Part shown: positions 1 through 64,000 of the stretch, piece after piece | How the letters are laid out: each line of letters opens with the position of its first letter | How positions within the stretch are numbered: the first letter of the stretch is position 1 | NCBI GenBank assembly: GCA_963920765.1 | Contig: OY987245.1 | Coordinates: forward strand, 22,026,727-22,090,726 | Length of the DNA: 64,000 nucleotides | Direction of reading: 5' to 3' | Source: Ulota crispa | Taxonomy: Eukaryota > Streptophyta > Bryopsida > Orthotrichales > Orthotrichaceae | Translations under genes and position numbers: made by a program | The notes under the pieces: model-generated | What the model was told of the DNA's origin: nothing | Databases searched by the model: none | What the model saw: the letters and a program-made list of their open reading frames with translations, nothing else

Positions 1-98
1 AAAATTGCGTCATGGTTTGTAAAGTTGTATTCTAGGACACTGTATTTATGAAAAGTTGCATAAATTATGAAAAAAATTCCACACAGCATAAGAAACTA

Positions 99-547
99 AG
101 GTAGGAGGCTCTAATTTGGTTTAGGGCTCTAAGTTAGTTCAGCTCCAAGAAGGGCTAACATATAACTTCAAATAACTATTATTGTTATTGATGAGTTAGG
201 TGGGCTTAGCAAATTAGGTCAACTTGTTAAGCCCACCTAACTCATCAATGACAGTAATAGCTCACTAGAAGAAAAATAAGGATAAACGATTGTCACAAAT
301 TGCCACAACTAGGTCACCATAAATGCCTTGCAACTGCACAAACAACTACAAAACAACTGCAAGACCATACTGTAGTTGTGCAGTTGTTTGTACAGTTGCA
401 AGGCAATTATGGTGACCTAGTCGTGGCAATTTGTTGCAATTGTTTATGGCATGTTTTTCTTCTAGTGTAGATATTTGAAATAACATGTCAGCCCTTCCTA
501 GAGCTGAACCAAATTAGAGCCCTAGACCAAATTAGAGCCTCATACCT
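99..547. mobile_element. MITE, AGGTAGGAG family, TA-flanked
   Basis: Inverted ends AGGTAGGAGGCTCTAATTTG and its near-complement, closing with CATACCT, lie between TA dinucleotides, as in Tc1/mariner-type insertion. There is no coding capacity. It contains a hairpin (about 169-259, built on GATGAGTTAGGTGGGCTTA) and a second MITE (263-467). At least eight relatives lie in the window (13500, 21363, 32446, 33797, 43955, 46285, 51148, and more distantly 7984). Confidence 0.8.
263..467. mobile_element. CACTA-ended MITE nested in the 99-547 element
   Basis: It begins CACTAGAAGAAAAA and ends TTTTTCTTCTAGTG, and the inverted repeat runs deep into the element (TAGGTCACCATAAATGCCTT against its complement). 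CACTA...TAGTG ends fit a non-autonomous EnSpm/CACTA element. I could not match a 3-bp target duplication, so the superfamily call rests on the ends alone. Confidence 0.65.
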
Positions 548-598
548 TATGCATACAAGCACAAGGATCACAAGGAAGGAAGCTTACAAAGCAACACT

Positions 599-1685
599 TT
601 AACCCCTGAGCGCCCCACCTCCTCAAATATTGTCTTCCAAAATTTGTCTTTCTCAAAATTGGGTCCATATCAAAAGTGTATTGCCCAAAAAACTATACTT
701 AGTTTAGGCTATGGTATTAGGCCAGTCTATTGCACTTACGTTGATGTGGGGTTGGGGTGGAAAACCTCAGGTCTTTCACTAGCCAAAAAATGTGAGAGTG
801 TAACTATTGCCATCTAGTAATTGAATTAGGGAGTTTTGAATTCATTTTTGAATTTAGAGACACTTCATTAGTCTAGATTGTGGAGGAGGATACAATTGGA
901 TAATATAAATATAGAGGACAAATTATTACCATTACCCTTCTATGTAAAAAAATTTGAGGTCTTCCACCCCGGCCCCACATTGACGTATGTGCAATAGACT
1001 GTGCCATGGTACTACTCTCATGTCACATAGTGGGCAGTGGGGGTTTCACCACTTGTATAAGCACAAATCATATAAGATGACAATAGTGTGGCAAATATTC
1101 ATTTTTTGCGGTTTAGGGTTTAGCAACAAGGATATAGACCATCAGAAGTGGCCAGTTCCATGCTATTAGGGGAGTTTTGGCACGCATGCCTCATCATAGA
1201 GAGGGGTTGCAGCTATACCATTGAGAGCCGTGCCCTTGTGGAGATCAAAGCCGTATTTGTCCTTTGTCTATTGTCCACCATGTCGTGTGAGCCTTGCAAC
1301 TTTGGGCCTCTAAAAAAGCACCTTTTGATGTCAAAACATCACCAAATTTGGCATCAAGTGAACTACTTGTAAATTGCTTCCCTTGCCTAAATTTCATCAA
1401 AAGAAGCCTCTTCTAAGGCATGAGTTTTTGCATCCACACCCACGGACCCCCCCCCCAAATTGGCCGGTTGCCACATAGTCGTCTATACTTTGATTATCAT
1501 AATCTCTAAAATGGTGCGGTCAAAAGTTTTGGAAATTTTTGTTTGGGTGCATCAAGCACCTTTTTTTGCTATTTTAGCTGTGAGTCCTCCTCAATCTAAG
1601 TTTCCATCTCAAGGAGTACAATGTTTTTGAGCATGGTCCCATTGGCCTCATTTTCTTGATTAAACTGCAGGTGCTCAAGGGTTAA
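599..1685. mobile_element. TTAA-flanked element, CCCCTGAGCGCCC ends
   Basis: The left end reads TTAACCCCTGAGCGCCCC and the right end is the complement of TTAACCCTTGAGCACC. TTAA stands at both borders. No coding frame is recognisable. A 286-bp Mutator-like MITE sits inside at 720-1005. It belongs to the sub-group with AGCGCCC ends (10309, 22867, 31589). Confidence 0.7.
720..1005. mobile_element. MITE with 9-bp target duplication, Mutator-like
   Basis: Inverted ends of about 40 bp (GGCCAGTCTATTGCACTTAC against the complement of GTATGTGCAATAGACTGTGC) are bordered by ATGGTATTA (711-719) and ATGGTACTA (1006-1014), a 9-bp duplication with one mismatch. That length suits the Mutator superfamily. 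Diverged relatives occur at about 33025-34620 and possibly 7065-7385 and 19990-20240. Confidence 0.7.
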
Positions 1686-2815
1686 GGACTAACCTGCCTT
1701 TTCATGGGCTTTTTGAGATAAAAATAATTTTTGTCTAATTTTGAGACAAAGAGAAATGGATGCCAAATGTAACAAAAATGTTTTTCATATTTTTTAAAGC
1801 ATTATGAAATTGTCAATGAATCTTAAAAAATAATTGTAGTAGACTTCTATTTGTGATTCTAGGTCTCCCATAAATTGTTCCCTTACAACTTGTAAAGAGA
1901 TGAGACAAAATCATGATATATGATTGATTCTTGTAATAAAATATACCTTTCTTCTATGACTAAAGAGGGTCCATTCAAGAACCATCTCATATCCATTCTT
2001 GAGCTGCCAATGGGACGCTTTACAAGAGGGGTCGCAATCTGAGCTACCTACCGTAGTTTATATATTGTCAAGTTAGACTGGCCTTGGAAAAATTTACATT
2101 CAAAAATTTCAAATGAGTGATGCTTTCACAATTACAGTTGTTGAACATTTGTTTAATTTATTGCCGCTCTATTTTGTTCAAATTGCAATTGAATTAAAAA
2201 AAACATGCAGGAATTAAAAGTCCTTTGATGTTGATCTAGAACGTTATATACAAGTAGGTTAGCTCTAGGTTTTCAAACAACCTGTTACGTGTAACACTGC
2301 AGGTTGTGAAATTGTCTAATTGCATGCGTAAAACTTAAAATATGTGACCCTACTAGAATTACTCCATATTTAACCAAATTTGAATCATTCATGCATTTTT
2401 AAATTACGTTTGCAAAATATTGGAAAATTTCCCAATGTTGAAGGACACAAACCTTTCAAAGTTTTGCACAGATCTCCAAATTTTTCACATGTACGATATA
2501 TCTCCAAACTTTTTTCAGAACTATTAAATCTTAATTTTAGATTGATTAGAAAGAGTTAACATAGCATGATTAGAATGAGTTAACATAGCATGATTAGAAT
2601 CTTAAATCGTGATTATTAATTCTGATATGTAGGCATATATACCACTATATAAAGATAATATACATTTTTAGAATATTGTGCTACAAACTTGAGGCCAAGA
2701 ACAAACTCCACATCATATTAACAACATTCAACAAAGGCATCTTTGAAATTCATGCATAATAGCATATCAAATTAATTGAAGGTTAATATTGGAGAAAATA
2801 ACTTGTGAAGAGAGT
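1686..2815. other. AT-rich intergenic stretch, no gene seen
   Basis: No coding frame, RNA gene or complete transposon is recognisable. The only structure noticed is a short tandem duplication of GAGTTAACATAGCATGATTA near 2555-2602. Confidence 0.5.
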
Positions 2816-2823
2816 ATTTAGTT

Positions 2824-3444
2824 CTCAGGGAGATCACTAATTTGTGTTTTAGAAACGTAAGAAAGATAGGGCCCATTTAATTCAAATGACAAAAATTATA
2901 TATAATACTTAGAGCTATTATAGGGTTCATGAAATATTATATATTTTAGTATATATAAATTAGGGTATGTAAAAACATTAGGTAGTAGGATTTTTTATGA
3001 CAAATAGGAATTGTGAAGATTTATAGTATTATTTGTTGCTTTCCATGTTAATTCTTTTTGAATTCATGCCATAAAATTGAGAGATATTAAAAACTTGTAA
3101 ATAAAAATTTCCACTTTGACAATAGTCCTTTAATTCATATGCCTATTATTGGTTTCATGGTGAATACCATGTGTTTGTATGTAATAGAAAAAAAGGTTTT
3201 TTTGACAAATAATGGAGATATGACAAAATTGGACAAAAGAAGTTTACACATAAAATAGCCCCATTTAAAAACCAAATGAATTAATTTATGAAAAAAACAC
3301 AGGATACCTTAAATATGACTTGCGTAGCGTTTTATATAAAAATACAATCATTTTAAATACCATATTTTAAATAAATAGGCCTACATCAAATATCCTCTTA
3401 ACTCGGGTGTATACCATAAAATTATAAGGAGTGATCTCCCCGAG
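2824..3444. mobile_element. Mutator-like non-autonomous element, GGGAGATCACT ends
   Basis: It starts CTCAGGGAGATCACT and ends AGTGATCTCCCCGAG. The flanks are ATTTAGTT (2816-2823) and ATTTAATT (3445-3452), an imperfect duplication. The relative at 57326-58171 has a perfect 9-bp duplication, which supports a Mutator-type assignment for both. There is no coding frame. Confidence 0.7.
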
Positions 3445-3452
3445 ATTTAATT

Positions 3453-4020
3453 TGGAATATATGCTTGTTCACTTGTTTCATATGCTCTTTGAACTCTCAA
3501 TGTTCAATATTTCATCTCCAATGGTGCCATATTTCAACTCAACATAGATAATTTAAAATCCAAAAACAATAACATCAAATTTTTGATTGAAGATATGTGC
3601 AAAATATGGGAGAATGGAAGATCTTCCAATGTTTAAGCAAATAAGAGAACATTTCATGTTATACATGAACATCAAAAAAATCTATGGATTTTGATGCAAA
3701 ACATCAAATGTTTTGTTGTTTGTCTAAACATCAAGAGATCTCTTAACGTATTTTATAGTTCAAATTATATGATGAGTCCAAAAAGTTTAAAACTGTATGA
3801 ATAGTTCACATTCAGATAAACATGGCATAATACTGCAAGTTTGTTAATTAATTTCCATCCTTAGGCAATTAGACAATTTGTGATTTGTTCTTTTCAAAAG
3901 ATTGCGAATGTGACATTTTTTCAAAGTTTGACCAAATTTGACCGTATAAGTAATAGATTTGATTGCTTATATCCAAAATTCCTCATCAATGAATTATTAC
4001 AATACAAGTTAGATCCAATT
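3453..4020. other. AT-rich intergenic stretch, no feature seen
   Basis: No coding frame, repeat end or RNA gene is recognisable. Confidence 0.5.
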
Positions 4021-4030
4021 TTCTAGTAAT

Positions 4031-4344
4031 AACACCATATTTGTTATAATGAGAGTTTTCTAGCAAAATGAGAGGTTTAGGGTCCAAAATTTCAAAAAAA
4101 AAGTCAATTTGACAAAAGGTTTTAGGTCAATTCATCTCGGTTTGAGCTAAATTAACATAAGATCTTTCAATTTTAAGTCAAATTTTAAAAGGTTTTATGT
4201 CAATGCAGCTCAATTTGAGTTGAAAACTCTCATTTTGATGAAAATTTGTGATTTTGGATGGAATATGTGATTTTGGTCAAAATCTAACATGTTTATTTGA
4301 GATGTCCTCATTCTCTCATTATAACGAATATGGAGTTGTAAGTC
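4031..4344. mobile_element. MITE with CCATATT..TTATAATGAGAG ends
   Basis: The inverted ends AACACCATATTTGTTATAAT and the complement of ATTATAACGAATATGGAGTT match over about 25 bp with few differences. TTCTAGTAAT precedes the element and TTCTAATAAT follows at 4345-4354, a likely 10-bp target duplication of Mutator-like length. The exact 3' border is uncertain by several bases. Confidence 0.55.
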
Positions 4345-4354
4345 TTCTAATAAT

Positions 4355-4935
4355 CTTCCTACATGTCATATTTGTCACAATTTGGACCAACCTTTTATAA
4401 ACCTGTGGAAACGTTACTTTTGATGGTTGCACTTCTCCATGTGCCATGTCACATGATATTTTCATGAATATGATTATTTTATTTGAGGGAGCATTTTGTC
4501 AATGTCATGATTTTCTCCACATGTAACCTTACTACATTGAATATTGCATTTAGGTTGTTTTGGCAATTAGGTTGCTTTAGCAATTAGGTTGCCTTACATT
4601 AGTAAGTTACCTCATGATTCATCACTTGGCCACTTGGAGGCACATGCAACTTGCTAAATATTTAGATTTCATATGGTTTGTGACTTGAAAGCCACTAGTT
4701 TATCTTTTTGTTGCTTCATTATTGTTGATAGGCTATCTAAAAATAGTTTGTTGTAGTGATTTTTGATGAAAGATGTTGTAGCAGCAATAAATATTTATAT
4801 AGTGTGAAATGTTGAAAAATTAATGTGGGGCAACCTAAACGCAATATTATGTGTACGGAATTTATAGACATGAAACTTGCATGAATGGCCAAATGGATCC
4901 ATTGACTCTTGAATATTAGATCTAGAAACTCCCAC
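4355..4935. other. AT-rich intergenic stretch, no feature seen
   Basis: Contains GGTTGC/TTAGGTTG short repeats near 4550-4600 and nothing coding. Confidence 0.45.
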
Positions 4936-5829
4936 TAAGGCCCTCTTTACACTAATGACCAAAAGCCAGCCAATTCATCTTTAAATATTGGTCATGACTA
5001 TTGGTCAATACTAATGACCAAGAACTAATTTTCTTGTTTATTGATCACCTTCAATAGTGAAAAATGAACTTAAACCGGTATCATGATGGAGATATCTCCA
5101 TCATGTAGAAATGCGTTTATTACCTAGATTTGTTTGGATTTCAATAAATGAAGAGTTGAGGTAAAAGAGGCTACAAAATACCACTGCTTCTCCAGCCATT
5201 CAAGTGCACAATTTAGCAATTAAAAATAAGCTTTCAGTGCTTTTGTATGCCCAAGAAGACACATGGCCATCTTACAATGGTATTTGTTTCATATTTGTTC
5301 TTTTTATTAGAAAATGTGAAAGGAAATGAGGTAGATATCTTTGGTGGAAGTAATGAGAGAAATACTAAAATAGTTTGTCTTTAATCTAAAATTTGAGGTG
5401 GAATAACCTCAAGATAAAGATAATTGTAAGTTATGAAGCCCAATACAAATAGGCCTATCCATGTGAGAGGAATATGGGCTAACTCATATGTCCAAAGCAT
5501 CTTAAGAAGTTTCCAAAACTTTTGGAGTGCAATAGGGAGTTGTAGTTAAAGACCCAAATGTGGCAGGAGTTATAACTTATATTTTATATGGAATTTTGAA
5601 GTGAGTTTTGTTGAGCTTGTGTATCATTGTTTGTGTTTCCAAAAAATTTATGCTTGCTTAATTTGAAGTTAACATTCAAAAGTTGTGCTTGTTTTAATGG
5701 AAGAAGATCTGCTGCCTCTTATATGAAAGAGTGGAGATGTTAATCAACCATAGAAAACAGACAGTTCACTAATTTGCTACAAAATTTTAAAAGAATGAAA
5801 ATCATTGTATAAGTTTTCTATAAAATAAT

Positions 5830-6400
5830 CAAATTTAAGATTTGGAGCTTTGGAGAAGAAAATATAAAAGAGCAAAGGCTTAGAGGTTGTACATCTTTGG
5901 AAAAAGGGAGGCCGTAACTTTGAAAAGTCATAGATTTTGATCATGTTTATGTTTTTTTTTGAAATTTTTAAAAGTAATAGCTTGTTGAATTTTTTTTTCA
6001 AATTGCTATCACTTATGTTATTTGAAAAATTATTGAGAGAATTATGTTGAATTGAAATTGGAAGATAGGTTATCTTTTTGCAAAAGAAATGCCGCAACTT
6101 TGATAAGTCATTACTTTTTACTTATGTAGAGTTTCCTATTGAAATTTTTATGGGTAATAGCTTATTAAATTAGATATTTAAATTTTTATCACTCAAATTA
6201 TTTGAAAGATTTTTGAAGGAGTTTATGATCTATAGAAGTTGAGAGGTTGAGTGTCTTCTTCAATTAAGATATCCAAACTTTGATTTGCTATAATTTTTGG
6301 ATAGTGTCTCAATTTTTAATGAATTTTATATATGTTGTATTTGATAATATTAGCTTTTCAAATTTCTATCATGCTTGTGTTTTGAAACTATAACACAAAA
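5830..6400. repeat. 180-bp tandem repeat, three diverged units
   Basis: The landmark (G/A)CC(G/A)(T/C)AACTTTGA recurs at 5911, 6091 and as ATCCAAACTTTGA at 6271, spacing exactly 180 bp. The surrounding words (AGTCAT..TTTT, AATAGCTT..AAATTTTTATCA, TTATTTGAAA) recur in the same order. The units are diverged. The array is internal to the 4939-7965 transposon. Confidence 0.7.
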
Positions 6401-6599
6401 GTTAAAAAGTTTTAAAGGAATGGTAGTTGGTTTGCCTAAGAAGGTGAAGAAATCTCATTTTATTTCTTTCAAATTTTTATAATAGTTTAGAATGAAGTGA
6501 AAATTGAGGATTTGATAGAATTTAGAGGTTTGGTAGATTTGAAGATTTGGTAGATTTGGATGTTTAAGAGATTTGGAAGTTTTTGTTGAAGTAGAGAAT

Positions 6600-6700
6600 T
6601 GTGCCCATTTTAGAAAGAACATGGTTTTTAGAATTTCCATCTAAAGTTTATAGTAGACAACCGTGCCCATTTTAGAAAGAACATTGTTTCTAGAAATTTT
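6600..6700. repeat. Short tandem duplication, GTGCCCATTTTAGAAAGAAC
   Basis: GTGCCCATTTTAGAAAGAAC occurs at about 6600 and again about 63 bp later, each followed by ATxGTTT. It is a two-copy duplication inside the 3-kb element. Confidence 0.6.
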
Positions 6701-7064
6701 ATTCAGAGTCTGCAATAGTTAGAGGTCATTCTAGAAATCAAGTGTTCTCCAAAAAAAATATTTGGACTTGCGATTTAAAAGTCCAACTACACTAAGTCGC
6801 AGCCAAATATTGTGCGTATTCTTAAAGATTGCTCCTCTCTACCCAACACTAGTCCCTTGGAGATTTGGTTGTTTATTCTACTATTTCCGTTGTTTTCTCT
6901 TTTTTACTTTTTATTTTTTTATAAACCTTCAAGAATTTGAATGCCAAGAAACAAAAGAAGAGACTTGTAACCAAGAAGATTACAATTTTCTACTATTGAA
7001 ACTTTAGTCAACAATTTATAGTGGAAAATATAAAGTAAATCACCATGTAGTAGTTTAAGGGAGA

Positions 7065-7385
7065 TAAAGTTAAATGTCTACCATTAACAGGTTGAATTTG
7101 AAAATTTATGAATTGACATTTGGATTTAGAAACCTTGATTTAGTCTAAAACCTCAAATGAGTTTACAATTGAACAATGACTAGTAGAATAGCATAGCAAA
7201 GGAGCAAATTATTACTTTTACCCTTGTTTACAAAAAAACTAAGCTCTTCCATTTGGCATTGTTCAATTGTAACCTCTTCTATGGTTTTAGGTTAAATCAA
7301 GGTCTCTAAATCCAAATTGGAATACAAATTTTCCAAACTCAACTTGTTGATGGTAAATATCTAAAATTCACACCCTCCCCCTCCC
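7065..7385. mobile_element. Fold-back MITE nested in the 3-kb element
   Basis: Long inverted arms include ATGTCTACCATTAACAGGTT at the left and, complemented at the right, the related ATATTTACCATCAACAAGTT. Both arms carry GGATTTAGAxACCTTGATTT. There is no coding frame and the target duplication is not resolved. Confidence 0.5.
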
Positions 7386-7983
7386 CTAGTGTGCATATAC
7401 TAATTTTTGTTTAAATGTGTTTTTCTAATGGAATTATTTTGGTGTGTTTTTATAATAGAATTAGATGTAAGAAAACATGAAAATAATTATAATTCACTTG
7501 CTATGATAAGCACTCCAATAAACTCTAATTATTGTGGTAAAACTAAAATCATTGCAACCAAAATACATTCTTGTAGTAAAATACATTTTAGCAATAAATT
7601 TATATTCACAACAATAAAAAGCCACAATAATAAAAATTCAATAAAATAGCATTCTCAATAGCAAATAGCATTAAAGCTTGACAAAATTAGATCAATCAAA
7701 AAATTTGGGATGGCTTGGTGACCCTAAAAATTTGGCAAGAGAACCTCTTGAGAGTGTCTCAACTAGAAATGTGGGTGACCATGAAACATTATCCACTTCA
7801 TGACATTTAGGATTCCATGTCATTTTTTCATCCATTTTTGCCCATGATCACTTCCTTTTTTTTTAGTTAGTGTAAAGCAGACTCAGACTAGCCAACTTCC
7901 CTCCTCCAATTACATTTCAGAGATTGCCTTGGTCACCAGCTTTGGTCACTAGTGTAAAGAGGCCCTAAGCTTAGTAGAGACTA

Positions 7984-8383
7984 AGGTGGAAGCACCCATA
8001 TCCAAAAACTTAAGTGATTTTGCAAAAAATTGCAAAGAGTTTGGGCAAAAAATGTTTTTCCCACGTAGGAAGATAAGAGATGTTGGGATTGCAATTTTTT
8101 TATAATTTTATTTGCAAAAATGAAATATATTGTGATTTTTTGGAGTCAAAAAGTGTTCCACACCTATTGCCAACGTTTAAATGTATGTAATTTTAATACT
8201 AGCCAAACTACGTTTAGCTCATTATTTCCTACCTCACTCTGGGACATGTGGTATGACTTAAGTAACCCCAACCTTGAAAAAGACAAAAAAATGCATTTCA
8301 AAGCACCTATCCTTGCTCATGGTGGAAATAGCACACCCTATTGGTTGGGAATAGGGCAGTGGTGGCAATGGGTGCTTCCACCT
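7984..8383. mobile_element. MITE, AGGTGGAAGCACCCAT ends, TA-flanked
   Basis: It starts AGGTGGAAGCACCCAT and ends ATGGGTGCTTCCACCT, with TA on both sides. It is probably a diverged relative of the AGGTAGGAG group. It abuts the 3-kb element upstream. Confidence 0.65.
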
Positions 8384-8385
8384 TA

Positions 8386-10030
8386 GAGAGATCAGGTCAT
8401 TTGCAACTTGGTGGAATTGATCAGGAACTTGAGATCTTCCACAATCCACAGTCATGACATCTGCTGCAAAATCATTTTCCCGTTTGAAACCTCCTGAGTC
8501 CTGTGCTCTTATGAATTTAGTCTTCAACAGTATTAATCAATTAGGTTTAAAAAGTATGATAATACCAAACCCCTCTCAATTCTCAAAGAAAGATTTGGTT
8601 TGCCAACATTAGGATGATAACCATATAGTCGAATATGCGCATGGGGATGATTTCATCCGTTTTTTTTTTTACTTCTTTAGATGCATTTTAGAGCAGTGTT
8701 CGGTGAGAACTGGCATCTAATGTATTGTCCACCGGTTGAAATTGCAAAAAAAAAAAAATGGTTGAAATTTGAAATTACCCGATAAAAAATTGGCCATATT
8801 TTTAAAAAGTCTCAATTATAGTATGTTAGAAAAGAAGTATAGGAATTTTACTGAAAATAATTAATGCATGCTCACGAAAAATCAATTCAAACTGAGAAAT
8901 GTTGGATTTTAAACCAGGGAAGTTAACCCCTATATGCCAGGTAAGTCACGGTGACTGCCCATCTACAAGCAAGTGCCCACCCGTTATACCACTATTTTCA
9001 AAAGTTGCAAAGGTCAATAGTGCATGTTGACCTCATGAAAATTGTAAGACGGACAACATGGGACCTTACACCATGTTTTTTTGAATATTCTCACAATTTT
9101 GGCTACCTAAAATCACAAGGATGCACTCCACATTTTTTTGGGTACATGTGCAATCAATATTTTTGACCCCTATCTTTATATTGTGAGAAATCAATTAAAT
9201 AGTTTGAAAAAATTATAGTGTGTTTTTCTATATTGAAAGTCTACTTTGTGAATTATTGAATATTTTCTTTTTTCTAAATAATTACTTGCAAACTTTGAAA
9301 GAAAATAAATACACTATATAGCTGAAAAGGCAATTTGACCCCTACATTATATGTTAAAAAATATTTTAAAAAACATTTTGAAATTTTCAATAAATGATGG
9401 TTTGGTTACAGTTTGTGTATACCAAAGTTGGATACAATTGTCATTCAGACACAATCTTGATAAATAATTGAAGTGAGAATTCAACCATTTTAGTGCAATC
9501 TACAATTGCACGTTTGGATATCTTGTTTAGTTCATTTGAATCCAATTTGTTTTCACATAAAAGATATAATGATTTTGTGAGAACATCCAAAAACTTGGAG
9601 CTAAATGAATATTTTAAAAAGTAAATAGGGGGTGGAAATTTTACTTGATCGCACGTGATCTCCGAAGAATACACTAAATGACCTCATGTGCCTAAAATAA
9701 TGTGTACAATTGGTGAGAATGTTTTTTGCCTTCTATGATAGATCATATCTTCATGATCACTTCTAAAAAAATAAGATGAAAACCGTTTTTTTTTCACCCT
9801 ACATAGTGTTTTTTTCCATAACCAACAAATGTTATTGTCTGCCTTGTAGTTTACGGGTTAAAATTTCTCCTCAAACATTGTTCTAGAGTGCATGTGACTT
9901 TATCAATGGAAAAATAGGAAAACTTCTACTTCTTCTCTCAATAATCGTTTTCTCTATTACAAATATGAACCAATTTTTCCTCTGGTCATTGATAGAGAAG
10001 TCAATTGTGGTATTTCCATTGGTCAAATAC
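8386..10030. other. Intergenic stretch with one exon-like piece
   Basis: At 8386-8527 the minus strand is open and less AT-rich than its surroundings (about 48 residues from a Met at 8527, containing RAQDSGGFKRENDFAADVMT). I do not recognise it. It could be an exon remnant or chance; its downstream part runs into the 7984-8383 MITE. At 8923 TTAACCCCTATATGCC resembles a TTAA-element end, but no partner end was found. Nothing else is supported. Confidence 0.3.
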
Positions 10031-10033
10031 TTG

Positions 10034-10290
10034 ACAATGCTATTTTGTGAGCGTAAAATTGTGAGCCTATGAGTGGTGAGTCAAGATTTTGTGAGTAGGA
10101 ACCAATTTTGACCTCAAAACAAATGAAAAAACTTCAAAAACTTCAAAAACAACAAATTTTTCAAGAGATGAACGTTTATAATATACAATTATAAGACCAT
10201 ATGAACACATTTATAAGCAAACTTTAATATTTTGACAGAGAATCTAAGCTCATGGCTCATGGATCCCAACTCACAATTTAACATTTCCCC
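10034..10290. mobile_element. MITE, AATGCTATTTTGTGAGC family
   Basis: The left end AATGCTATTTTGTGAGCG and the right end CTCACAATTTAACATT are inverted repeats, and the interior is rich in GAGC words. Close relatives lie at 36524-36772 and 24422-26249, with a more complex one at 57203-58330. Non-coding. Borders are approximate. Confidence 0.6.
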
Positions 10291-10308
10291 TTTTTTTATT
10301 GCAAAGTT

Positions 10309-11713
10309 TTAATCCCTAAGCACCCAAGCGCCCCATATATTGCCTCCTACAATTTCCAAGCCTTGTTTTGAGGGACTAGATCTAACTTTTTGATCTTGCT
10401 ATAAACTACAATTATGAAGGCATTCAAGTTGTCCATGTCAATGGAATAATGGCAAGGAAAGTCAAATGTTGTACAAGTGCTACAAAAGATTTGATTGGGT
10501 GAAAACACCATATGGGGCGTGGTGACACCGTACGGGGCGTGGTGGCAAGCAATGTTTTACAGGCTGCAACTAGTCAATATCCCTTGCAAGCTTCCTTGTG
10601 TAAGCTTTGTGGTAGCGGGAAAATTGTTGGCAAGGATTCAAACATGTTCTAAACCCTTATTATGGCAACCATCACCAATTGTGCCGGTCTTTGTTTTCCA
10701 TGCAATAGCAATTTGAAGCCCCAAAACTTGACATAAAAAGAAATGCAATCTTCAATAATTCACAAGTGTGTACATTCACATCTAATCTTGTTACTCACAA
10801 AATTTGAGATGAATCAAGGGCTTATGGAATCTTGTAAAAATCATCAAATAGCAACTACCTACCAAAAAATGAGATTTTGTCATCACATGTTGTTTGATCA
10901 AATGTGGGGTAAGAATCTAGTTGGGGTATCACTTTTTGGACACACTAATTAGGTTATTTTTGTTTAAAACTCCAAAGTTTGTCTAATTTGTTCATTTTGA
11001 TCAAGTAAAAAACCCTAAAATGAGAAGAAATAAGTTGTGCACCTCAATGGAATCAAAATTTATATGTAAAGAATTTTTATTAAATTTATTAATTTTTTTA
11101 GATCCATTCATAGGTGTCAAAAAAATCCTGAATTTTGGGATTTGCAGGCATTATAGTGCACAATTTATTATATTTTTATTGATAAAATAAATTATTTTTT
11201 ACTCTACACAATTACTTGTAGGTCATATGCAAAAATAATATTAAAATAATTTTTTTTGATATTCCAAATGCTTGATTTTGGGGATTCTAGGTAAGTGTGA
11301 CATAACTTCATTTTTCAACTAAAAAATCAAATAAAATTACTTAAAAATCTTTGGTTGTAATCAAGCTTTTTTTCTTGTTACGTTATAAGTGTAGAAAACT
11401 AAAACCACATTTGGTGAAGCCTTAATTTATTCTAATTAAAAATTGGATGTGTTTGACACACCAACACATAGTGAAATTGTAAGTTGAACAGCTTTTTTGG
11501 GTACCCCAACCAGACACTTCCCTTGTGATAATTTCCCATCTCCCGCAATGAATTGTTCCCAAAATGTGCGAGCCATTTTCTAAGTAGGTGTTCCACTACT
11601 TTTAATGATCACTTTTTGTGCATCATTTGATTGACTGAGATACAATGCATCAAAGTTGTCTATCTCCAAAAACCCTAATTTTGGTGAAAACGGCCTAAGC
11701 ACTCAAGGGTTAA
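10309..11713. mobile_element. TTAA-flanked element with a 0.6-kb insert
   Basis: The left end is TTAATCCCTAAGCACCCAAG and the right end is the complement of TTAACCCTTGAGTGCTTAGG. The inner segment 10495-10900 is nearly identical to 23051-23440 of the relative at 22867-23626, so the two are copies of one element. This copy carries extra DNA at about 10906-11524 that the other lacks. Confidence 0.75.
10906..11524. mobile_element. Insert with TCTRGTTGGGGTA inverted ends
   Basis: Comparison with the copy at 22867-23626 shows this block is an insertion. Its ends align as inverted repeats (GGGGTAAGAATCTAGTTGGG against AGGGAAGTGTCTGGTTGGGG complemented). It is non-autonomous and its superfamily is unassigned. 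Confidence 0.6.
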
Positions 11714-12623
11714 GTCTCTCTTCTTCCAAGCTGTTGCTTATGATTGAGGCTTGGTGTAACATTCACAAGACACAAACTCTATTTACTTCTACAACTAATT
11801 TTCATGCTCTATTTTTTAGATAGTCGTTCAGTTTTTGTATCTTTTTTTAATCTTTTAGCTCAAAGGGGTCACTTTTTGAAAATTTAAGGTACCACATGAG
11901 AGACAATGATATTTTATTAAACCCTGTGTGTATTTATATTTTGTTGTTAAATCCACCATAAAGTATATGTTTCCCTATTTCAGTGAATAAAAGACATATT
12001 ATGATATTTATCTTTACTCAAAAAACATCTCAACTATCCTATCAAATATCTACGTATTTTACAGTTTTTATATTCTAAAATCAAAATCTCCTCCATAATG
12101 TCTCTCATATGGTTTCTGAATTTTACGCCAAAGACCCCCTTTTAGTCATGTAGTGGCTTAATTCTTGTATTATGCCCTCAGTAAATCAGTTTAGTGTGCA
12201 CATGTGTGCTAAGGTAATTACGTCTAGTAGCAACTTGCTGCAAAACCACTCTTACTAAATTATGGATTCTTACCGAAAGTGTACACCTTTTAAATGTAAA
12301 ATTCTGGAGCTATTTCTTTACTGCGCCCAGACATTTATCAATGATCCACACATTGTCTACAGAAGAAACGTTATGAGGATCCGTAACATTGTTAGCTGCG
12401 TTTTATTCCTCCCCCCCAGCAGTGGAGGGATATGCCCCCCTCATTCCTGGGGAGACTTCAGTTAAAGATCTGCAAATCTGATTGGTGAGTTTCTCACCAG
12501 TAAGTAATGTCATTCACTGGGACCTTGGTATTGGGGGAGCAAAAGGGAACTCTCCAGCAAAGATTAACAATGTTATGTTCTGAATTCCCTTTCGATTGTC
12601 AAGTAACTTAGACTCAACAGTAA
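11714..12623. other. Intergenic; less AT-rich island at 12240-12620
   Basis: 11714-12240 shows nothing. From 12240 to 12620 base composition is balanced, with runs such as CCCCCCCAGCAGTGGAGGG, and matches no repeat elsewhere in the window. I find no convincing frame or splice structure. It may be unique host sequence. Confidence 0.35.
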
Positions 12624-13330
12624 TTAACCCCTAGACGTCAAACCCATTTTTTCTCAAAAAATACTCAAAACTACCCTTTTCAATCATTTGATCCCACTAA
12701 AAATATTTTTCTTTTTTCTACAAACCCAACCATAGGATGTTGCAAGGAACCTGGATGAAATTTTCATGAGGCTTGATTGTACAGTGGCCTCCAACGTAAC
12801 TTCATTCACTAGACAATTGGTTCATGTGCTGAGGTGAACAAAGCTACGTTAGAATATGCGGTATAGATTGAGAGATGAGCATTTGGAGTTAGTGTAAAAA
12901 AATTGACCTTTGCCCAAGTTTTCAGGTCCCTTTGACGGCATGTTGTGGGCACATTTTGCATTCTAGATGCAAGAATTTTTTCAACATGCTCTAAATTATG
13001 TTGAGAATATTTACATATGTTTTCATGGCCAATAAAGACTTGAAACATTCCCTTCATATGCATGCATTGCAAACATGTGCTTGAAAATCTCACTACACTA
13101 AGGTTTTTTGCAAATCAATTTTTTAACATTGGTTTTTGAGAATTAAAAATCCTAATGGTGTATTGGAGAGTTTTGACTATATTGAGAACCACAAAAAAAA
13201 ACTAAAAAGAAATCAAATCTCTAATAGTTATTGCATTTGGAAAGTTAGTGTATTTATCAAATACAACAATGTATTTATCCAATACACTATTGCTTTGGAT
13301 ATACTCCAATGAAGGGTCAAGCTTATACTC
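12624..13330. mobile_element. TTAA element, one end only (CCCCTAGACGTC)
   Basis: It starts TTAACCCCTAGACGTCAAAC. The first 700 bp follow the element at 16922 closely in word order (TTCTCAAAAAA.ACTC, GGATxTTGCA, TTGATTGTAC, AATACACTATTGCTTT). After a short tandem duplication (ACTCCAATGAAGGGTCAAGC at about 13303-13347) the similarity is lost and no closing TTAA end is found. Confidence 0.55.
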
Positions 13331-13499
13331 CAATAAAGGGTCAAGCTTTCATTGGTTGAGATCTTAAATGAACACTTTGTGTACATAGTGACAACATTAG
13401 GTTCAATGATTGGGAATGGGTATACCTACCTTAGATGTCAAACCCAACATTTCCCCATCAATGGAAGCCACAATGGAGGGGCCATGCCCACTCAACTTA
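13331..13499. other. Undefined spacer between repeats
   Basis: Possibly the decayed right side of the element starting at 12624. No clear end sequence. Confidence 0.3.
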
Positions 13500-13825
13500 A
13501 GGTAGTGTGCTCATAAACCGTCCATCTAAGGGCTGAAATTGAATTTTGGGGAGGTGAAACTTCTTGAACTATTTTTTTGTAAATTTTCCTTGAAAGACAA
13601 GAAGAATTGACATCTAACCCAAGTTATTTCATATTTTTTGGAGCTTTGTGGAATTAGTTATGAAATTTTGAAGTGGAAAGGCCATAGGTCTCTAAAACCG
13701 CCCACCTCCTCAAATGTACACTACTTATACATTTTATAAACTTGTGAAAAAAAACATGTACAGCAAGGGTACATTTGAGAAGGTGGGCAGTTTTAATGCC
13801 TAAACAATTTATGAGCGGACTACCT
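13500..13825. mobile_element. MITE, AGGTAGGAG family, TA-flanked
   Basis: The left end is AGGTAGTGTGCTCATAAACC and the right end is GAGCGGACTACCT, with TA outside both. The interior (AAGGGCTGAAATTGAATTTT; CACCTCCTCAAATGTACACT) matches the members at 21363, 46285 and 51148. Confidence 0.8.
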
Positions 13826-14118
13826 TATCTCCAAAATGACCATGGCACTTCCTGAGCTTGTAGGAATTTGCAATAATTTGAAGTAAAAGCCAACAATTTG
13901 ATAAGTAGTATCAATTCTTTTTGAATTGTAACTGTATAAAATCAAACTAGACATGATAGGGATCACATTAGAATAGAGAACACAACAATATCTCTTATGG
14001 ATTGAAAGATTATAGTGTTCAATGATGAAGGTATTAAAACTGTGAAAGTGATTTGAAGGCTTTCAATCTCCTTTCCACTTGTCAAATCTAAAAATTTGGT
14101 CACCAGAAAAATATGAGG

Positions 14119-15051
14119 TTAACCCCTAAAGGACCAAGCCATTTTTTCTGTGAAAAACACTCAAAACTGCCACTTTTGGGGAAGCAAGTACAATGGTAAG
14201 AAAAAAAGTTTCTTACTAGAATTCAACCATAAGATCTTACAGTGGACTACAAGAGATACACGTGGTAAAAAATTCAGCTCAATCTACACAAAAATGAGTG
14301 AGATATTTACATTTGAATTGCAGAATTGAGTTTTTTTTTTGCTGCTGCCCAGAAATTTCAGAAGGCTTTGACCACTCTTAGATCAAAAAAAATACTCTAC
14401 ACAAAATTGAGGTTTATTTTTCCCATGTAGGAGACCAAGTTAGGTATGTGTGAGAGAATTTTCAAATCAATTGGAACTATACAACACATGGGAAAAAATG
14501 GTAAGTAAAAAGAAGTAGAGAATGAGTCAGAGCACTAAATTGTTAAGAATTTAATTATAAAAATGAGAAATGCAAATCCCAACGGTTATAATGTTGTGTG
14601 ATAAACAATCTACATCCTTTGGTATTGTTTTTTTTTCAAAATATTGAAAATTGAGTAAAATAAAGGACTTCTAAGTTTATTTTAGAGTAGAGAATCTAGA
14701 ACTGCCCGCAAACAAAAACTCCTCATAAATTTCATCTCATCTATCAAAATTGAATGATTCAAAGCTTCCCACGTCTATATAAGTCTAAAGAACCTATTTG
14801 AGATTTTTATTTGAAAAAAATGAAATTTTTAAAGAAGTTTTTGGCTGCCCCTCAAACACTGTTTTTCATAAATTCTTGCATAACTTCTTCATCAAATGTC
14901 AAAATGAAGAAAAAATTAGATGCCCACGTAGATCTTTGAATTCCCCACCTTCAATAAAAGTTTCAAGAAATCACAAAAAGTAGATTAGCCATAGGTACAT
15001 GCCCAAAATCCCATTTGTCCCCCAAGGGGACTTTGGTCCTTTAGGGATTAA
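14119..15051. mobile_element. TTAA element, CCCCTAAAGGACCA family
   Basis: TTAACCCCTAAAGGACCAAG at the left and GGTCCTTTAGGGATTAA at the right form the inverted ends, with TTAA on both sides. Length 933 bp, typical of the group (910-940 bp). Non-coding. Relatives: 21942, 50115, 52627, 53599, and the fold-back form at 26390. Confidence 0.85.
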
Positions 15052-15295
15052 CCCCTAAGCATCAAAGAGGATGTTTTTGGATCCGGATACTAGGAACACT
15101 TTAATCATCAAACTTTATAATCTCCATATCTGTATGGTGGATTTCTACACAAATTATAGATTTGCACTTATCAAGAAGTTGCCAACAAATTTCTAGGGTG
15201 GATTTTTTAATTGTTGCTTACACTCCAAGTTATTCCATTTAGTTTATAATGCTCTCCCAAATTTTGTTGTTTTGTTTGTGACGCTTAGGGGTTAA
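15048..15295. mobile_element. Short TTAA MITE, CCCCTAAGCRTCA ends
   Basis: The ends TTAACCCCTAAGCATCA and TGACGCTTAGGGGTTAA are inverted repeats. Its left TTAA (15048-15051) is also the right TTAA of the preceding element, so one inserted into the other's target duplication. Confidence 0.85.
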
Positions 15296-15815
15296 AGGGC
15301 CCAACATGGATAACCCCAATCAATTTACGACTTCTCAAAATCTACTCTACAATTTTTTTAATGAATTTCTAATGTGATTTTTTCTCAAAGATCTAGTGTA
15401 TCTGAGGCTCACTCCCAAGAGCCCTCAACACTACATAAAGTCAAGATTGCAATGGACACCCGTGCACAAAATCTTGAACAAAAAAATCATAATCAATCAT
15501 TTGTAAAATCAGGTTATTGAAGCTAAAACTAAACTTCAAAAAGAAATTTTCAAACAATAAACTACTAAAAGTAGTAATTTGGTAAGGTTTTATTTAACTT
15601 CAAGAACTGGTCCAAGACACATTCTATCCTCAAGGTCGTTTTGGGGTTAATACACATGAAACATGAACCTTGGTGTGGGATCAGGATACATCACCCTTTA
15701 GCTCTAGTGCATGATGTTTATAACAACAATTAGATGTTGTGATAAGATATACCAATACACAACACAAATACTCACTAACTCAAAAACAATTCCAGTGGCA
15801 AGAAGAACAAAACTC

Positions 15816-16446
15816 TCAACCCCTAAATGCCTGGGGCCTATTTTGAGCTCTTAGTAATTTTCTCTAAATTGAACAAAAAGCCAACATTTTTATAGGTTGT
15901 ATCAAAAATTTTAAGATTGTAACCATACAAATCCAAACTATATATGTTAGAGAGCACATAGGAGAAGAAAATACAACAATATCACTTATGGATTGAAAGA
16001 TTATAATGTTTAATCATGAGGGTTTTAAAATTGCAAAAACAACTAAAGTTGTTCAATCCTCTTTTCACAAGTTGAATCTAAAAAGTTGGTCACCAAAAAA
16101 ACATGAGGTTAAAGTGCATAACATACATAACTCAAATTGCTTTACGGCTTTTCAAAATTTCTTTTACAATTTTTAAAAATGAATTTCTAGTGTAAAATTT
16201 TCTCCAAAATCTAATGTATTTAAGGCTCATTCCCAAGAGCTCTCAAAGTCAAGACCTTTGCATAAAATCTTGAATAGAAAAATCATAATCAATCCTTTTC
16301 AAAATTAGCTTTTTGATGCTAGAACTAAACTTCAAAAAGAATATTCAAAAAATACAAACTATTAAAAATTACAATTTAGTTAAGTTTATTGAACTTCAAG
16401 GTATTGTCAATACCAAAATTTGGTGCTGCAGGCATTTATGGGTTAA
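15816..16446. mobile_element. TTAA element, CCCCTAAATGCCTG ends
   Basis: The left border TCAACCCCTAAATGCCTG (a decayed TTAA) and the right border CAGGCATTTATGGGTTAA are inverted repeats. The interior follows 13825-15650 and 19013-19663. Its internal TTAA at 16109-16112 is empty. Confidence 0.75.
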
Positions 16447-16921
16447 TCTTGGCAGTTTAGGATTTTCGATAGTTTTGTTTGACGGAACAGCAGATTGGCT
16501 ACTCAAATTTTAAAATATTTGGCTATAGGTGTTATGTGCCGTATAATGATTGTGTGCTCTTCCTGTACTCTTCACATGGGACCATCCCAGCACCAGTGAA
16601 TAATGTTACAGAAAGTGTCTTGGATGAAATAAGAAGCTTCTATAAATTTCTGGCGTCCACATCCTTCGGGTTTACCCATTCGCCATGATTACAGAACCAG
16701 AAGAAAGTAGCTGTCTCATTCTTCACTTTAATAATACAAATAAAAATCCAACACCTAGAATTATGTGAAATATTTGCTTCATTGTAACTTATATAGTTCA
16801 CCTAACAGGTATCTTTTAAGGGGTGGTTGTCCAGTAGCACCTCACAGAACATGGAAATCTATAAAAAAAAAAAGATCTTTTTGTGTCACTGACAAATATA
16901 ATACCCAGAACAAGTCAGCTC
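16447..16921. other. Balanced-GC stretch, unassigned
   Basis: Not repeated elsewhere in the window. A plus-strand frame at 16479-16688 (69 residues, from MTEQQIGYSNFKIF) is open, but I do not recognise it and see no supporting splice sites. Possibly unique host DNA. Confidence 0.3.
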
Positions 16922-17820
16922 TTAACCCTTAGAGGCACAAGTCCATTTTTTTCTCAAAAAACACTAAAAACTGCCATTTTCTAATCATTTAATTTCAAGA
17001 ATTATTTTTGTATTTTTATTATGTACAGACTCAACTATTGGATCTTGCATATGAATTACGCAAGAAGACATTGGGAAAGTTACTTGAGTTTTGATTGTAC
17101 GGATCAAGAGATATGATCATTTTAAGCTAGTTTAAAAGTTATTTTAACCTCTTCCCAAAATTTTCAGGTCCCTCTGATTGCATGTTGTAAGCATTTTTTG
17201 CAATGTGGGTGTTTTAAAGATTTGTTCAACATACTCTAAATTGTGTTGGCATATCTCCACAAGTATTCATTCATGCCAACAAAGATCTCGAACATTATCT
17301 TTGTGGGCTTGTATTGCAAACATGTGCTTGAAATTCACATTACATTAAGATTTTTTGCAATCCATATTTTGGAAAGTTAATTTTGAAAAATAGAAATCCA
17401 AATTGTGAATTCAAAGATTTTAGCTTTAATGGTAACCATAGCAATTTATAAACTAAAAAAACCAAATCTCTAGTAGCTAATGCATTTCAAAAGCTATTGT
17501 ATTTATCAGATATAATAATATATTTGCCTAGTACCTTATTGCTTTAGATATGTTCCATTGAAGATTCATGCCTTGAGTAGTTACCCTTGGGAGAAGTCAC
17601 TAAAAAGGGGCTAACATACCCTTGAACTAAAAAAAACCTAAAAACCACCAATAACCTTTGAAATGAGAATCTGATTTCAATAAAAATTATACCCCCATGT
17701 AGCCTTTGCAAAACTCTACTTCAAGTAGAAAAAAATAAAAAAATAAAAAAACGATCAAATTCCCAATTAAACAAACTTGCCCAAATCCCATTTTATCCCC
17801 ATAGGAACAATGGGCCTTGA

Positions 17821-18260
17821 GAGCATCCCCAATCTAGCCATGACACAAGCACAGGAAAGCCTGTAAAGAGTGTTAAACCGGGCTTCAGTGAAAATCTGGG
17901 CTCCAATGCAACAGTTTCTTGTAACTGCATTTTGCAAGCCTCCCCACATAAGAGCCATGCCCTTGCATTTTAATACACTTTGAAGAGTCTTGAATAACAC
18001 TCTAAAGTATGTGATTCTCTAACCATGACGCCAACTTCTAATGTTTTTGACACAAAATTCCTCACATAAAGAACCTGGTATAGTGGTATTCCACTAGAAA
18101 ATGCATTAAAAACAAGTAGCTATGTTTATTTTAGAGTAAGAAGCCTATATGCATTGGGGGCTGACAAGCTAGGAAGTGCCCTGCCATCTACTTGCCTTGT
18201 AGTTAGACACCGTTTGACGACATGCAAGGTGCTTAGGTCATGGCTAGATTGGGGATGTTC
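17821..18260. mobile_element. Harbinger-type MITE, GAGCATCCCCAATC ends
   Basis: The ends GAGCATCCCCAATCTAGCCA and the complement of TGGCTAGATTGGGGATGTTC are inverted repeats of more than 25 bp. It is flanked by TGA and TTA, decayed or mixed TWA sites. Non-coding. Confidence 0.8.
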
Positions 18261-18263
18261 TTA

Positions 18264-18577
18264 GGGCATCTCCACCAATGGCTCAAACACGCTCAAAGTG
18301 GATGAAAAGTGTTGAGGCCCCTCTCAAAACTCTTTCAAGACACTTTGTCCTATCGTGTCTAGCAAGGGCCCTTCAAGCCATTGTTCACCACTATTCGTCC
18401 TAAGTTTAGTGAGCTTTATCCTTTGCTTTCCAATATAAGTGATCAAATGATTATTTATGGGGCGTGTTGCAGTGCAAGGGCCATCTTTTTGAAGCGCATG
18501 GATGGAGATCAAGGAGCTTGAGGGCCACTAAAAATAGATGCAAATCTTTGAAAGAGCTTGGATTGGTGGAGATGCTC
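18264..18577. mobile_element. Harbinger-type MITE, GRGCATCTCCACC ends
   Basis: The ends GGGCATCTCCACCAATGG and the complement of GATTGGTGGAGATGCTC are inverted repeats. Borders TTA (18261-18263) and TAA (18578-18580). The interior resembles the outer element at 51673-52437 (GCTCAAAGTGGATGAAAAGT). Confidence 0.8.
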
Positions 18578-18580
18578 TAA

Positions 18581-19005
18581 GAGCATCTACAGCGATTCAC
18601 TCTAAACAAGCAGATGGCGTGCTCAATGGCTCTTGGTCCCGTCTCGGATCTCCACCGGTGGCACGCGGAGAGAAAGAGTTGGAGCAGCCTTGCCAAATTG
18701 ACCTCTGGGGATGTTGAGTTGCCACAACTTAAAAGTTTTTTGCGAGTTCAATTTGCAATCTTTTGGTGTCTATTTTGGGATTGTGTTGCAACAATACCTG
18801 TCCTATGTTGCTGGTAACCTATCATATTCCAACATGACAACCTCTAGGCAATGTAGGATATTTGCCATTGCAAATATATTGCTCCCAAGTCATTGTTGCG
18901 GGCCACCAGTGGACTCCTGCAACCCAGATGTGCAAGGCTACAAAAACAAGGCTCTCGCAAATCCTTTCTCCCTATCCCTTTTCTACCAGACCAGTGGAGA
19001 TGCCC
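18581..19005. mobile_element. Harbinger-type MITE with TAA on both sides
   Basis: It begins GAGCATCTACAGCGATTC and ends CCAGTGGAGATGCCC. TAA at 18578-18580 and 19006-19008 is a matching 3-bp duplication, as expected for PIF/Harbinger. Confidence 0.8.
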
Positions 19006-19012
19006 TAAGGGG

Positions 19013-19663
19013 TTAACCCCAATACAACCTTGAGGATAGAATGTGTCCTGGACCAATTCTTGAAGTTAAATAAAACCTTACCAAATTACTACTTTTAGTA
19101 GTTTATTGTTTGAAAATTTCTTTTTGAAGTTTAGTTTTAGCTTCAATAACCTGATTTTACAAATGATTGATTATGATTTTTTTGTTCAAGATTTTGTGCA
19201 CGGGTGTCCATTGCAATCTTGACTTTATGTAGTGTTGAGGGCTCTTGGGAGTGAGCCTCAAATACACTAAATCTTTGAGAAAAAATCACATTAGAAATTC
19301 ATTAAAAAAATTGTAGAGTAGATTTTGAGAAGTCGTAAATTGATTGGGGTTATCCATGTTGGGCCCTTTAACCTCGTATTTTTTGGTGACCAAATTTTCA
19401 AATTTGGCATGTAAAAAAAGATCAAAAGCCTTCAAATCGCTTTAATAGTTTTAACACCCTCATGATTAAACATTATAATCTTTCAATTCATAAGAGATAT
19501 TGTTGTGTTTTCTTTTCTAATGAGATTTTTAACATATCTAGTTTGATTTTATACAATTACAATTCAAAAAGAATTAACACAACTTATCAAAATGTTGACT
19601 CTTTGTTCAAATTAGAGCAAATTCCTACAAGCTCAGGAATTTCCAGGGTCATTTTGGGGTTAA
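19013..19663. mobile_element. TTAA element with empty internal TTAA
   Basis: TTAACCCCAATACAACC at the left and GGTCATTTTGGGGTTAA at the right. 651 bp. Its complement follows 15295-15650 almost base for base. The internal TTAA (19368-19371) is unoccupied, whereas the copy at 13825-15650 holds two elements there. Confidence 0.85.
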
Positions 19664-21362
19664 AGAATGGGTCCAAAGGCCCCGGCTCTCCTTTGAGACC
19701 CCCATTCCAGAAACAAATCTCCTTCGAAATGTACCAAGTTGTACATAAGTTAAAGCTGTTCAAAAGAAGGCCTCAAAGTTTTTCTTTTGCTGGCTTTTTT
19801 TTGCTCCATTCAAATGGAACTTGTGTCAGTTTGTAGGAAAGCCGCTTTCGGGATGCTTCGAAATGTGCCTGCACCGGGATTCCACAATTTCCACTCATTG
19901 AAAATGAGGCATTTGAGACTCTTGCAAAGGGTACAGGGAAATCGTACCAAAAATCTTCAACTGCAAACAACATTAAAAAAACTAAAGTATGGTAAACGGT
20001 TCAATGTACTGCACATACGTGTTTGTGAGGCCAAGGTGGAAAAAATCTAAGCTCTGATTTTTCACACGCCAGAAAATGTTAGGAAATTTATCATCAGGAG
20101 AATTTACACTTGGGGTCTAAGACCCTGATTTAATTTAGACCAAAAACTTGGAAGAGGGTAAAATTGACCAACTCCTAAACAGGGGGCAGTTTCTTGATTG
20201 TCGGAAAATCGGAGCTTTTCCACCTAGCTCCCTTGAGCCGTGGTGAAACAATGAAACAAATGGACAAATGGCGATTGTCTAGGTCCACGTGGCTTGATTA
20301 GCAGAAATTTTGCAAGAGACTCTTTGATAACTTGCATGAATGCTCAAGTTTTTTATTTTTTATTTCAAGGTTTGTTAAAACCAATTGTAGGACATGATTT
20401 ATAATTGTTGAACATACTGAGAAAAGCGCGTGGTTCTATAACCAATTTAGGGAAGAAATAGATGCTCATTGCACAAAGACAACTATTTTAGAACATTGAC
20501 TTGGAAAAAAATCCAATTGAACTTTGACCTTTCATAACTTGTGCTTATAACACAACATATCATCCTTAGATTTCTTCTAGTCTGAGAATCAATTACCAAG
20601 ATCATGTGCTTTCATATTAAGAATTGTACGTGTAACAATTCCATGACCTTAGTTGTACGTTATCATGTAATTGTCCCTTGTCCTCGATTGTACAAACCAA
20701 AGACTTTCAAAGTCTCCTTCACAAAGCAATGCTTCACCATGCAAGCACCAAGAATGTGCCAATTTGTAGAAATTTGAAAACTTAATTTTTATTGCCTATA
20801 AAGATGTCAAAACTTGTCATTGTTTACACAGTATTTTCATCAAATTCATCATTACCACCCACCAGTAATTTTGGTTTCAAAAGTTACACCAATACTTTTA
20901 AGATCATAATTTTCAAAACAAAATAATGTGCTAGGAATATTTAGTTTTCTAAGCGCTTCTACTAATAGTCAAATGATAATTACTATTGGATATGTGCAAA
21001 ATCACAACAATTTCCCATGCCCTTATAGGTACAAAGCACAAGGGTATTGTTACAAACCAAGTATCTTTGTTGTTGGGCATTGATCAACAAGAGAATGGGA
21101 AGAGAAGAGGGGAGGCACATGGGAATCGAATATTTGGGATTGTTAAAATCACAGTTACTTACCATTCATTTTTGGGTTGTCAAATAGGACAAATTTACAA
21201 CACAGACTCATCTCCATGAACTAACCAAAACCTCAAATGACAATCTGCTGTCCGTCATTTTTGCAATTGGGGTTCTACAACAAAAAACTTTATTCCTTCA
21301 CTTTCAAAGACTATATACATATGCATATAAGAGTTAGGATGTGCGTTCAAATGCCATTCCTA
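19664..21362. other. Mixed intergenic stretch
   Basis: 19664-19980 is less AT-rich. On the minus strand a frame ending at 19773 follows a possible acceptor (TTTGCAG) and could be an exon remnant of about 66 residues that I cannot identify. 19990-20240 has inverted words (CATACGTGTTTGTGAGGCC, AGGTGGAA, TTCCACCT) like the Mutator-type MITE at 720. Nothing is recognised from 20240 to 21362. Confidence 0.3.
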
Positions 21363-21691
21363 AAGTAGGAGGCTCGAACTCCGTTAGGGCACTAATATTG
21401 CTCACCTCCCCAAATGAACTTCATAGGTACATGTCCTTATTCATAACTTTTCATAAACGTACAACGAGCATATATTTGAGGAAAAGGTCCATTTTAGAGC
21501 CCTATGACCTTTTCACTTTAAAATTTCATAACTAATTCCACATTGCTCTAAAAAAAATACAAAATAACTTGAATTAGATATCAATTCCTCCTGTTTTTGA
21601 AGAAAAATTTACTGAAAAATATTTCAAGAAGTTTCAGCTCCCCAAAATTCAGTTTCAGCTCTTAGATGGTCGGTTTATGAGCCTCTTACCT
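21363..21691. mobile_element. MITE, AGGTAGGAG family, TA-flanked
   Basis: The ends AAGTAGGAGGCTC and GAGCCTCTTACCT are inverted repeats between TA dinucleotides. The interior matches 13500-13825 in inverted order. Confidence 0.8.
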
Positions 21692-21941
21692 TAGAGGCCC
21701 ACAAAAAGCACAAAATGCAGACGCTCTTTTCATGCGTACAGCCGAGGTAGTACAGTACCACAATGTTAGTACAGTCAATACCAGGGTCAACTCAGGCAAA
21801 ATATACCAATTTCTGTACAGTAGGTAGTATAACATTCTGAGGTCTAGGAAGTCCTGAATTCTGGTCGCTCTTGTGCTTTTCCTTATCCAAAATTTTGGAA
21901 ATCTCAATAACAAGCCAACTTTGCTCACTCATGTCACAATT

Positions 21942-22870
21942 TTAACCCCTAAAAACCCATTGTCCCTTTGGGGGACGTTGAACTTTGGGCATGTACATTT
22001 GGCTAAACTATTTTGTGTGATTTTCTGAAACTTTGATTGAAGGTGGGGAATTCAAATGTCTATGTGGTCATTTAATTTTTTCTTCATTCTCACATTTGAT
22101 GAAGAAGTTATGCATGAATTTATGAAAATTTGGGGAGGAATGCCTGTCTGTGCAGCCAAAAAATTTCTTTAAAATTTCGTTTTTTTAAAATAAAATTTTG
22201 GAATTGGTTCTTTTAATTTTTTTATAAGTGAGAAGCTTTGAATTATTCAATTTCAATCAATGAGATGAAAGTTATGAGGAATTTTTGTTCACGGGCAATT
22301 ATGGATTCTCTACTCTAAAATAAACTTTGAAGTTTTATTTATTCTATTTTCAATATTTTGAAAAACAATTAAACCAAAGGAAGTAGATTATTTATCACAG
22401 CATTATAACCATTGGATTTGCATTTTTCATTTCAATAATTAAATTTTTGACAATTTGGTGTTTTGACTCATTCTCTACTACTTTTTGCTTACTATTTTTT
22501 CCCATGTATTGTGTAGTTCCAATTGATTTGAAAATTCTCCCACACATACCTAACTTGATCTCCTACATGGAAAAAATAAAGTGCAACTTTGGGTAGAGCA
22601 ATTTTTTTGTTATAAGAGTAGTCAGAGGCTTTTGAAACTTTCAAGCAGCATGGAAAAAAAAAAAAAAATTCACTTTAGATGTAAATAATTGATTCCTCTC
22701 CATATGAAATGATCTGATTTTTCCCCACAAGTACCTCTTCTAGTCTAGAGCAAGATCCTATAGTTGGATTTCCCAAAAACAAAACATAAAATCCCTTTAT
22801 ACTAAACCTCCTCGAAATGGCAGTTTTAGTGATTTTCATAGAAAAGAGGGTCTGATCCTTTAGGGGTTAA
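21942..22870. mobile_element. TTAA element, CCCCTAAAGG family, first of a chain
   Basis: TTAACCCCTAAAAACCCATT opens and GATCCTTTAGGGGTTAA closes; 929 bp. It is the inverted orientation of 14119-15051. The closing TTAA (22867-22870) opens the next element. Confidence 0.85.
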
Positions 22871-23626
22871 CCCCTAAGCGCCCTAGCAACGGGATCATGT
22901 TGCTGAGGATTTCATGTACTTTTTTAAAGAACCAGATCTAATTTGTTGATCTTACTATAAACTACAATTATGAAGGCGTTCAAGTTGCCCATGCCAATGG
23001 AGTAATTGCAAGGAAAGTCAAATATTGTACAAGTGCTGAAAGAGGATTGATTGGGTGAAACACCATACAGGGCATGGTGGCAAGTAGCGTTGAACAAGCT
23101 GCAACTAGTCAATATCCCTTGCAAGCTTCTTTGTGTAAGCTTTGTGGTAGTGGGAAAATTGTTGGCAAGGATTCAAACATGTTCTAAACCCTTATTATGG
23201 CAACCATCACCAATTGTGCCGGTCTTTGTTTTCCATGCAATAGCAATTTGAAGCCCCAAAACTTGACATAAAAAGAAATGCAATCTTCAATAATTCACAA
23301 GTGTGTACATTCACATCTAATCTTGTTACTCACAAAATTTGAGATGAATCAAGGGCTTATGGAATCTTGTAAAAATCATCAAATAGCAACTACCTACCAA
23401 AAAATGAGATTTTGTCATCACATGTTGTTTGATCAAATGTTACAATTTCCCATCTCCCACATTCAATTGTTCCTAAAATTTGCAAGCCATTTTTTAAGTA
23501 GGTGTTCCACTGTTTTCAATGGTCACTTTTTGTGAATCATCCGATTGACCAAGATATGATGCATCAAAGTTGTAGGCCTCCCAAAACCCTAATTTTGTGA
23601 ATATGGCTTGGGCGCTCATGAGTTAA
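22867..23626. mobile_element. TTAA element, CCCCTAAGCGCCC ends, second of a chain
   Basis: The ends TTAACCCCTAAGCGCCC and GGGCGCTCATGAGTTAA are inverted repeats. 760 bp. It is the uninterrupted counterpart of 10309-11713. It shares a TTAA with both neighbours. Confidence 0.85.
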
Positions 23627-24277
23627 CCCCTCACTATCCAAGGGGACCAAAACTGTCCACCTTGCATTTTAATTTGGATTTTTTTTACTTTTCTTGAAGA
23701 TTAATTTTTATTGGTTATTTTTTAAAATTATTTGTATTGAAGGCTTGTTCTAGTGTCAAAAGTCTGATTTTGAAAATGACTAATTATGATTTCTCTATTT
23801 AAGATTTTGTGCAAGGGTGTCCACTGCAAATCTTCACTTTCTAGTGTTGAGAGCTCTTGGAAATGAGCCTAAAATACATTAGAACTTGGAGAAACAATCA
23901 CATTAGAAACTTAATTTAAAAAGTTGTAGAGTAGACTTTAAGAAGCCGTAAATTGATTAGGGTCACACATGTTATACTTTACAAACTCATATTTTCTAAT
24001 ATCCTCAATTTTAAATTTGAGATGTGAAAAGAGGACTGAAAGACTTCAAATCACTTTCACAGTTTTAACACCCTCTTGATCAAATATTATAATCTTTCAA
24101 TCCATAGGTGATATTGTTGTGTTTTCTTTTCCTATGTGATCTCTAACATATCTCATTTGAATTTGTACAATTACAATTTGAAAAAAATTGATACAACTTA
24201 TCAAAATGTTGACATATTGTTCATCCAAGAACATATTCTGCAATACTCGGGAACGTCTATGGGCGATGAGGGGTTAA
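23623..24277. mobile_element. TTAA element, CCCCTCA ends, third of a chain
   Basis: The ends TTAACCCCTCACTATCC and GGGCGATGAGGGGTTAA are inverted repeats. The interior resembles 19013-19663, including ATGATTTCTCTATTTAAGAT, CAAGGGTGTCCACTGCAA and TTGTAGAGTAGA. Confidence 0.8.
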
Positions 24278-24814
24278 GCACTACAAGAGGTCAGTTACCA
24301 GCTATTGTGGACCAGCTACAAGCTTCTTCAAACATTGTGGCATTTGATTAAGCATTACATGTGAAACCCAAGAGCAATGAGAAACGAGGAAATTTGTTGT
24401 GCAATAAATCATTTTTGACAACAATGCTAAGGTGTGATTGGCGAGCAATGAGCCTTGAGCATAGAGCAATGAGCAGTTGGATTTGAGCAGTAAAAATTCA
24501 CATTTTATTTATATAAAAAAATTTAAATAATAAATAGTGAGGTTAAGCCAAAAATTAGTAATGAAAAAACAAATAAAATTGAAAAATTACTAATTAAACT
24601 TGGAAGAAAAGGGCTTTTATAAATTCATTTAATGTCCAAATAACATTTAAAAAGGTAAAAATGGTGAAAATATATTATACGCACATGCAGAGAATTTTGG
24701 ATTGGATGGAAATTGAATTTTAGTCATCCATGTTCAAAAAACATTCATCCAATCATTCATCCAAGTATCATCCAACAAATGAGATAACGACATGGAATAT
24801 GGGTACATAATGTT

Positions 24815-25060
24815 TTTCTTTTACTTTTTGTATTTTTATATTTTTATATTTTTATATTTTTATATTTTTATATTTTTATATTTTTATACTTTTTTATACT
24901 TTTATTCTTTTATTCTTTTATTTTTTTATTTTTTTATTTTTTATTTTTTTGTTTTTTTATTTTTTTATTTCATTCTTTTATTCTTTTATTCTTTTATTCT
25001 TTTATCCTTTTATTCTTTTTTGCTAAAAAGTTATTTTATTTTTTATTTTTTACATATTAC
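24815..25060. repeat. T-rich microsatellite (TATTTT, TTATTCTTT, TTATTTT)
   Basis: Successive blocks of TATTTT, TTATTCTTT and TTATTTT repeats. The open frame across it (Phe/Tyr/Leu only) is low-complexity and not a gene. Confidence 0.9.
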
Positions 25061-25069
25061 TTTCTTGTG

Positions 25070-25925
25070 TTCTTGGACCCTCTTGAGAATCTAGAAGCTC
25101 AATTTTGGTGGTTTTGGATGTTGTAGAGGCCTCCTCGAAATCTGAGGAACACTTCTAAAAATAATTTTTTTTCTTTTTTCTTTTTTTTTGGATTTGTTTT
25201 TGTGTTTTAGGACCCTCCTCTGAATCTGGAGGCCAAATTTTGGTGGTTTTGGATGTTGTAGAGGCCTCCTTAGAATCTGAGGAGCATTTCTAAAAATAGA
25301 TTTTTTTTTGGATCTCGTTTTTGTGTTTTAGGACCCTCCTCACAATCTAGACGCTCAATTTTGGTGGTTTTGGATGTTATAAAGTGCTCCTTGGACCTCC
25401 TTAGAACTTGGAGGCCCACTCTTGGTAATTTTGGAAGTTGTAAAGTGCACCTCAAAATTTGAGGAGCACTTTACAACATCCAAATTCACCAAAAGTGAGC
25501 CTCCAAGTTTTGAGGAGGGTCCTAGAACACAAAAACAAGATCCAAAAAAAAATCTATTTTTAGAACTGCTCCTCGGATTTTGAGGAGGTCTCTACAACAT
25601 CCAAAACCACCAAAATTGGGCCCCCAGATTTTGAGGAGGGTCCTAGAACACAAAAACAAGATCCAAAAAAATAAAAATAAATTAAAAAATCTATTTTTAG
25701 AAGTGCTCCTCGGATTCCAAGGAGGTCTCTACAACATCCAAAACCACCAAAATTGGGCCCCAGATTCCGAGGAGGGTCCTAGAACACAAAAACAAGATCC
25801 AAAAATAAATAAATAAATCTATTTTTAGAAGCACTCCTCGGATTCCAAGGAGGCCTCTACAACATCCAAAACAACCAAAATTGGGCCTCCAGATTCTAAG
25901 GAGGGTCCAAGAATACAAAAACAAA
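25070..25925. repeat. Inverted array of about 120-bp units
   Basis: Units carrying TTTTGGTGGTTTTGGATGTT and GGACCCTCCTC run in one orientation to about 25460. They then run in the opposite orientation (AACATCCAAAACCACCAAAA, GAGGAGGGTCCTAGAACAC) to about 25920. The centre of symmetry is near 25460. The transcript would form a very long hairpin. Confidence 0.85.
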
Positions 25926-26389
25926 GTCTATTGCCTTGATTTGTATTTGTGATTTATCTTTTTAAACAAGTTTTTAACATATTTGTTGTCCTCTTTTCAT
26001 TTACATTCATCCATTTCAATTTTCATTCATCCAATATGTTTTTGCATTTGTTTGTTTCAATGGATGAATTTCAATCATCATCCATTTTTTTTTTCATATA
26101 GTGATCACTTTTGTTTATTTACAATTATGTGAAACTCCCTAAAATATGATTTCAAATTTCAAATTGTCATGAAAAGTTTGCCTATTGCTCAACACTCACT
26201 GCTCAACGCTCAACGCTCATTGCTCCCTGCTCACAGTTTAGCAACCTTGCATTTTTGACAAGGTCTTTTCCTAATTTTGTGTTGCTGTGGGTGGTTGAAG
26301 CCAAAAAAGTACCTCCAACTCCCACATAACTAGCCTCACCAATGAAAACAATGTTACAATTTTATCCACCGTCTTGGGATTTTAAAATT

Positions 26390-27116
26390 TTAACCCCTAA
26401 AGGACCACTTGTCCCTACGGGGGACAAACAAGATTTTGGGCATGTATTTATGGCTAAACTACTTTGTGTAAATTTTTGAAGCTTTTTTGGAAGATGAAGA
26501 ATTCAAAGATCTGCGAGGTTGTTTAAATTTTTCCTCATTCCGGCATTTATTGAAGAACTTAAAAATGAATTTATGAGAATTTTTCTTCAGTGGGCAGCCC
26601 AATAGCTTCTTTAAAAATAGCATTTTTTTAAAATAAAAATTTGAGGTTAATTCTTTAGACTTACGTACATGTGGGAAGCTTTGAATCATTCAATTCTAAT
26701 TAACAATATGAAAATTATGAGAAGTTTTAGTTTGCGGGTAGGCATAGTTTTGAGATTTTCCACACCTATACACAAACTAAAACATCTCATAACTATTATC
26801 TCATCAATTAGAGTTGAAGGATTCAAAGCTTCCCACATATATGTAAGTCTGAAGAACTAACTTCAAATTTTTATTTTAAAAAATGCTATTTTAAAAGAAG
26901 TTTTTGGGCTGCCCGCCAAACTAAAAGTCTCATAAATTTATTTTCAAATTTTTCAATAAATGTTGGAATGAGGAAGAAAATTAAATGACCACACAGATTT
27001 TTGAATTCCCCATCTTCCATAAAAGTTTCAAAAAATTACACAAAGTAGCTTAGTCATAAGTACATGCCCAAAATCCCGATTGTCCCCGTAGGAACAAGTG
27101 GTCCTTTAGGGGTTAA
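26390..27116. mobile_element. Fold-back TTAA element, CCCCTAAAGGACCA family
   Basis: Both ends read TTAACCCCTAAAGGACCACT inward, and the inverted match continues for some 300 bp per arm (TTTTGGGCATGTAxTTATG.CTAA, CTACTTTGTGTAA). It is built from two opposed copies of the same end region of the 930-bp elements. Length 727 bp, TTAA at both borders. Confidence 0.9.
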
Positions 27117-28205
27117 ATAATGTATGTCATTTACCATAGTTCCGTTTAGACAGGGATTAGAGGGCCCACCCTAACTTAGGGACTATTTGTACCAAAATTT
27201 TAGGTGACGTGGTGAAAAATGGCCTCAAGCACTCATTATAACGAGAGTGTAATAGGCTGCTTGTGAAAAGAAAAGAAAAACTCCTTGGGGCCTCAACTCG
27301 TATGAGTCAAGAGCTCAAGGTCATTTCTTATGCCGGGGCCACAAATGAAAAAAGAATGTCGCTTAGAATAGGAGGTTTTTAAGGAAAAGAAATTGTGTGG
27401 GAACATGACGTTTTCATGAATGTAAGTTTCACCAACCCATTTTGCAAAACAAGGCTACCAAGGGACTGTGGAAAGAGAAGTTATTTCCCTTCAAAAATTG
27501 TGTTCATACTTGATTTCCTTCCATGTATCTCTACTTACACGGTTGTTTCTTACATATGTAGCTTTTGTTACTTCTTTATCATGTAATGTGCCCTTGTTAG
27601 TAGTGTATAGCTATTTTTGTTAATCTGATGAAAGGAGTTTTATGCTCTGAATCCAATTTAATTATTTTGGTACTTGATGGTGTATTTATTTTTACAAGCT
27701 CAACTTGCGAATTTCAGATTCTTGTGGGTGGTGCAATTTCTTTATATGGCCAATTTGAAAGTGCAAGTTATTAATTTTTACAACTCAAAGGTGCAATTTA
27801 TGTATTTTTGCTAGTTGAAGACTAACAAAAGATACTTTGGACCTAATCAAATTATTTTGGTTTTTTATTTTGTTCTATGATGAGAGTGATGATGATGTTG
27901 CACAACATTTATTATTGTTTTTCACTAATTTTAGCTTATTCTCAAAAAAGGATCTTTGAGGAATTGGCATGTTTTCTTCTAAGTCCAACTGTTGTTTGGA
28001 GGTTATGCACGTGAAGGCATGGTCAGTAAACCAAGATATTGGGAAATACATTGTGGAAATCATAATACCAAATGAATCAACAATCATTTTGTATTTGAAT
28101 TATGTGATTTATTAAAGCATATACCAACATCAAACTAGAATGTAAGGAAGCCAATAGAAATTGAGAAGAAGATTGCAATTTATTTTGAAGAGATTTGGCA
28201 TTTGG
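27117..28205. other. Intergenic stretch, nothing assigned
   Basis: No recognisable gene or complete repeat. 27130-27400 is less AT-rich than the rest and contains no convincing frame. Confidence 0.4.
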
Positions 28206-28452
28206 TTAACCCCTAAAGGATGTTGTTGTATTGTATACGTTCTCATGCGTTGTATATGGATAGGGTATATGAGTAGCACATGAATCTCATTGGAGTTGTA
28301 AATTTTAAGTCAAGTCACAAACATACTATTAGTTAACTAGGATTTTTTGGGGAATTTCTAGCATTTGTCATGAAGCCATTTCTTCAAGTACTAAATGGTT
28401 CTTGTATGAATACAACCAACACTTTTGGTAGACAACATCCTTTAGAGGTTAA
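28206..28452. mobile_element. Short TTAA MITE, CCCCTAAAGGATGTTG ends
   Basis: TTAACCCCTAAAGGATGTTG opens and CAACATCCTTTAGAGGTTAA closes. 247 bp, TTAA on both sides. The copy at 57553-57820 has the same ends and interior. Confidence 0.85.
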
Positions 28453-28881
28453 AGTTTTGAACAATATGCTCTGGCATGAAAAAGTGTACACTTGAAAAAG
28501 ACATATATATTACTTCTTGACATAAACAAATTGTTTTTCTTTATATACTGGTAGGCACTAGGCAAGAGGGATAAAGATTGATTGATAATTAATTGTGACG
28601 TGAAAGACCTCAAGAGCTATAAAATTAACATGTGGTGCTATAGATGGAACACACACGCATTGTCAAATGAACAGAACATATGTGACCACCACAATGTTTT
28701 TTTATTTATAAACAACCTTTATAGTTTTTCATGTTTTTTTATGTTGCCATATTTAGCTCTAGGTGTAATGCATGGCGTAACCCACTTAAGAGCATCTCTT
28801 TTGTGTCAAAAGTTTATGTAACACAAAATTCTCCAAGAGTTCAACTATCACATAATGATTAACAAACTAGGCCCTTCATTA
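28453..28881. other. Intergenic spacer, nothing assigned
   Basis: No coding frame or repeat end supported. Confidence 0.4.
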
Positions 28882-29798
28882 TTAACCCCTATTTTTTTTT
28901 GTGTTTAGAGGCCCAAAACTGCTTCAAAATGCTAGTCCCCAAACCATGGTCAAAATCTTCATTGAAACTTATATTTTAACAAACCCAACCGCACGATCCT
29001 TTGGTTGACTTGCACAAGTACATTGTCCCAAAATTTCAGAATGAATATCCACACCAATTGCAAGATCAATGTGCCCAAACTTCAAAATGTAGGCTTTTCT
29101 AATCCTTCCAAAAGGTGAAGTTTTGATTTTTGAACTTTTTAGAAAAAACACATATGTTGTATTTCTTGTGCAATTTTTGCAATATGTCAGAAAATGGGTT
29201 GAAAGCATATAAAAAAAATATTAACCAAACAAAACTTTGGATTTATTTTTACAAAAATTGTAAAGTGAAAGGTAATGATGAATGAAAGATGTAACTTATA
29301 TGCTAAGAAGTTTTGGAAGAATTTGAAAATTGTTAATCCCAATGGTGAGAATGCTCTAATACACAATTAGTAACTTTACTTTTCATTTCATTTGTAATTT
29401 TTTAGAATTGAGAGTAAAAGATAACTTTATATGTTTTTTCTATCCTCTTCCTACCTTCATTGCCCGCAAAGTAAAACTCCTTTTAACTCTTACCTCATTA
29501 TTTGGAATTGAGTGATTCAAATTTTTTTGAGTAGGTATCATTCTATTAAATTATATTAAAAAAATTTAAAAAAATAAGAATATATTTTTTGCTGCCTAGT
29601 TTGACATTGAAATTGAAAAAACCTTATAACTTTTGCATTACTTATTGGAATGACATGAAATAAAGCTTCACATGTAGATTATGATGAGTAGCATCCATCC
29701 TAAAAATTCAATGAAAAATTTCCAAATTATGAAGTCAATAGAGCCTGCCCGCGTTCTCATAAAGCCCAAAGTGGGCTCCTTGGGCCTTTAGGGGTTAA
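28882..29798. mobile_element. TTAA element, GGCCTTTAGGGG ends, copy 1
   Basis: It opens TTAACCCCTATTTTTTTTT and closes GGGCCTTTAGGGGTTAA. 917 bp. It aligns nearly base for base with 55285-56200 over its whole length, apart from a few substitutions and small length changes in A/T runs. Non-coding. Confidence 0.85.
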
Positions 29799-31588
29799 AA
29801 AGGTTGCCTATTTTATTGTCATTAAAATTCAAAAACATTCACACTAATCTTCTTGCTAAGCATTTAACAATGTGGAGATTAAGCTCTAGAAGGGAGCCAT
29901 GGGAACTAAAAACTCATTTATTTTATTAAATTAGTTGGCAAATTCAAAAAAATCTTAATGTTGGCATTTCATATGCAAGCCAACAGCTACCCTTGAATGT
30001 TGTGTACTTCAAAACCTTTGCAAAAGAGCAAAAAGAAGAGTTGTGAACCAAAATAATGATTTCTTGTGAATGTTTTGATAGAAAAATAACATCAAGAGTG
30101 TTGGGACTTGAGATCAATCTAAAGCATCAAATGCCAAATTGAAAAGGCTTCATTTGAAAATTAGAAGACCAATCTAGTAGAAGGTTATGATCTATCAATT
30201 TATAGAAATTAATTTTATATTTTCATCAATGTAGAAAAAAGCCCCACTTTGAATAATATGCACTCTAACTCATGTGTGTTTTTTTCCTAATGAATTTGAA
30301 CTTAACCAATAAAAAAAAAATCAATAGTACAAAAGAGGCGTTGAGAACCCCATCTTCAGATACATGAAATTTTAATTTGGAATAGTGGCCATTTTTCCTT
30401 TGTTTTTGTTTTTTTAATTGAATTTGGTTGAAAAGGTGAATCATGTGTAGGACTTTGTGATAATAGATTTTAACAAACAATGGATCACAATATTTGTTAA
30501 TTTGGGAATTTTTTTCCTCACACCATTTTTGAGAATATTGAAATTTCCAATAGTGAGAATATGTTGAATATTTAAAATGAGTTTACAATAATTCCTTCAA
30601 GATATTTCATCATTGATGTAGAGCCCTCAAGAAAATTTCATAAAGTTCAATCTAAATCACTAAAATACTCTTTAAAATGTAAATTTCAAAAATCCTACAA
30701 TTACTTGTTTTTCCAAAAAATTTGAATATCCTATTATGGGCACTATTGTGCTATCAAGAGGCGCTAATGGCATATGGCACTTTGAGCAGCCTATGTATTT
30801 TGAACTTTTGACTTAACAAAAGAAGTTTTGGCAAGTTCTGGACCAAGTTCTCCTGTGTTACCTCCTAAGTGGCCCCTTCCTAATGACAATTTAATTGGAC
30901 AATATATGTAGAAATGCCTTCCAAATTTGAGAATGAGAGCTATATTTTCATCTTAATCCCCACAAGTCTTTGACTAAGGATAAAGTACAAAAATCAAAGA
31001 ATTAAAATACAATCTAAAAGAACATGTGATGGATTTTTGAATTCAAAACACATAAATTACTTTTCTTTATGGTCATTGCAATAATCAAAGTTTATCAATA
31101 AATTTTGAACCAACGCACTTGTATATTCTTTACATGAAATTGCAAATATGATATAAATTGATGTTTATAAAGTTCCCTTTTCAACAGATTTGAAAAATGA
31201 ACTTCTTGTTGTCAATTTTTTTCATAAAAATTGTGATATTCATTTGTTGAAATATGTATTTCATACAATAAGGCCATTTCCTAAACAAGGATATACAATT
31301 TTTGTGATGAAACAAACGTATGCTCTAAGAAAATTTATAGGATTTTCACATGAGATTTTAAGAAATGGTGTTTTGAAAAATTACACAATACATACATAAT
31401 CCAAAAGAATTGAATGATTAAAAATTGGCATGCATACATCAATAGAAAATGCACCATGAAATTTCGTATTATTTTGAGTTACAAGTCAAGTTTATGTTTC
31501 AACAAAATAGTACAATCAATTTGATAATCTCATATTCAAGCCGGTAAACAGGAGTGTGCCATTTGGCAACAGTCAATGTGTCCATAAG
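29799..31588. other. AT-rich intergenic stretch, nothing seen
   Basis: Long A/T-rich stretch with only short chance frames. No repeat ends paired. Confidence 0.45.
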
Positions 31589-31825
31589 TTAACCCCGAGC
31601 GCCCCCACAGTTATTTTTGGATTTAGGAGAAAATGGGGGTTTAATGGTCACCACAGCTTGAAAATTTACATTTAGAAAAAGTGACCGTAGGATTTGAAAA
31701 AGGACTACCTTCTTTGCTAATGGGAACTAGCCTCAATCGTTTGTACTATACAAATCAAGAGAAAAATGAGATAAAGTTGTGAGCCCCAATGACAAGATCC
31801 TGTCTCTAGGGCGCTCAAGGGTCAA
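31589..31825. mobile_element. Short TTAA MITE, GAGCGCCC ends
   Basis: TTAACCCCGAGCGCCCCC opens and GGGCGCTCAAGGGTCAA closes (right TTAA decayed to TCAA). 237 bp. Confidence 0.75.
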
Positions 31826-32445
31826 GTGAAGGGTTTGACAATGTCACAATTTTTTTTGGTGGGAATGATGCTCTGAACATATTAGAAATGTCATTTAGAG
31901 ACGGAGTTGCAAAATAGGAAAACAAGCTCACTTTAGAAATTCCTTTGCATGTTGACTCAACCAATTTCAAATGTGCCAAATTTTGTTCTTGTATGGCCCT
32001 AGTCATAAGGCCTTTAATTAATGCCATGGATAAAGTAATTATTTATTGCGCTCAAGCTACTCAAATTAATAGAGCCATACTAATCATATCTCCTAGTGTA
32101 AAAGCCTTGCACTCATCTTGTATTCACCTAATGAAGAGTAAAACATTGAAACTTTTTTGGGCTCCAAAACTATCTCTACTCTTATTGTAGAGGGACCCTT
32201 ACAACATTATAAATGAAACATTCTGAACAACTCACAAATCATATTACCATCTTTTGCTTGGTGTAAAATTAGTACAAGTAATAGCTTACAAAAATATCTT
32301 TGAATAAACACAATAAAATCTCCAATTTCCCAAAGCTTGTTGTGCCATTCCCATACTTTTCTTTAAACATGATGAGCCATCATGGCATTTTCAGCTATTT
32401 TTTTCCCGGCAAAATTTAGCCATATTTGACAGATTTGAGCCCTTA
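31826..32445. other. Intergenic stretch, nothing assigned
   Basis: No gene or paired repeat ends. Confidence 0.4.
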
Positions 32446-32760
32446 AGGTAGGAACACCCATAAGCGTTAGTGTCCCCATAACCGTCACTTTTGAAATCTT
32501 GGAAAATCTATGGAAATGAATAGATGTAATTACAAGGATGTACAATTAGTGAACATGAAACCTTAGTGTTGGTTATGGGTGCAATGGCAATTTGCTCTTT
32601 AAAAATTCACAACTTATTCTCACACTATCCAAATTATACATTCAAAAGTGCAAACTCATTATTTTTTTTGTTCCTAATAGGATCGTTTAATTTGCTAGCT
32701 ATTTATTAATACTCATCATGTTCAAAACCCTTAAAGTGATGCTCATGGGTGCTCCTACCT
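32446..32760. mobile_element. MITE, AGGTAGGAACACCCATAAGC ends, TA-flanked
   Basis: AGGTAGGAACACCCATAAGC at the left and GCTCATGGGTGCTCCTACCT at the right, with TA on both sides. Same sub-group as 43955-44341. Confidence 0.85.
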
Positions 32761-33600
32761 TACACTCCCTTCCCTCCTATCTATAGAGACAACCTAAGTG
32801 GTCTTTGTCACTCAGAAAAAATGCTAGGCATGTTACGTACTTTTATCATTTAGCTTGCTTTTAAATTATCATATTTTTATTTTCCAAAAGTTCAAATCCA
32901 AAAAATAGCAATATCTATTTAAAATTTCTTTTATGTGCTTCCAGCAATAGTTATCATAAGTTCTAAATCTACATTAAGGAAAGACTCCAAACAAAAGACA
33001 GTGATACACATTTAGTGAGTTATTTGGAACTAAATTTATTGCACACATGTCAATGTGGGGCCATGGAAAAGTTATGATCTTTCATACGTCAAAAAATATA
33101 AGAGTTTAGAAATTTACCATCAAGAGATTGAAGGTGAACAATGTTTTGGTCTTGCGAGTACCTTGCGTCCTCTTTTGCAGTGCGGGGTGAGGGTGAAAAT
33201 GTGGAGCTTTTTCACATTTCAAAAATTCCAAGATTTTAGAATTTCACCATTTGGCACTATGCTTTTTTGAGTGACAAAGACCACTTCAATGTCCTTTATA
33301 GATTGGAGGATATTTGGAGGGAAGAGAACGTAGTAGCTAAAAGCTGTCAGATTTGGTAAAATTGCCAGGAAAAAAATGTGGACCTAGCAATTGAATTTGG
33401 GAATTTTGAATTCATATTTGGATTGAACAAAGACCTTGCTTTAGTGCAAGGTCTATTATAGAAGATTATAATTAAATGACAAAAAAATAGGGGGCAAATC
33501 TATTACACATGCTTGGAAATTAACATGTCTTACAAAATAGGGCGCATGGCTCTTAGAGGGCCAAGATATCTTGGTCAGAGATTGTTGAGTTCACATTTAA

Positions 33601-33716
33601 CACCATATTCATTAAAAGGGAAAATCAAATTCCCAAGTTGTATCCTAATGGTTGGTTTAAGTTGTTCAACTTAAATTCAAAATGTTACAAAATTCCCAAT
33701 TTAATGAATATGATGT
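33601..33716. mobile_element. Small MITE, CCATATTCATTAA ends
   Basis: ACACCATATTCATTAAAAGG at the left against the complement of AATTTAATGAATATGATGTT at the right. About 116 bp. Relatives lie in MLO intron 2 (43132 and 43711). Confidence 0.65.
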
Positions 33717-33796
33717 TATTTGGATTTAGAGACCCTGCATTAATCTCAGACCACGGAGGAGGATACAACCAAACAACAAAAAAATAGGGGTTATTA

Positions 33797-34526
33797 AGGT
33801 AGGAGGCTCTAAAAGCGTTCGGGTCCTAATTGCATTCACAATTTAGGAACAATTGACACTTCCCTTCAAAAATCTATTATTGTTGTTGATGAGTTAGTGG
33901 GCTTAGCTAGTATCTAATCTTACCTAACTCATCAATAACAATTATAGACTTTTGAAGGGAAATGTCAATTGTTACTAGGGTGAACGCAATTAGAGCGTCT
34001 CCACCGGTTGGCCAGTGGAATGACACGCCATATGGCTCACCCGGGCCCCTTCATGGAGAATCGGCTCGTTATATAATTCTTGTGTTCACCGGATTGAGTT
34101 TAAGAGGACATGTTATAAGGTTTGGATTTAAAAGCTATGACAAAAATAGCTGCATATTTTGGATGCTCTAGGCATCTTTGCCATAGCAACATGGGATGCT
34201 CTAGGCATCTTTGCCACAACACCATGGGCAAGTCAGCAGTTTAGACTTTAGAGAACTGATGGCAAATAAATTGGGCTTCATCGACCATCAAGGCAATAAA
34301 TAAAAGTGTCACAGCCATGATTCAAGCTCACTACAAATGAAAACTACCACGGCAGTTGAGAGTGCCCAAAGCCTTATTTGGCGTGACTAGGCAAAAATTT
34401 GCCATCACCATGTCAACGCTGGACACTCTAAAATCAGAAACAACCCTAAGGCCATAGTAAATCACAGGCCAGAGCCAATTGGTGGAAATACTCTTAGGAC
34501 CCAAACGCTTTAAGAGCCTCCTACCT
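33797..34526. mobile_element. MITE, AGGTAGGAG family, carrying a Harbinger MITE
   Basis: It starts AGGTAGGAGGCTCTAAAAGC and ends GAGCCTCCTACCT. It contains the same GATGAGTTAG hairpin as 99-547. The 33993-34493 block is a later insertion. Confidence 0.8.
33993..34493. mobile_element. Harbinger-type MITE, TTA duplication
   Basis: GAGCGTCTCCACCGGTTGGC at the left and the complement of CCAATTGGTGGAAATACTC at the right. TTA at 33990-33992 and 34494-34496 is a matching 3-bp duplication. Confidence 0.8.
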
Positions 34527-34620
34527 TCCTATTACCCTTATTTGTACCTTTGTTTTTAGACTTTCCACTCAGGCCCTCACATCGACGTATGTGAAGTAAC
34601 CCGCGCAATTGTGTTCCATT

Positions 34621-34925
34621 TATGATGTTCTAACACATAACTAAAGTACGATTCACCTTTGTAACTCTTCAGCTTCCTTTAACTACTGCCAACTTGGGCA
34701 CTAGGCCAAGACATATGTTTATATACCATGCCCAAAGGACAAGGCCACAAGGTTGGCAAAAAAAACAAATCCAACGGACAGATGTCAATTATAGTTAGGA
34801 AAATGCTAACTGTTTTGGCAGTTGTCAAACCCCACTTTTCTTAAAATTACAATGAAATATTGGATAAGAATGTTACCAACTCTGCAGAAGAGTGTGTACA
34901 TAATTATAGAATTACAGAAGGTCAA
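34621..34925. other. 3' flank of the MLO gene
   Basis: Holds the region just downstream of the MLO stop codon, presumably the 3' UTR and terminator. I see no clear AATAAA on the minus strand and no repeat. Confidence 0.4.
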
Positions 34926-37900
34926 TTAATTTGTAGTGAGACTTCGTTGCAAGGGTTTAGGAGTGGGGGTGTGCTGGTGTCTCTGGAAGGGGGGAATGAT
35001 GAGATTCATGGCTCCCCTGGGGGAGGGGACCCTTTTTCGGAGCTCAGCATTTTGATGGCCAAGTAGGCTGAGCTCCATGTTGCCATTGCTTTCATTTTGC
35101 ACATGTGAACCACTCATTAGGAATATGGATGATGATGCCTGGTCATTTTTAGGATGGTCATGAGCTTCATCTCCAGTTCCTTTGTTATTTGTTCTGAAAC
35201 ACGCAGCAAGCTTTGTTTAGTACAATGCAAGAAACCCTAGAAATAGAGTTAAAAATAAAAAGGTCATGATTACTGTGTTTTATTCTTGTTTTCATAGTTT
35301 ATTTTTGTTTGTTTGTTTGTATTTTTGGCTTTAGGAGGTTCTTCTTACTATAGTAGACAGTTTCTCGCGGGATTTGTTCTTTGTTTTTCCATATTTCAAG
35401 CTGAGAGAAAGAGCACCCCAGAATACATGAATTAAGGAATAAATGGATACAACTGTCCATGTGTGCACCTTCATTTCACAAAAAATGGTTGCTATTAGTG
35501 AATTTCATCCCATTAGTGGCGAGCGAAATGGTTTAGTGAGGTAGGTTTGGTGATTTTGTCCATTTTTCATCGAGTTATTTAATCTTGAGTAATTACTTGT
35601 AAAGACAATGAAACACTTTGGCTAAAATTTGCCCAAATTTTTTCCAAGCCTTCTCTCATGTTATGATGGTTTTAATAAAACAAGGAACAACACATAAATA
35701 CCATATTTAATTAAATTTGAATAGTTCAAAGCTTTAAAATAATAACCCATATGCAAAACATCAAGAGGTCTCTTGATGTTTTGCATATTTTATATGTAAA
35801 CTATTGGGAGAATTATATAAGTTGTCAAGAGATTAATCAAATCATTTGGATATATATGCAACTCAACATTGGAAAGCCTCTTAATGCTTTGCAAACAAAG
35901 TCTATGACTCATTGCATAGTCCAAATTTAGTTATGTGTGGCATACAACAAATGAGAATCCGTCATATTGATCTTAAATTGTCTAACATAGATTTTTGTAG
36001 AAACTCACAGTTGTTAATGTCTTATTTATCAATGTGGTGTTTTTTGGAAGGCCAATCAAAATAAAATTGGAATGCGTTTGTTCATATACACTAACACTTC
36101 TTATTGTGTTCACATTAACTAATGGATGGTTTTCATATACATTTTTTTTTGGTAAATTATAATGTAATTCCCGTCTGTCATGAATTTTGACCAATCTTTT
36201 CAAAGACTCAAACTTTAAAAATAAACAAATAAAATGTCAATTACAATACTTTCACAAGTCATGTGGCAATTCCAAAAAGAAAGATGTTTTGTTGTTCACT
36301 GATTTCATAACTTCACACTCTCCCTTACTACGCTATCTTATAAAAATATTATAGTTGTTGTTTCCCCACATGGTAAACGTGGATGAAAAACAATTATTTT
36401 CTCATTCAGCTAATTAGTTGATTATAAAAACCCTTTTTTGACAGATTTTTTGAAAGAGCAATTGAATTCACTTTCCGTTATGCTTTTGTTTTGTTATACC
36501 AGGATCCTTTCTCACGGGACAATGTTATTTTGTGAGCGTAAAATGGTGAGCCCATGAGTGGTTAGCCAAGATTTTCTGAGCAGGAACCAATTTTGAGCTC
36601 AAAAGCAATGAAAAAACTTAAAAAATAGCAAGTTTTCAAGAGATGAATGTTTATATTGCAAATTATAAGGCCCTATGTATACATTTGTAGGTGAAATTTA
36701 AGATTTTGTTAAAAAATCTTGGCTCATGGCTCACGGCTAATGATCTTTGCTCATAGTTTAGCATTCCCCTTTCTTAAGATACTCTTCAACCAAGTTTCTT
36801 TCCTGCCGTTCTCAAGGGTTTCACACATTGCTTATCAACCTTCTTCATGAATGTTGAGCAAGCTTTTGTCCACAATTTTAAAAAAAATGTGATTATGCAT
36901 GCTTGGTCAACAATGTATGGAACTGATTATTCTTTTGCAGTGCCACTTATATAATTAAGGTTAAGGTTAAAGGAGAGAGTTGCCACGGGGAGAGCAATGC
37001 TTACGTGGAGGTTCCTTCTTCCATGATGATATTCATGGGGGACGACGTGGCATGGGCATGGGTGAGGGCCAGGAGTCCTCCTCCGGAGGCATGGAGGTGC
37101 AGGAAGTGCTGGTGGTCCAAAGGGGTGATGGCCTGCCTTGCCAGTCTTTGAGTGTAGTAGGCTTGCATGACTTTGACACTGAGCCTGGTCTGGGCATCCT
37201 TGTGCCATTTCCGTAAGCCTCGCATCACCCCTTTTGGAAGAAATGCCTTCTTGGGCATGGAACTCATCTGCAATTCATTTGTTCAAACAAGGGCCACAAA
37301 AGTACTATATTAAATATCCATATTCAATAAAGTGGGAAAAATCATTTTGAAGTCCCAAATACATGATCATAAGTTTCAAATACAGGTTATAGCAGTTTGA
37401 CATCAAAATCCATTACCATCATTGTTTGTGTTTCTCCAATTTAATACACTCAAAACTCATATTTCAATTTACATGAAACCACGCAATATTGCCAGTACCT
37501 TTAGAATGAACTACACATAATGCTTTGCATTTAACTTGAATTCTAGTTATCTAGTCCCAAAATGTGCATACTGTCCCAGTTTGTTGAATTTGGGGTGTAG
37601 TACTTAGTAAGAATTGGGCAAGGCTGACACATCCTTGGATTCCTTACCAACTATCTCACTTGTTTTAGAGAAATGAGGTTTAACAAGTTCCAACACCATG
37701 AATATCTGGTTAGAATTTTTTTTTCTTCTTCTTCCATGAGATATACATTCTTGAAAAATACCGCTTCTCAACTATTCCACAACTTCAATTTGAACTTTGT
37801 TGTCTGGGTACAACCATGCAGCATGTGAGTGTCAATGGGTATACTAAACATTATTGATCTTTACCTGAGAAACTAGGGCGTAGAGGGGCAATGTGACGAA

Positions 37901-40900
37901 GCAACACAACAATTGTGTAGCAATCCTGAACCAACAAGTCAACAATAGTTTAAGAGTTAGCTTTGCATTGTTTACAATGGATACATAACATGTTGCTATT
38001 TCCGTAATAAGGTTCTAATTTTAAACATAATCTCAATGGTTGAATCTAGTTTAGCTGTTTAGGTATGTCAATCAAGGGTTTAATTAAAACAACATAAACA
38101 ATTAATCTACTACATGCTAAAAATAAGACATGCTTCTTATTTTTTAATGAATCTTTGTTGTCTATTCCAAAATGTGCTTCATTGATGTCAAGAGGGATGC
38201 CAAGTGAAATCCCTTCAAGGGACATAATCATGTATTTAAAGAGCTTGATTAACTAATAATCGCACCAAAGTGTTATACAAGAGAAATCATCAATCTTGGT
38301 AGGACAATGTGAGTTTCTTTTAATGTCCGCACCCTTTAGAAAGTTAGGTCATGTATTTTAAAAAGAGACAATTAAAGTTGTGTCAATGAAATGTACCCAA
38401 GAAGCAGACGGAAGTAAAGATGTGCCTTGTTGTCTTCTAGGAGACATGTTTTGAAGTCAAATTGCCACTGCAATGACATAACAGTCACTATTACAAAGGT
38501 TAACATAGAAAGGCTTAATATAAAACACTAAGATTTGGGTGTTGTTTGCATTAAATTTTATATCTAGCCGAGTTTAGACTTTAAGGAAAGTTAAAACTTT
38601 ACGAACTCCATGTTCCATGTTAATCACGAAACATCTCATGTACCAAACCATTTAAGGGCATTCCTTTCAATTTCAATTATAAAGAACTTAGATCAGCAAA
38701 ACTTCCCATTTTGGAATTCTTTTAGGCATGGTTTTTTAAAATTTTACAAGGCAATCGTCCAAAATAATTAGTTGAATACAATGGTAAGATGATTGAAGGC
38801 CTCTTGATTCTACAAATATATTTGCATAAAATGTGAACTCAGAGGTGGTTTTGATGAAAAGTACCACATGCCATATGAAGGTCGCCAACTCAAATGTAGA
38901 CTGTAAAACCACAAGAGAGAAAAAAATCCAATTGTTAGACGTTGGTTTGCAGAAGCATGTTGTAGCACACTAAATTCATAGCAAGGAGTGTAGAATCAAC
39001 TGTGGAAAGTAGAAATTGCACTAGTTGAAGAAAGCATGTTCTATTCTGTCCAATATACCAATTCCATCAATTTGGTAGATGTTCACCACATTGTTGCATT
39101 TCAAACTTAAATCTACACCTATTGTAGTTTATAGAGCTGTAAGCAATAATGTGTTCCAATTCTAGGTATTATTCAATTGTGCTAATATAACAAAATTGAC
39201 GAGCCAAGGAATTCACCCACCCAACCAAGATGAAATTTTTCATTAGTTCAAATCATAGCCAGTTTAAAGAAGCACAAACACTTTGTAATGCCACATTTGA
39301 AAGTGACTGTTTTTAAGGTTTGTTACCATGGAAATACCTAAACAATGGATTTGGTCATTCATATATAAACTTTCTCATTGTTTGTGTCGATAAGTATTTC
39401 ATAAAAGTTTATTACTTTGTAGATCATCATGAGTCACTTGTGACATTTCATATACCATGAGATAATTTTATTATTACAAAGTACACAAAGAATGTGATTT
39501 AGTCCCTAAACATCTAAATGTGCCTTTGTGGCCAATACAATGTAAGAATTTTTTCTAGTATTTGGGATGAATCCACAACTTTACAAAGAAGTTGAAGTTT
39601 AAATCAATGTGGTTCTAGTGAGCTTTTTGAGATCCCAAATTAAAACTACTTGTTCATAGCAAATGCCAATTATGCAACAACATATCTTATATCCCCATGA
39701 GACATTGAGAGGTTAAATTTTTCTATGATTGGGTTACATTAGGTCATTGGGTTGATGAGCAATACAGCATAAATTTGACTCACCTCAAAGAGTATGAAGT
39801 GGATGATAAGCAGCAGCAACCTAGGTTTGTTGAACCAGAAGAGCTGGTCACGCGGTTTTAGCAAAACCCCCACAAAAGGGCCATTTACTCCTGAATGCTC
39901 CTGAGCAAGTGTGGCCATTACATGCTGCAGCTTCATGCCTACCATTAAAACCACCTGCCACAATCGTCTTTTATGAACTTAATGTTTTACATTTTCATAC
40001 AACATAAACACCAAAAGAATTCTTATGCTTTTTTTTAACCTTCTGTCCAAATCTTGTATTCTGTATGGAACTCAAGGTACTAAGTTTACAGTTTAAAAAT
40101 CATACAAAACAATGAATTGGCACTTGCTCTACAACTAAGATGGGTGACTAGTTGGAACTTGAAACAACAACTAATCAAGATAGGATTTTACTAGTAAAAA
40201 TAGAGTGTAGATAGCAATCGTGATAAGTGATCCCATAGGCAATTTTGATAATAAACTCAAAACAAATAAAAACAATGAGCCCTTAACGTGCTAAAGATTT
40301 CAAATTTAACACCGTCATGTTCAAGTATTTTTTATTGTAAGACTGAGAACATTTTGATTGAATTTTTTTACAGAATTGAGCCACTAGTGTGAACACGGGT
40401 TGTCATGAGAGATGGTGGTATATACCAGTGGAGGAATCACTGAAGCCCAGTAGTGAGCCTTGGGTTCTGCGCAAAAGCCACAACTATAATTGTGAGTTTA
40501 TATGCGTTGCAAAATTGATCTTTGCTGTGGATTTTGCCATGACTCAAATTAATGCAAAAGAGAAATACTCTTGGAATAGAAGAACTAGACAAAATTAATC
40601 CTTTTTGTAGTATTGTCTAAATATTTGCTTAATTGTAGAAGTTTTGCCTAAAGTTTTGCACAAATTTGCAAGATCATATGGTACAAATACAATCTCATTA
40701 ATGATGGATAATGCTTACCAGTGACACTGAATAAGAGGTTGGCAATGACAAATCCCCACAACCAAATGCTGCATCAAAAGGTGAAACCATATCAATAGTT
40801 ACTTGATAAGACCATTTTCTTCAGAGTACACTAAAGCTGGTGGTCATTCTAGAACAACAAACGTAAACTCATTTGTGATTTTTCTTACTTTCTTAGTATA

Positions 40901-43900
40901 CTTAATGGAGGTTAGGTTATGAATCATACCTTATTCCTATAAGTGGTTCAAATTCATCCTCCATGCACCTAATCATGTAAGCATGAAAGTTGTAGTTGTC
41001 CCGTAGGTTATGGGTCTGCAATGATAGCAATCTCTTGCTAATGTTAACCCTAGATAGATGTTCATACAAAAAATAAATATATGTATTTTTCACAAACATA
41101 TGAAACTAGTCAAATAAAATAAACAATGGCTTAAGATCAAACTCATCTACACCCAATAAATAAGCAATGACTCAAATTCTCAACGTTGCTGCCTTGGATA
41201 CTTACTGTGACAAAACTCAAGCGGAGGGTAAGGTAGTCAGCTCGACGTACATAAACCTGCTTGAAGAAGCAACCCTATTGCAAACCAAACCATCAAGTTT
41301 GTTAAGCTAGTAGAAGTTTCTAATATTGGCATTTAAAAAAAACTAAACATGCACCTTAATCCACAACTTATATGATGTCCTAAGTTGTTAGAGTTTTGGG
41401 CAATTGAATGTTGCATTTTTGACGCTCTACTTTGCCACTATCTCAAATTTGATTTTAAAGCCTCTTAGTTGGTACCATTTGTTTGTCAAATTGAAAATGT
41501 GTGCTTTGACACACTTGGATTGTTTATGGATTTGGTTCATAGTTTCTCTAAACAAATTATGGTTTGCATACTGTAAGTTTGTGATTATTATGGCAAAATG
41601 ATTCAACTAAATAGTTGAAGTAGTAACTCCAGCTTCTTTTGAGGTTGTTGGGGATCAAGAAAGTCTTCATTCTAAATCCTTTGATAAAACTCAAAAGATA
41701 GAGACAGATACCAAATTCTTTTACGTACACATGTCCAATATCTTTACAATGTCTTTAGGACTCACCAACCAAGCAAGGAATTTCACACCCAATAGTGTTG
41801 ATGAGTGATATTGCACAAACGTTGATTGCCGTGAATAGCATACACTATTTGTAAAATCTGCAAGTACACCAAATCAAATGTTAACTAAAAAACCTAAGAT
41901 GACACTTCATTTAATTGTTTCAAAAAGTACTAAATACACTAAAAATCATTTCAAACTTCAAGGTTAAGGGTTAGGAAATAGCACTTGAAGCTCAAAGAAT
42001 GCGCACCTCTTAGAGAATTTTGAGCTACTGCTTCATGAGCTTCTCTTTCCCATTTGCCCCATGTGTATATCTGATCATTGATTGCACATTGTGGTTCCAC
42101 TCAATCAAATTTTATCTTACATCAAGTTGGTCATGTTAAAGTAAATAAACATCTAATAATTTACAAAATTCTTCTTTTAGATACTTTTTGACATCTCATG
42201 GCCTCACCATTAGTAAAATACTTTGGTCCAAGGTCATTGGGGATAATTTAAATTCTACTCAATCCTTATGTATCAATTACTTACTCCTTATGTTTCACTT
42301 ACTTTTTATGTTTTATTCAAGGCTCACTTGGTCCATATGATATAGTTCAATCTCAATCAAATAGGAGTATGTAATTGTAAGATTCCAAAGGATTTTAATC
42401 CGTTGAATTAGGGGGCATCTTATGATATGATATAAATATTATACATTCAATTTCAAAGATGATTATGATGCCAAGGCCATGCATCAAGACCACACAATAG
42501 AATAATTGTTGTTGATTCCAAACCAATGATACTATAACAAGGTTTCTAGTAGAAAGAAGCTTTTGGGATTACCTTGGCAAGAGAAAGCACCATAATAAGG
42601 CAAGAGTAGGCCACATGGACACATGCCAAGACAAATATAAGTATGTGGAGCTGATGGAGGGTGTTATATGATACAAATGGCTCCATACCCTGTTTCATGT
42701 ACCATTCACAAAAAGAATATCAATGTAGGACTTCAAGTATAGGTGTTGGAGGTTGAATTATTTTTTCTAGGACAAAATAATTAGCATGGATAATAATAGT
42801 TTCTAGAAAAGGACAGGATTGATGTACCTCATCACAAAAAGATGAGCCCACAACAGTGGCCAGAAGCCTACGACGTCCACCATCCGTTCCAAAGGAAGTG
42901 TAGGTTGTATTAGATGTTGGCCGTAGCTTGATGTCACAAGGTGTCCACTTGTTGTAATTTGAGGATTTGATGCATATCTTGGATACAGGATTTGTGATTA
43001 TGGTGATTGTCAAGGAGATGAACCCCATCAACATTAGCTCTGCAACACCAAAATACAACACTTCTTACTTCAGAAAACTTTACTTCTAAGTTCTACTTAC
43101 ACCAAATTTTACACTTTGCACTTGGAGTGTGTTATTCATTAAATTGGGAAAAAGTGACATTTTGGGACTTTTGGATTTTATGTTTTTAAAAGAGTATTCA
43201 ATGTGTACTCTTTAAAAATAAGTAAAACCCAAAAGTCCCAAAATGTCACTTTTTTCCAATTTAATGAATAATGCATTTTGGGCTTATGACCATGCACTTG
43301 GTTTTCAATTCATACAATACAAAAGACAAAAAATTTACTTGAAAAAATAGCTTATGAAAAGTGTGGACCATTCTAGCAATTAAAAATGGATAGAGGTACA
43401 AACAATGAAACTTATTAATTTTTTGAATTTTTCCAAAATTTTGAAATTGCTTGTGCAAAATAATTTCAATGCAAAGTGGACTTGACCAAGTGCAAAATCA
43501 AAGGAACAACTGCAAGTGACTGAACTAAGTTGCAACCGGCTACCTCATTCTAACTTGAATCAACAAGAAATCCCCCAAAACAACGGGTTTCAATTTAAAT
43601 GGCACCATTGAACCTCTGGTCTATTACTCTCTATCCCTTCATGTGTAATCAATTTGTGGACTCTAGTTAGTGTCATATTCTTTTGTATACTAGTAGAGAA
43701 CTAGAGATTATAGGACGCCATATTCATTAAATTGGAAAACCAGATTCTCAAGTTGTACTTTGCTTTAAATCTAGAGCTTGGTTTAAGGTGCTTACCTTCA
43801 ACCTAGTTCATTCCTAAAATTGGGGTTTTTTCCCAAATTAATTAATATGGCATTATAGGTAAATTCTCCAATAGATGAAGGGGACCTAGTGAACCCTAGG

Positions 43901-45128
43901 ATGTGGATTAAAACGATCTAGTTTGTATTTTATGGTCACAAATATCTGTAACTAAGGTAGGAACATTCATAATTGTGAGTGTACTCTGGCCGTGACCTAT
44001 GTTTGACACAAGCTGTCAGTCATTTGAAATTAACAAACTTGATGGTTATGGGAACTTAAGTGATGGTTTTGGATGACAAAGTGATGGTTGTAGGTGACTT
44101 GCATGACGGTGTAGAGAACCCCATCTTGTTGTTTTTAGCATCTCCTACTCACGACCATGGATCTTCAATGATTTTGAACTTTGAAAAATCTTAGTGCACA
44201 AATACTTGCAATTGGGATTTTGAAATTAATCCCAATATTTTTCATTCCTTCTTGCTAATCTAGCAATGTTATTTTCAAACTTGTTTGATCAGGGTATACA
44301 CCCTATAATGCTTAAACTCACGCTTATGGGTGTTCCTACCTTACAGGTAAAGGTGAAGGGATAGCCCCACTAGTTCAACTAGAGCTCTGGACACAAACAT
44401 TATAAATATGGCGCCCTGAATTACTCGAAGTTTCAATGCTAGACAGTCATATGACTAAGTTATATCCCATTGTCATCTGCGATGAAAGTTCCTCTAACTT
44501 AGTGTCAGATTTGCAGACCTACCGTCTTTCAACTTCTGTAAGGCCATTTCCAGTGGTTTTCGTTTGCTCCGATGCAGGTACTGCACGACCGTGGCACACG
44601 TTCAGTTCACAGCAAATGTTAAAGCTCTCAAAAGGCTTGTAGACAAGCATATTTCAATTTGATCATTAGACACTACTTGTATTTAAAGCCTTAAATGGCG
44701 AATTTAAGTGAAAGTGGTTCAGACGCAATCGTTTCATTGTAACTCAGATCTAGAAGTGCCGAAGTTTTCAGAGCTTTGGGCACGTTGAACCTCACAAGTA
44801 TGGTACTCTGAAACACTCCAGTAGAGCAAACATTACCATTGTCTTCCATTCTAATTAACTTTCGATAAACCTCCTCTCTAATTGAAGTACATTTGCAACT
44901 TGAGCCGGCTCTACCTAGGCGAACATGCATCGGAACTGAAAATACAACCTACTTGTCGAAATGATTAACCATACAGTTACTTAGAGAGAGGAATTATACT
45001 TGTCCAAGGGCGTGCAAACTGCGCTCCACAGCAATGGAGATCAAGATGAACACAGAGCCCACTGTGGCCAGAGCCCACGTCGGTGTGTACTCCAGCGTCC
45101 TCTCACTCTCCGCATCCCCAACCGCCAT
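34926..45128 (-). CDS. MLO: MLO-family seven-helix membrane protein (16 exons)
   Basis: Plant-specific plasma-membrane protein. In angiosperms the family modulates powdery-mildew susceptibility, pollen-tube and root responses, and some members act as calcium channels. Exons, 5' to 3': 45128-45000, 44580-44523, 43039-42828, 42689-42573, 42070-42007, 41857-41766, 41274-41206, 41015-40930, 40768-40719, 40466-40426, 39954-39784, 38900-38865, 38467-38397, 37925-37865, 37267-37005, 35193-34926. All 15 introns are GT-AG and every junction keeps phase, giving 595 residues. Start: ERTLEYTPTWALATVG, with an in-frame TAA 9 nt upstream. Family marks: ELMLMGFISL (63-72), RRRLLA, TLHQLHILIFVLA, RQSTF, DYLTLR, MEDEF, VGMKLQ, PRDQLFWFNKPRLLL, VTLPLYALVSQM. 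Seven hydrophobic helices; cysteines in KICI, TPC, SFC and KTC match the family's extracellular loops. GVMRGLRKWHKDAQTRL (about 432-448) is the calmodulin-binding helix. The tail is coded by exon 16. Length is normal for MLO. Confidence 0.95.
36524..36772. mobile_element. AATGTTATTTTGTGAGC MITE in MLO intron 15
   Basis: Left ACAATGTTATTTTGTGAGCG and right CTCATAGTTTAGCATT are inverted. CCTTTCT occurs just outside both ends, a possible 7-8 bp duplication. The interior matches 10034-10290. Confidence 0.6.
43132..43271. mobile_element. Hairpin MITE in MLO intron 2
   Basis: A nearly perfect palindrome with a stem of about 60 bp: TTATTCATTAAATTGGGAAA and GTGACATTTTGGGACTTTTG pair with the right half. 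It lies about 90 bp upstream of the exon 3 acceptor on the coding strand. Small-RNA production from this arm is plausible but is inference. Confidence 0.8.
43711..43857. mobile_element. MITE, GCCATATTCATTAAATTGG ends, in MLO intron 2
   Basis: The ends GCCATATTCATTAAATTGG and the complement of CCAAATTAATTAATATGGC are inverted. Same family as 33601-33716 and 43132-43271. Confidence 0.7.
43955..44341. mobile_element. MITE, AGGTAGGAAC ends, in MLO intron 2
   Basis: AGGTAGGAACATTCATAA at the left and TTATGGGTGTTCCTACCT at the right between TA dinucleotides. With the two ATATTCATTAA elements, this makes intron 2 a host for three MITEs without harming the splice sites. Confidence 0.8.
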
Positions 45129-46284
45129 TTCCACTTAATTATCTCAAACGTACTCCGATTCTCCTCACACAAACAGATTTCTATGGCCTTATAGTCTTCA
45201 ATTTCCAACTGTATGTTCGTGAAACGCCGAAGCTCACTCTGTGCTCCACATCATACACCGAAGTACCTGCTCTCTATCAATCACAAATCTCGGGGATCTT
45301 TCAAATTCAACCACATCCCGGAGTTTAGAACTTATAACCTCAAGACGAGCAATTCGTGGCTCTAGAATCGTCGTCCTGAAATCAGCTGTACCTAAGTTTC
45401 TGACCCTACAAAATCGACGTAACGAAGTAGACTCTGTCCACCGAAGTGACACTCTCAATGGATCACTACTCTATGGCATTCTCCATCTCACCCAGTCAAA
45501 AACTCTCTCAAATTGCGGAACTGTTGTGTTTAGTACAGATCAATGTAAGCGATCCACTTGCTGCACAAGATCAGAATAAACGTTAGCTGCGATCTGTCGA
45601 GAAGAACACTTCGGGAGCTTTCAAAGACGGTGGGGAGCAGGTAGTCGACGAAGGAGCGTCGAGTATTGAGAGCTAGAGTGACCATGTGAAGTGATTGTGA
45701 ACATGAGACGCTGCAAATGCAAAACGATAATGTAGTGTCTAGAAAAAGGCTGAGGTTTTCTCGAACCCTGGTGTTGTGCCAGGGTCTCCGCGTTATCGCG
45801 TCCATGGCGATTATGTGCAGGCCCATCCCCTGTACCTGCCAGCCTCTGCCTCCCGCATTGACTTCCGCCACCACGGCAATGGCATCGTTCTCGCCTTACT
45901 CGGAATCATGCCGTTGAAAACTTTCCGATCTAAACTTCACTTAACTTACTTGTTTTCATTACGATGAGGATTGAGGAGTGATCCTCGACGACCACGCTTG
46001 CGGTGCTTGAAGTCCAGCACATGGCTGACAGATTATGAGGTCAGGGCAGTGGACAGTTGGGCACCCATGATTACGACATACTGAAAATAAGGCAAAACTG
46101 TCTGGAATTCGCATGAAGGAATATCTTGTTCCTTGGCACATTGAAGAGAAGGCCTACAGCACTCACTGCATGTAGTGTATAGCAGTACGTACAGCACCAC
46201 AGGACTAGTACCGTTCTACAGCACGACGGCACTACTGCCCTACAGCAACGATCACATGTGTGAGTAAGTTAGCAAACACCTCTA
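45129..46284 (-). promoter_or_regulatory. MLO 5' leader and promoter candidate
   Basis: The 1.15 kb upstream of the MLO start is distinctly richer in G and C than the surrounding repeats and matches no other part of the window. Several short frames on both strands overlap and none resembles a known protein. Toward 46150-46260 degenerate TACAGCA words recur (TACAGCAC four or more times). No TATA box could be chosen with confidence. A transposon begins at 46285, so the region ends there. Confidence 0.5.
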
Positions 46285-47493
46285 AGGTAGGAGGCCCATA
46301 AACCGACCATCTAAGGGCTGAAATTGAATTTTGGGGAGGTGAAACATTTTGAAATGTTTTTCAGGAAATTTTTGACAAGAGGAATTGGCATTTAATTCAA
46401 GTTGTTTCATATTTTTTGGAGTTTTGTGGAATTAGTTAAGAAAATCATGTAACCAAGTCAAGTATCTTTTCTGCCAAAGCTCGTGGACCAATTACTCTAA
46501 ATAGTATAATCATTTGTGAAACACATGCTTGCAGATGGCCTAAACCAAGGTTTCTTACTGTCTCAATTTGGCTCTATGTATTGCAGTGTGGCCGAGGAAA
46601 GATACATAGAAAAAAAAATTATTTGCTGCACGCTTTTAGCGTTTTTTGCTTTAAAATGTAATTCAAAGTGGATTACCTAGTCCTCCAGTGTTTATGGTAC
46701 TTTGATCAAAGTGCCACATATAGTAGGTTTCCTAAAAGCATCATTATTCAAACCTTGATTAGGTAAAAGCTTTTTCTAGGCGGTAATCCACAAATTGATA
46801 CTCTTTATAAGCTGAAAAAGGCTTTTTGTCTAGAACTGCTCTTTATGACAATGTTTCCAAAAAACATGCAGACGATTAGAATATGTCAAAGCAGCAAAAA
46901 AATCTATATTTTTTTTAACTGCTTAGTCTCATCCAAGCTCAATCTCAGTCCCTTCGTGCTGCTTGAGTATGCAATGTACCCCCTTGGCTAGGAGGGGGTA
47001 CATTGATTTAGGCTCCTTCCCCTCCGTCATACAGTGCTAGCGCTTTCTTTTCGCTTTCTAGCAGCACTTCCTTCCTTTGTTCACATGGTTCTCGAAGCAA
47101 AGACTAGGCAGGTACTATGAGCCCTCTGTCCCACGCATCTCTATCTAGAAAAATGTATGGTTCACCGGTTCCACCAAATGCTCGTAATTGGATGCTCTTG
47201 GGCATCTTTGCGCAATGCGCTTCAGGTGCTTTAGATACCCTTAAGTGCTGTGCCTTTGAAGCTTTGCCCTTTACTTCAATTTTTATGAGCATAGCAAAAA
47301 GAAAAAGAAAAACTTTTGGAGATCTTGGTTCCTTTGTAGTCTTGGAAATGACATAGGGCTCTAAAATTGCCCACCTCCTTAAATGTACACTATTTTTACA
47401 TTGTTGAAAATTATGAAAAACAGCATGTACAAATGGAATACATTTGAAAAGGTGGATGGTTTTAGAGCTAGACAGTTTACAAGTCTCCTACCT
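46285..47493. mobile_element. MITE, AGGTAGGAG family, with 0.9-kb foreign segment
   Basis: The left part (AGGTAGGAGGCCCATAAACC; AAGGGCTGAAATTGAATTTT) and the right part (CACCTCCTTAAATGTACACT; GTCTCCTACCT) match 13500-13825. Between about 46446 and 47345 lies DNA that the other members lack. TA flanks both ends. The extra DNA is either a later insertion or a captured host segment. Confidence 0.7.
46446..47345. other. Non-MITE segment inside the AGGTAGGAG element
   Basis: Balanced composition and not repeated elsewhere in the window. It includes a 34-nt perfect hairpin at 46972-47005 (stem CAATGTACCCCCT) and a plus-strand frame beginning at 47117 (MSPLSHASLSRKMYGS...), which I do not recognise. 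No terminal repeats of its own were found, so gene capture is possible. Confidence 0.45.
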
Positions 47494-47658
47494 TACCAAC
47501 TTTTGTTTATCACTAAAAATAAGACGTGAATATTGCAAAATTGAATTTGAATGTTGAGCCATTTCATTGTGTGTTTAGCAACCTAAGCTAATTTGAAGTA
47601 AGAAACTAAACTAAATCTCTTTTCTAGATTATCTAGTTTTAGTTTATTAAATTTTATT

Positions 47659-47980
47659 GGGAAAATTTTCATGGGTACCCGCCCCTGAAGTTTGCAATAA
47701 TTTCATAGATACCCTTGCTTTTTCAGAAATTTCGCAGATACCCTTTGATCAAAATTTTCAAGTGTACTTTTATTGTGCATGTCACTTTCCTTCTTCTTTT
47801 GTACACATGCATAACAAGAAAGAAGTAATGTGTGCACAAAGGAAGAAGGGAAGCAGTGACATGCACAACAAAAAAAAACACTTGAATTTTTTTGTCCAAG
47901 AGTATCTGTGAAATTTCTCAAAAAAGAGGGGTATCTATGAAATTATTGCAAACCTCAGGGATATCCATGAAATTTTCCCA
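47659..47980. mobile_element. Fold-back MITE, GGGAAAATTTTCATGG ends
   Basis: Long inverted arms (over 100 bp): GTTTGCAATAATTTCATAGA and CAGAAATTTC at the left pair with the right arm. 322 bp, ending TTTTCCC. Non-coding. The target duplication is unclear. Confidence 0.8.
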
Positions 47981-48943
47981 TTTCTATTTTATTAGATTGT
48001 ACTGTGTATCATTAAATGTTTCAAGAGGTTGGTCAGATGAGAAGGTGACTTTTAAACATAAGATCTTTATCAATTTAAAAAAAAAACAAAAGTAACATAT
48101 TTATTAAAAAATGAAAATAAGCTTAAATTTTGGTTTTCAAATCAATGGATAGAATTATGTTTGGAATCAACGGTCTACAGAAATGGAAGTATACAGAGAA
48201 ATTCAGCGTAAAATGAAAGAAGTTTTCACTTTCAAAGTTCATCTAAGTAAACGAAGCACCATTTTTGATTGTAAGGTTAATAATTTGTAAATTGAGCACA
48301 TCTAATGTTGAAAAGAGTAAAATGAGCATACGAATTGATGGATTTGTTGAATGACATTAGTTTCATGGCTCTTCTATTCTCAAAACCATCTTCCCTCACT
48401 TCCGAAGGCTAAAGAGGACCCTCCATAAATGGCTTCACTGAAGGAGTGAAACCAATTATCCAATATCCTATGAAACCACCATGGTTAGACATTTACACAC
48501 CAAACTCACAGTACCAACTCAGAACAGAGAATAATTATATATGAAACGCAGTGATACTCCTTCAGGACCCTTCACAACCGACTTCAAATAAATCTTGATT
48601 TGGTAATGTTCATGCCGGTATTGCTTCTACTTCAGCTTTGGTGATTGGGTGATTAGGCAATGGCACAATCAGGCAATAAAAAAGGGTTGTCTAATTGTTA
48701 TAGATACTTCTCCTGTTTATTAAGTCCTGTGTTGTGTTGTTGACATTTTGAAAATGACATGTTTATACTTGTAAATTAGTAAGAAATAATAATGTTATTA
48801 AAAATGCGGAATGTTATAATGTCTAAAATGGTCCTTAAGTAAAAAACTCTAGATTAGTCCCAATTTTGCTAGATGAAGTAAAGGATTCATTCACACTACA
48901 AATTTGTTTGATAAGATTCAGGCTGAAAATGAGGTTATAGTTG
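47981..48943. other. Intergenic stretch, nothing assigned
   Basis: 48360-48650 is slightly richer in G and C (for example CCTCACTTCCGAAGGC), but no frame or splice structure is convincing. Confidence 0.4.
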
Positions 48944-49368
48944 TATAAGGGAATGAGTAGGGAGGCACCCCCAATTACTATGTGGACACCCCTTATAGTC
49001 CAACTCATTAAATTTGAGATTATTATTACGCTGAAATATGAAATAAAATCAAAACAATATTATAGGGCACATTTGCATCTACAAGCATTGCAAACATAAA
49101 ACAAATATGTCTCATCTTTGACATGATCAAGAGTTAAACTTATAAATGAAGGGAGCAACTAGTTCAACTTTTAACCATGTCACAAATGAGACATATTTGT
49201 TATATGTTTGCAATGCTTGTAGATGCAAATGTGTGCTATTATATTGTTTTGATTTTATTTCATATTTCAACGTAATAATGATTTCAAATTTAATAAGTTG
49301 ACCTATAAGGGGTGCCCATGTAGCAATTGGGGATGTCTCACTGTCTCCCTAGTCATTCCCTTGTATAA
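48944..49368. mobile_element. Fold-back MITE with arms of about 190 bp
   Basis: The left arm TATAAGGGAATGAGTAGGGA and GACACCCCTTATAG, and CAAATATGTCTCAT near the centre, pair with the right arm (CTAGTCATTCCCTTGTATA). GTATA stands at both borders. Confidence 0.8.
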
Positions 49369-49834
49369 ACATGTATGGTACATATATTTAAAGTGTCATA
49401 GCCCATAAATTACTAAAACTAGTTGTTATGGATCATTTAAATAATAATTTAATGTGGGATTTGCATACCCAATATGGAACGTCAAAGAATTACAGTTTTA
49501 CTTATCAAGTGACACAATCATGCACCTATACTTGCTTCTAGATGCACATTAGGTCAAAATTGTTAGAATGTTAATATTTCATATTGTGTAGAATAATAAT
49601 CGGTCAATGTGAAGGGTTTAGTGTCCTTTCCAGACACTCCGGCTGGTTCTTTTGGGTACCTTGATCGTGCCATTGCTCGATTCATTGGAATTTAAAATTG
49701 TATATGATCAGCATGACATACAACGTGTAACTTTTTGTTTGGAAGTTGATGCTCAAATCATTCTTTGTGGTTGCACTATAGAACAAAACTTCACATAGTT
49801 TTGGGATTGTTTTGAGATTCTTGGGCTGCCTTAA
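49369..49834. other. Intergenic stretch, nothing assigned
   Basis: No gene, RNA or paired repeat ends seen. Confidence 0.4.
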
Positions 49835-49971
49835 GGGCATCCTTCCATGCTTCACCGGGTATTTAGCCGATTGATAATTAGTCAGATTGGGGTTTCAAAA
49901 AATGGTACTTTGATCCGACTGATAACTAAATATAGTTTCATCGAGTACCAATGGAGCATGGAAGGATGCCC
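49835..49971. mobile_element. 137-bp Harbinger-type MITE, TAA duplication
   Basis: GGGCATCCTTCCATGCTTCA at the left and the complement of TGGAGCATGGAAGGATGCCC at the right. TAA at 49832-49834 and 49972-49974. Confidence 0.85.
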
Positions 49972-50114
49972 TAAGAGCCCGTAGAAACTACTAAGAATTG
50001 AGCAAACAAGGGCATGCATCCGTCAGTTCAAGAGGATGATGTAATTCAACAGCCACAATCATCAATGCTTTCAGCTCATCAACTGGACGGTGAAGATTGT
50101 GGGAAGTGGAGAAC

Positions 50115-51035
50115 TTAACCCCTAAAGGACCATACCCCTTTTTTAGAAACATAGCAATTTTGGGCAGGTACCTGTGATTGGAGCTTTTCATTTTTTAGGC
50201 TGAAATTTTAATAGAATGTGGAGACAACATTTATCTTTCATATGCACTAAATTTCATGACATTTGGAATTACAAGTAAAAAAATATGGCCTATTATGTTG
50301 TTTTTTACATTTGTTGGGCAGCCTAGGCTGATTTTTAAAATTCATTTTTTTCAAAAATAATTTTTTAAAATTGGTTTAGAAGATTTATATGAATGTAGGA
50401 AGCTTCAACTCATACTATTTGGATCAACAAGATGAAAGTTATGAGGATTTTTTGTTTGCGGGTAGTCATGGATTCTCTACTCCAATATAAACTTTGAAGT
50501 CCATTAATTTACTCAATTTTCAACATTTTGGAAGCAAAACAAAATCAAAGGATAAAGATTGTTTATGACAACATTATGACCATTGGGATTGGCATTTTTC
50601 ATTTCCATAATTAAGTTCTTAACAATTTAGTGTTATGAATCATTCTCTACTTCCTTTTACTTACTAATTTTTTTCCATATGTTGTACAACTCCAAATAAT
50701 TTGAAACTTTTTTAACATGTACTTTACTTAGGTAGAATAAGGAATTTAGAGAAGCACTACCCACATGGCCTTTTTTCCTTAGGAATTTCACCTTATGAAG
50801 GGTAGCTGCCCAATTTTTCACAAGACGTTTTTGAATATTCAAACCATTCTAACTTCCAATCCACGTGGTGGAAAACTTTGAATTCTTTTACATATCTTCT
50901 AAAACCATTCTTCTACAAGATCCTACGGTCACATATGCATAAAAATGTTTTTGTTTTCAAATTTGGTTGATGCTCTAAAAATGGCAGTTTTGAAGAGTTT
51001 TTGGTGAAAACTTTGCTTGGTCCTTTAGGAATTAA
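50115..51035. mobile_element. TTAA element, CCCCTAAAGGACCA family
   Basis: TTAACCCCTAAAGGACCATA opens and GGTCCTTTAGGAATTAA closes; 921 bp. Same element as 52627-53536 in the opposite orientation (GGCAGGTACCTGTGATTGGA near its left end; CAATCACAGGTACCTGCCAA near the right end of the other). Confidence 0.85.
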
Positions 51036-51147
51036 TGAATTCCAACATTCAATGGACATGCTGGATTGCAAATGCAGTCCGGAAGTGCCAGAGTCCCAAA
51101 GCAGGGGAAGAGCATCCATCCAGAGTCCAACATCGCGGATGACTTTA

Positions 51148-51457
51148 AGGTAGGAGGCTCAAATTTGGAGCACCTCCTCAAATGTACTCTTTTTGTACAT
51201 CTTGTTTTTCATAGCCCTTCAACAATGTACAGCTCATGTACATTTGAGGAGGTGCTCCATTATAGAGCCCTATGGCCTTTCCACTTCAAATATTCATAAC
51301 TAATTCCACAAAGTTCCAAAAAATATGAAACAACTTGGGTTAGATGCAAATTCTTCTTGTCTTTCAAGGAAAGTTTATTGAAAATCATTTCAAGGAGTTT
51401 CACCTACCCAAAATTCAGTTGCAGCCCTTAGATGCTCCATTTATGAGACTCCTATCT
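51148..51457. mobile_element. MITE, AGGTAGGAG family, TA-flanked
   Basis: AGGTAGGAGGCTCAAATTTG at the left, TTTATGAGACTCCTATCT at the right, TA outside both. 310 bp. Confidence 0.8.
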
Positions 51458-51485
51458 TAAGAGAAGCTTCAGTCAGCTCTGCAAT

Positions 51486-51593
51486 CACTAGGGAAAACCA
51501 TGGTCTTTTTGATAGAAAAATGTGACCTAATCTACAGTGAACTGTAGATTAGGTCACATTTTTTTGTCAAAAACACCATGGTTTCTCGTAGTG
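51486..51593. mobile_element. Palindromic CACTA MITE with AAT duplication
   Basis: The ends CACTAGGGAAAACCATGG and CCATGGTTTCTCGTAGTG, and an almost perfect hairpin centred on CTACAGTGAACTGTAG. AAT stands on both sides, the 3-bp duplication of EnSpm/CACTA. Confidence 0.8.
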
Positions 51594-51672
51594 AATTATA
51601 GCAAAATTGACCATTGTTTGCAACGCGTTTTGCAATTAAGTAATTGCAGAACTCACGGGAGCCCCTACATTA

Positions 51673-52437
51673 GAGCATTTCCACCAGTCGAGACTTGCTC
51701 AAAGTTTTCCATCTAGTTTGGCGAGGCCTAAAGGCTCTCAATCTCCACCCATGCTCTTTGAAAAGGTGGCCTTACACTCAAACACACCCCATAAACAAGT
51801 AGTTGACCACTTATCTAGGGAAGTAGAGAATAAAGCTCTCTAAACTTAGGGTGAATAGTGCATGGATAGTGGCTTGGAGAGTGGCTTGCTAGACTCGCCA
51901 AATAAGGGCATCTCCATCGATTGAAGCAAGATTGTGAAACAGCGTGTCCGGAAGGGATTGTTCATTGTTGCAATCTCCACCGGTGACACTGGGAGAGCCA
52001 TTTTTTGAGCAGCCATGCTAAACATGGCTGTGGAGACGGTGAGCTGCCAAGATTTGGAGAATTCTCAGCGCGCTTGAAATCCGGACTTCAAATAGATCAT
52101 GAATGTTGCCCTCCACTTTGAACCTGCCAGCAAGCCATCCATTGCTATTGTGTCCCGGGACCCACATGCGTACCTCGATCGTCGTGGAACTGCATGGCAC
52201 TGGACAACCAAATTTAACCCCAACAATTTTTTGGCGAGTCAAAAGTGCGGGGATGGGTGGAGATCCTGATGTTTGCTTGGGCACTCATGTTTCACAAGGG
52301 CCTCTTGACTACATCTGAAGCGTTTTTGAAAGTGCTAACCGGTGGAAATGCCCTAAGAGAATTTGAAAGAGGCCTCAGAGGGGCCTAACTACTTTTCATC
52401 CACTTTGAGCGAGCCAAAGCCACCACTGGAGATGCTC
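51673..52437. mobile_element. Harbinger-type MITE with a relative nested inside
   Basis: GAGCATTTCCACCAGTCGAG at the left and the complement of CCACCACTGGAGATGCTC at the right. TTA at 51670-51672 and 52438-52440. The interior matches 18264-18577. A second MITE occupies 51906-52353. Confidence 0.85.
51906..52353. mobile_element. Nested Harbinger-type MITE, TAA duplication
   Basis: GGGCATCTCCATCGATTG at the left and CTAACCGGTGGAAATGCCC at the right, with TAA at 51903-51905 and 52354-52356. Balanced base composition inside. Confidence 0.85.
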
Positions 52438-52626
52438 TTAAGTCGAGGCTCAATTAATTCTTTGCAGCATAATCTGTATCTGTACCGTCATTGTCAGGTA
52501 AATGGTTACGGTGGGACCAGGCATACGGAGTTCCAGACTTCCAGTGTTTTGTTTTGTTGTTTTCTTGCCTTAAAGGGTTGCATGAGAATATTATTTAACT
52601 TACCGACCGTACTACAATGTGACAGG

Positions 52627-53536
52627 TTAACCCCTAAAGGCTAAAGGACCAGGCTCAACTTTCACCAAAACTCTCAAAAACTGCCATTTTTTGAGCATCA
52701 ATCCAATCTGAAAATAAGAACGTTTTTATGCATATGTAACCGTAGGATCTTGTAGTGCAATAATTTTAAAGATGTGGGAAAAAATTCAAAATTTTTCATT
52801 TAGAGGATTGGAAGATAGAACAATTTGAAAGATCATATGGAAAACTAGGCAATTACTTTTAAAAGGTGAAATTCCTAAGAAGAAAAGGTCATGTTGGCGG
52901 TGCTTCTCTAAATTCCATATTCCACCTAAATAGGGTGCATGTCAAAAAAGTTTCAAATCATTTGGAATTGTACAACATATGGGGAAAAAAAAGGGAGTAA
53001 AAAGAAGTAGAGAATGATTAAAAACATTAAATTGTTAATAATTTAGTTATGAAAATTTAAAAAATTCAATCCCAAATGTTGTAATGTTGTAAGTAACAAT
53101 TCACATCCTTTGGTCTTAAATATTTTTGAAAATATTGAAAATAGAGTAAAATAAGAGACTTAAAAGTTTATTTTAGAGTAGAGAATCCATAACCGCTTGC
53201 AAACAAAAACTCCTCATAACTTTTATCTCATCAATCCAAATGGAATGATTCAAAAATTTCCACATACACATAAATCTCTTGAACCAATTTAAAATTTTGG
53301 TTTTTGAAAAAAGTGATTTAAAAAAAATTGCCCAAGCTACCTGCCAAGCAAAAAAAACATCATATTAGGCCATATCATAATTCCAAACATCATGAAAAGT
53401 TAGTGCAAATGAAAGATACTCCTTGTTCCCACCTTCTATGAGAATTTCAATCTAAAGTATGAAAATCTCCAATCACAGGTACCTGCCAAAAATTTCTATG
53501 TTACCAAGTAAGGCAACTTGGTCCTTTAGGCATTAA
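52627..53536. mobile_element. TTAA element, CCCCTAAAGG family
   Basis: TTAACCCCTAAAGGCTAAAG opens and GGTCCTTTAGGCATTAA closes; 910 bp. Opposite orientation to 50115-51035. Confidence 0.85.
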
Positions 53537-53598
53537 GTGCTGGGGAAGTGGGGATTAGAAGTGTTGTAATTCCTAGTGTAGTTCAAGCAGATTGTAAA

Positions 53599-54537
53599 TT
53601 AACCCCTAAAGGACCTAGCCCTTTTTTTTTGCCAAAATCACTCAAAATTGCCACTTCTAGGGGATGAGTAAGAAGGTAGATTTTTTTCTTTTTTTGGAAA
53701 TCCAACCGTAGGATCTTGCCTTAGACTAGAAGAGGTGCTTGTGGGAAGAAATCAAGTCATTCTAGATGGAGAGGAGGGAGATGTTTACATCTAAAGTGAA
53801 GGGAAAAGTTTTTTTTCCCTGCTGTTTGTAAAATTTCAGAAGCCTTTGACCACTCTTACATGAAAAAAATGGCTCTACCCAAAGTTGTGCTTTTAATTTA
53901 CCATATAGTAGATCAAGTTAGGTATATGTGGGAGAATTTTCAAATCAATAGGAACTACTTATCCCATGGGAAAAAATTAGTAAGTAAAAAGAAATAGAGA
54001 ATGAGTCAAAACAATAAATTGTTAAGAGTTTAATTATTGAAATGAAAAATGCAAATCCCAATAATTATAATGTTGCGATAAGCAATCTACTTACTTTGGT
54101 TCAATTTTTTTTCCAAAATATTGAAAATGGAGTAAAATAAAGGACTTCAAAGTCTATTTTAGAGTAGAGAATCCACAATTGCTTGCAAACAAAAACTCCT
54201 CATAACTTTCATCTCATTGATTGGAATTGGATGATTCAAAGCTTCCCACATGTAAAAAAATCTAAGAAACCAATTTCAAATTTTTATTTTAAAAAGAAAT
54301 TTTTTTAAAGAAGTTTTTGGGCTGCCCAAATTGCCCCTCCTCCCCTAGTTTTGATAAATTCTTGCACAACTTCTTTGTGGAATGTCAAAATGAAGAAAAA
54401 ATCAAATGCCCACATGGATCTTTGAATTCCCCACTTTCAATAAAAGTTTCAAAAAATCACACAAAGTAGTTTAGCCATAGGTACATGCCCAAAATCCCAT
54501 TTGTCCCCCAAAGGGACAATGGTCCTTTAGGGATTAA
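53599..54537. mobile_element. TTAA element, CCCCTAAAGGACC family
   Basis: TTAACCCCTAAAGGACCTAG opens and GGTCCTTTAGGGATTAA closes; 939 bp. Same orientation as, and strongly similar to, 14119-15051 (CAAATGCCCACATGGATCTT near the right end). Confidence 0.85.
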
Positions 54538-54922
54538 GCTTAGGCAACCTATAGATTGGTCCAAGCTTGCAATCATCCAAGACTTCTAGATTAATACGTG
54601 GGAAAAATTGGCAGCTAGTTCAAAGTTCAAAGTTAGTTGGTGGAATTGGGAAAAAATTAATTGCTTTTTGGAATTGCTGACAAAAAAATTGGTTAAAATT
54701 TACAAAAAATATAAAAATATGATTATAGTGTAAATTTAGAAAACATATCTGATACAAAATAGCAAAAAAATTGGTTGAATACAAAAAATGCTGGATTTTA
54801 GCTAGTGAAGTTTAGAAAAGTTTGCTATCACTGTGTGAGATTTATCCGCCTTTGACAAGATGCCAAACATGATGTGTAAGACTTCCACTAGAGTTGCTAG
54901 ACCCATCTAGAATTTTGGATAG
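54538..54922. other. AT-rich spacer, nothing assigned
   Basis: No coding or paired repeat ends. Confidence 0.4.
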
Positions 54923-56670
54923 TTAATCCTTAAGGACTTGATCCATTTTGAAATGCTCAAACTTCATGTTTAAGCTAAATTTTGCCTTTTAAAGTGTGTT
55001 CAAACAACAATTATATATTTTCATTGCTTAAAACTATGAATGATATGTCACTACATGATATTTCAATTTGTTTCATAAAAAATTGTAATTTTCATTATTT
55101 CTTTTCAAAAAATGAACACAAATAAGTTAAAATAGCAAAAAATATCCAAATTATTTAAATTTTTTTCAAGACGAACAAGCAGCCTTAAAAATTTCAATTG
55201 GTTACTTTATTTTCTACACCCAAAACAGCCACAACAAAGAATCTAAAGTCAAATTTGACTATCAAACCAACTTTATTTTTATATTTAACCCCTAAAATTC
55301 TTTTGTGTTTAAAGGCCCAAAACTGCTTCAAAATACTAGTTCCAAACTAGGGTCAAAATCTTCATTGAAACTTACTTTTTCACAAATCCAACGTAGCATC
55401 CTTTAGTTGACTTGCACAACTACATTGTCCCAAAATTTTAGAATGAATATCCCCACCAATTGCAAGATCAATGTACCCAAACTTCAAAATGTAGGCTTTT
55501 CTAATCCTTCTAGAAGGTGAAGTTTTGATTTTCAAACTTTTTAGAAAAAAACACATATGTTGTATTTCTTGTGCAATTTTTGCAACATGTTGGAAAATGG
55601 GTTGAAAGCATATAAGAAAAATATTAACCAAACAAAACTTTGGATTTATTTTTACAAAAATTGTAAAGTGAAAGGTAATGATGAATGAAAGATGTAACTT
55701 ATATGCTAAGAAGTTTTGGAAGAATTTGAAAATTGTTAATCCCAATGGTGAGAATGCTCTAACACACAATTAGTAACTTTACTTTTCATTTCATTTGTAA
55801 TTTTTTAGAATTGAGAGTAAAAGATAACTTTATATGTTTTTTCTATCCTCTTCCTACCTTCATTGCCCGCAAAGTAAAACTCCTTTTAACTCTTACCTCA
55901 TTATTTGGAATTGAGTGATTCAAATTTTTTTGAGTAGGTATCATTCTATTAAATTATATTTAAAAAATTTAAAAAATAAGAATATATTTCTTGCTGCCCA
56001 GTTTGACATTAAAATTGAAAAAACCTTATAACTTTTGCATTACTTATTGGAATGACATGAAATAAAGTTTCACATGTAGATTATGATGAGTAGCATCCAT
56101 CCTAAAAATCCAATGAAAAATTTCCAAATTATGAAGTCAATAGAGCCTGCCCGCGTTCTCATAAAGCCCAAAGTGGGCTCCTTGGGTCTTTAAGGGTTAA
56201 TTAATGTATAAACTTTTGATATTTTTTCAATGGAGTACACATTCATTATCTATCCATATAACTCTTTTCAATAAATTTGATGGAAAACTTGAAATATTGT
56301 GATTTTTGAAGTTGAATGTGGAAATAAAATCATATCAGTTAAAATACATATTAAAAATTTGTAATCTCAACCATAAATGAATGGTAGAATGAAAAAAATA
56401 GTTTAGTTGTTTTAATTTAAAATGCATTTAAAGAGTAGAAAATATGAATGAAAAACACACCATATTTATTGAGTTACTTGGAGTTTTCAATGGCAACAAC
56501 TCTTTCAATTTTTGATATTATTCAAAAAAATTAAATGGAATAGAAAGAATACTTGTCAAGCTTCATTTTCTTAGTTTGAACCACGTACCAAAAATTAATA
56601 TTTTGAAAGTTACAACAAGGGTTGACCAAAGCACATCCACTTTTTGGATGCACAGACCTTAAAGAGTTAA
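54923..56670. mobile_element. TTAA element with another TTAA element inside
   Basis: TTAATCCTTAAGGACTTGAT opens and CAGACCTTAAAGAGTTAA closes. About 830 bp outside the 55285-56200 insertion. The end pairing is imperfect, so the outer borders are less certain than the inner ones. Confidence 0.6.
55285..56200. mobile_element. TTAA element, GGCCTTTAGGGG ends, copy 2
   Basis: TTAACCCCTAAAATTC opens and GGGTCTTTAAGGGTTAA closes; 916 bp. Nearly identical to 28882-29798. The 129-residue minus frame inside (55380-55769) is open only by chance; its counterpart in copy 1 is shorter. Confidence 0.85.
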
Positions 56671-56858
56671 GTTAACAACATCTTTTACCACCACAAAAGT
56701 TACCTTAAAAAAGAGTTTTAAAGGTTTATATGTAACGTAGCTAATGACATTTTCTCAAGGTGCATAAGTTTTTTTAGGAACTTACTACAACTAGGCAAGT
56801 ATTGGTTGAAGTTTAGAGTTTCAAATTTATTATTTAGGATACCAACTCAACATCTTGT

Positions 56859-57091
56859 TTAACCCCCTGAACAATCCAAAAGTCCTTTGCAGCTGTATGT
56901 ACAATCGTGTGTACATACGTATTTGAGCTGCTTTGAGGGCTTTCTAAAAAAATTTATGCACCCATCATCATACAACCCTTCAATATGTATGGTTGTAACA
57001 CTTAATTTCAAGCTGATTCAAACTTTTGAATAATGGTTGCAACCATACTTGGTACCGTAACTCCAATGCCCAAGGGCCCTTCAGGGGTTAA
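56859..57091. mobile_element. Short TTAA MITE, CCCCCTGAA ends
   Basis: TTAACCCCCTGAACAATCC opens and GGGCCCTTCAGGGGTTAA closes; 233 bp. Its right TTAA (57088-57091) also starts the next element. Confidence 0.75.
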
Positions 57092-57200
57092 TCCCTAAAG
57101 GCCTAGGCCTTTTTTATGAAAGTCATTGAAAACTGTCACTTTTGGGGGAATGAATAGAAAGTTAGAAAAACTTCTTTTTTTGGGAATCTCCTACAAAGGG
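57088..57200. mobile_element. Left fragment of a CCCCTAAAGG TTAA element
   Basis: TTAATCCCTAAAGGCCTAGG followed by GAAAACTGTCACTTTTGGGG matches the first 100 bp of 14119 and 53599. The rest is missing or displaced; the next element begins at about 57203. Confidence 0.6.
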
Positions 57201-57325
57201 AGTGCTATTTCATGAGCAAGGATCCGTGAGCTATGAGCCATGAGCAAGGATCCATGAGCTATGAGCCATGAGCAAGGATTTCTTGTCAACGTAATCAATT
57301 CCACCTATATCCATGTACATAGGGC

Positions 57326-58171
57326 CTTGGAGAGATCACTTAGTGTATCTATAACTAACCACGTGAGTTAAGTGATTTTTTGTCCCCTTGTTTACTTTTA
57401 AATGTACTATGATGTCAACTTATAATTTTGAGCATTGTTTAATCATGACTATAGGATTCTGTTGCCCAAACCTTCAATCCAAATAATTTATTAAATGACT
57501 TTTAGAGAAGGTTGAAAATTGAACTAAAATGGCATATTTTTCAACTCAAATATTAACCCCTAAAGGATGTTGTTGTTTTGTATACAGACTCTTTGTGTTG
57601 TATACAGACTCTTTGTGTTGTATACAGATGGGGTATTTGGATAGCATATGAATCCCATTGTAGTTGTAAATTTCAAGCCAAGTCATAAACATACTATTGG
57701 TCAACTAGATTTTTTTGGGGAATTTTAGGCATTTTTTATAAAATAGTTTCTTCAAGTACTAAATGATTCTTGTACAAATACAGACAACACTTTTGGTATG
57801 CAACATCCTTTAGGGGTTAATAGAGAACAAATCTAGATGACCATTGCATTAATATTCAAGATATACAAACTTTTAATAGAGCCTAATTTTTGAGAATTTT
57901 TGGTGTATTTTTTAAACAATTTTTTCTTATATAAGATAGGGGTGTGAAAGTTATTTTCAGCTATGTAGTGTATTATTTTACTTCAAAATTTTGTAACTAA
58001 TTCTAAATTACAAATAAAATTATCATTAATTCAAAACATAAACTTCCAAAGTAGGAGAATCTACTCATATTTTTTTTCTTTTTCTTTTATTTAAGTTTTA
58101 GAACATAAGATAGAGGTCCAAAATCTTAATGCACGTGGTTTTAAATAGACCCTCTAAGTGATCTCCCCAAG
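57326..58171. mobile_element. Mutator-like element, perfect 9-bp duplication
   Basis: The ends CTTGGAGAGATCACTTAG and CTAAGTGATCTCCCCAAG. ACATAGGGC at 57317-57325 and 58172-58180 is an exact 9-bp duplication. Non-coding. About 580 bp without the nested TTAA MITE. Relative: 2824-3444. Confidence 0.85.
57553..57820. mobile_element. Short TTAA MITE, CCCCTAAAGGATGTTG ends, copy 2
   Basis: TTAACCCCTAAAGGATGTTG opens and CAACATCCTTTAGGGGTTAA closes. It differs from 28206-28452 mainly by a tandem 20-bp unit (TGTATACAGACTCTTTGTGT, two and a half copies). Confidence 0.9.
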
Positions 58172-58435
58172 ACATAGGGCCTTATAATTATGCAATTTAA
58201 ACTATCATCTCTTGAAAAACTTGCTATTTTTAATTATTCCATTAATTTTGAATTGAGAATCTACTCCTTGCTCACAAAATCTTGAATCCCCACTCATAGC
58301 TCAACATTTTATGCTCACCAAATACCATCGTCCATTTTTCAGCTATTACCCAATCAGATTTTGAATTTCAGTGGGCCTTAACGTTTGAGACTTAAAATTT
58401 TGAATACGGGACTTAGGAGTTAGGACTGAGGACTC

Positions 58436-58775
58436 AGGATTTGGGACTTGGGACTTTGGACGTGGGACTTGGGACTTTGGACGTGGGGCTTGGGACTTTG
58501 GACGTGGGGCTCAGGACTTTGGACGTGGGGCTTGGGACTTTGGACGTGGGGCTCAGGACTTTGGACGTGGGGCTTGGGACTTTGGACGTGGGGCTCAGGA
58601 CTTTGGACGTGGGGCTTGGGACTTTGGACGTGGGGCTCAGGACTTTGGACGTGGGGCTTGGGACTTTGGACGTGGGGCTCAGGACTTTGGACGTGGGGCT
58701 TGGGACTTTGGACGTGGGGCTCAGGACTTTGGACGTGAGACTCAGGGCTTGGGACATGGGACGTGGGACTTGGGG
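58436..58775. repeat. 21-bp minisatellite with alternating variants
   Basis: TTGGAC recurs fourteen times from 58456 to 58729 at an exact 21-bp spacing. After the first three units two variants alternate, one with GGGGCTTGGGACTTTGG and one with GGGGCTCAGGACTTTGG, so the true period is 42 bp. Diverged GGGACTTGGGAC-like edges lie on both sides. Because 21 is a multiple of three, several frames on both strands stay open; none is credible as a gene. Confidence 0.95.
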
Positions 58776-58852
58776 ACGTGAACAGCCCCTGAATACAGAT
58801 AGAACTGTCATCCTTTCCATGGAGCATGGCGTTTGCGTCGCGCAGATTTAAG

Positions 58853-59767
58853 TTAACCCTTTAACGACCACACCCATTTTCATAGAATCCATTGAAAACA
58901 CGGGTTGTAAGCTTAGATTTGGAATTGACTCAAATATGGACCCATTTTCCATAATCCAACCGTACAAATGGGAAGTACACCTTGTTTATTGTAAAGCACC
59001 AAAATTTCAGCTAGATTTATTGTTGTAGGTGAAACATTATAATGATTGAGTGAGCTGTATGTGGAAAATATCTTGTGTTTCATTCTTGTTTAGTTTTGAA
59101 TGTTAATGTTTCATGCAAGTTTTGATTGAGAAGAGCCTTACATTTCTAAAAAGCAAGGTTTCCCACTTTTCCAACAAGACTAGTTTCACACAAAATAAAC
59201 AAAAAAAGCAATCACAAGGTGTAGCTAAGTGGACAAAAAGGGTCAAAAAACCCACTTTCTTTGCTACCCTAAAATGGTTCTACAAGAAATTTGATATTTA
59301 TTATGGAAAATCCAATTGGTGAAAACAATCAAGAATTGGCCTTAAATGTAGGATGACAAATTTTAAAACCAAAATGACAACAACATTTCAATAGATCTTC
59401 AAATACTACAATTATACTACTACTATATATGAAAACAATACAAGCATATTTCTTAAGCAATTTGAATTTTTTTAGAATTGTGAAATTGAAATTTGACATT
59501 CTTCTTGGATGTTTGATGTATTGTGTTGTTGCTTTGATCCATCTTTGACAAAAAATGGATGTGTATTTTGAAGCCATGCCGTATAAACACCATTATTTAT
59601 CAACTCACATACCCAATTGCATTGTTATTTTTTTAGATGGATGCAAAATTCTTGTGATCACATGCGTACCTCAAGACCAAATTCCAAATTAATGAGTAAT
59701 TTCAACCTACAGGCCAAAAACCACTCCCAGCGACCATAATATGGTTGTGTAGTCCTTAAAGGGTTAA
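58853..59767. mobile_element. TTAA element, CCCTTTAACGACC ends
   Basis: TTAACCCTTTAACGACCAC opens and GTAGTCCTTAAAGGGTTAA closes. 915 bp with TTAA at both borders. A distinct sub-family of the 0.9-kb class. The Harbinger element begins 5 bp after it. Confidence 0.8.
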
Positions 59768-61468
59768 CTTAGGGCATTGGCACCCATCCTTCATAAACCG
59801 GCCGGCAGCGGGAAACTACCAGTCTTTAGAAGATTGGGGGCTTTTTTGAGCCTCACCCGCGCTGGTTTTGGCCTGCTTGTTTGCTAGGGTCGCTTACCAG
59901 ATTTTTGTGCACCACATTCTCACTCGCTTTGACATGCAGGATTGCCCGAGGAAAGAAGGCCAATAGCGGTGTTTTAAAGGTTGTGTGGTTTTAGGGCCAT
60001 TTTTGGAGCCCCACCCGCTTGCTTTCTACCCCTATGATTTCCCGAGAACGCCAGTCCGTTTTTCTTGCTTACTGAATCGCCTGCATTTGCCGTGTTCGTT
60101 TTCTGCTCTTCAAATTTTTGTTGCATCCTGTTTTAGGAGGTACCTTTTGGAAAATAGAAAATTACTACTCTGTGAGAGGCCAAAAGCTGCGGCTGAATTG
60201 CGCCGTAATATTTGATCTCAGCCATACCAAGAAATAACGCAACTGCATTGATGTAGAACTTTGCTGGAACTCTTATTTTCAGAATTTCCAGCAACATTAA
60301 ACTCTTATTTCACTGGAGTTGCAGAGCAAGGCAGGTGGAGTTGCTCTTACAGCCCGGCATCGGCTCCCTCATTTTCTCTCCAGTCTTCTCGTTCCCTGAT
60401 TTTTGTTGCTTCTTGCTCCATGGTTATTGTCGCTTCTTGCTCCATCATGTTTGTCACTTCGTTCTAGTTGTCGTTTCCTGTTGCATTCCTGCTTGTTAAG
60501 CAGACTGTTAAGCGGACTGGTGTGGTAACTCAGTCAGATTCTTGGCTCTCCATTTGCTAGTCACGGCAAAAGCTTAAGGTTGGTTTGCAGATGGGATTAT
60601 GAATAACCAAGCTTGGTTCCTAAAATTATCTACAGTGACCAGTAAAGCCGAGAGCCTAGGGTCTAGGGCTACTTCTATAAGGCGTAGGTTTTACAACTTG
60701 TAGGGTTTGACGTTGCTGTTTCCACCTGTTCTTCAAATTATGTATTTCCGTCCCCTCACCCTGCCAGCACGGCTTTAATACTCATGGCTGGTTGAGGAGG
60801 TTTGCACCTCAAATCCGCTTTTTTGTAAAACTGACTCTCATTCTCGTCTGTCCATTTTTTGTGAGCGGCTGTTTTTAGTTCATATACTCCGCTTCTCCTA
60901 ACATACGCTGCTGGTTTTGCATGCTGGCCGTGTTGAAATCGTTGTGAGTTTATCTCCTTTGCACTAAAATTCTACGCTCCTGTCAAGAATTCTATCTCGC
61001 GCTCGCTGTCAATCGCAGCTATTGTTTGCTTATTCAATTTTGAAGAAGCAGAGTTGCATGTTTTTCTACAGAAACTGTAGTTTTCCGCGTGTATTGAGAG
61101 AGGGGATCTAAGGCCATGAAATTAAATTCCTCTCCAGCGTAAGTGCTCTGTTCATTGCCCTCTTGCTTTATGCAATCTCTGTCTTTGTGTCCTGGTTCTT
61201 GGTCCGTCTGCTTCAATTGGTTGTCGGATGCTACAATCCTGTCCCTTGATACTTTGAGAATTCTGCGTACAGAAGGCACAGTTCAATTGTTTCGGTGTTT
61301 TAGGGTTTAGAATTTTCTGCCGCTACTTGAACATGTGCAGAAATTCTTTTCAATTTTTTTTGTACTGCATGATATGTAGTCAATTCTAAAGACTTTGTTA
61401 GTGTATGTTTGTAGGGTGCTCCTCATCAGGATGTTGATATGGACCTGTCCGCAGAGTCGTAGTCCGGG

Positions 61469-62809
61469 TTGGTCTTGGGAATGTGGCTTCTCATGCAAAC
61501 TTTAACTGCATACAATCGGCTTTTGTTGCCCAATGTTTATGAAGATGAGGACAACAACAGTAGTGATTCAATGGAGGACCTCATCAAGCAAGCTGGAGAG
61601 TCCATGGAGGATCTTTTTGGACCAATACAGCTTGGTTTGCAGTCCTTCCTTTGTTTCCATCTTCTTTTCTTCATTGACAAAGATTTGGGTTATTGGGTGA
61701 AGCCTAGATCCACTGCTTGGTTTTCAAAGTTTCTCATGTCCAAATATGATGATGCGGGTTGGCTATAATTGTTTAGGATGCCAAAGAAGACTATTTTTGC
61801 GTTGGCGGATTTGTTGGACCCTTAAATTCGCTGTTCCAACACACGTTATGGTGCAGCCATCCCAGTTAAGATTAGAATTTATTGTATGTTGTTCAAACTT
61901 GCTCATGGTGTTTCATTCACGGTTTGCTCAGAATTTTTTGCTATAGGCAAAAGTTCAGTATGTGGTGTTTTAAGAGACGTGGTGCACGCCATTAACGACA
62001 TGTTAAAGCATAACATCAGCTTCCCAATCAGCAAAAGGCTACTACAAAGTCAGGAGAAATTTGCTCAATTTTGTGGGCTCCCAGCTGTGGTAAGTGCCAT
62101 TGATGGCATCTACATCTCCATCTCCAAGCCTCAACACGGACTCGTCGACTATTACTACTTCAAATCAAGAGGCTACACTTTGAATTGCCAAGCAGTCGTG
62201 GATAGCAAAAAGAGGTTTTTAGACCTTTACCTAGGTATGCCCGGGTCCACCAATGACTCAAGAGTGTTGAGGAGATCTTTTTTGTACCGCCTCGCGAGTC
62301 ACGGCAGCATTTTCAACAATCAGGGAAGTCAAAAAGGTTTCTCCCCTTATATGTTGGGTGATTCTGGGTACCCTCTGCTCTCTTGGTTGATGGTTCCGCA
62401 TAGGCATAGTGTGAACTTTTCTATAACAGAGTCAATATACAATAAGAAGCTTTGTAAGGATAGATGCATTGTAGAAAACGCATTTGGGATTTTAAAGCAA
62501 ACCTTCAAGGAATTGCTTACAAAATCTGATCCGAATATACGTTTCCTGCCTAATATGATACTCTGTTGCGTGATTCTACACAATATGCTTTTAGGCCAAG
62601 CTCCAGAGGAGGTGCAGACATTACTGGGTGTGCTAAGACAGGAAGTGCTACAAGGAGAGGAGGCAAACAACACCGCTGCTGATGTGGAAGTCAATGAAGA
62701 TCAAGAAGGCAAACAACATGCAGAGGATGCTACAGGACCAGCTGCGGCAGTTGAGAAGCGGAGGCTTTTTGGAATGCACTTGACTACTCAAAGGGAGAAT
62801 GCACTATAA
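61469..62809 (+). pseudogene. PIF/Harbinger DDE transposase, two in-frame stops
   Basis: The frame covers 446 residues and encodes a nuclease of the DDE_Tnp_4/HARBI1 type, which cuts and pastes the element. The N-terminal part has YWVKPRSTAWFSKFLMSKYD and RMPKKTIFALADLLDP. The catalytic core has SAIDGIYISI, then GMPGSTNDSRVL, MLGDSGYPL and RCIVENAFGILK; the three acidic residues fall at about 212, 298 and 336. The C-terminal helix NMILCCVILHNMLL is typical. TAA stops interrupt the frame at 61766-61768 and 61823-61825, both upstream of the intact core. From the Met at 61886 a 307-residue frame remains open. The element is probably recently inactivated. A small intron around the stops is possible but I see no clear splice sites. 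Confidence 0.9.
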
Positions 62810-63263
62810 AAAAATCAAATATGTTCACTTCCACAATGAATTTCAATTTAGAAACAAGTTCAATTAAGAATCAGCCCTTTGCTTATAGCATTTTTTAAAT
62901 GTTTTTCAATTAATCACTTCAAAGTATGAAAAGAATAGTAGAAAACAAAGAATGGACAATTGCGTACATATTTGACCATTCTATGGTTCAACCTATATTC
63001 TCACAACTACATCTCACTCCGTACTCATGTCAATGTTGTGGAATGTAGGAGGACCGGCTGAGGCCACCCTGGCAGCATAACATCGGCTCACCTACTCAGT
63101 TGGTGGAGTAGGGGCAGACCCAACGGCAAAGTCTTCTGGAGGGGGCAGTCCCCATAGCCCCTTTCGTCGCTAGCGCATGCATCCGCTTGCCAATTGCGCC
63201 GTGCTTGTCAACTTGGCTTTCCAAAGTGTGGCTTGGTATACTGGGTGGGATTGATGTTGACCG

Positions 63264-64000
63264 TCACGCACAATCGCTAAAGATTGACAAAGGCTGCGCA
63301 CAAATATTCAAGTCTAATGGTTGTGAGCTGCGTCCCTGTGTTTGGTGCTCTCTCTGTCTTTTGAAGCTTGTGTCGATCCATTGTTGTTTCAGAACCCGCT
63401 GTCCTTCTTCTATAGATGCCCAAGCTTTGGTGAAGGCATTCCAATTAGAGTAGATGGGTACGCTGTAGCCAATGTCCTCCACGTTGTCGGCATTGGTCTG
63501 CCTTCCGCGGTTGATGCCGCTGATCTCCTCAAGGTATAGGCTGAGGATCCGGGATAAGTCGATTAAGCAATCGACTATCTCACCTTGCTTTAGGATGGAG
63601 AGCTTCAAATTAGCATTCACAACTGCAGCATTAACGCATAGTCTTTTGTCTTTTGCCTTCCAAAAGGCCATCTATTCCTTGTGGAACTTGAATTGATTTT
63701 CAATCTTTTTATTCTCCAACTAGCGAGTGGACTAGGCTATGTCGTTCATCTTTGCAGCCATGGTCTCTGCCTTTCTCTGATTTGCTTTTGCAAGGAGCGT
63801 GTGTCCGGCCACGTTCTTCCTCTTAACGGCAGTATTCCCCGTTCCCATGCCCATGGAAAACAAAGAAGTACCCGATGAGCTGAGGACATGAGGTATAACC
63901 CTAGGTGGTAAACCTCCACCTTGTCTTGGAGGTGTTCCATTGCTTGGCGCAGGTGTTTGGATGCTCCCAGATGGGGTTGATCCCATACTATGCGGTAGAG
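63264..64000 (-). pseudogene. Second Harbinger frame, facing the transposase
   Basis: One minus-strand frame runs from beyond the window edge to 63264. It is broken by three stops, all TAG (63732-63734, 63720-63722, 63672-63674). The last piece is 135 residues and contains LSILKQGEIVDCLIDLSRIL and SNWNAFTKAWASIEEGQRV. The residues between the stops (LENKKIENQFKFHKE) look like a charged helix. PIF/Harbinger elements carry a second, Myb/SANT-like DNA-binding protein that helps the transposase, and position suggests this is it. I cannot see the Myb domain, which would lie outside the window. CAG-to-TAG change is a plausible origin for all three stops. Confidence 0.55.

What the first reader, a model, noticed from the sequence alone, without database searches (positions are those of the whole stretch)
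599..59767. A large TTAA-flanked, CCC-ended element family set in a land plant
Seen: about 23 complete and 3 partial elements from 0.23 to 1.8 kb have TTAA at both borders and inverted ends beginning CCC(C)T (CCCCTAAAGGACC, CCCCTAAGCGCCC, CCCCTAAAGGATG, CCCCAAAA and others). They cover roughly a quarter of the window. Known: TTAA duplication with CCY ends is the signature of piggyBac; Kolobok and Sola3 also use TTAA. Such elements are little described from land plants. Inference: a TTAA-specific transposase is, or was recently, active in this genome, driving several non-autonomous sub-families.
Basis: partly seen in the sequence, partly recalled or inferred. Interest (0 to 1): 0.8.

Follow-up and report, generated by a model that had tools for sequence, protein, structure and literature searches.

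The report
piggyBac transposons flooding a moss genome
The short repeated elements in this stretch of a moss genome are stripped-down relatives of piggyBac, a cut-and-paste transposon known mainly from animals, and the same genome holds larger piggyBac elements of the kind they derive from.

Summary
The window has 19 elements with TTAA at both ends and about 8 one-ended or interrupted ones, with CCC(C)T inverted ends, covering 23.8% of it. Genome-wide, CCCCTAAAGGACC occurs 9,597 times (reversed control 3); 8,154 (85%) are directly preceded by TTAA. Empty sites with one TTAA (3 of 5 matches) show that TTAA is the duplicated target.

The source is piggyBac. The same 274.8-Mb genome gives 120 matches to the piggyBac transposase domain, best 1e-73. 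One 5,027-bp element holding it has three end-to-end copies on three chromosomes. The commonest window family (A) shares about 355 terminal bp, up to its TTAA, with two transposase-bearing elements. These are piggyBac elements and their deletion-type derivatives.

The host is a moss: LEAFY 104 of 106 residues identical to entry 4bhk, plastid contig, TTTAGGG repeats.

Past and fairly recent movement is shown (98% identical copies, unrelated flanks). Present activity is not: no intact transposase among the copies examined. Eight searches of open papers listed no account of piggyBac in mosses.

The parts
599..1685 (.). element I, CCCCTGAGCGCC/CCCTTGAGCACC ends
   Evidence: ends listed, paired (10 of 16)
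8923..9861 (.). element J; weak inverted ends (9 of 16), pairing is a judgement
10309..11713 (.). G-type element with extra internal sequence; homologous to 22867-23626
   Evidence: 10366-10905 90.7% and 11524-11713 82% to G1; TTAA at 10309
12624..13322 (.). one-ended copy; its terminal part is homologous to the right end of the piggyBac-bearing locus L034; right limit nominal
   Evidence: 74% over 116, 69% over 424; right end not found
13822..15650 (.). element D3, interrupted by A1 and C; left limit approximate, no TTAA there
14119..15051 (.). family A copy (A1); terminal 357 bp homologous to a transposase-bearing element
15048..15295 (.). element C, shares its TTAA with A1
15844..16446 (.). 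D-type copy with one clear end (16446)
16922..17571 (.). one-ended copy homologous over about 600 bp to the right end of L034; right limit nominal
   Evidence: 69.5% over 603
18957..19016 (.). one-ended: end CCCCTTAGGGCAT abutting D1; extent nominal
19013..19663 (.). family D copy (D1); also holds the empty site for A1+C (single TTAA at 19368)
21942..22870 (.). family A copy (A2)
22867..23626 (.). element G1, abuts A2 and D2 through shared TTAA; its right end reads CTCATGAGCGCC
23623..24277 (.). family D copy (D2); first 35 bases match the left end of the 5,027-bp piggyBac element of L030 at 27 of 35
26390..27116 (.). fold-back element A4, 16 of 16 end match, related to family A ends
28206..28452 (.). 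family F copy (F1)
28882..29798 (.). family E copy (E1)
31589..31650 (.). one-ended: lone left end CCCCGAGCGCCCC; extent nominal
   Evidence: partner end not found
50115..51035 (.). element K50, A-like ends
52627..53536 (.). element K53, A-like ends, 77% to K50 in inverted orientation
53599..54537 (.). family A copy (A3)
55285..56200 (.). family E copy (E2); empty site found in L043
56859..57091 (.). short element S
   Evidence: ends; 81% to L047 192-424
57088..57189 (.). one-ended copy abutting S; end homologous to L053 end; right limit nominal
   Evidence: 75.7% over 107
57553..57820 (.). family F copy (F2)
58853..59767 (.). element H; relative 83% over 915 at L046 17-929

Best explanation
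The elements are non-autonomous (mostly MITE-size) members of several piggyBac families in a moss. Larger elements of about 5 to 6 kb elsewhere in the genome carry a piggyBac-type DDE transposase between the same kind of TTAA-flanked CCC(C)T ends. The transposase binds the shared ends in trans, cuts the element out at TTAA, and pastes it into another TTAA, which is duplicated. Shown: ends, TTAA duplication, transposase-bearing elements with the same kind of ends, long terminal homology between family A and transposase-bearing elements, independent insertion of copies. Inferred: cleavage chemistry and seamless excision (from piggyBac itself), and which transposase moved which small family, apart from A, D and the 12624/16922 copies where end homology points to a source.
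For: PF13843 gives 120 matches in the genome, best 1.3e-73; it rings in none of 14 control genomes, though these seem to be prokaryotes and so are a weak control. Among the 20 best copies aligned, motifs VTVDE, DNFF and GVDxxDQ recur, though not in every copy. One open frame (L031) matches piggyBac 6x67 at 4e-20 and piggyBat 9c0f at 6e-17. L030 and L045 align at 90.5% over 5,029 bp whose limits are L030's TTAA borders (L045's left border reads TTCA); with a third copy there are three end-to-end copies on C3, C10 and C8. L050 has a transposase in a 5,746-bp TTAA-bordered element with 15 of 16 end match. L053 and L054 (62% identical transposases) both carry the family A end over about 355 bp up to TTAA. 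L034's right end is homologous over 603 bp to 16920-17519. Empty sites with one TTAA: two D paralogs for A1+C, and L043 for E2. 85% of 9,597 ends are preceded by TTAA. E1, E2 and a third copy are 95-98% identical between their TTAAs with unrelated flanks.
Against: Only 6 of 13 transposase loci tested showed a CC-started TTAA end pair with at least 10 of 16 matches; Markov-shuffled sequence gives 0.8%, but sham positions in the MITE-rich window give 28 of 112, so end pairs alone are weak for single loci and the argument rests on the copies aligned. (Three loci fetched later, L053-L055, were not in that test.) The left end of L053/L054 was not found and does not match family A's other end. The cysteine-rich tail is seen as a motif only; Pfam gave no hit above cut-off for it. 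Two of the five joined-flank matches do not keep TTAA at the site. No intact transposase was found among the copies examined.
Confidence: 0.95

Rival explanations
1. The small elements were moved by another TTAA-using superfamily (Kolobok or Sola3), and piggyBac merely shares the genome.
For: Families E, F, G, H, I and J were not tied to a specific transposase here.
Against: Family A shares about 355 bp of its end with piggyBac-transposase elements; CCC(C)T ends and TTAA are those of transposase-bearing elements of 5.0 to 5.7 kb. No Kolobok or Sola search was made.
Confidence: 0.04
2. PIF/Harbinger MITEs with a TTA or TAA target, the fourth base being fixed by chance or preference; the window itself carries a Harbinger transposase frame at 61826-62809.
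For: DDE_Tnp_4 at 3e-29 in that frame.
Against: TTAA is symmetric at both borders and single in empty sites. The frame lies outside every TTAA/CCC pair found; a search of its flanks for 14-base inverted ends found one pair, 13 of 14, which I take as chance. Ends match piggyBac-bearing elements instead.
Confidence: 0.01

Closest known systems
piggyBac superfamily (Trichoplusia ni piggyBac, PDB 6x67/6x68; bat piggyBat, PDB 9c0f)
   Same: TTAA target duplication, CCY ends, DDE_Tnp_1_7 transposase with the DDD motifs, cysteine-rich tail motif, non-autonomous derivatives
   Different: Host is a moss; about 12 transposase groups at 60% amino-acid identity among the 20 best copies; elements of 5 to 6 kb, longer than the 2.5 kb of the insect element (recalled); tens of thousands of ends
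'PiggyBac' MITEs listed for angiosperms
   Same: TTAA-flanked small elements (TTAA recalled)
   Different: A review (PMC10004981, passages seen) names PiggyBac among seven angiosperm MITE superfamilies, grouped by ends, target length and internal sequence; here transposase-bearing relatives are found in the same genome
Kolobok and Sola3
   Same: TTAA target (recalled)
   Different: Transposase here is piggyBac; those were not searched

Membership tests
piggyBac superfamily | 4-bp TTAA target duplication | tested here: met
   single TTAA in 3 of 5 empty-site matches; 85.0% of 9,597 ends preceded by TTAA
piggyBac superfamily | inverted ends starting CCY | tested here: met
   also on transposase-bearing elements
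piggyBac superfamily | DDE_Tnp_1_7 (PF13843) transposase inside elements with these ends | tested here: met
piggyBac superfamily | catalytic D, D, D at the piggyBac positions | tested here: met
   VTVDE, DNFF, GVDxxDQ in many of 20 aligned copies, lost in others (positions of the triad recalled); L031 has N at the third
piggyBac superfamily | C-terminal cysteine-rich zinc domain | tested here: inconclusive
   CxxC..CxxC..H-like stretch downstream of the domain in 12 of 16 loci by eye; no Pfam hit above cut-off for it
piggyBac superfamily | seamless excision | not testable with these tools
   needs a second strain or an excision assay
piggyBac superfamily | small window families share ends with transposase-bearing elements | tested here: met
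   family A about 355 bp; 12624 and 16922 copies with L034; D2 with L030, 27 of the first 35 bases; not shown for E, F, G, H, I, J
PIF/Harbinger | 3-bp TWA target | tested here: not met
Kolobok | Kolobok transposase | not tested
   no search made
Sola3 | Sola3 transposase | not tested
   no search made

The most novel reading that the evidence does not exclude
piggyBac is an old, highly diversified and still mobile resident of mosses, a main builder of this genome's small repeats (roughly a tenth of it), with local hopping, and has given rise to at least one intron-bearing host-like gene (L032) that keeps the catalytic triad.
Probability: 0.25. Interest if true: 0.8.

Novelty: new member of a known kind. 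Interest (0 to 1): 0.62.

Why it matters
piggyBac is described mainly from animals, fungi and protists; [quoted passage not shown] A moss with over a hundred transposase matches, many deep lineages and tens of thousands of TTAACCCCTAA ends makes the history of the superfamily in land plants testable (old residence or transfer), offers plant-derived ends and transposases for comparison with the animal tool, and suggests that moss repeat annotations may have left such elements unclassified.

Tried and rejected
Window end pairs by terminal match alone gave several false pairings across neighbouring elements; homology limits were used as well. The end-pair test at transposase loci has a weak genomic control (28 of 112 sham positions), so it is not used as proof. 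Idea of preferred insertion next to existing elements: 5 abutting junctions in the window (15048, 19013, 22867, 23623, 57088), but only 9 head-to-head sites of the pattern searched genome-wide, no more than I would expect by rough reckoning; dropped. L034's apparent 6,021-bp element may be two elements, since 917-1842 can be paired too; only its right end is used. The left end of L053/L054 was not found. Species could not be named: no named plant collection is held. Rfam and tRNA scans of the window: nothing. Literature: eight searches listed no paper on piggyBac in mosses; the lists were capped at 12 to 20 titles. One moss genome paper listed with the string (PMC10619864) has it twice; the one passage shown reads 'piggybacking'. 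The library lacks most subscription journals and Repbase.
Full report
OBSERVATION. The window is G000:C4:22026727-22090726 of a 274.8-Mb assembly in 157 contigs. It holds 23 TTAACCC and 16 GGGTTAA strings. Taking every TTAA and scoring the adjoining 13 bases on each side against CCCCTAAAGGACC, 43 of 1,052 flanks reach 8 or more matches; the runner-up among all tetranucleotides is AAAT with 11 of 2,045. This consensus came from the window, so the genome-wide test matters more: CCCCTAAAGGACC is found 9,597 times (3 for the reversed pattern), and 8,154 of these (85.0%) have TTAA directly in front. TTAACCCCTAA is found 34,662 times against 231 reversed.

ELEMENTS IN THE WINDOW. Self-comparison shows copies of one family aligning from TTAA to TTAA: E (28882-29798, 55285-56200; 95.4%), A (14119-15051, 21942-22870, 53599-54537; 79-82%), F (28206-28452, 57553-57820; 78%); D (19013-19663, 23623-24277 and an interrupted copy) aligns over most of its length. 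I count 19 elements with TTAA at both ends and about 8 one-ended or interrupted ones; the 20 intervals used cover 15,240 bases or 23.8%. With 16 exact TTAACCCCTAA ends in the window and 34,662 in the genome, a rough single-window extrapolation gives about 33 Mb, some 12% of the genome; this is inference, and the window is about twice as dense in such ends as the genome average.

TARGET DUPLICATION. Joining the flanks of the A1+C pair across one TTAA gives a sequence present uninterrupted in D paralogs at 19519-19218 (91.8%) and 15966-16246 (78.7%), each with a single TTAA; a third paralog (24131-23832, 80.2%) has TTGT at the site. The joined flanks of E2 match L043 with TTAA at the site (82%), with the caution that the flank itself begins TTAA again. 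For F2 a weak match (67.5%) reads TTTA. So three of five matches show the expected TTAA.

SOURCE OF THE TRANSPOSASE. The piggyBac profile PF13843 gives 120 matches in this genome (528 candidates, 116 scored), best 1.3e-73, none in 14 control genomes, which seem to be prokaryotes. By my count 10 of the 120 rows have no internal stop. Of these, C4:3591922 covers profile positions 2-340 but has N at the third catalytic position; L019 covers 30-349 with all three motifs kept, but a stop lies between its domain and the cysteine-rich stretch (its wider copy L033). 19 of the 20 best copies carry at least one stop; they share 27 to 81% amino-acid identity and fall into about 12 groups at 60%. A cysteine-rich CxxC..CxxC..H-like stretch follows the domain in 12 of the 16 loci scanned, by eye, but Pfam did not recognise it above cut-off. 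The L031 frame matches the solved piggyBac (6x67, 4e-20) and piggyBat (9c0f, 6e-17).

LINK BETWEEN TRANSPOSASE AND ENDS. The locus L030 has a 5,027-bp element with ends TTAACCCCTCATCGCC and TTAACCCTTCATTGCC around the transposase. L045 aligns with it at 90.5% over 5,029 bp, starting at the TTAA and ending one base past the other, although L045's left border reads TTCA. A genome search finds three end-to-end copies, on C3, C10 and C8 (100, 90, 88%); the borders of the C8 copy were not read. L050, L046 and L049 show TTAA-bounded end pairs of 5,746, 5,102 and 5,586 bp. The control for such pairs is mixed: 0.8% in Markov-shuffled sequence but 28 of 112 sham positions in the MITE-rich window, against 6 of 13 real loci; single loci are therefore not proof. 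The decisive link is family A: its last 357 bp up to TTAA align with the end of L053 (77.6%) and, at about 72%, with the end of L054, two separate elements of one transposase group. The 12624 and 16922 copies align with the right end of L034, the first over 116 and 424 bp, the second over 603 bp. The first 35 bases of D2 match L030's left end at 27 of 35.

AGE AND ACTIVITY. A search with E1 gave 1,315 candidates, of which 40 were scored; 38 of those 40 long matches (query included) run within 3 bases of both ends. Of the scored copies, those on other contigs are 89 to 92% identical, and the closest two are on C4 within about 37 kb: 98% and 95%. These three copies are alike only between their TTAAs and have unrelated flanks, so they are separate insertions, suggesting fairly recent local movement. 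A search with A3 gave 9,824 candidates, 40 scored, at most 87% identical apart from the query itself, as expected of an old burst. Present activity is not shown.

HOST. TTTAGGG repeats number 1,188+587 for a 28-base unit, and the part of the list shown places an array near the end of contig C1. A 107-residue LEAFY exon is identical to entry 4bhk (Physcomitrium LEAFY, species recalled) at 104 of 106 aligned residues, against weaker matches to four other LEAFY sequences. PsaA from a plastid contig matches 8htu and 6l35 best (Physcomitrium by recall). The transposase matches lie on contigs C1 to C11, among them C4, which carries LEAFY, and C1 with the telomere array, so contamination is unlikely. 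Species not identified.

LITERATURE. [quoted passage not shown] PMC10813416 and PMC8086355 (passages) name plants among hosts without detail. PMC10794571 (passages) counts PiggyBac among superfamilies of plant DNA transposons. The Ceratopteris paper (PMC6890710, one passage) tabulates 1,230 'PiggyBac' fragments, 0.00% of that assembly. PMC10004981 (passages) lists PiggyBac among angiosperm MITE superfamilies. A Physcomitrium transposon paper, PMC7466625, has no mention of piggyBac or TTAA in its main text (term count). My searches listed no description in a moss.

VERDICT. An ordinary piggyBac mechanism in an unexpected host, with unusual abundance and diversity.

Noticed in passing
window 61826-62809 (+): 327-aa open frame of a PIF/Harbinger transposase (DDE_Tnp_4 3e-29, Plant_tran 2e-11), outside all TTAA/CCC pairs found.
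   Followed up: partly
L032 1591-4841 (G000:C1 about 1.18 Mb): piggyBac-type gene with two GT-AG introns, open core frame and all three catalytic D; no TTAA/CCC left end found; a cysteine-rich stretch is in another frame. Candidate intron-bearing or host-like gene.
   Followed up: partly
window 15048, 19013, 22867, 23623, 57088: Elements abut and share one TTAA at five junctions; head-to-head sharing of the pattern searched is rare genome-wide (9 sites).
   Followed up: partly
L044 2529-2775: An F-family element (83% to F1, full length) lies between two exons of the LEAFY DNA-binding domain.
   Followed up: no
window 13825-14122 and 15290-15650: The two halves of the interrupted D copy differ in likeness to D1: 84.9% and 98.3%, suggesting gene conversion or a mosaic.
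   Followed up: no
window 25041-25925: Complex fold-back block of 128-135-bp units in both orientations.
   Followed up: no
window 58408-58771: Minisatellite with 21/42-bp period, open in several frames.
   Followed up: no
G000 contigs other than C157: 46 of 48 PsaA/PsaB matches lie off the plastid contig, many without stops, pointing to plastid DNA pieces in the nucleus.
   Followed up: no
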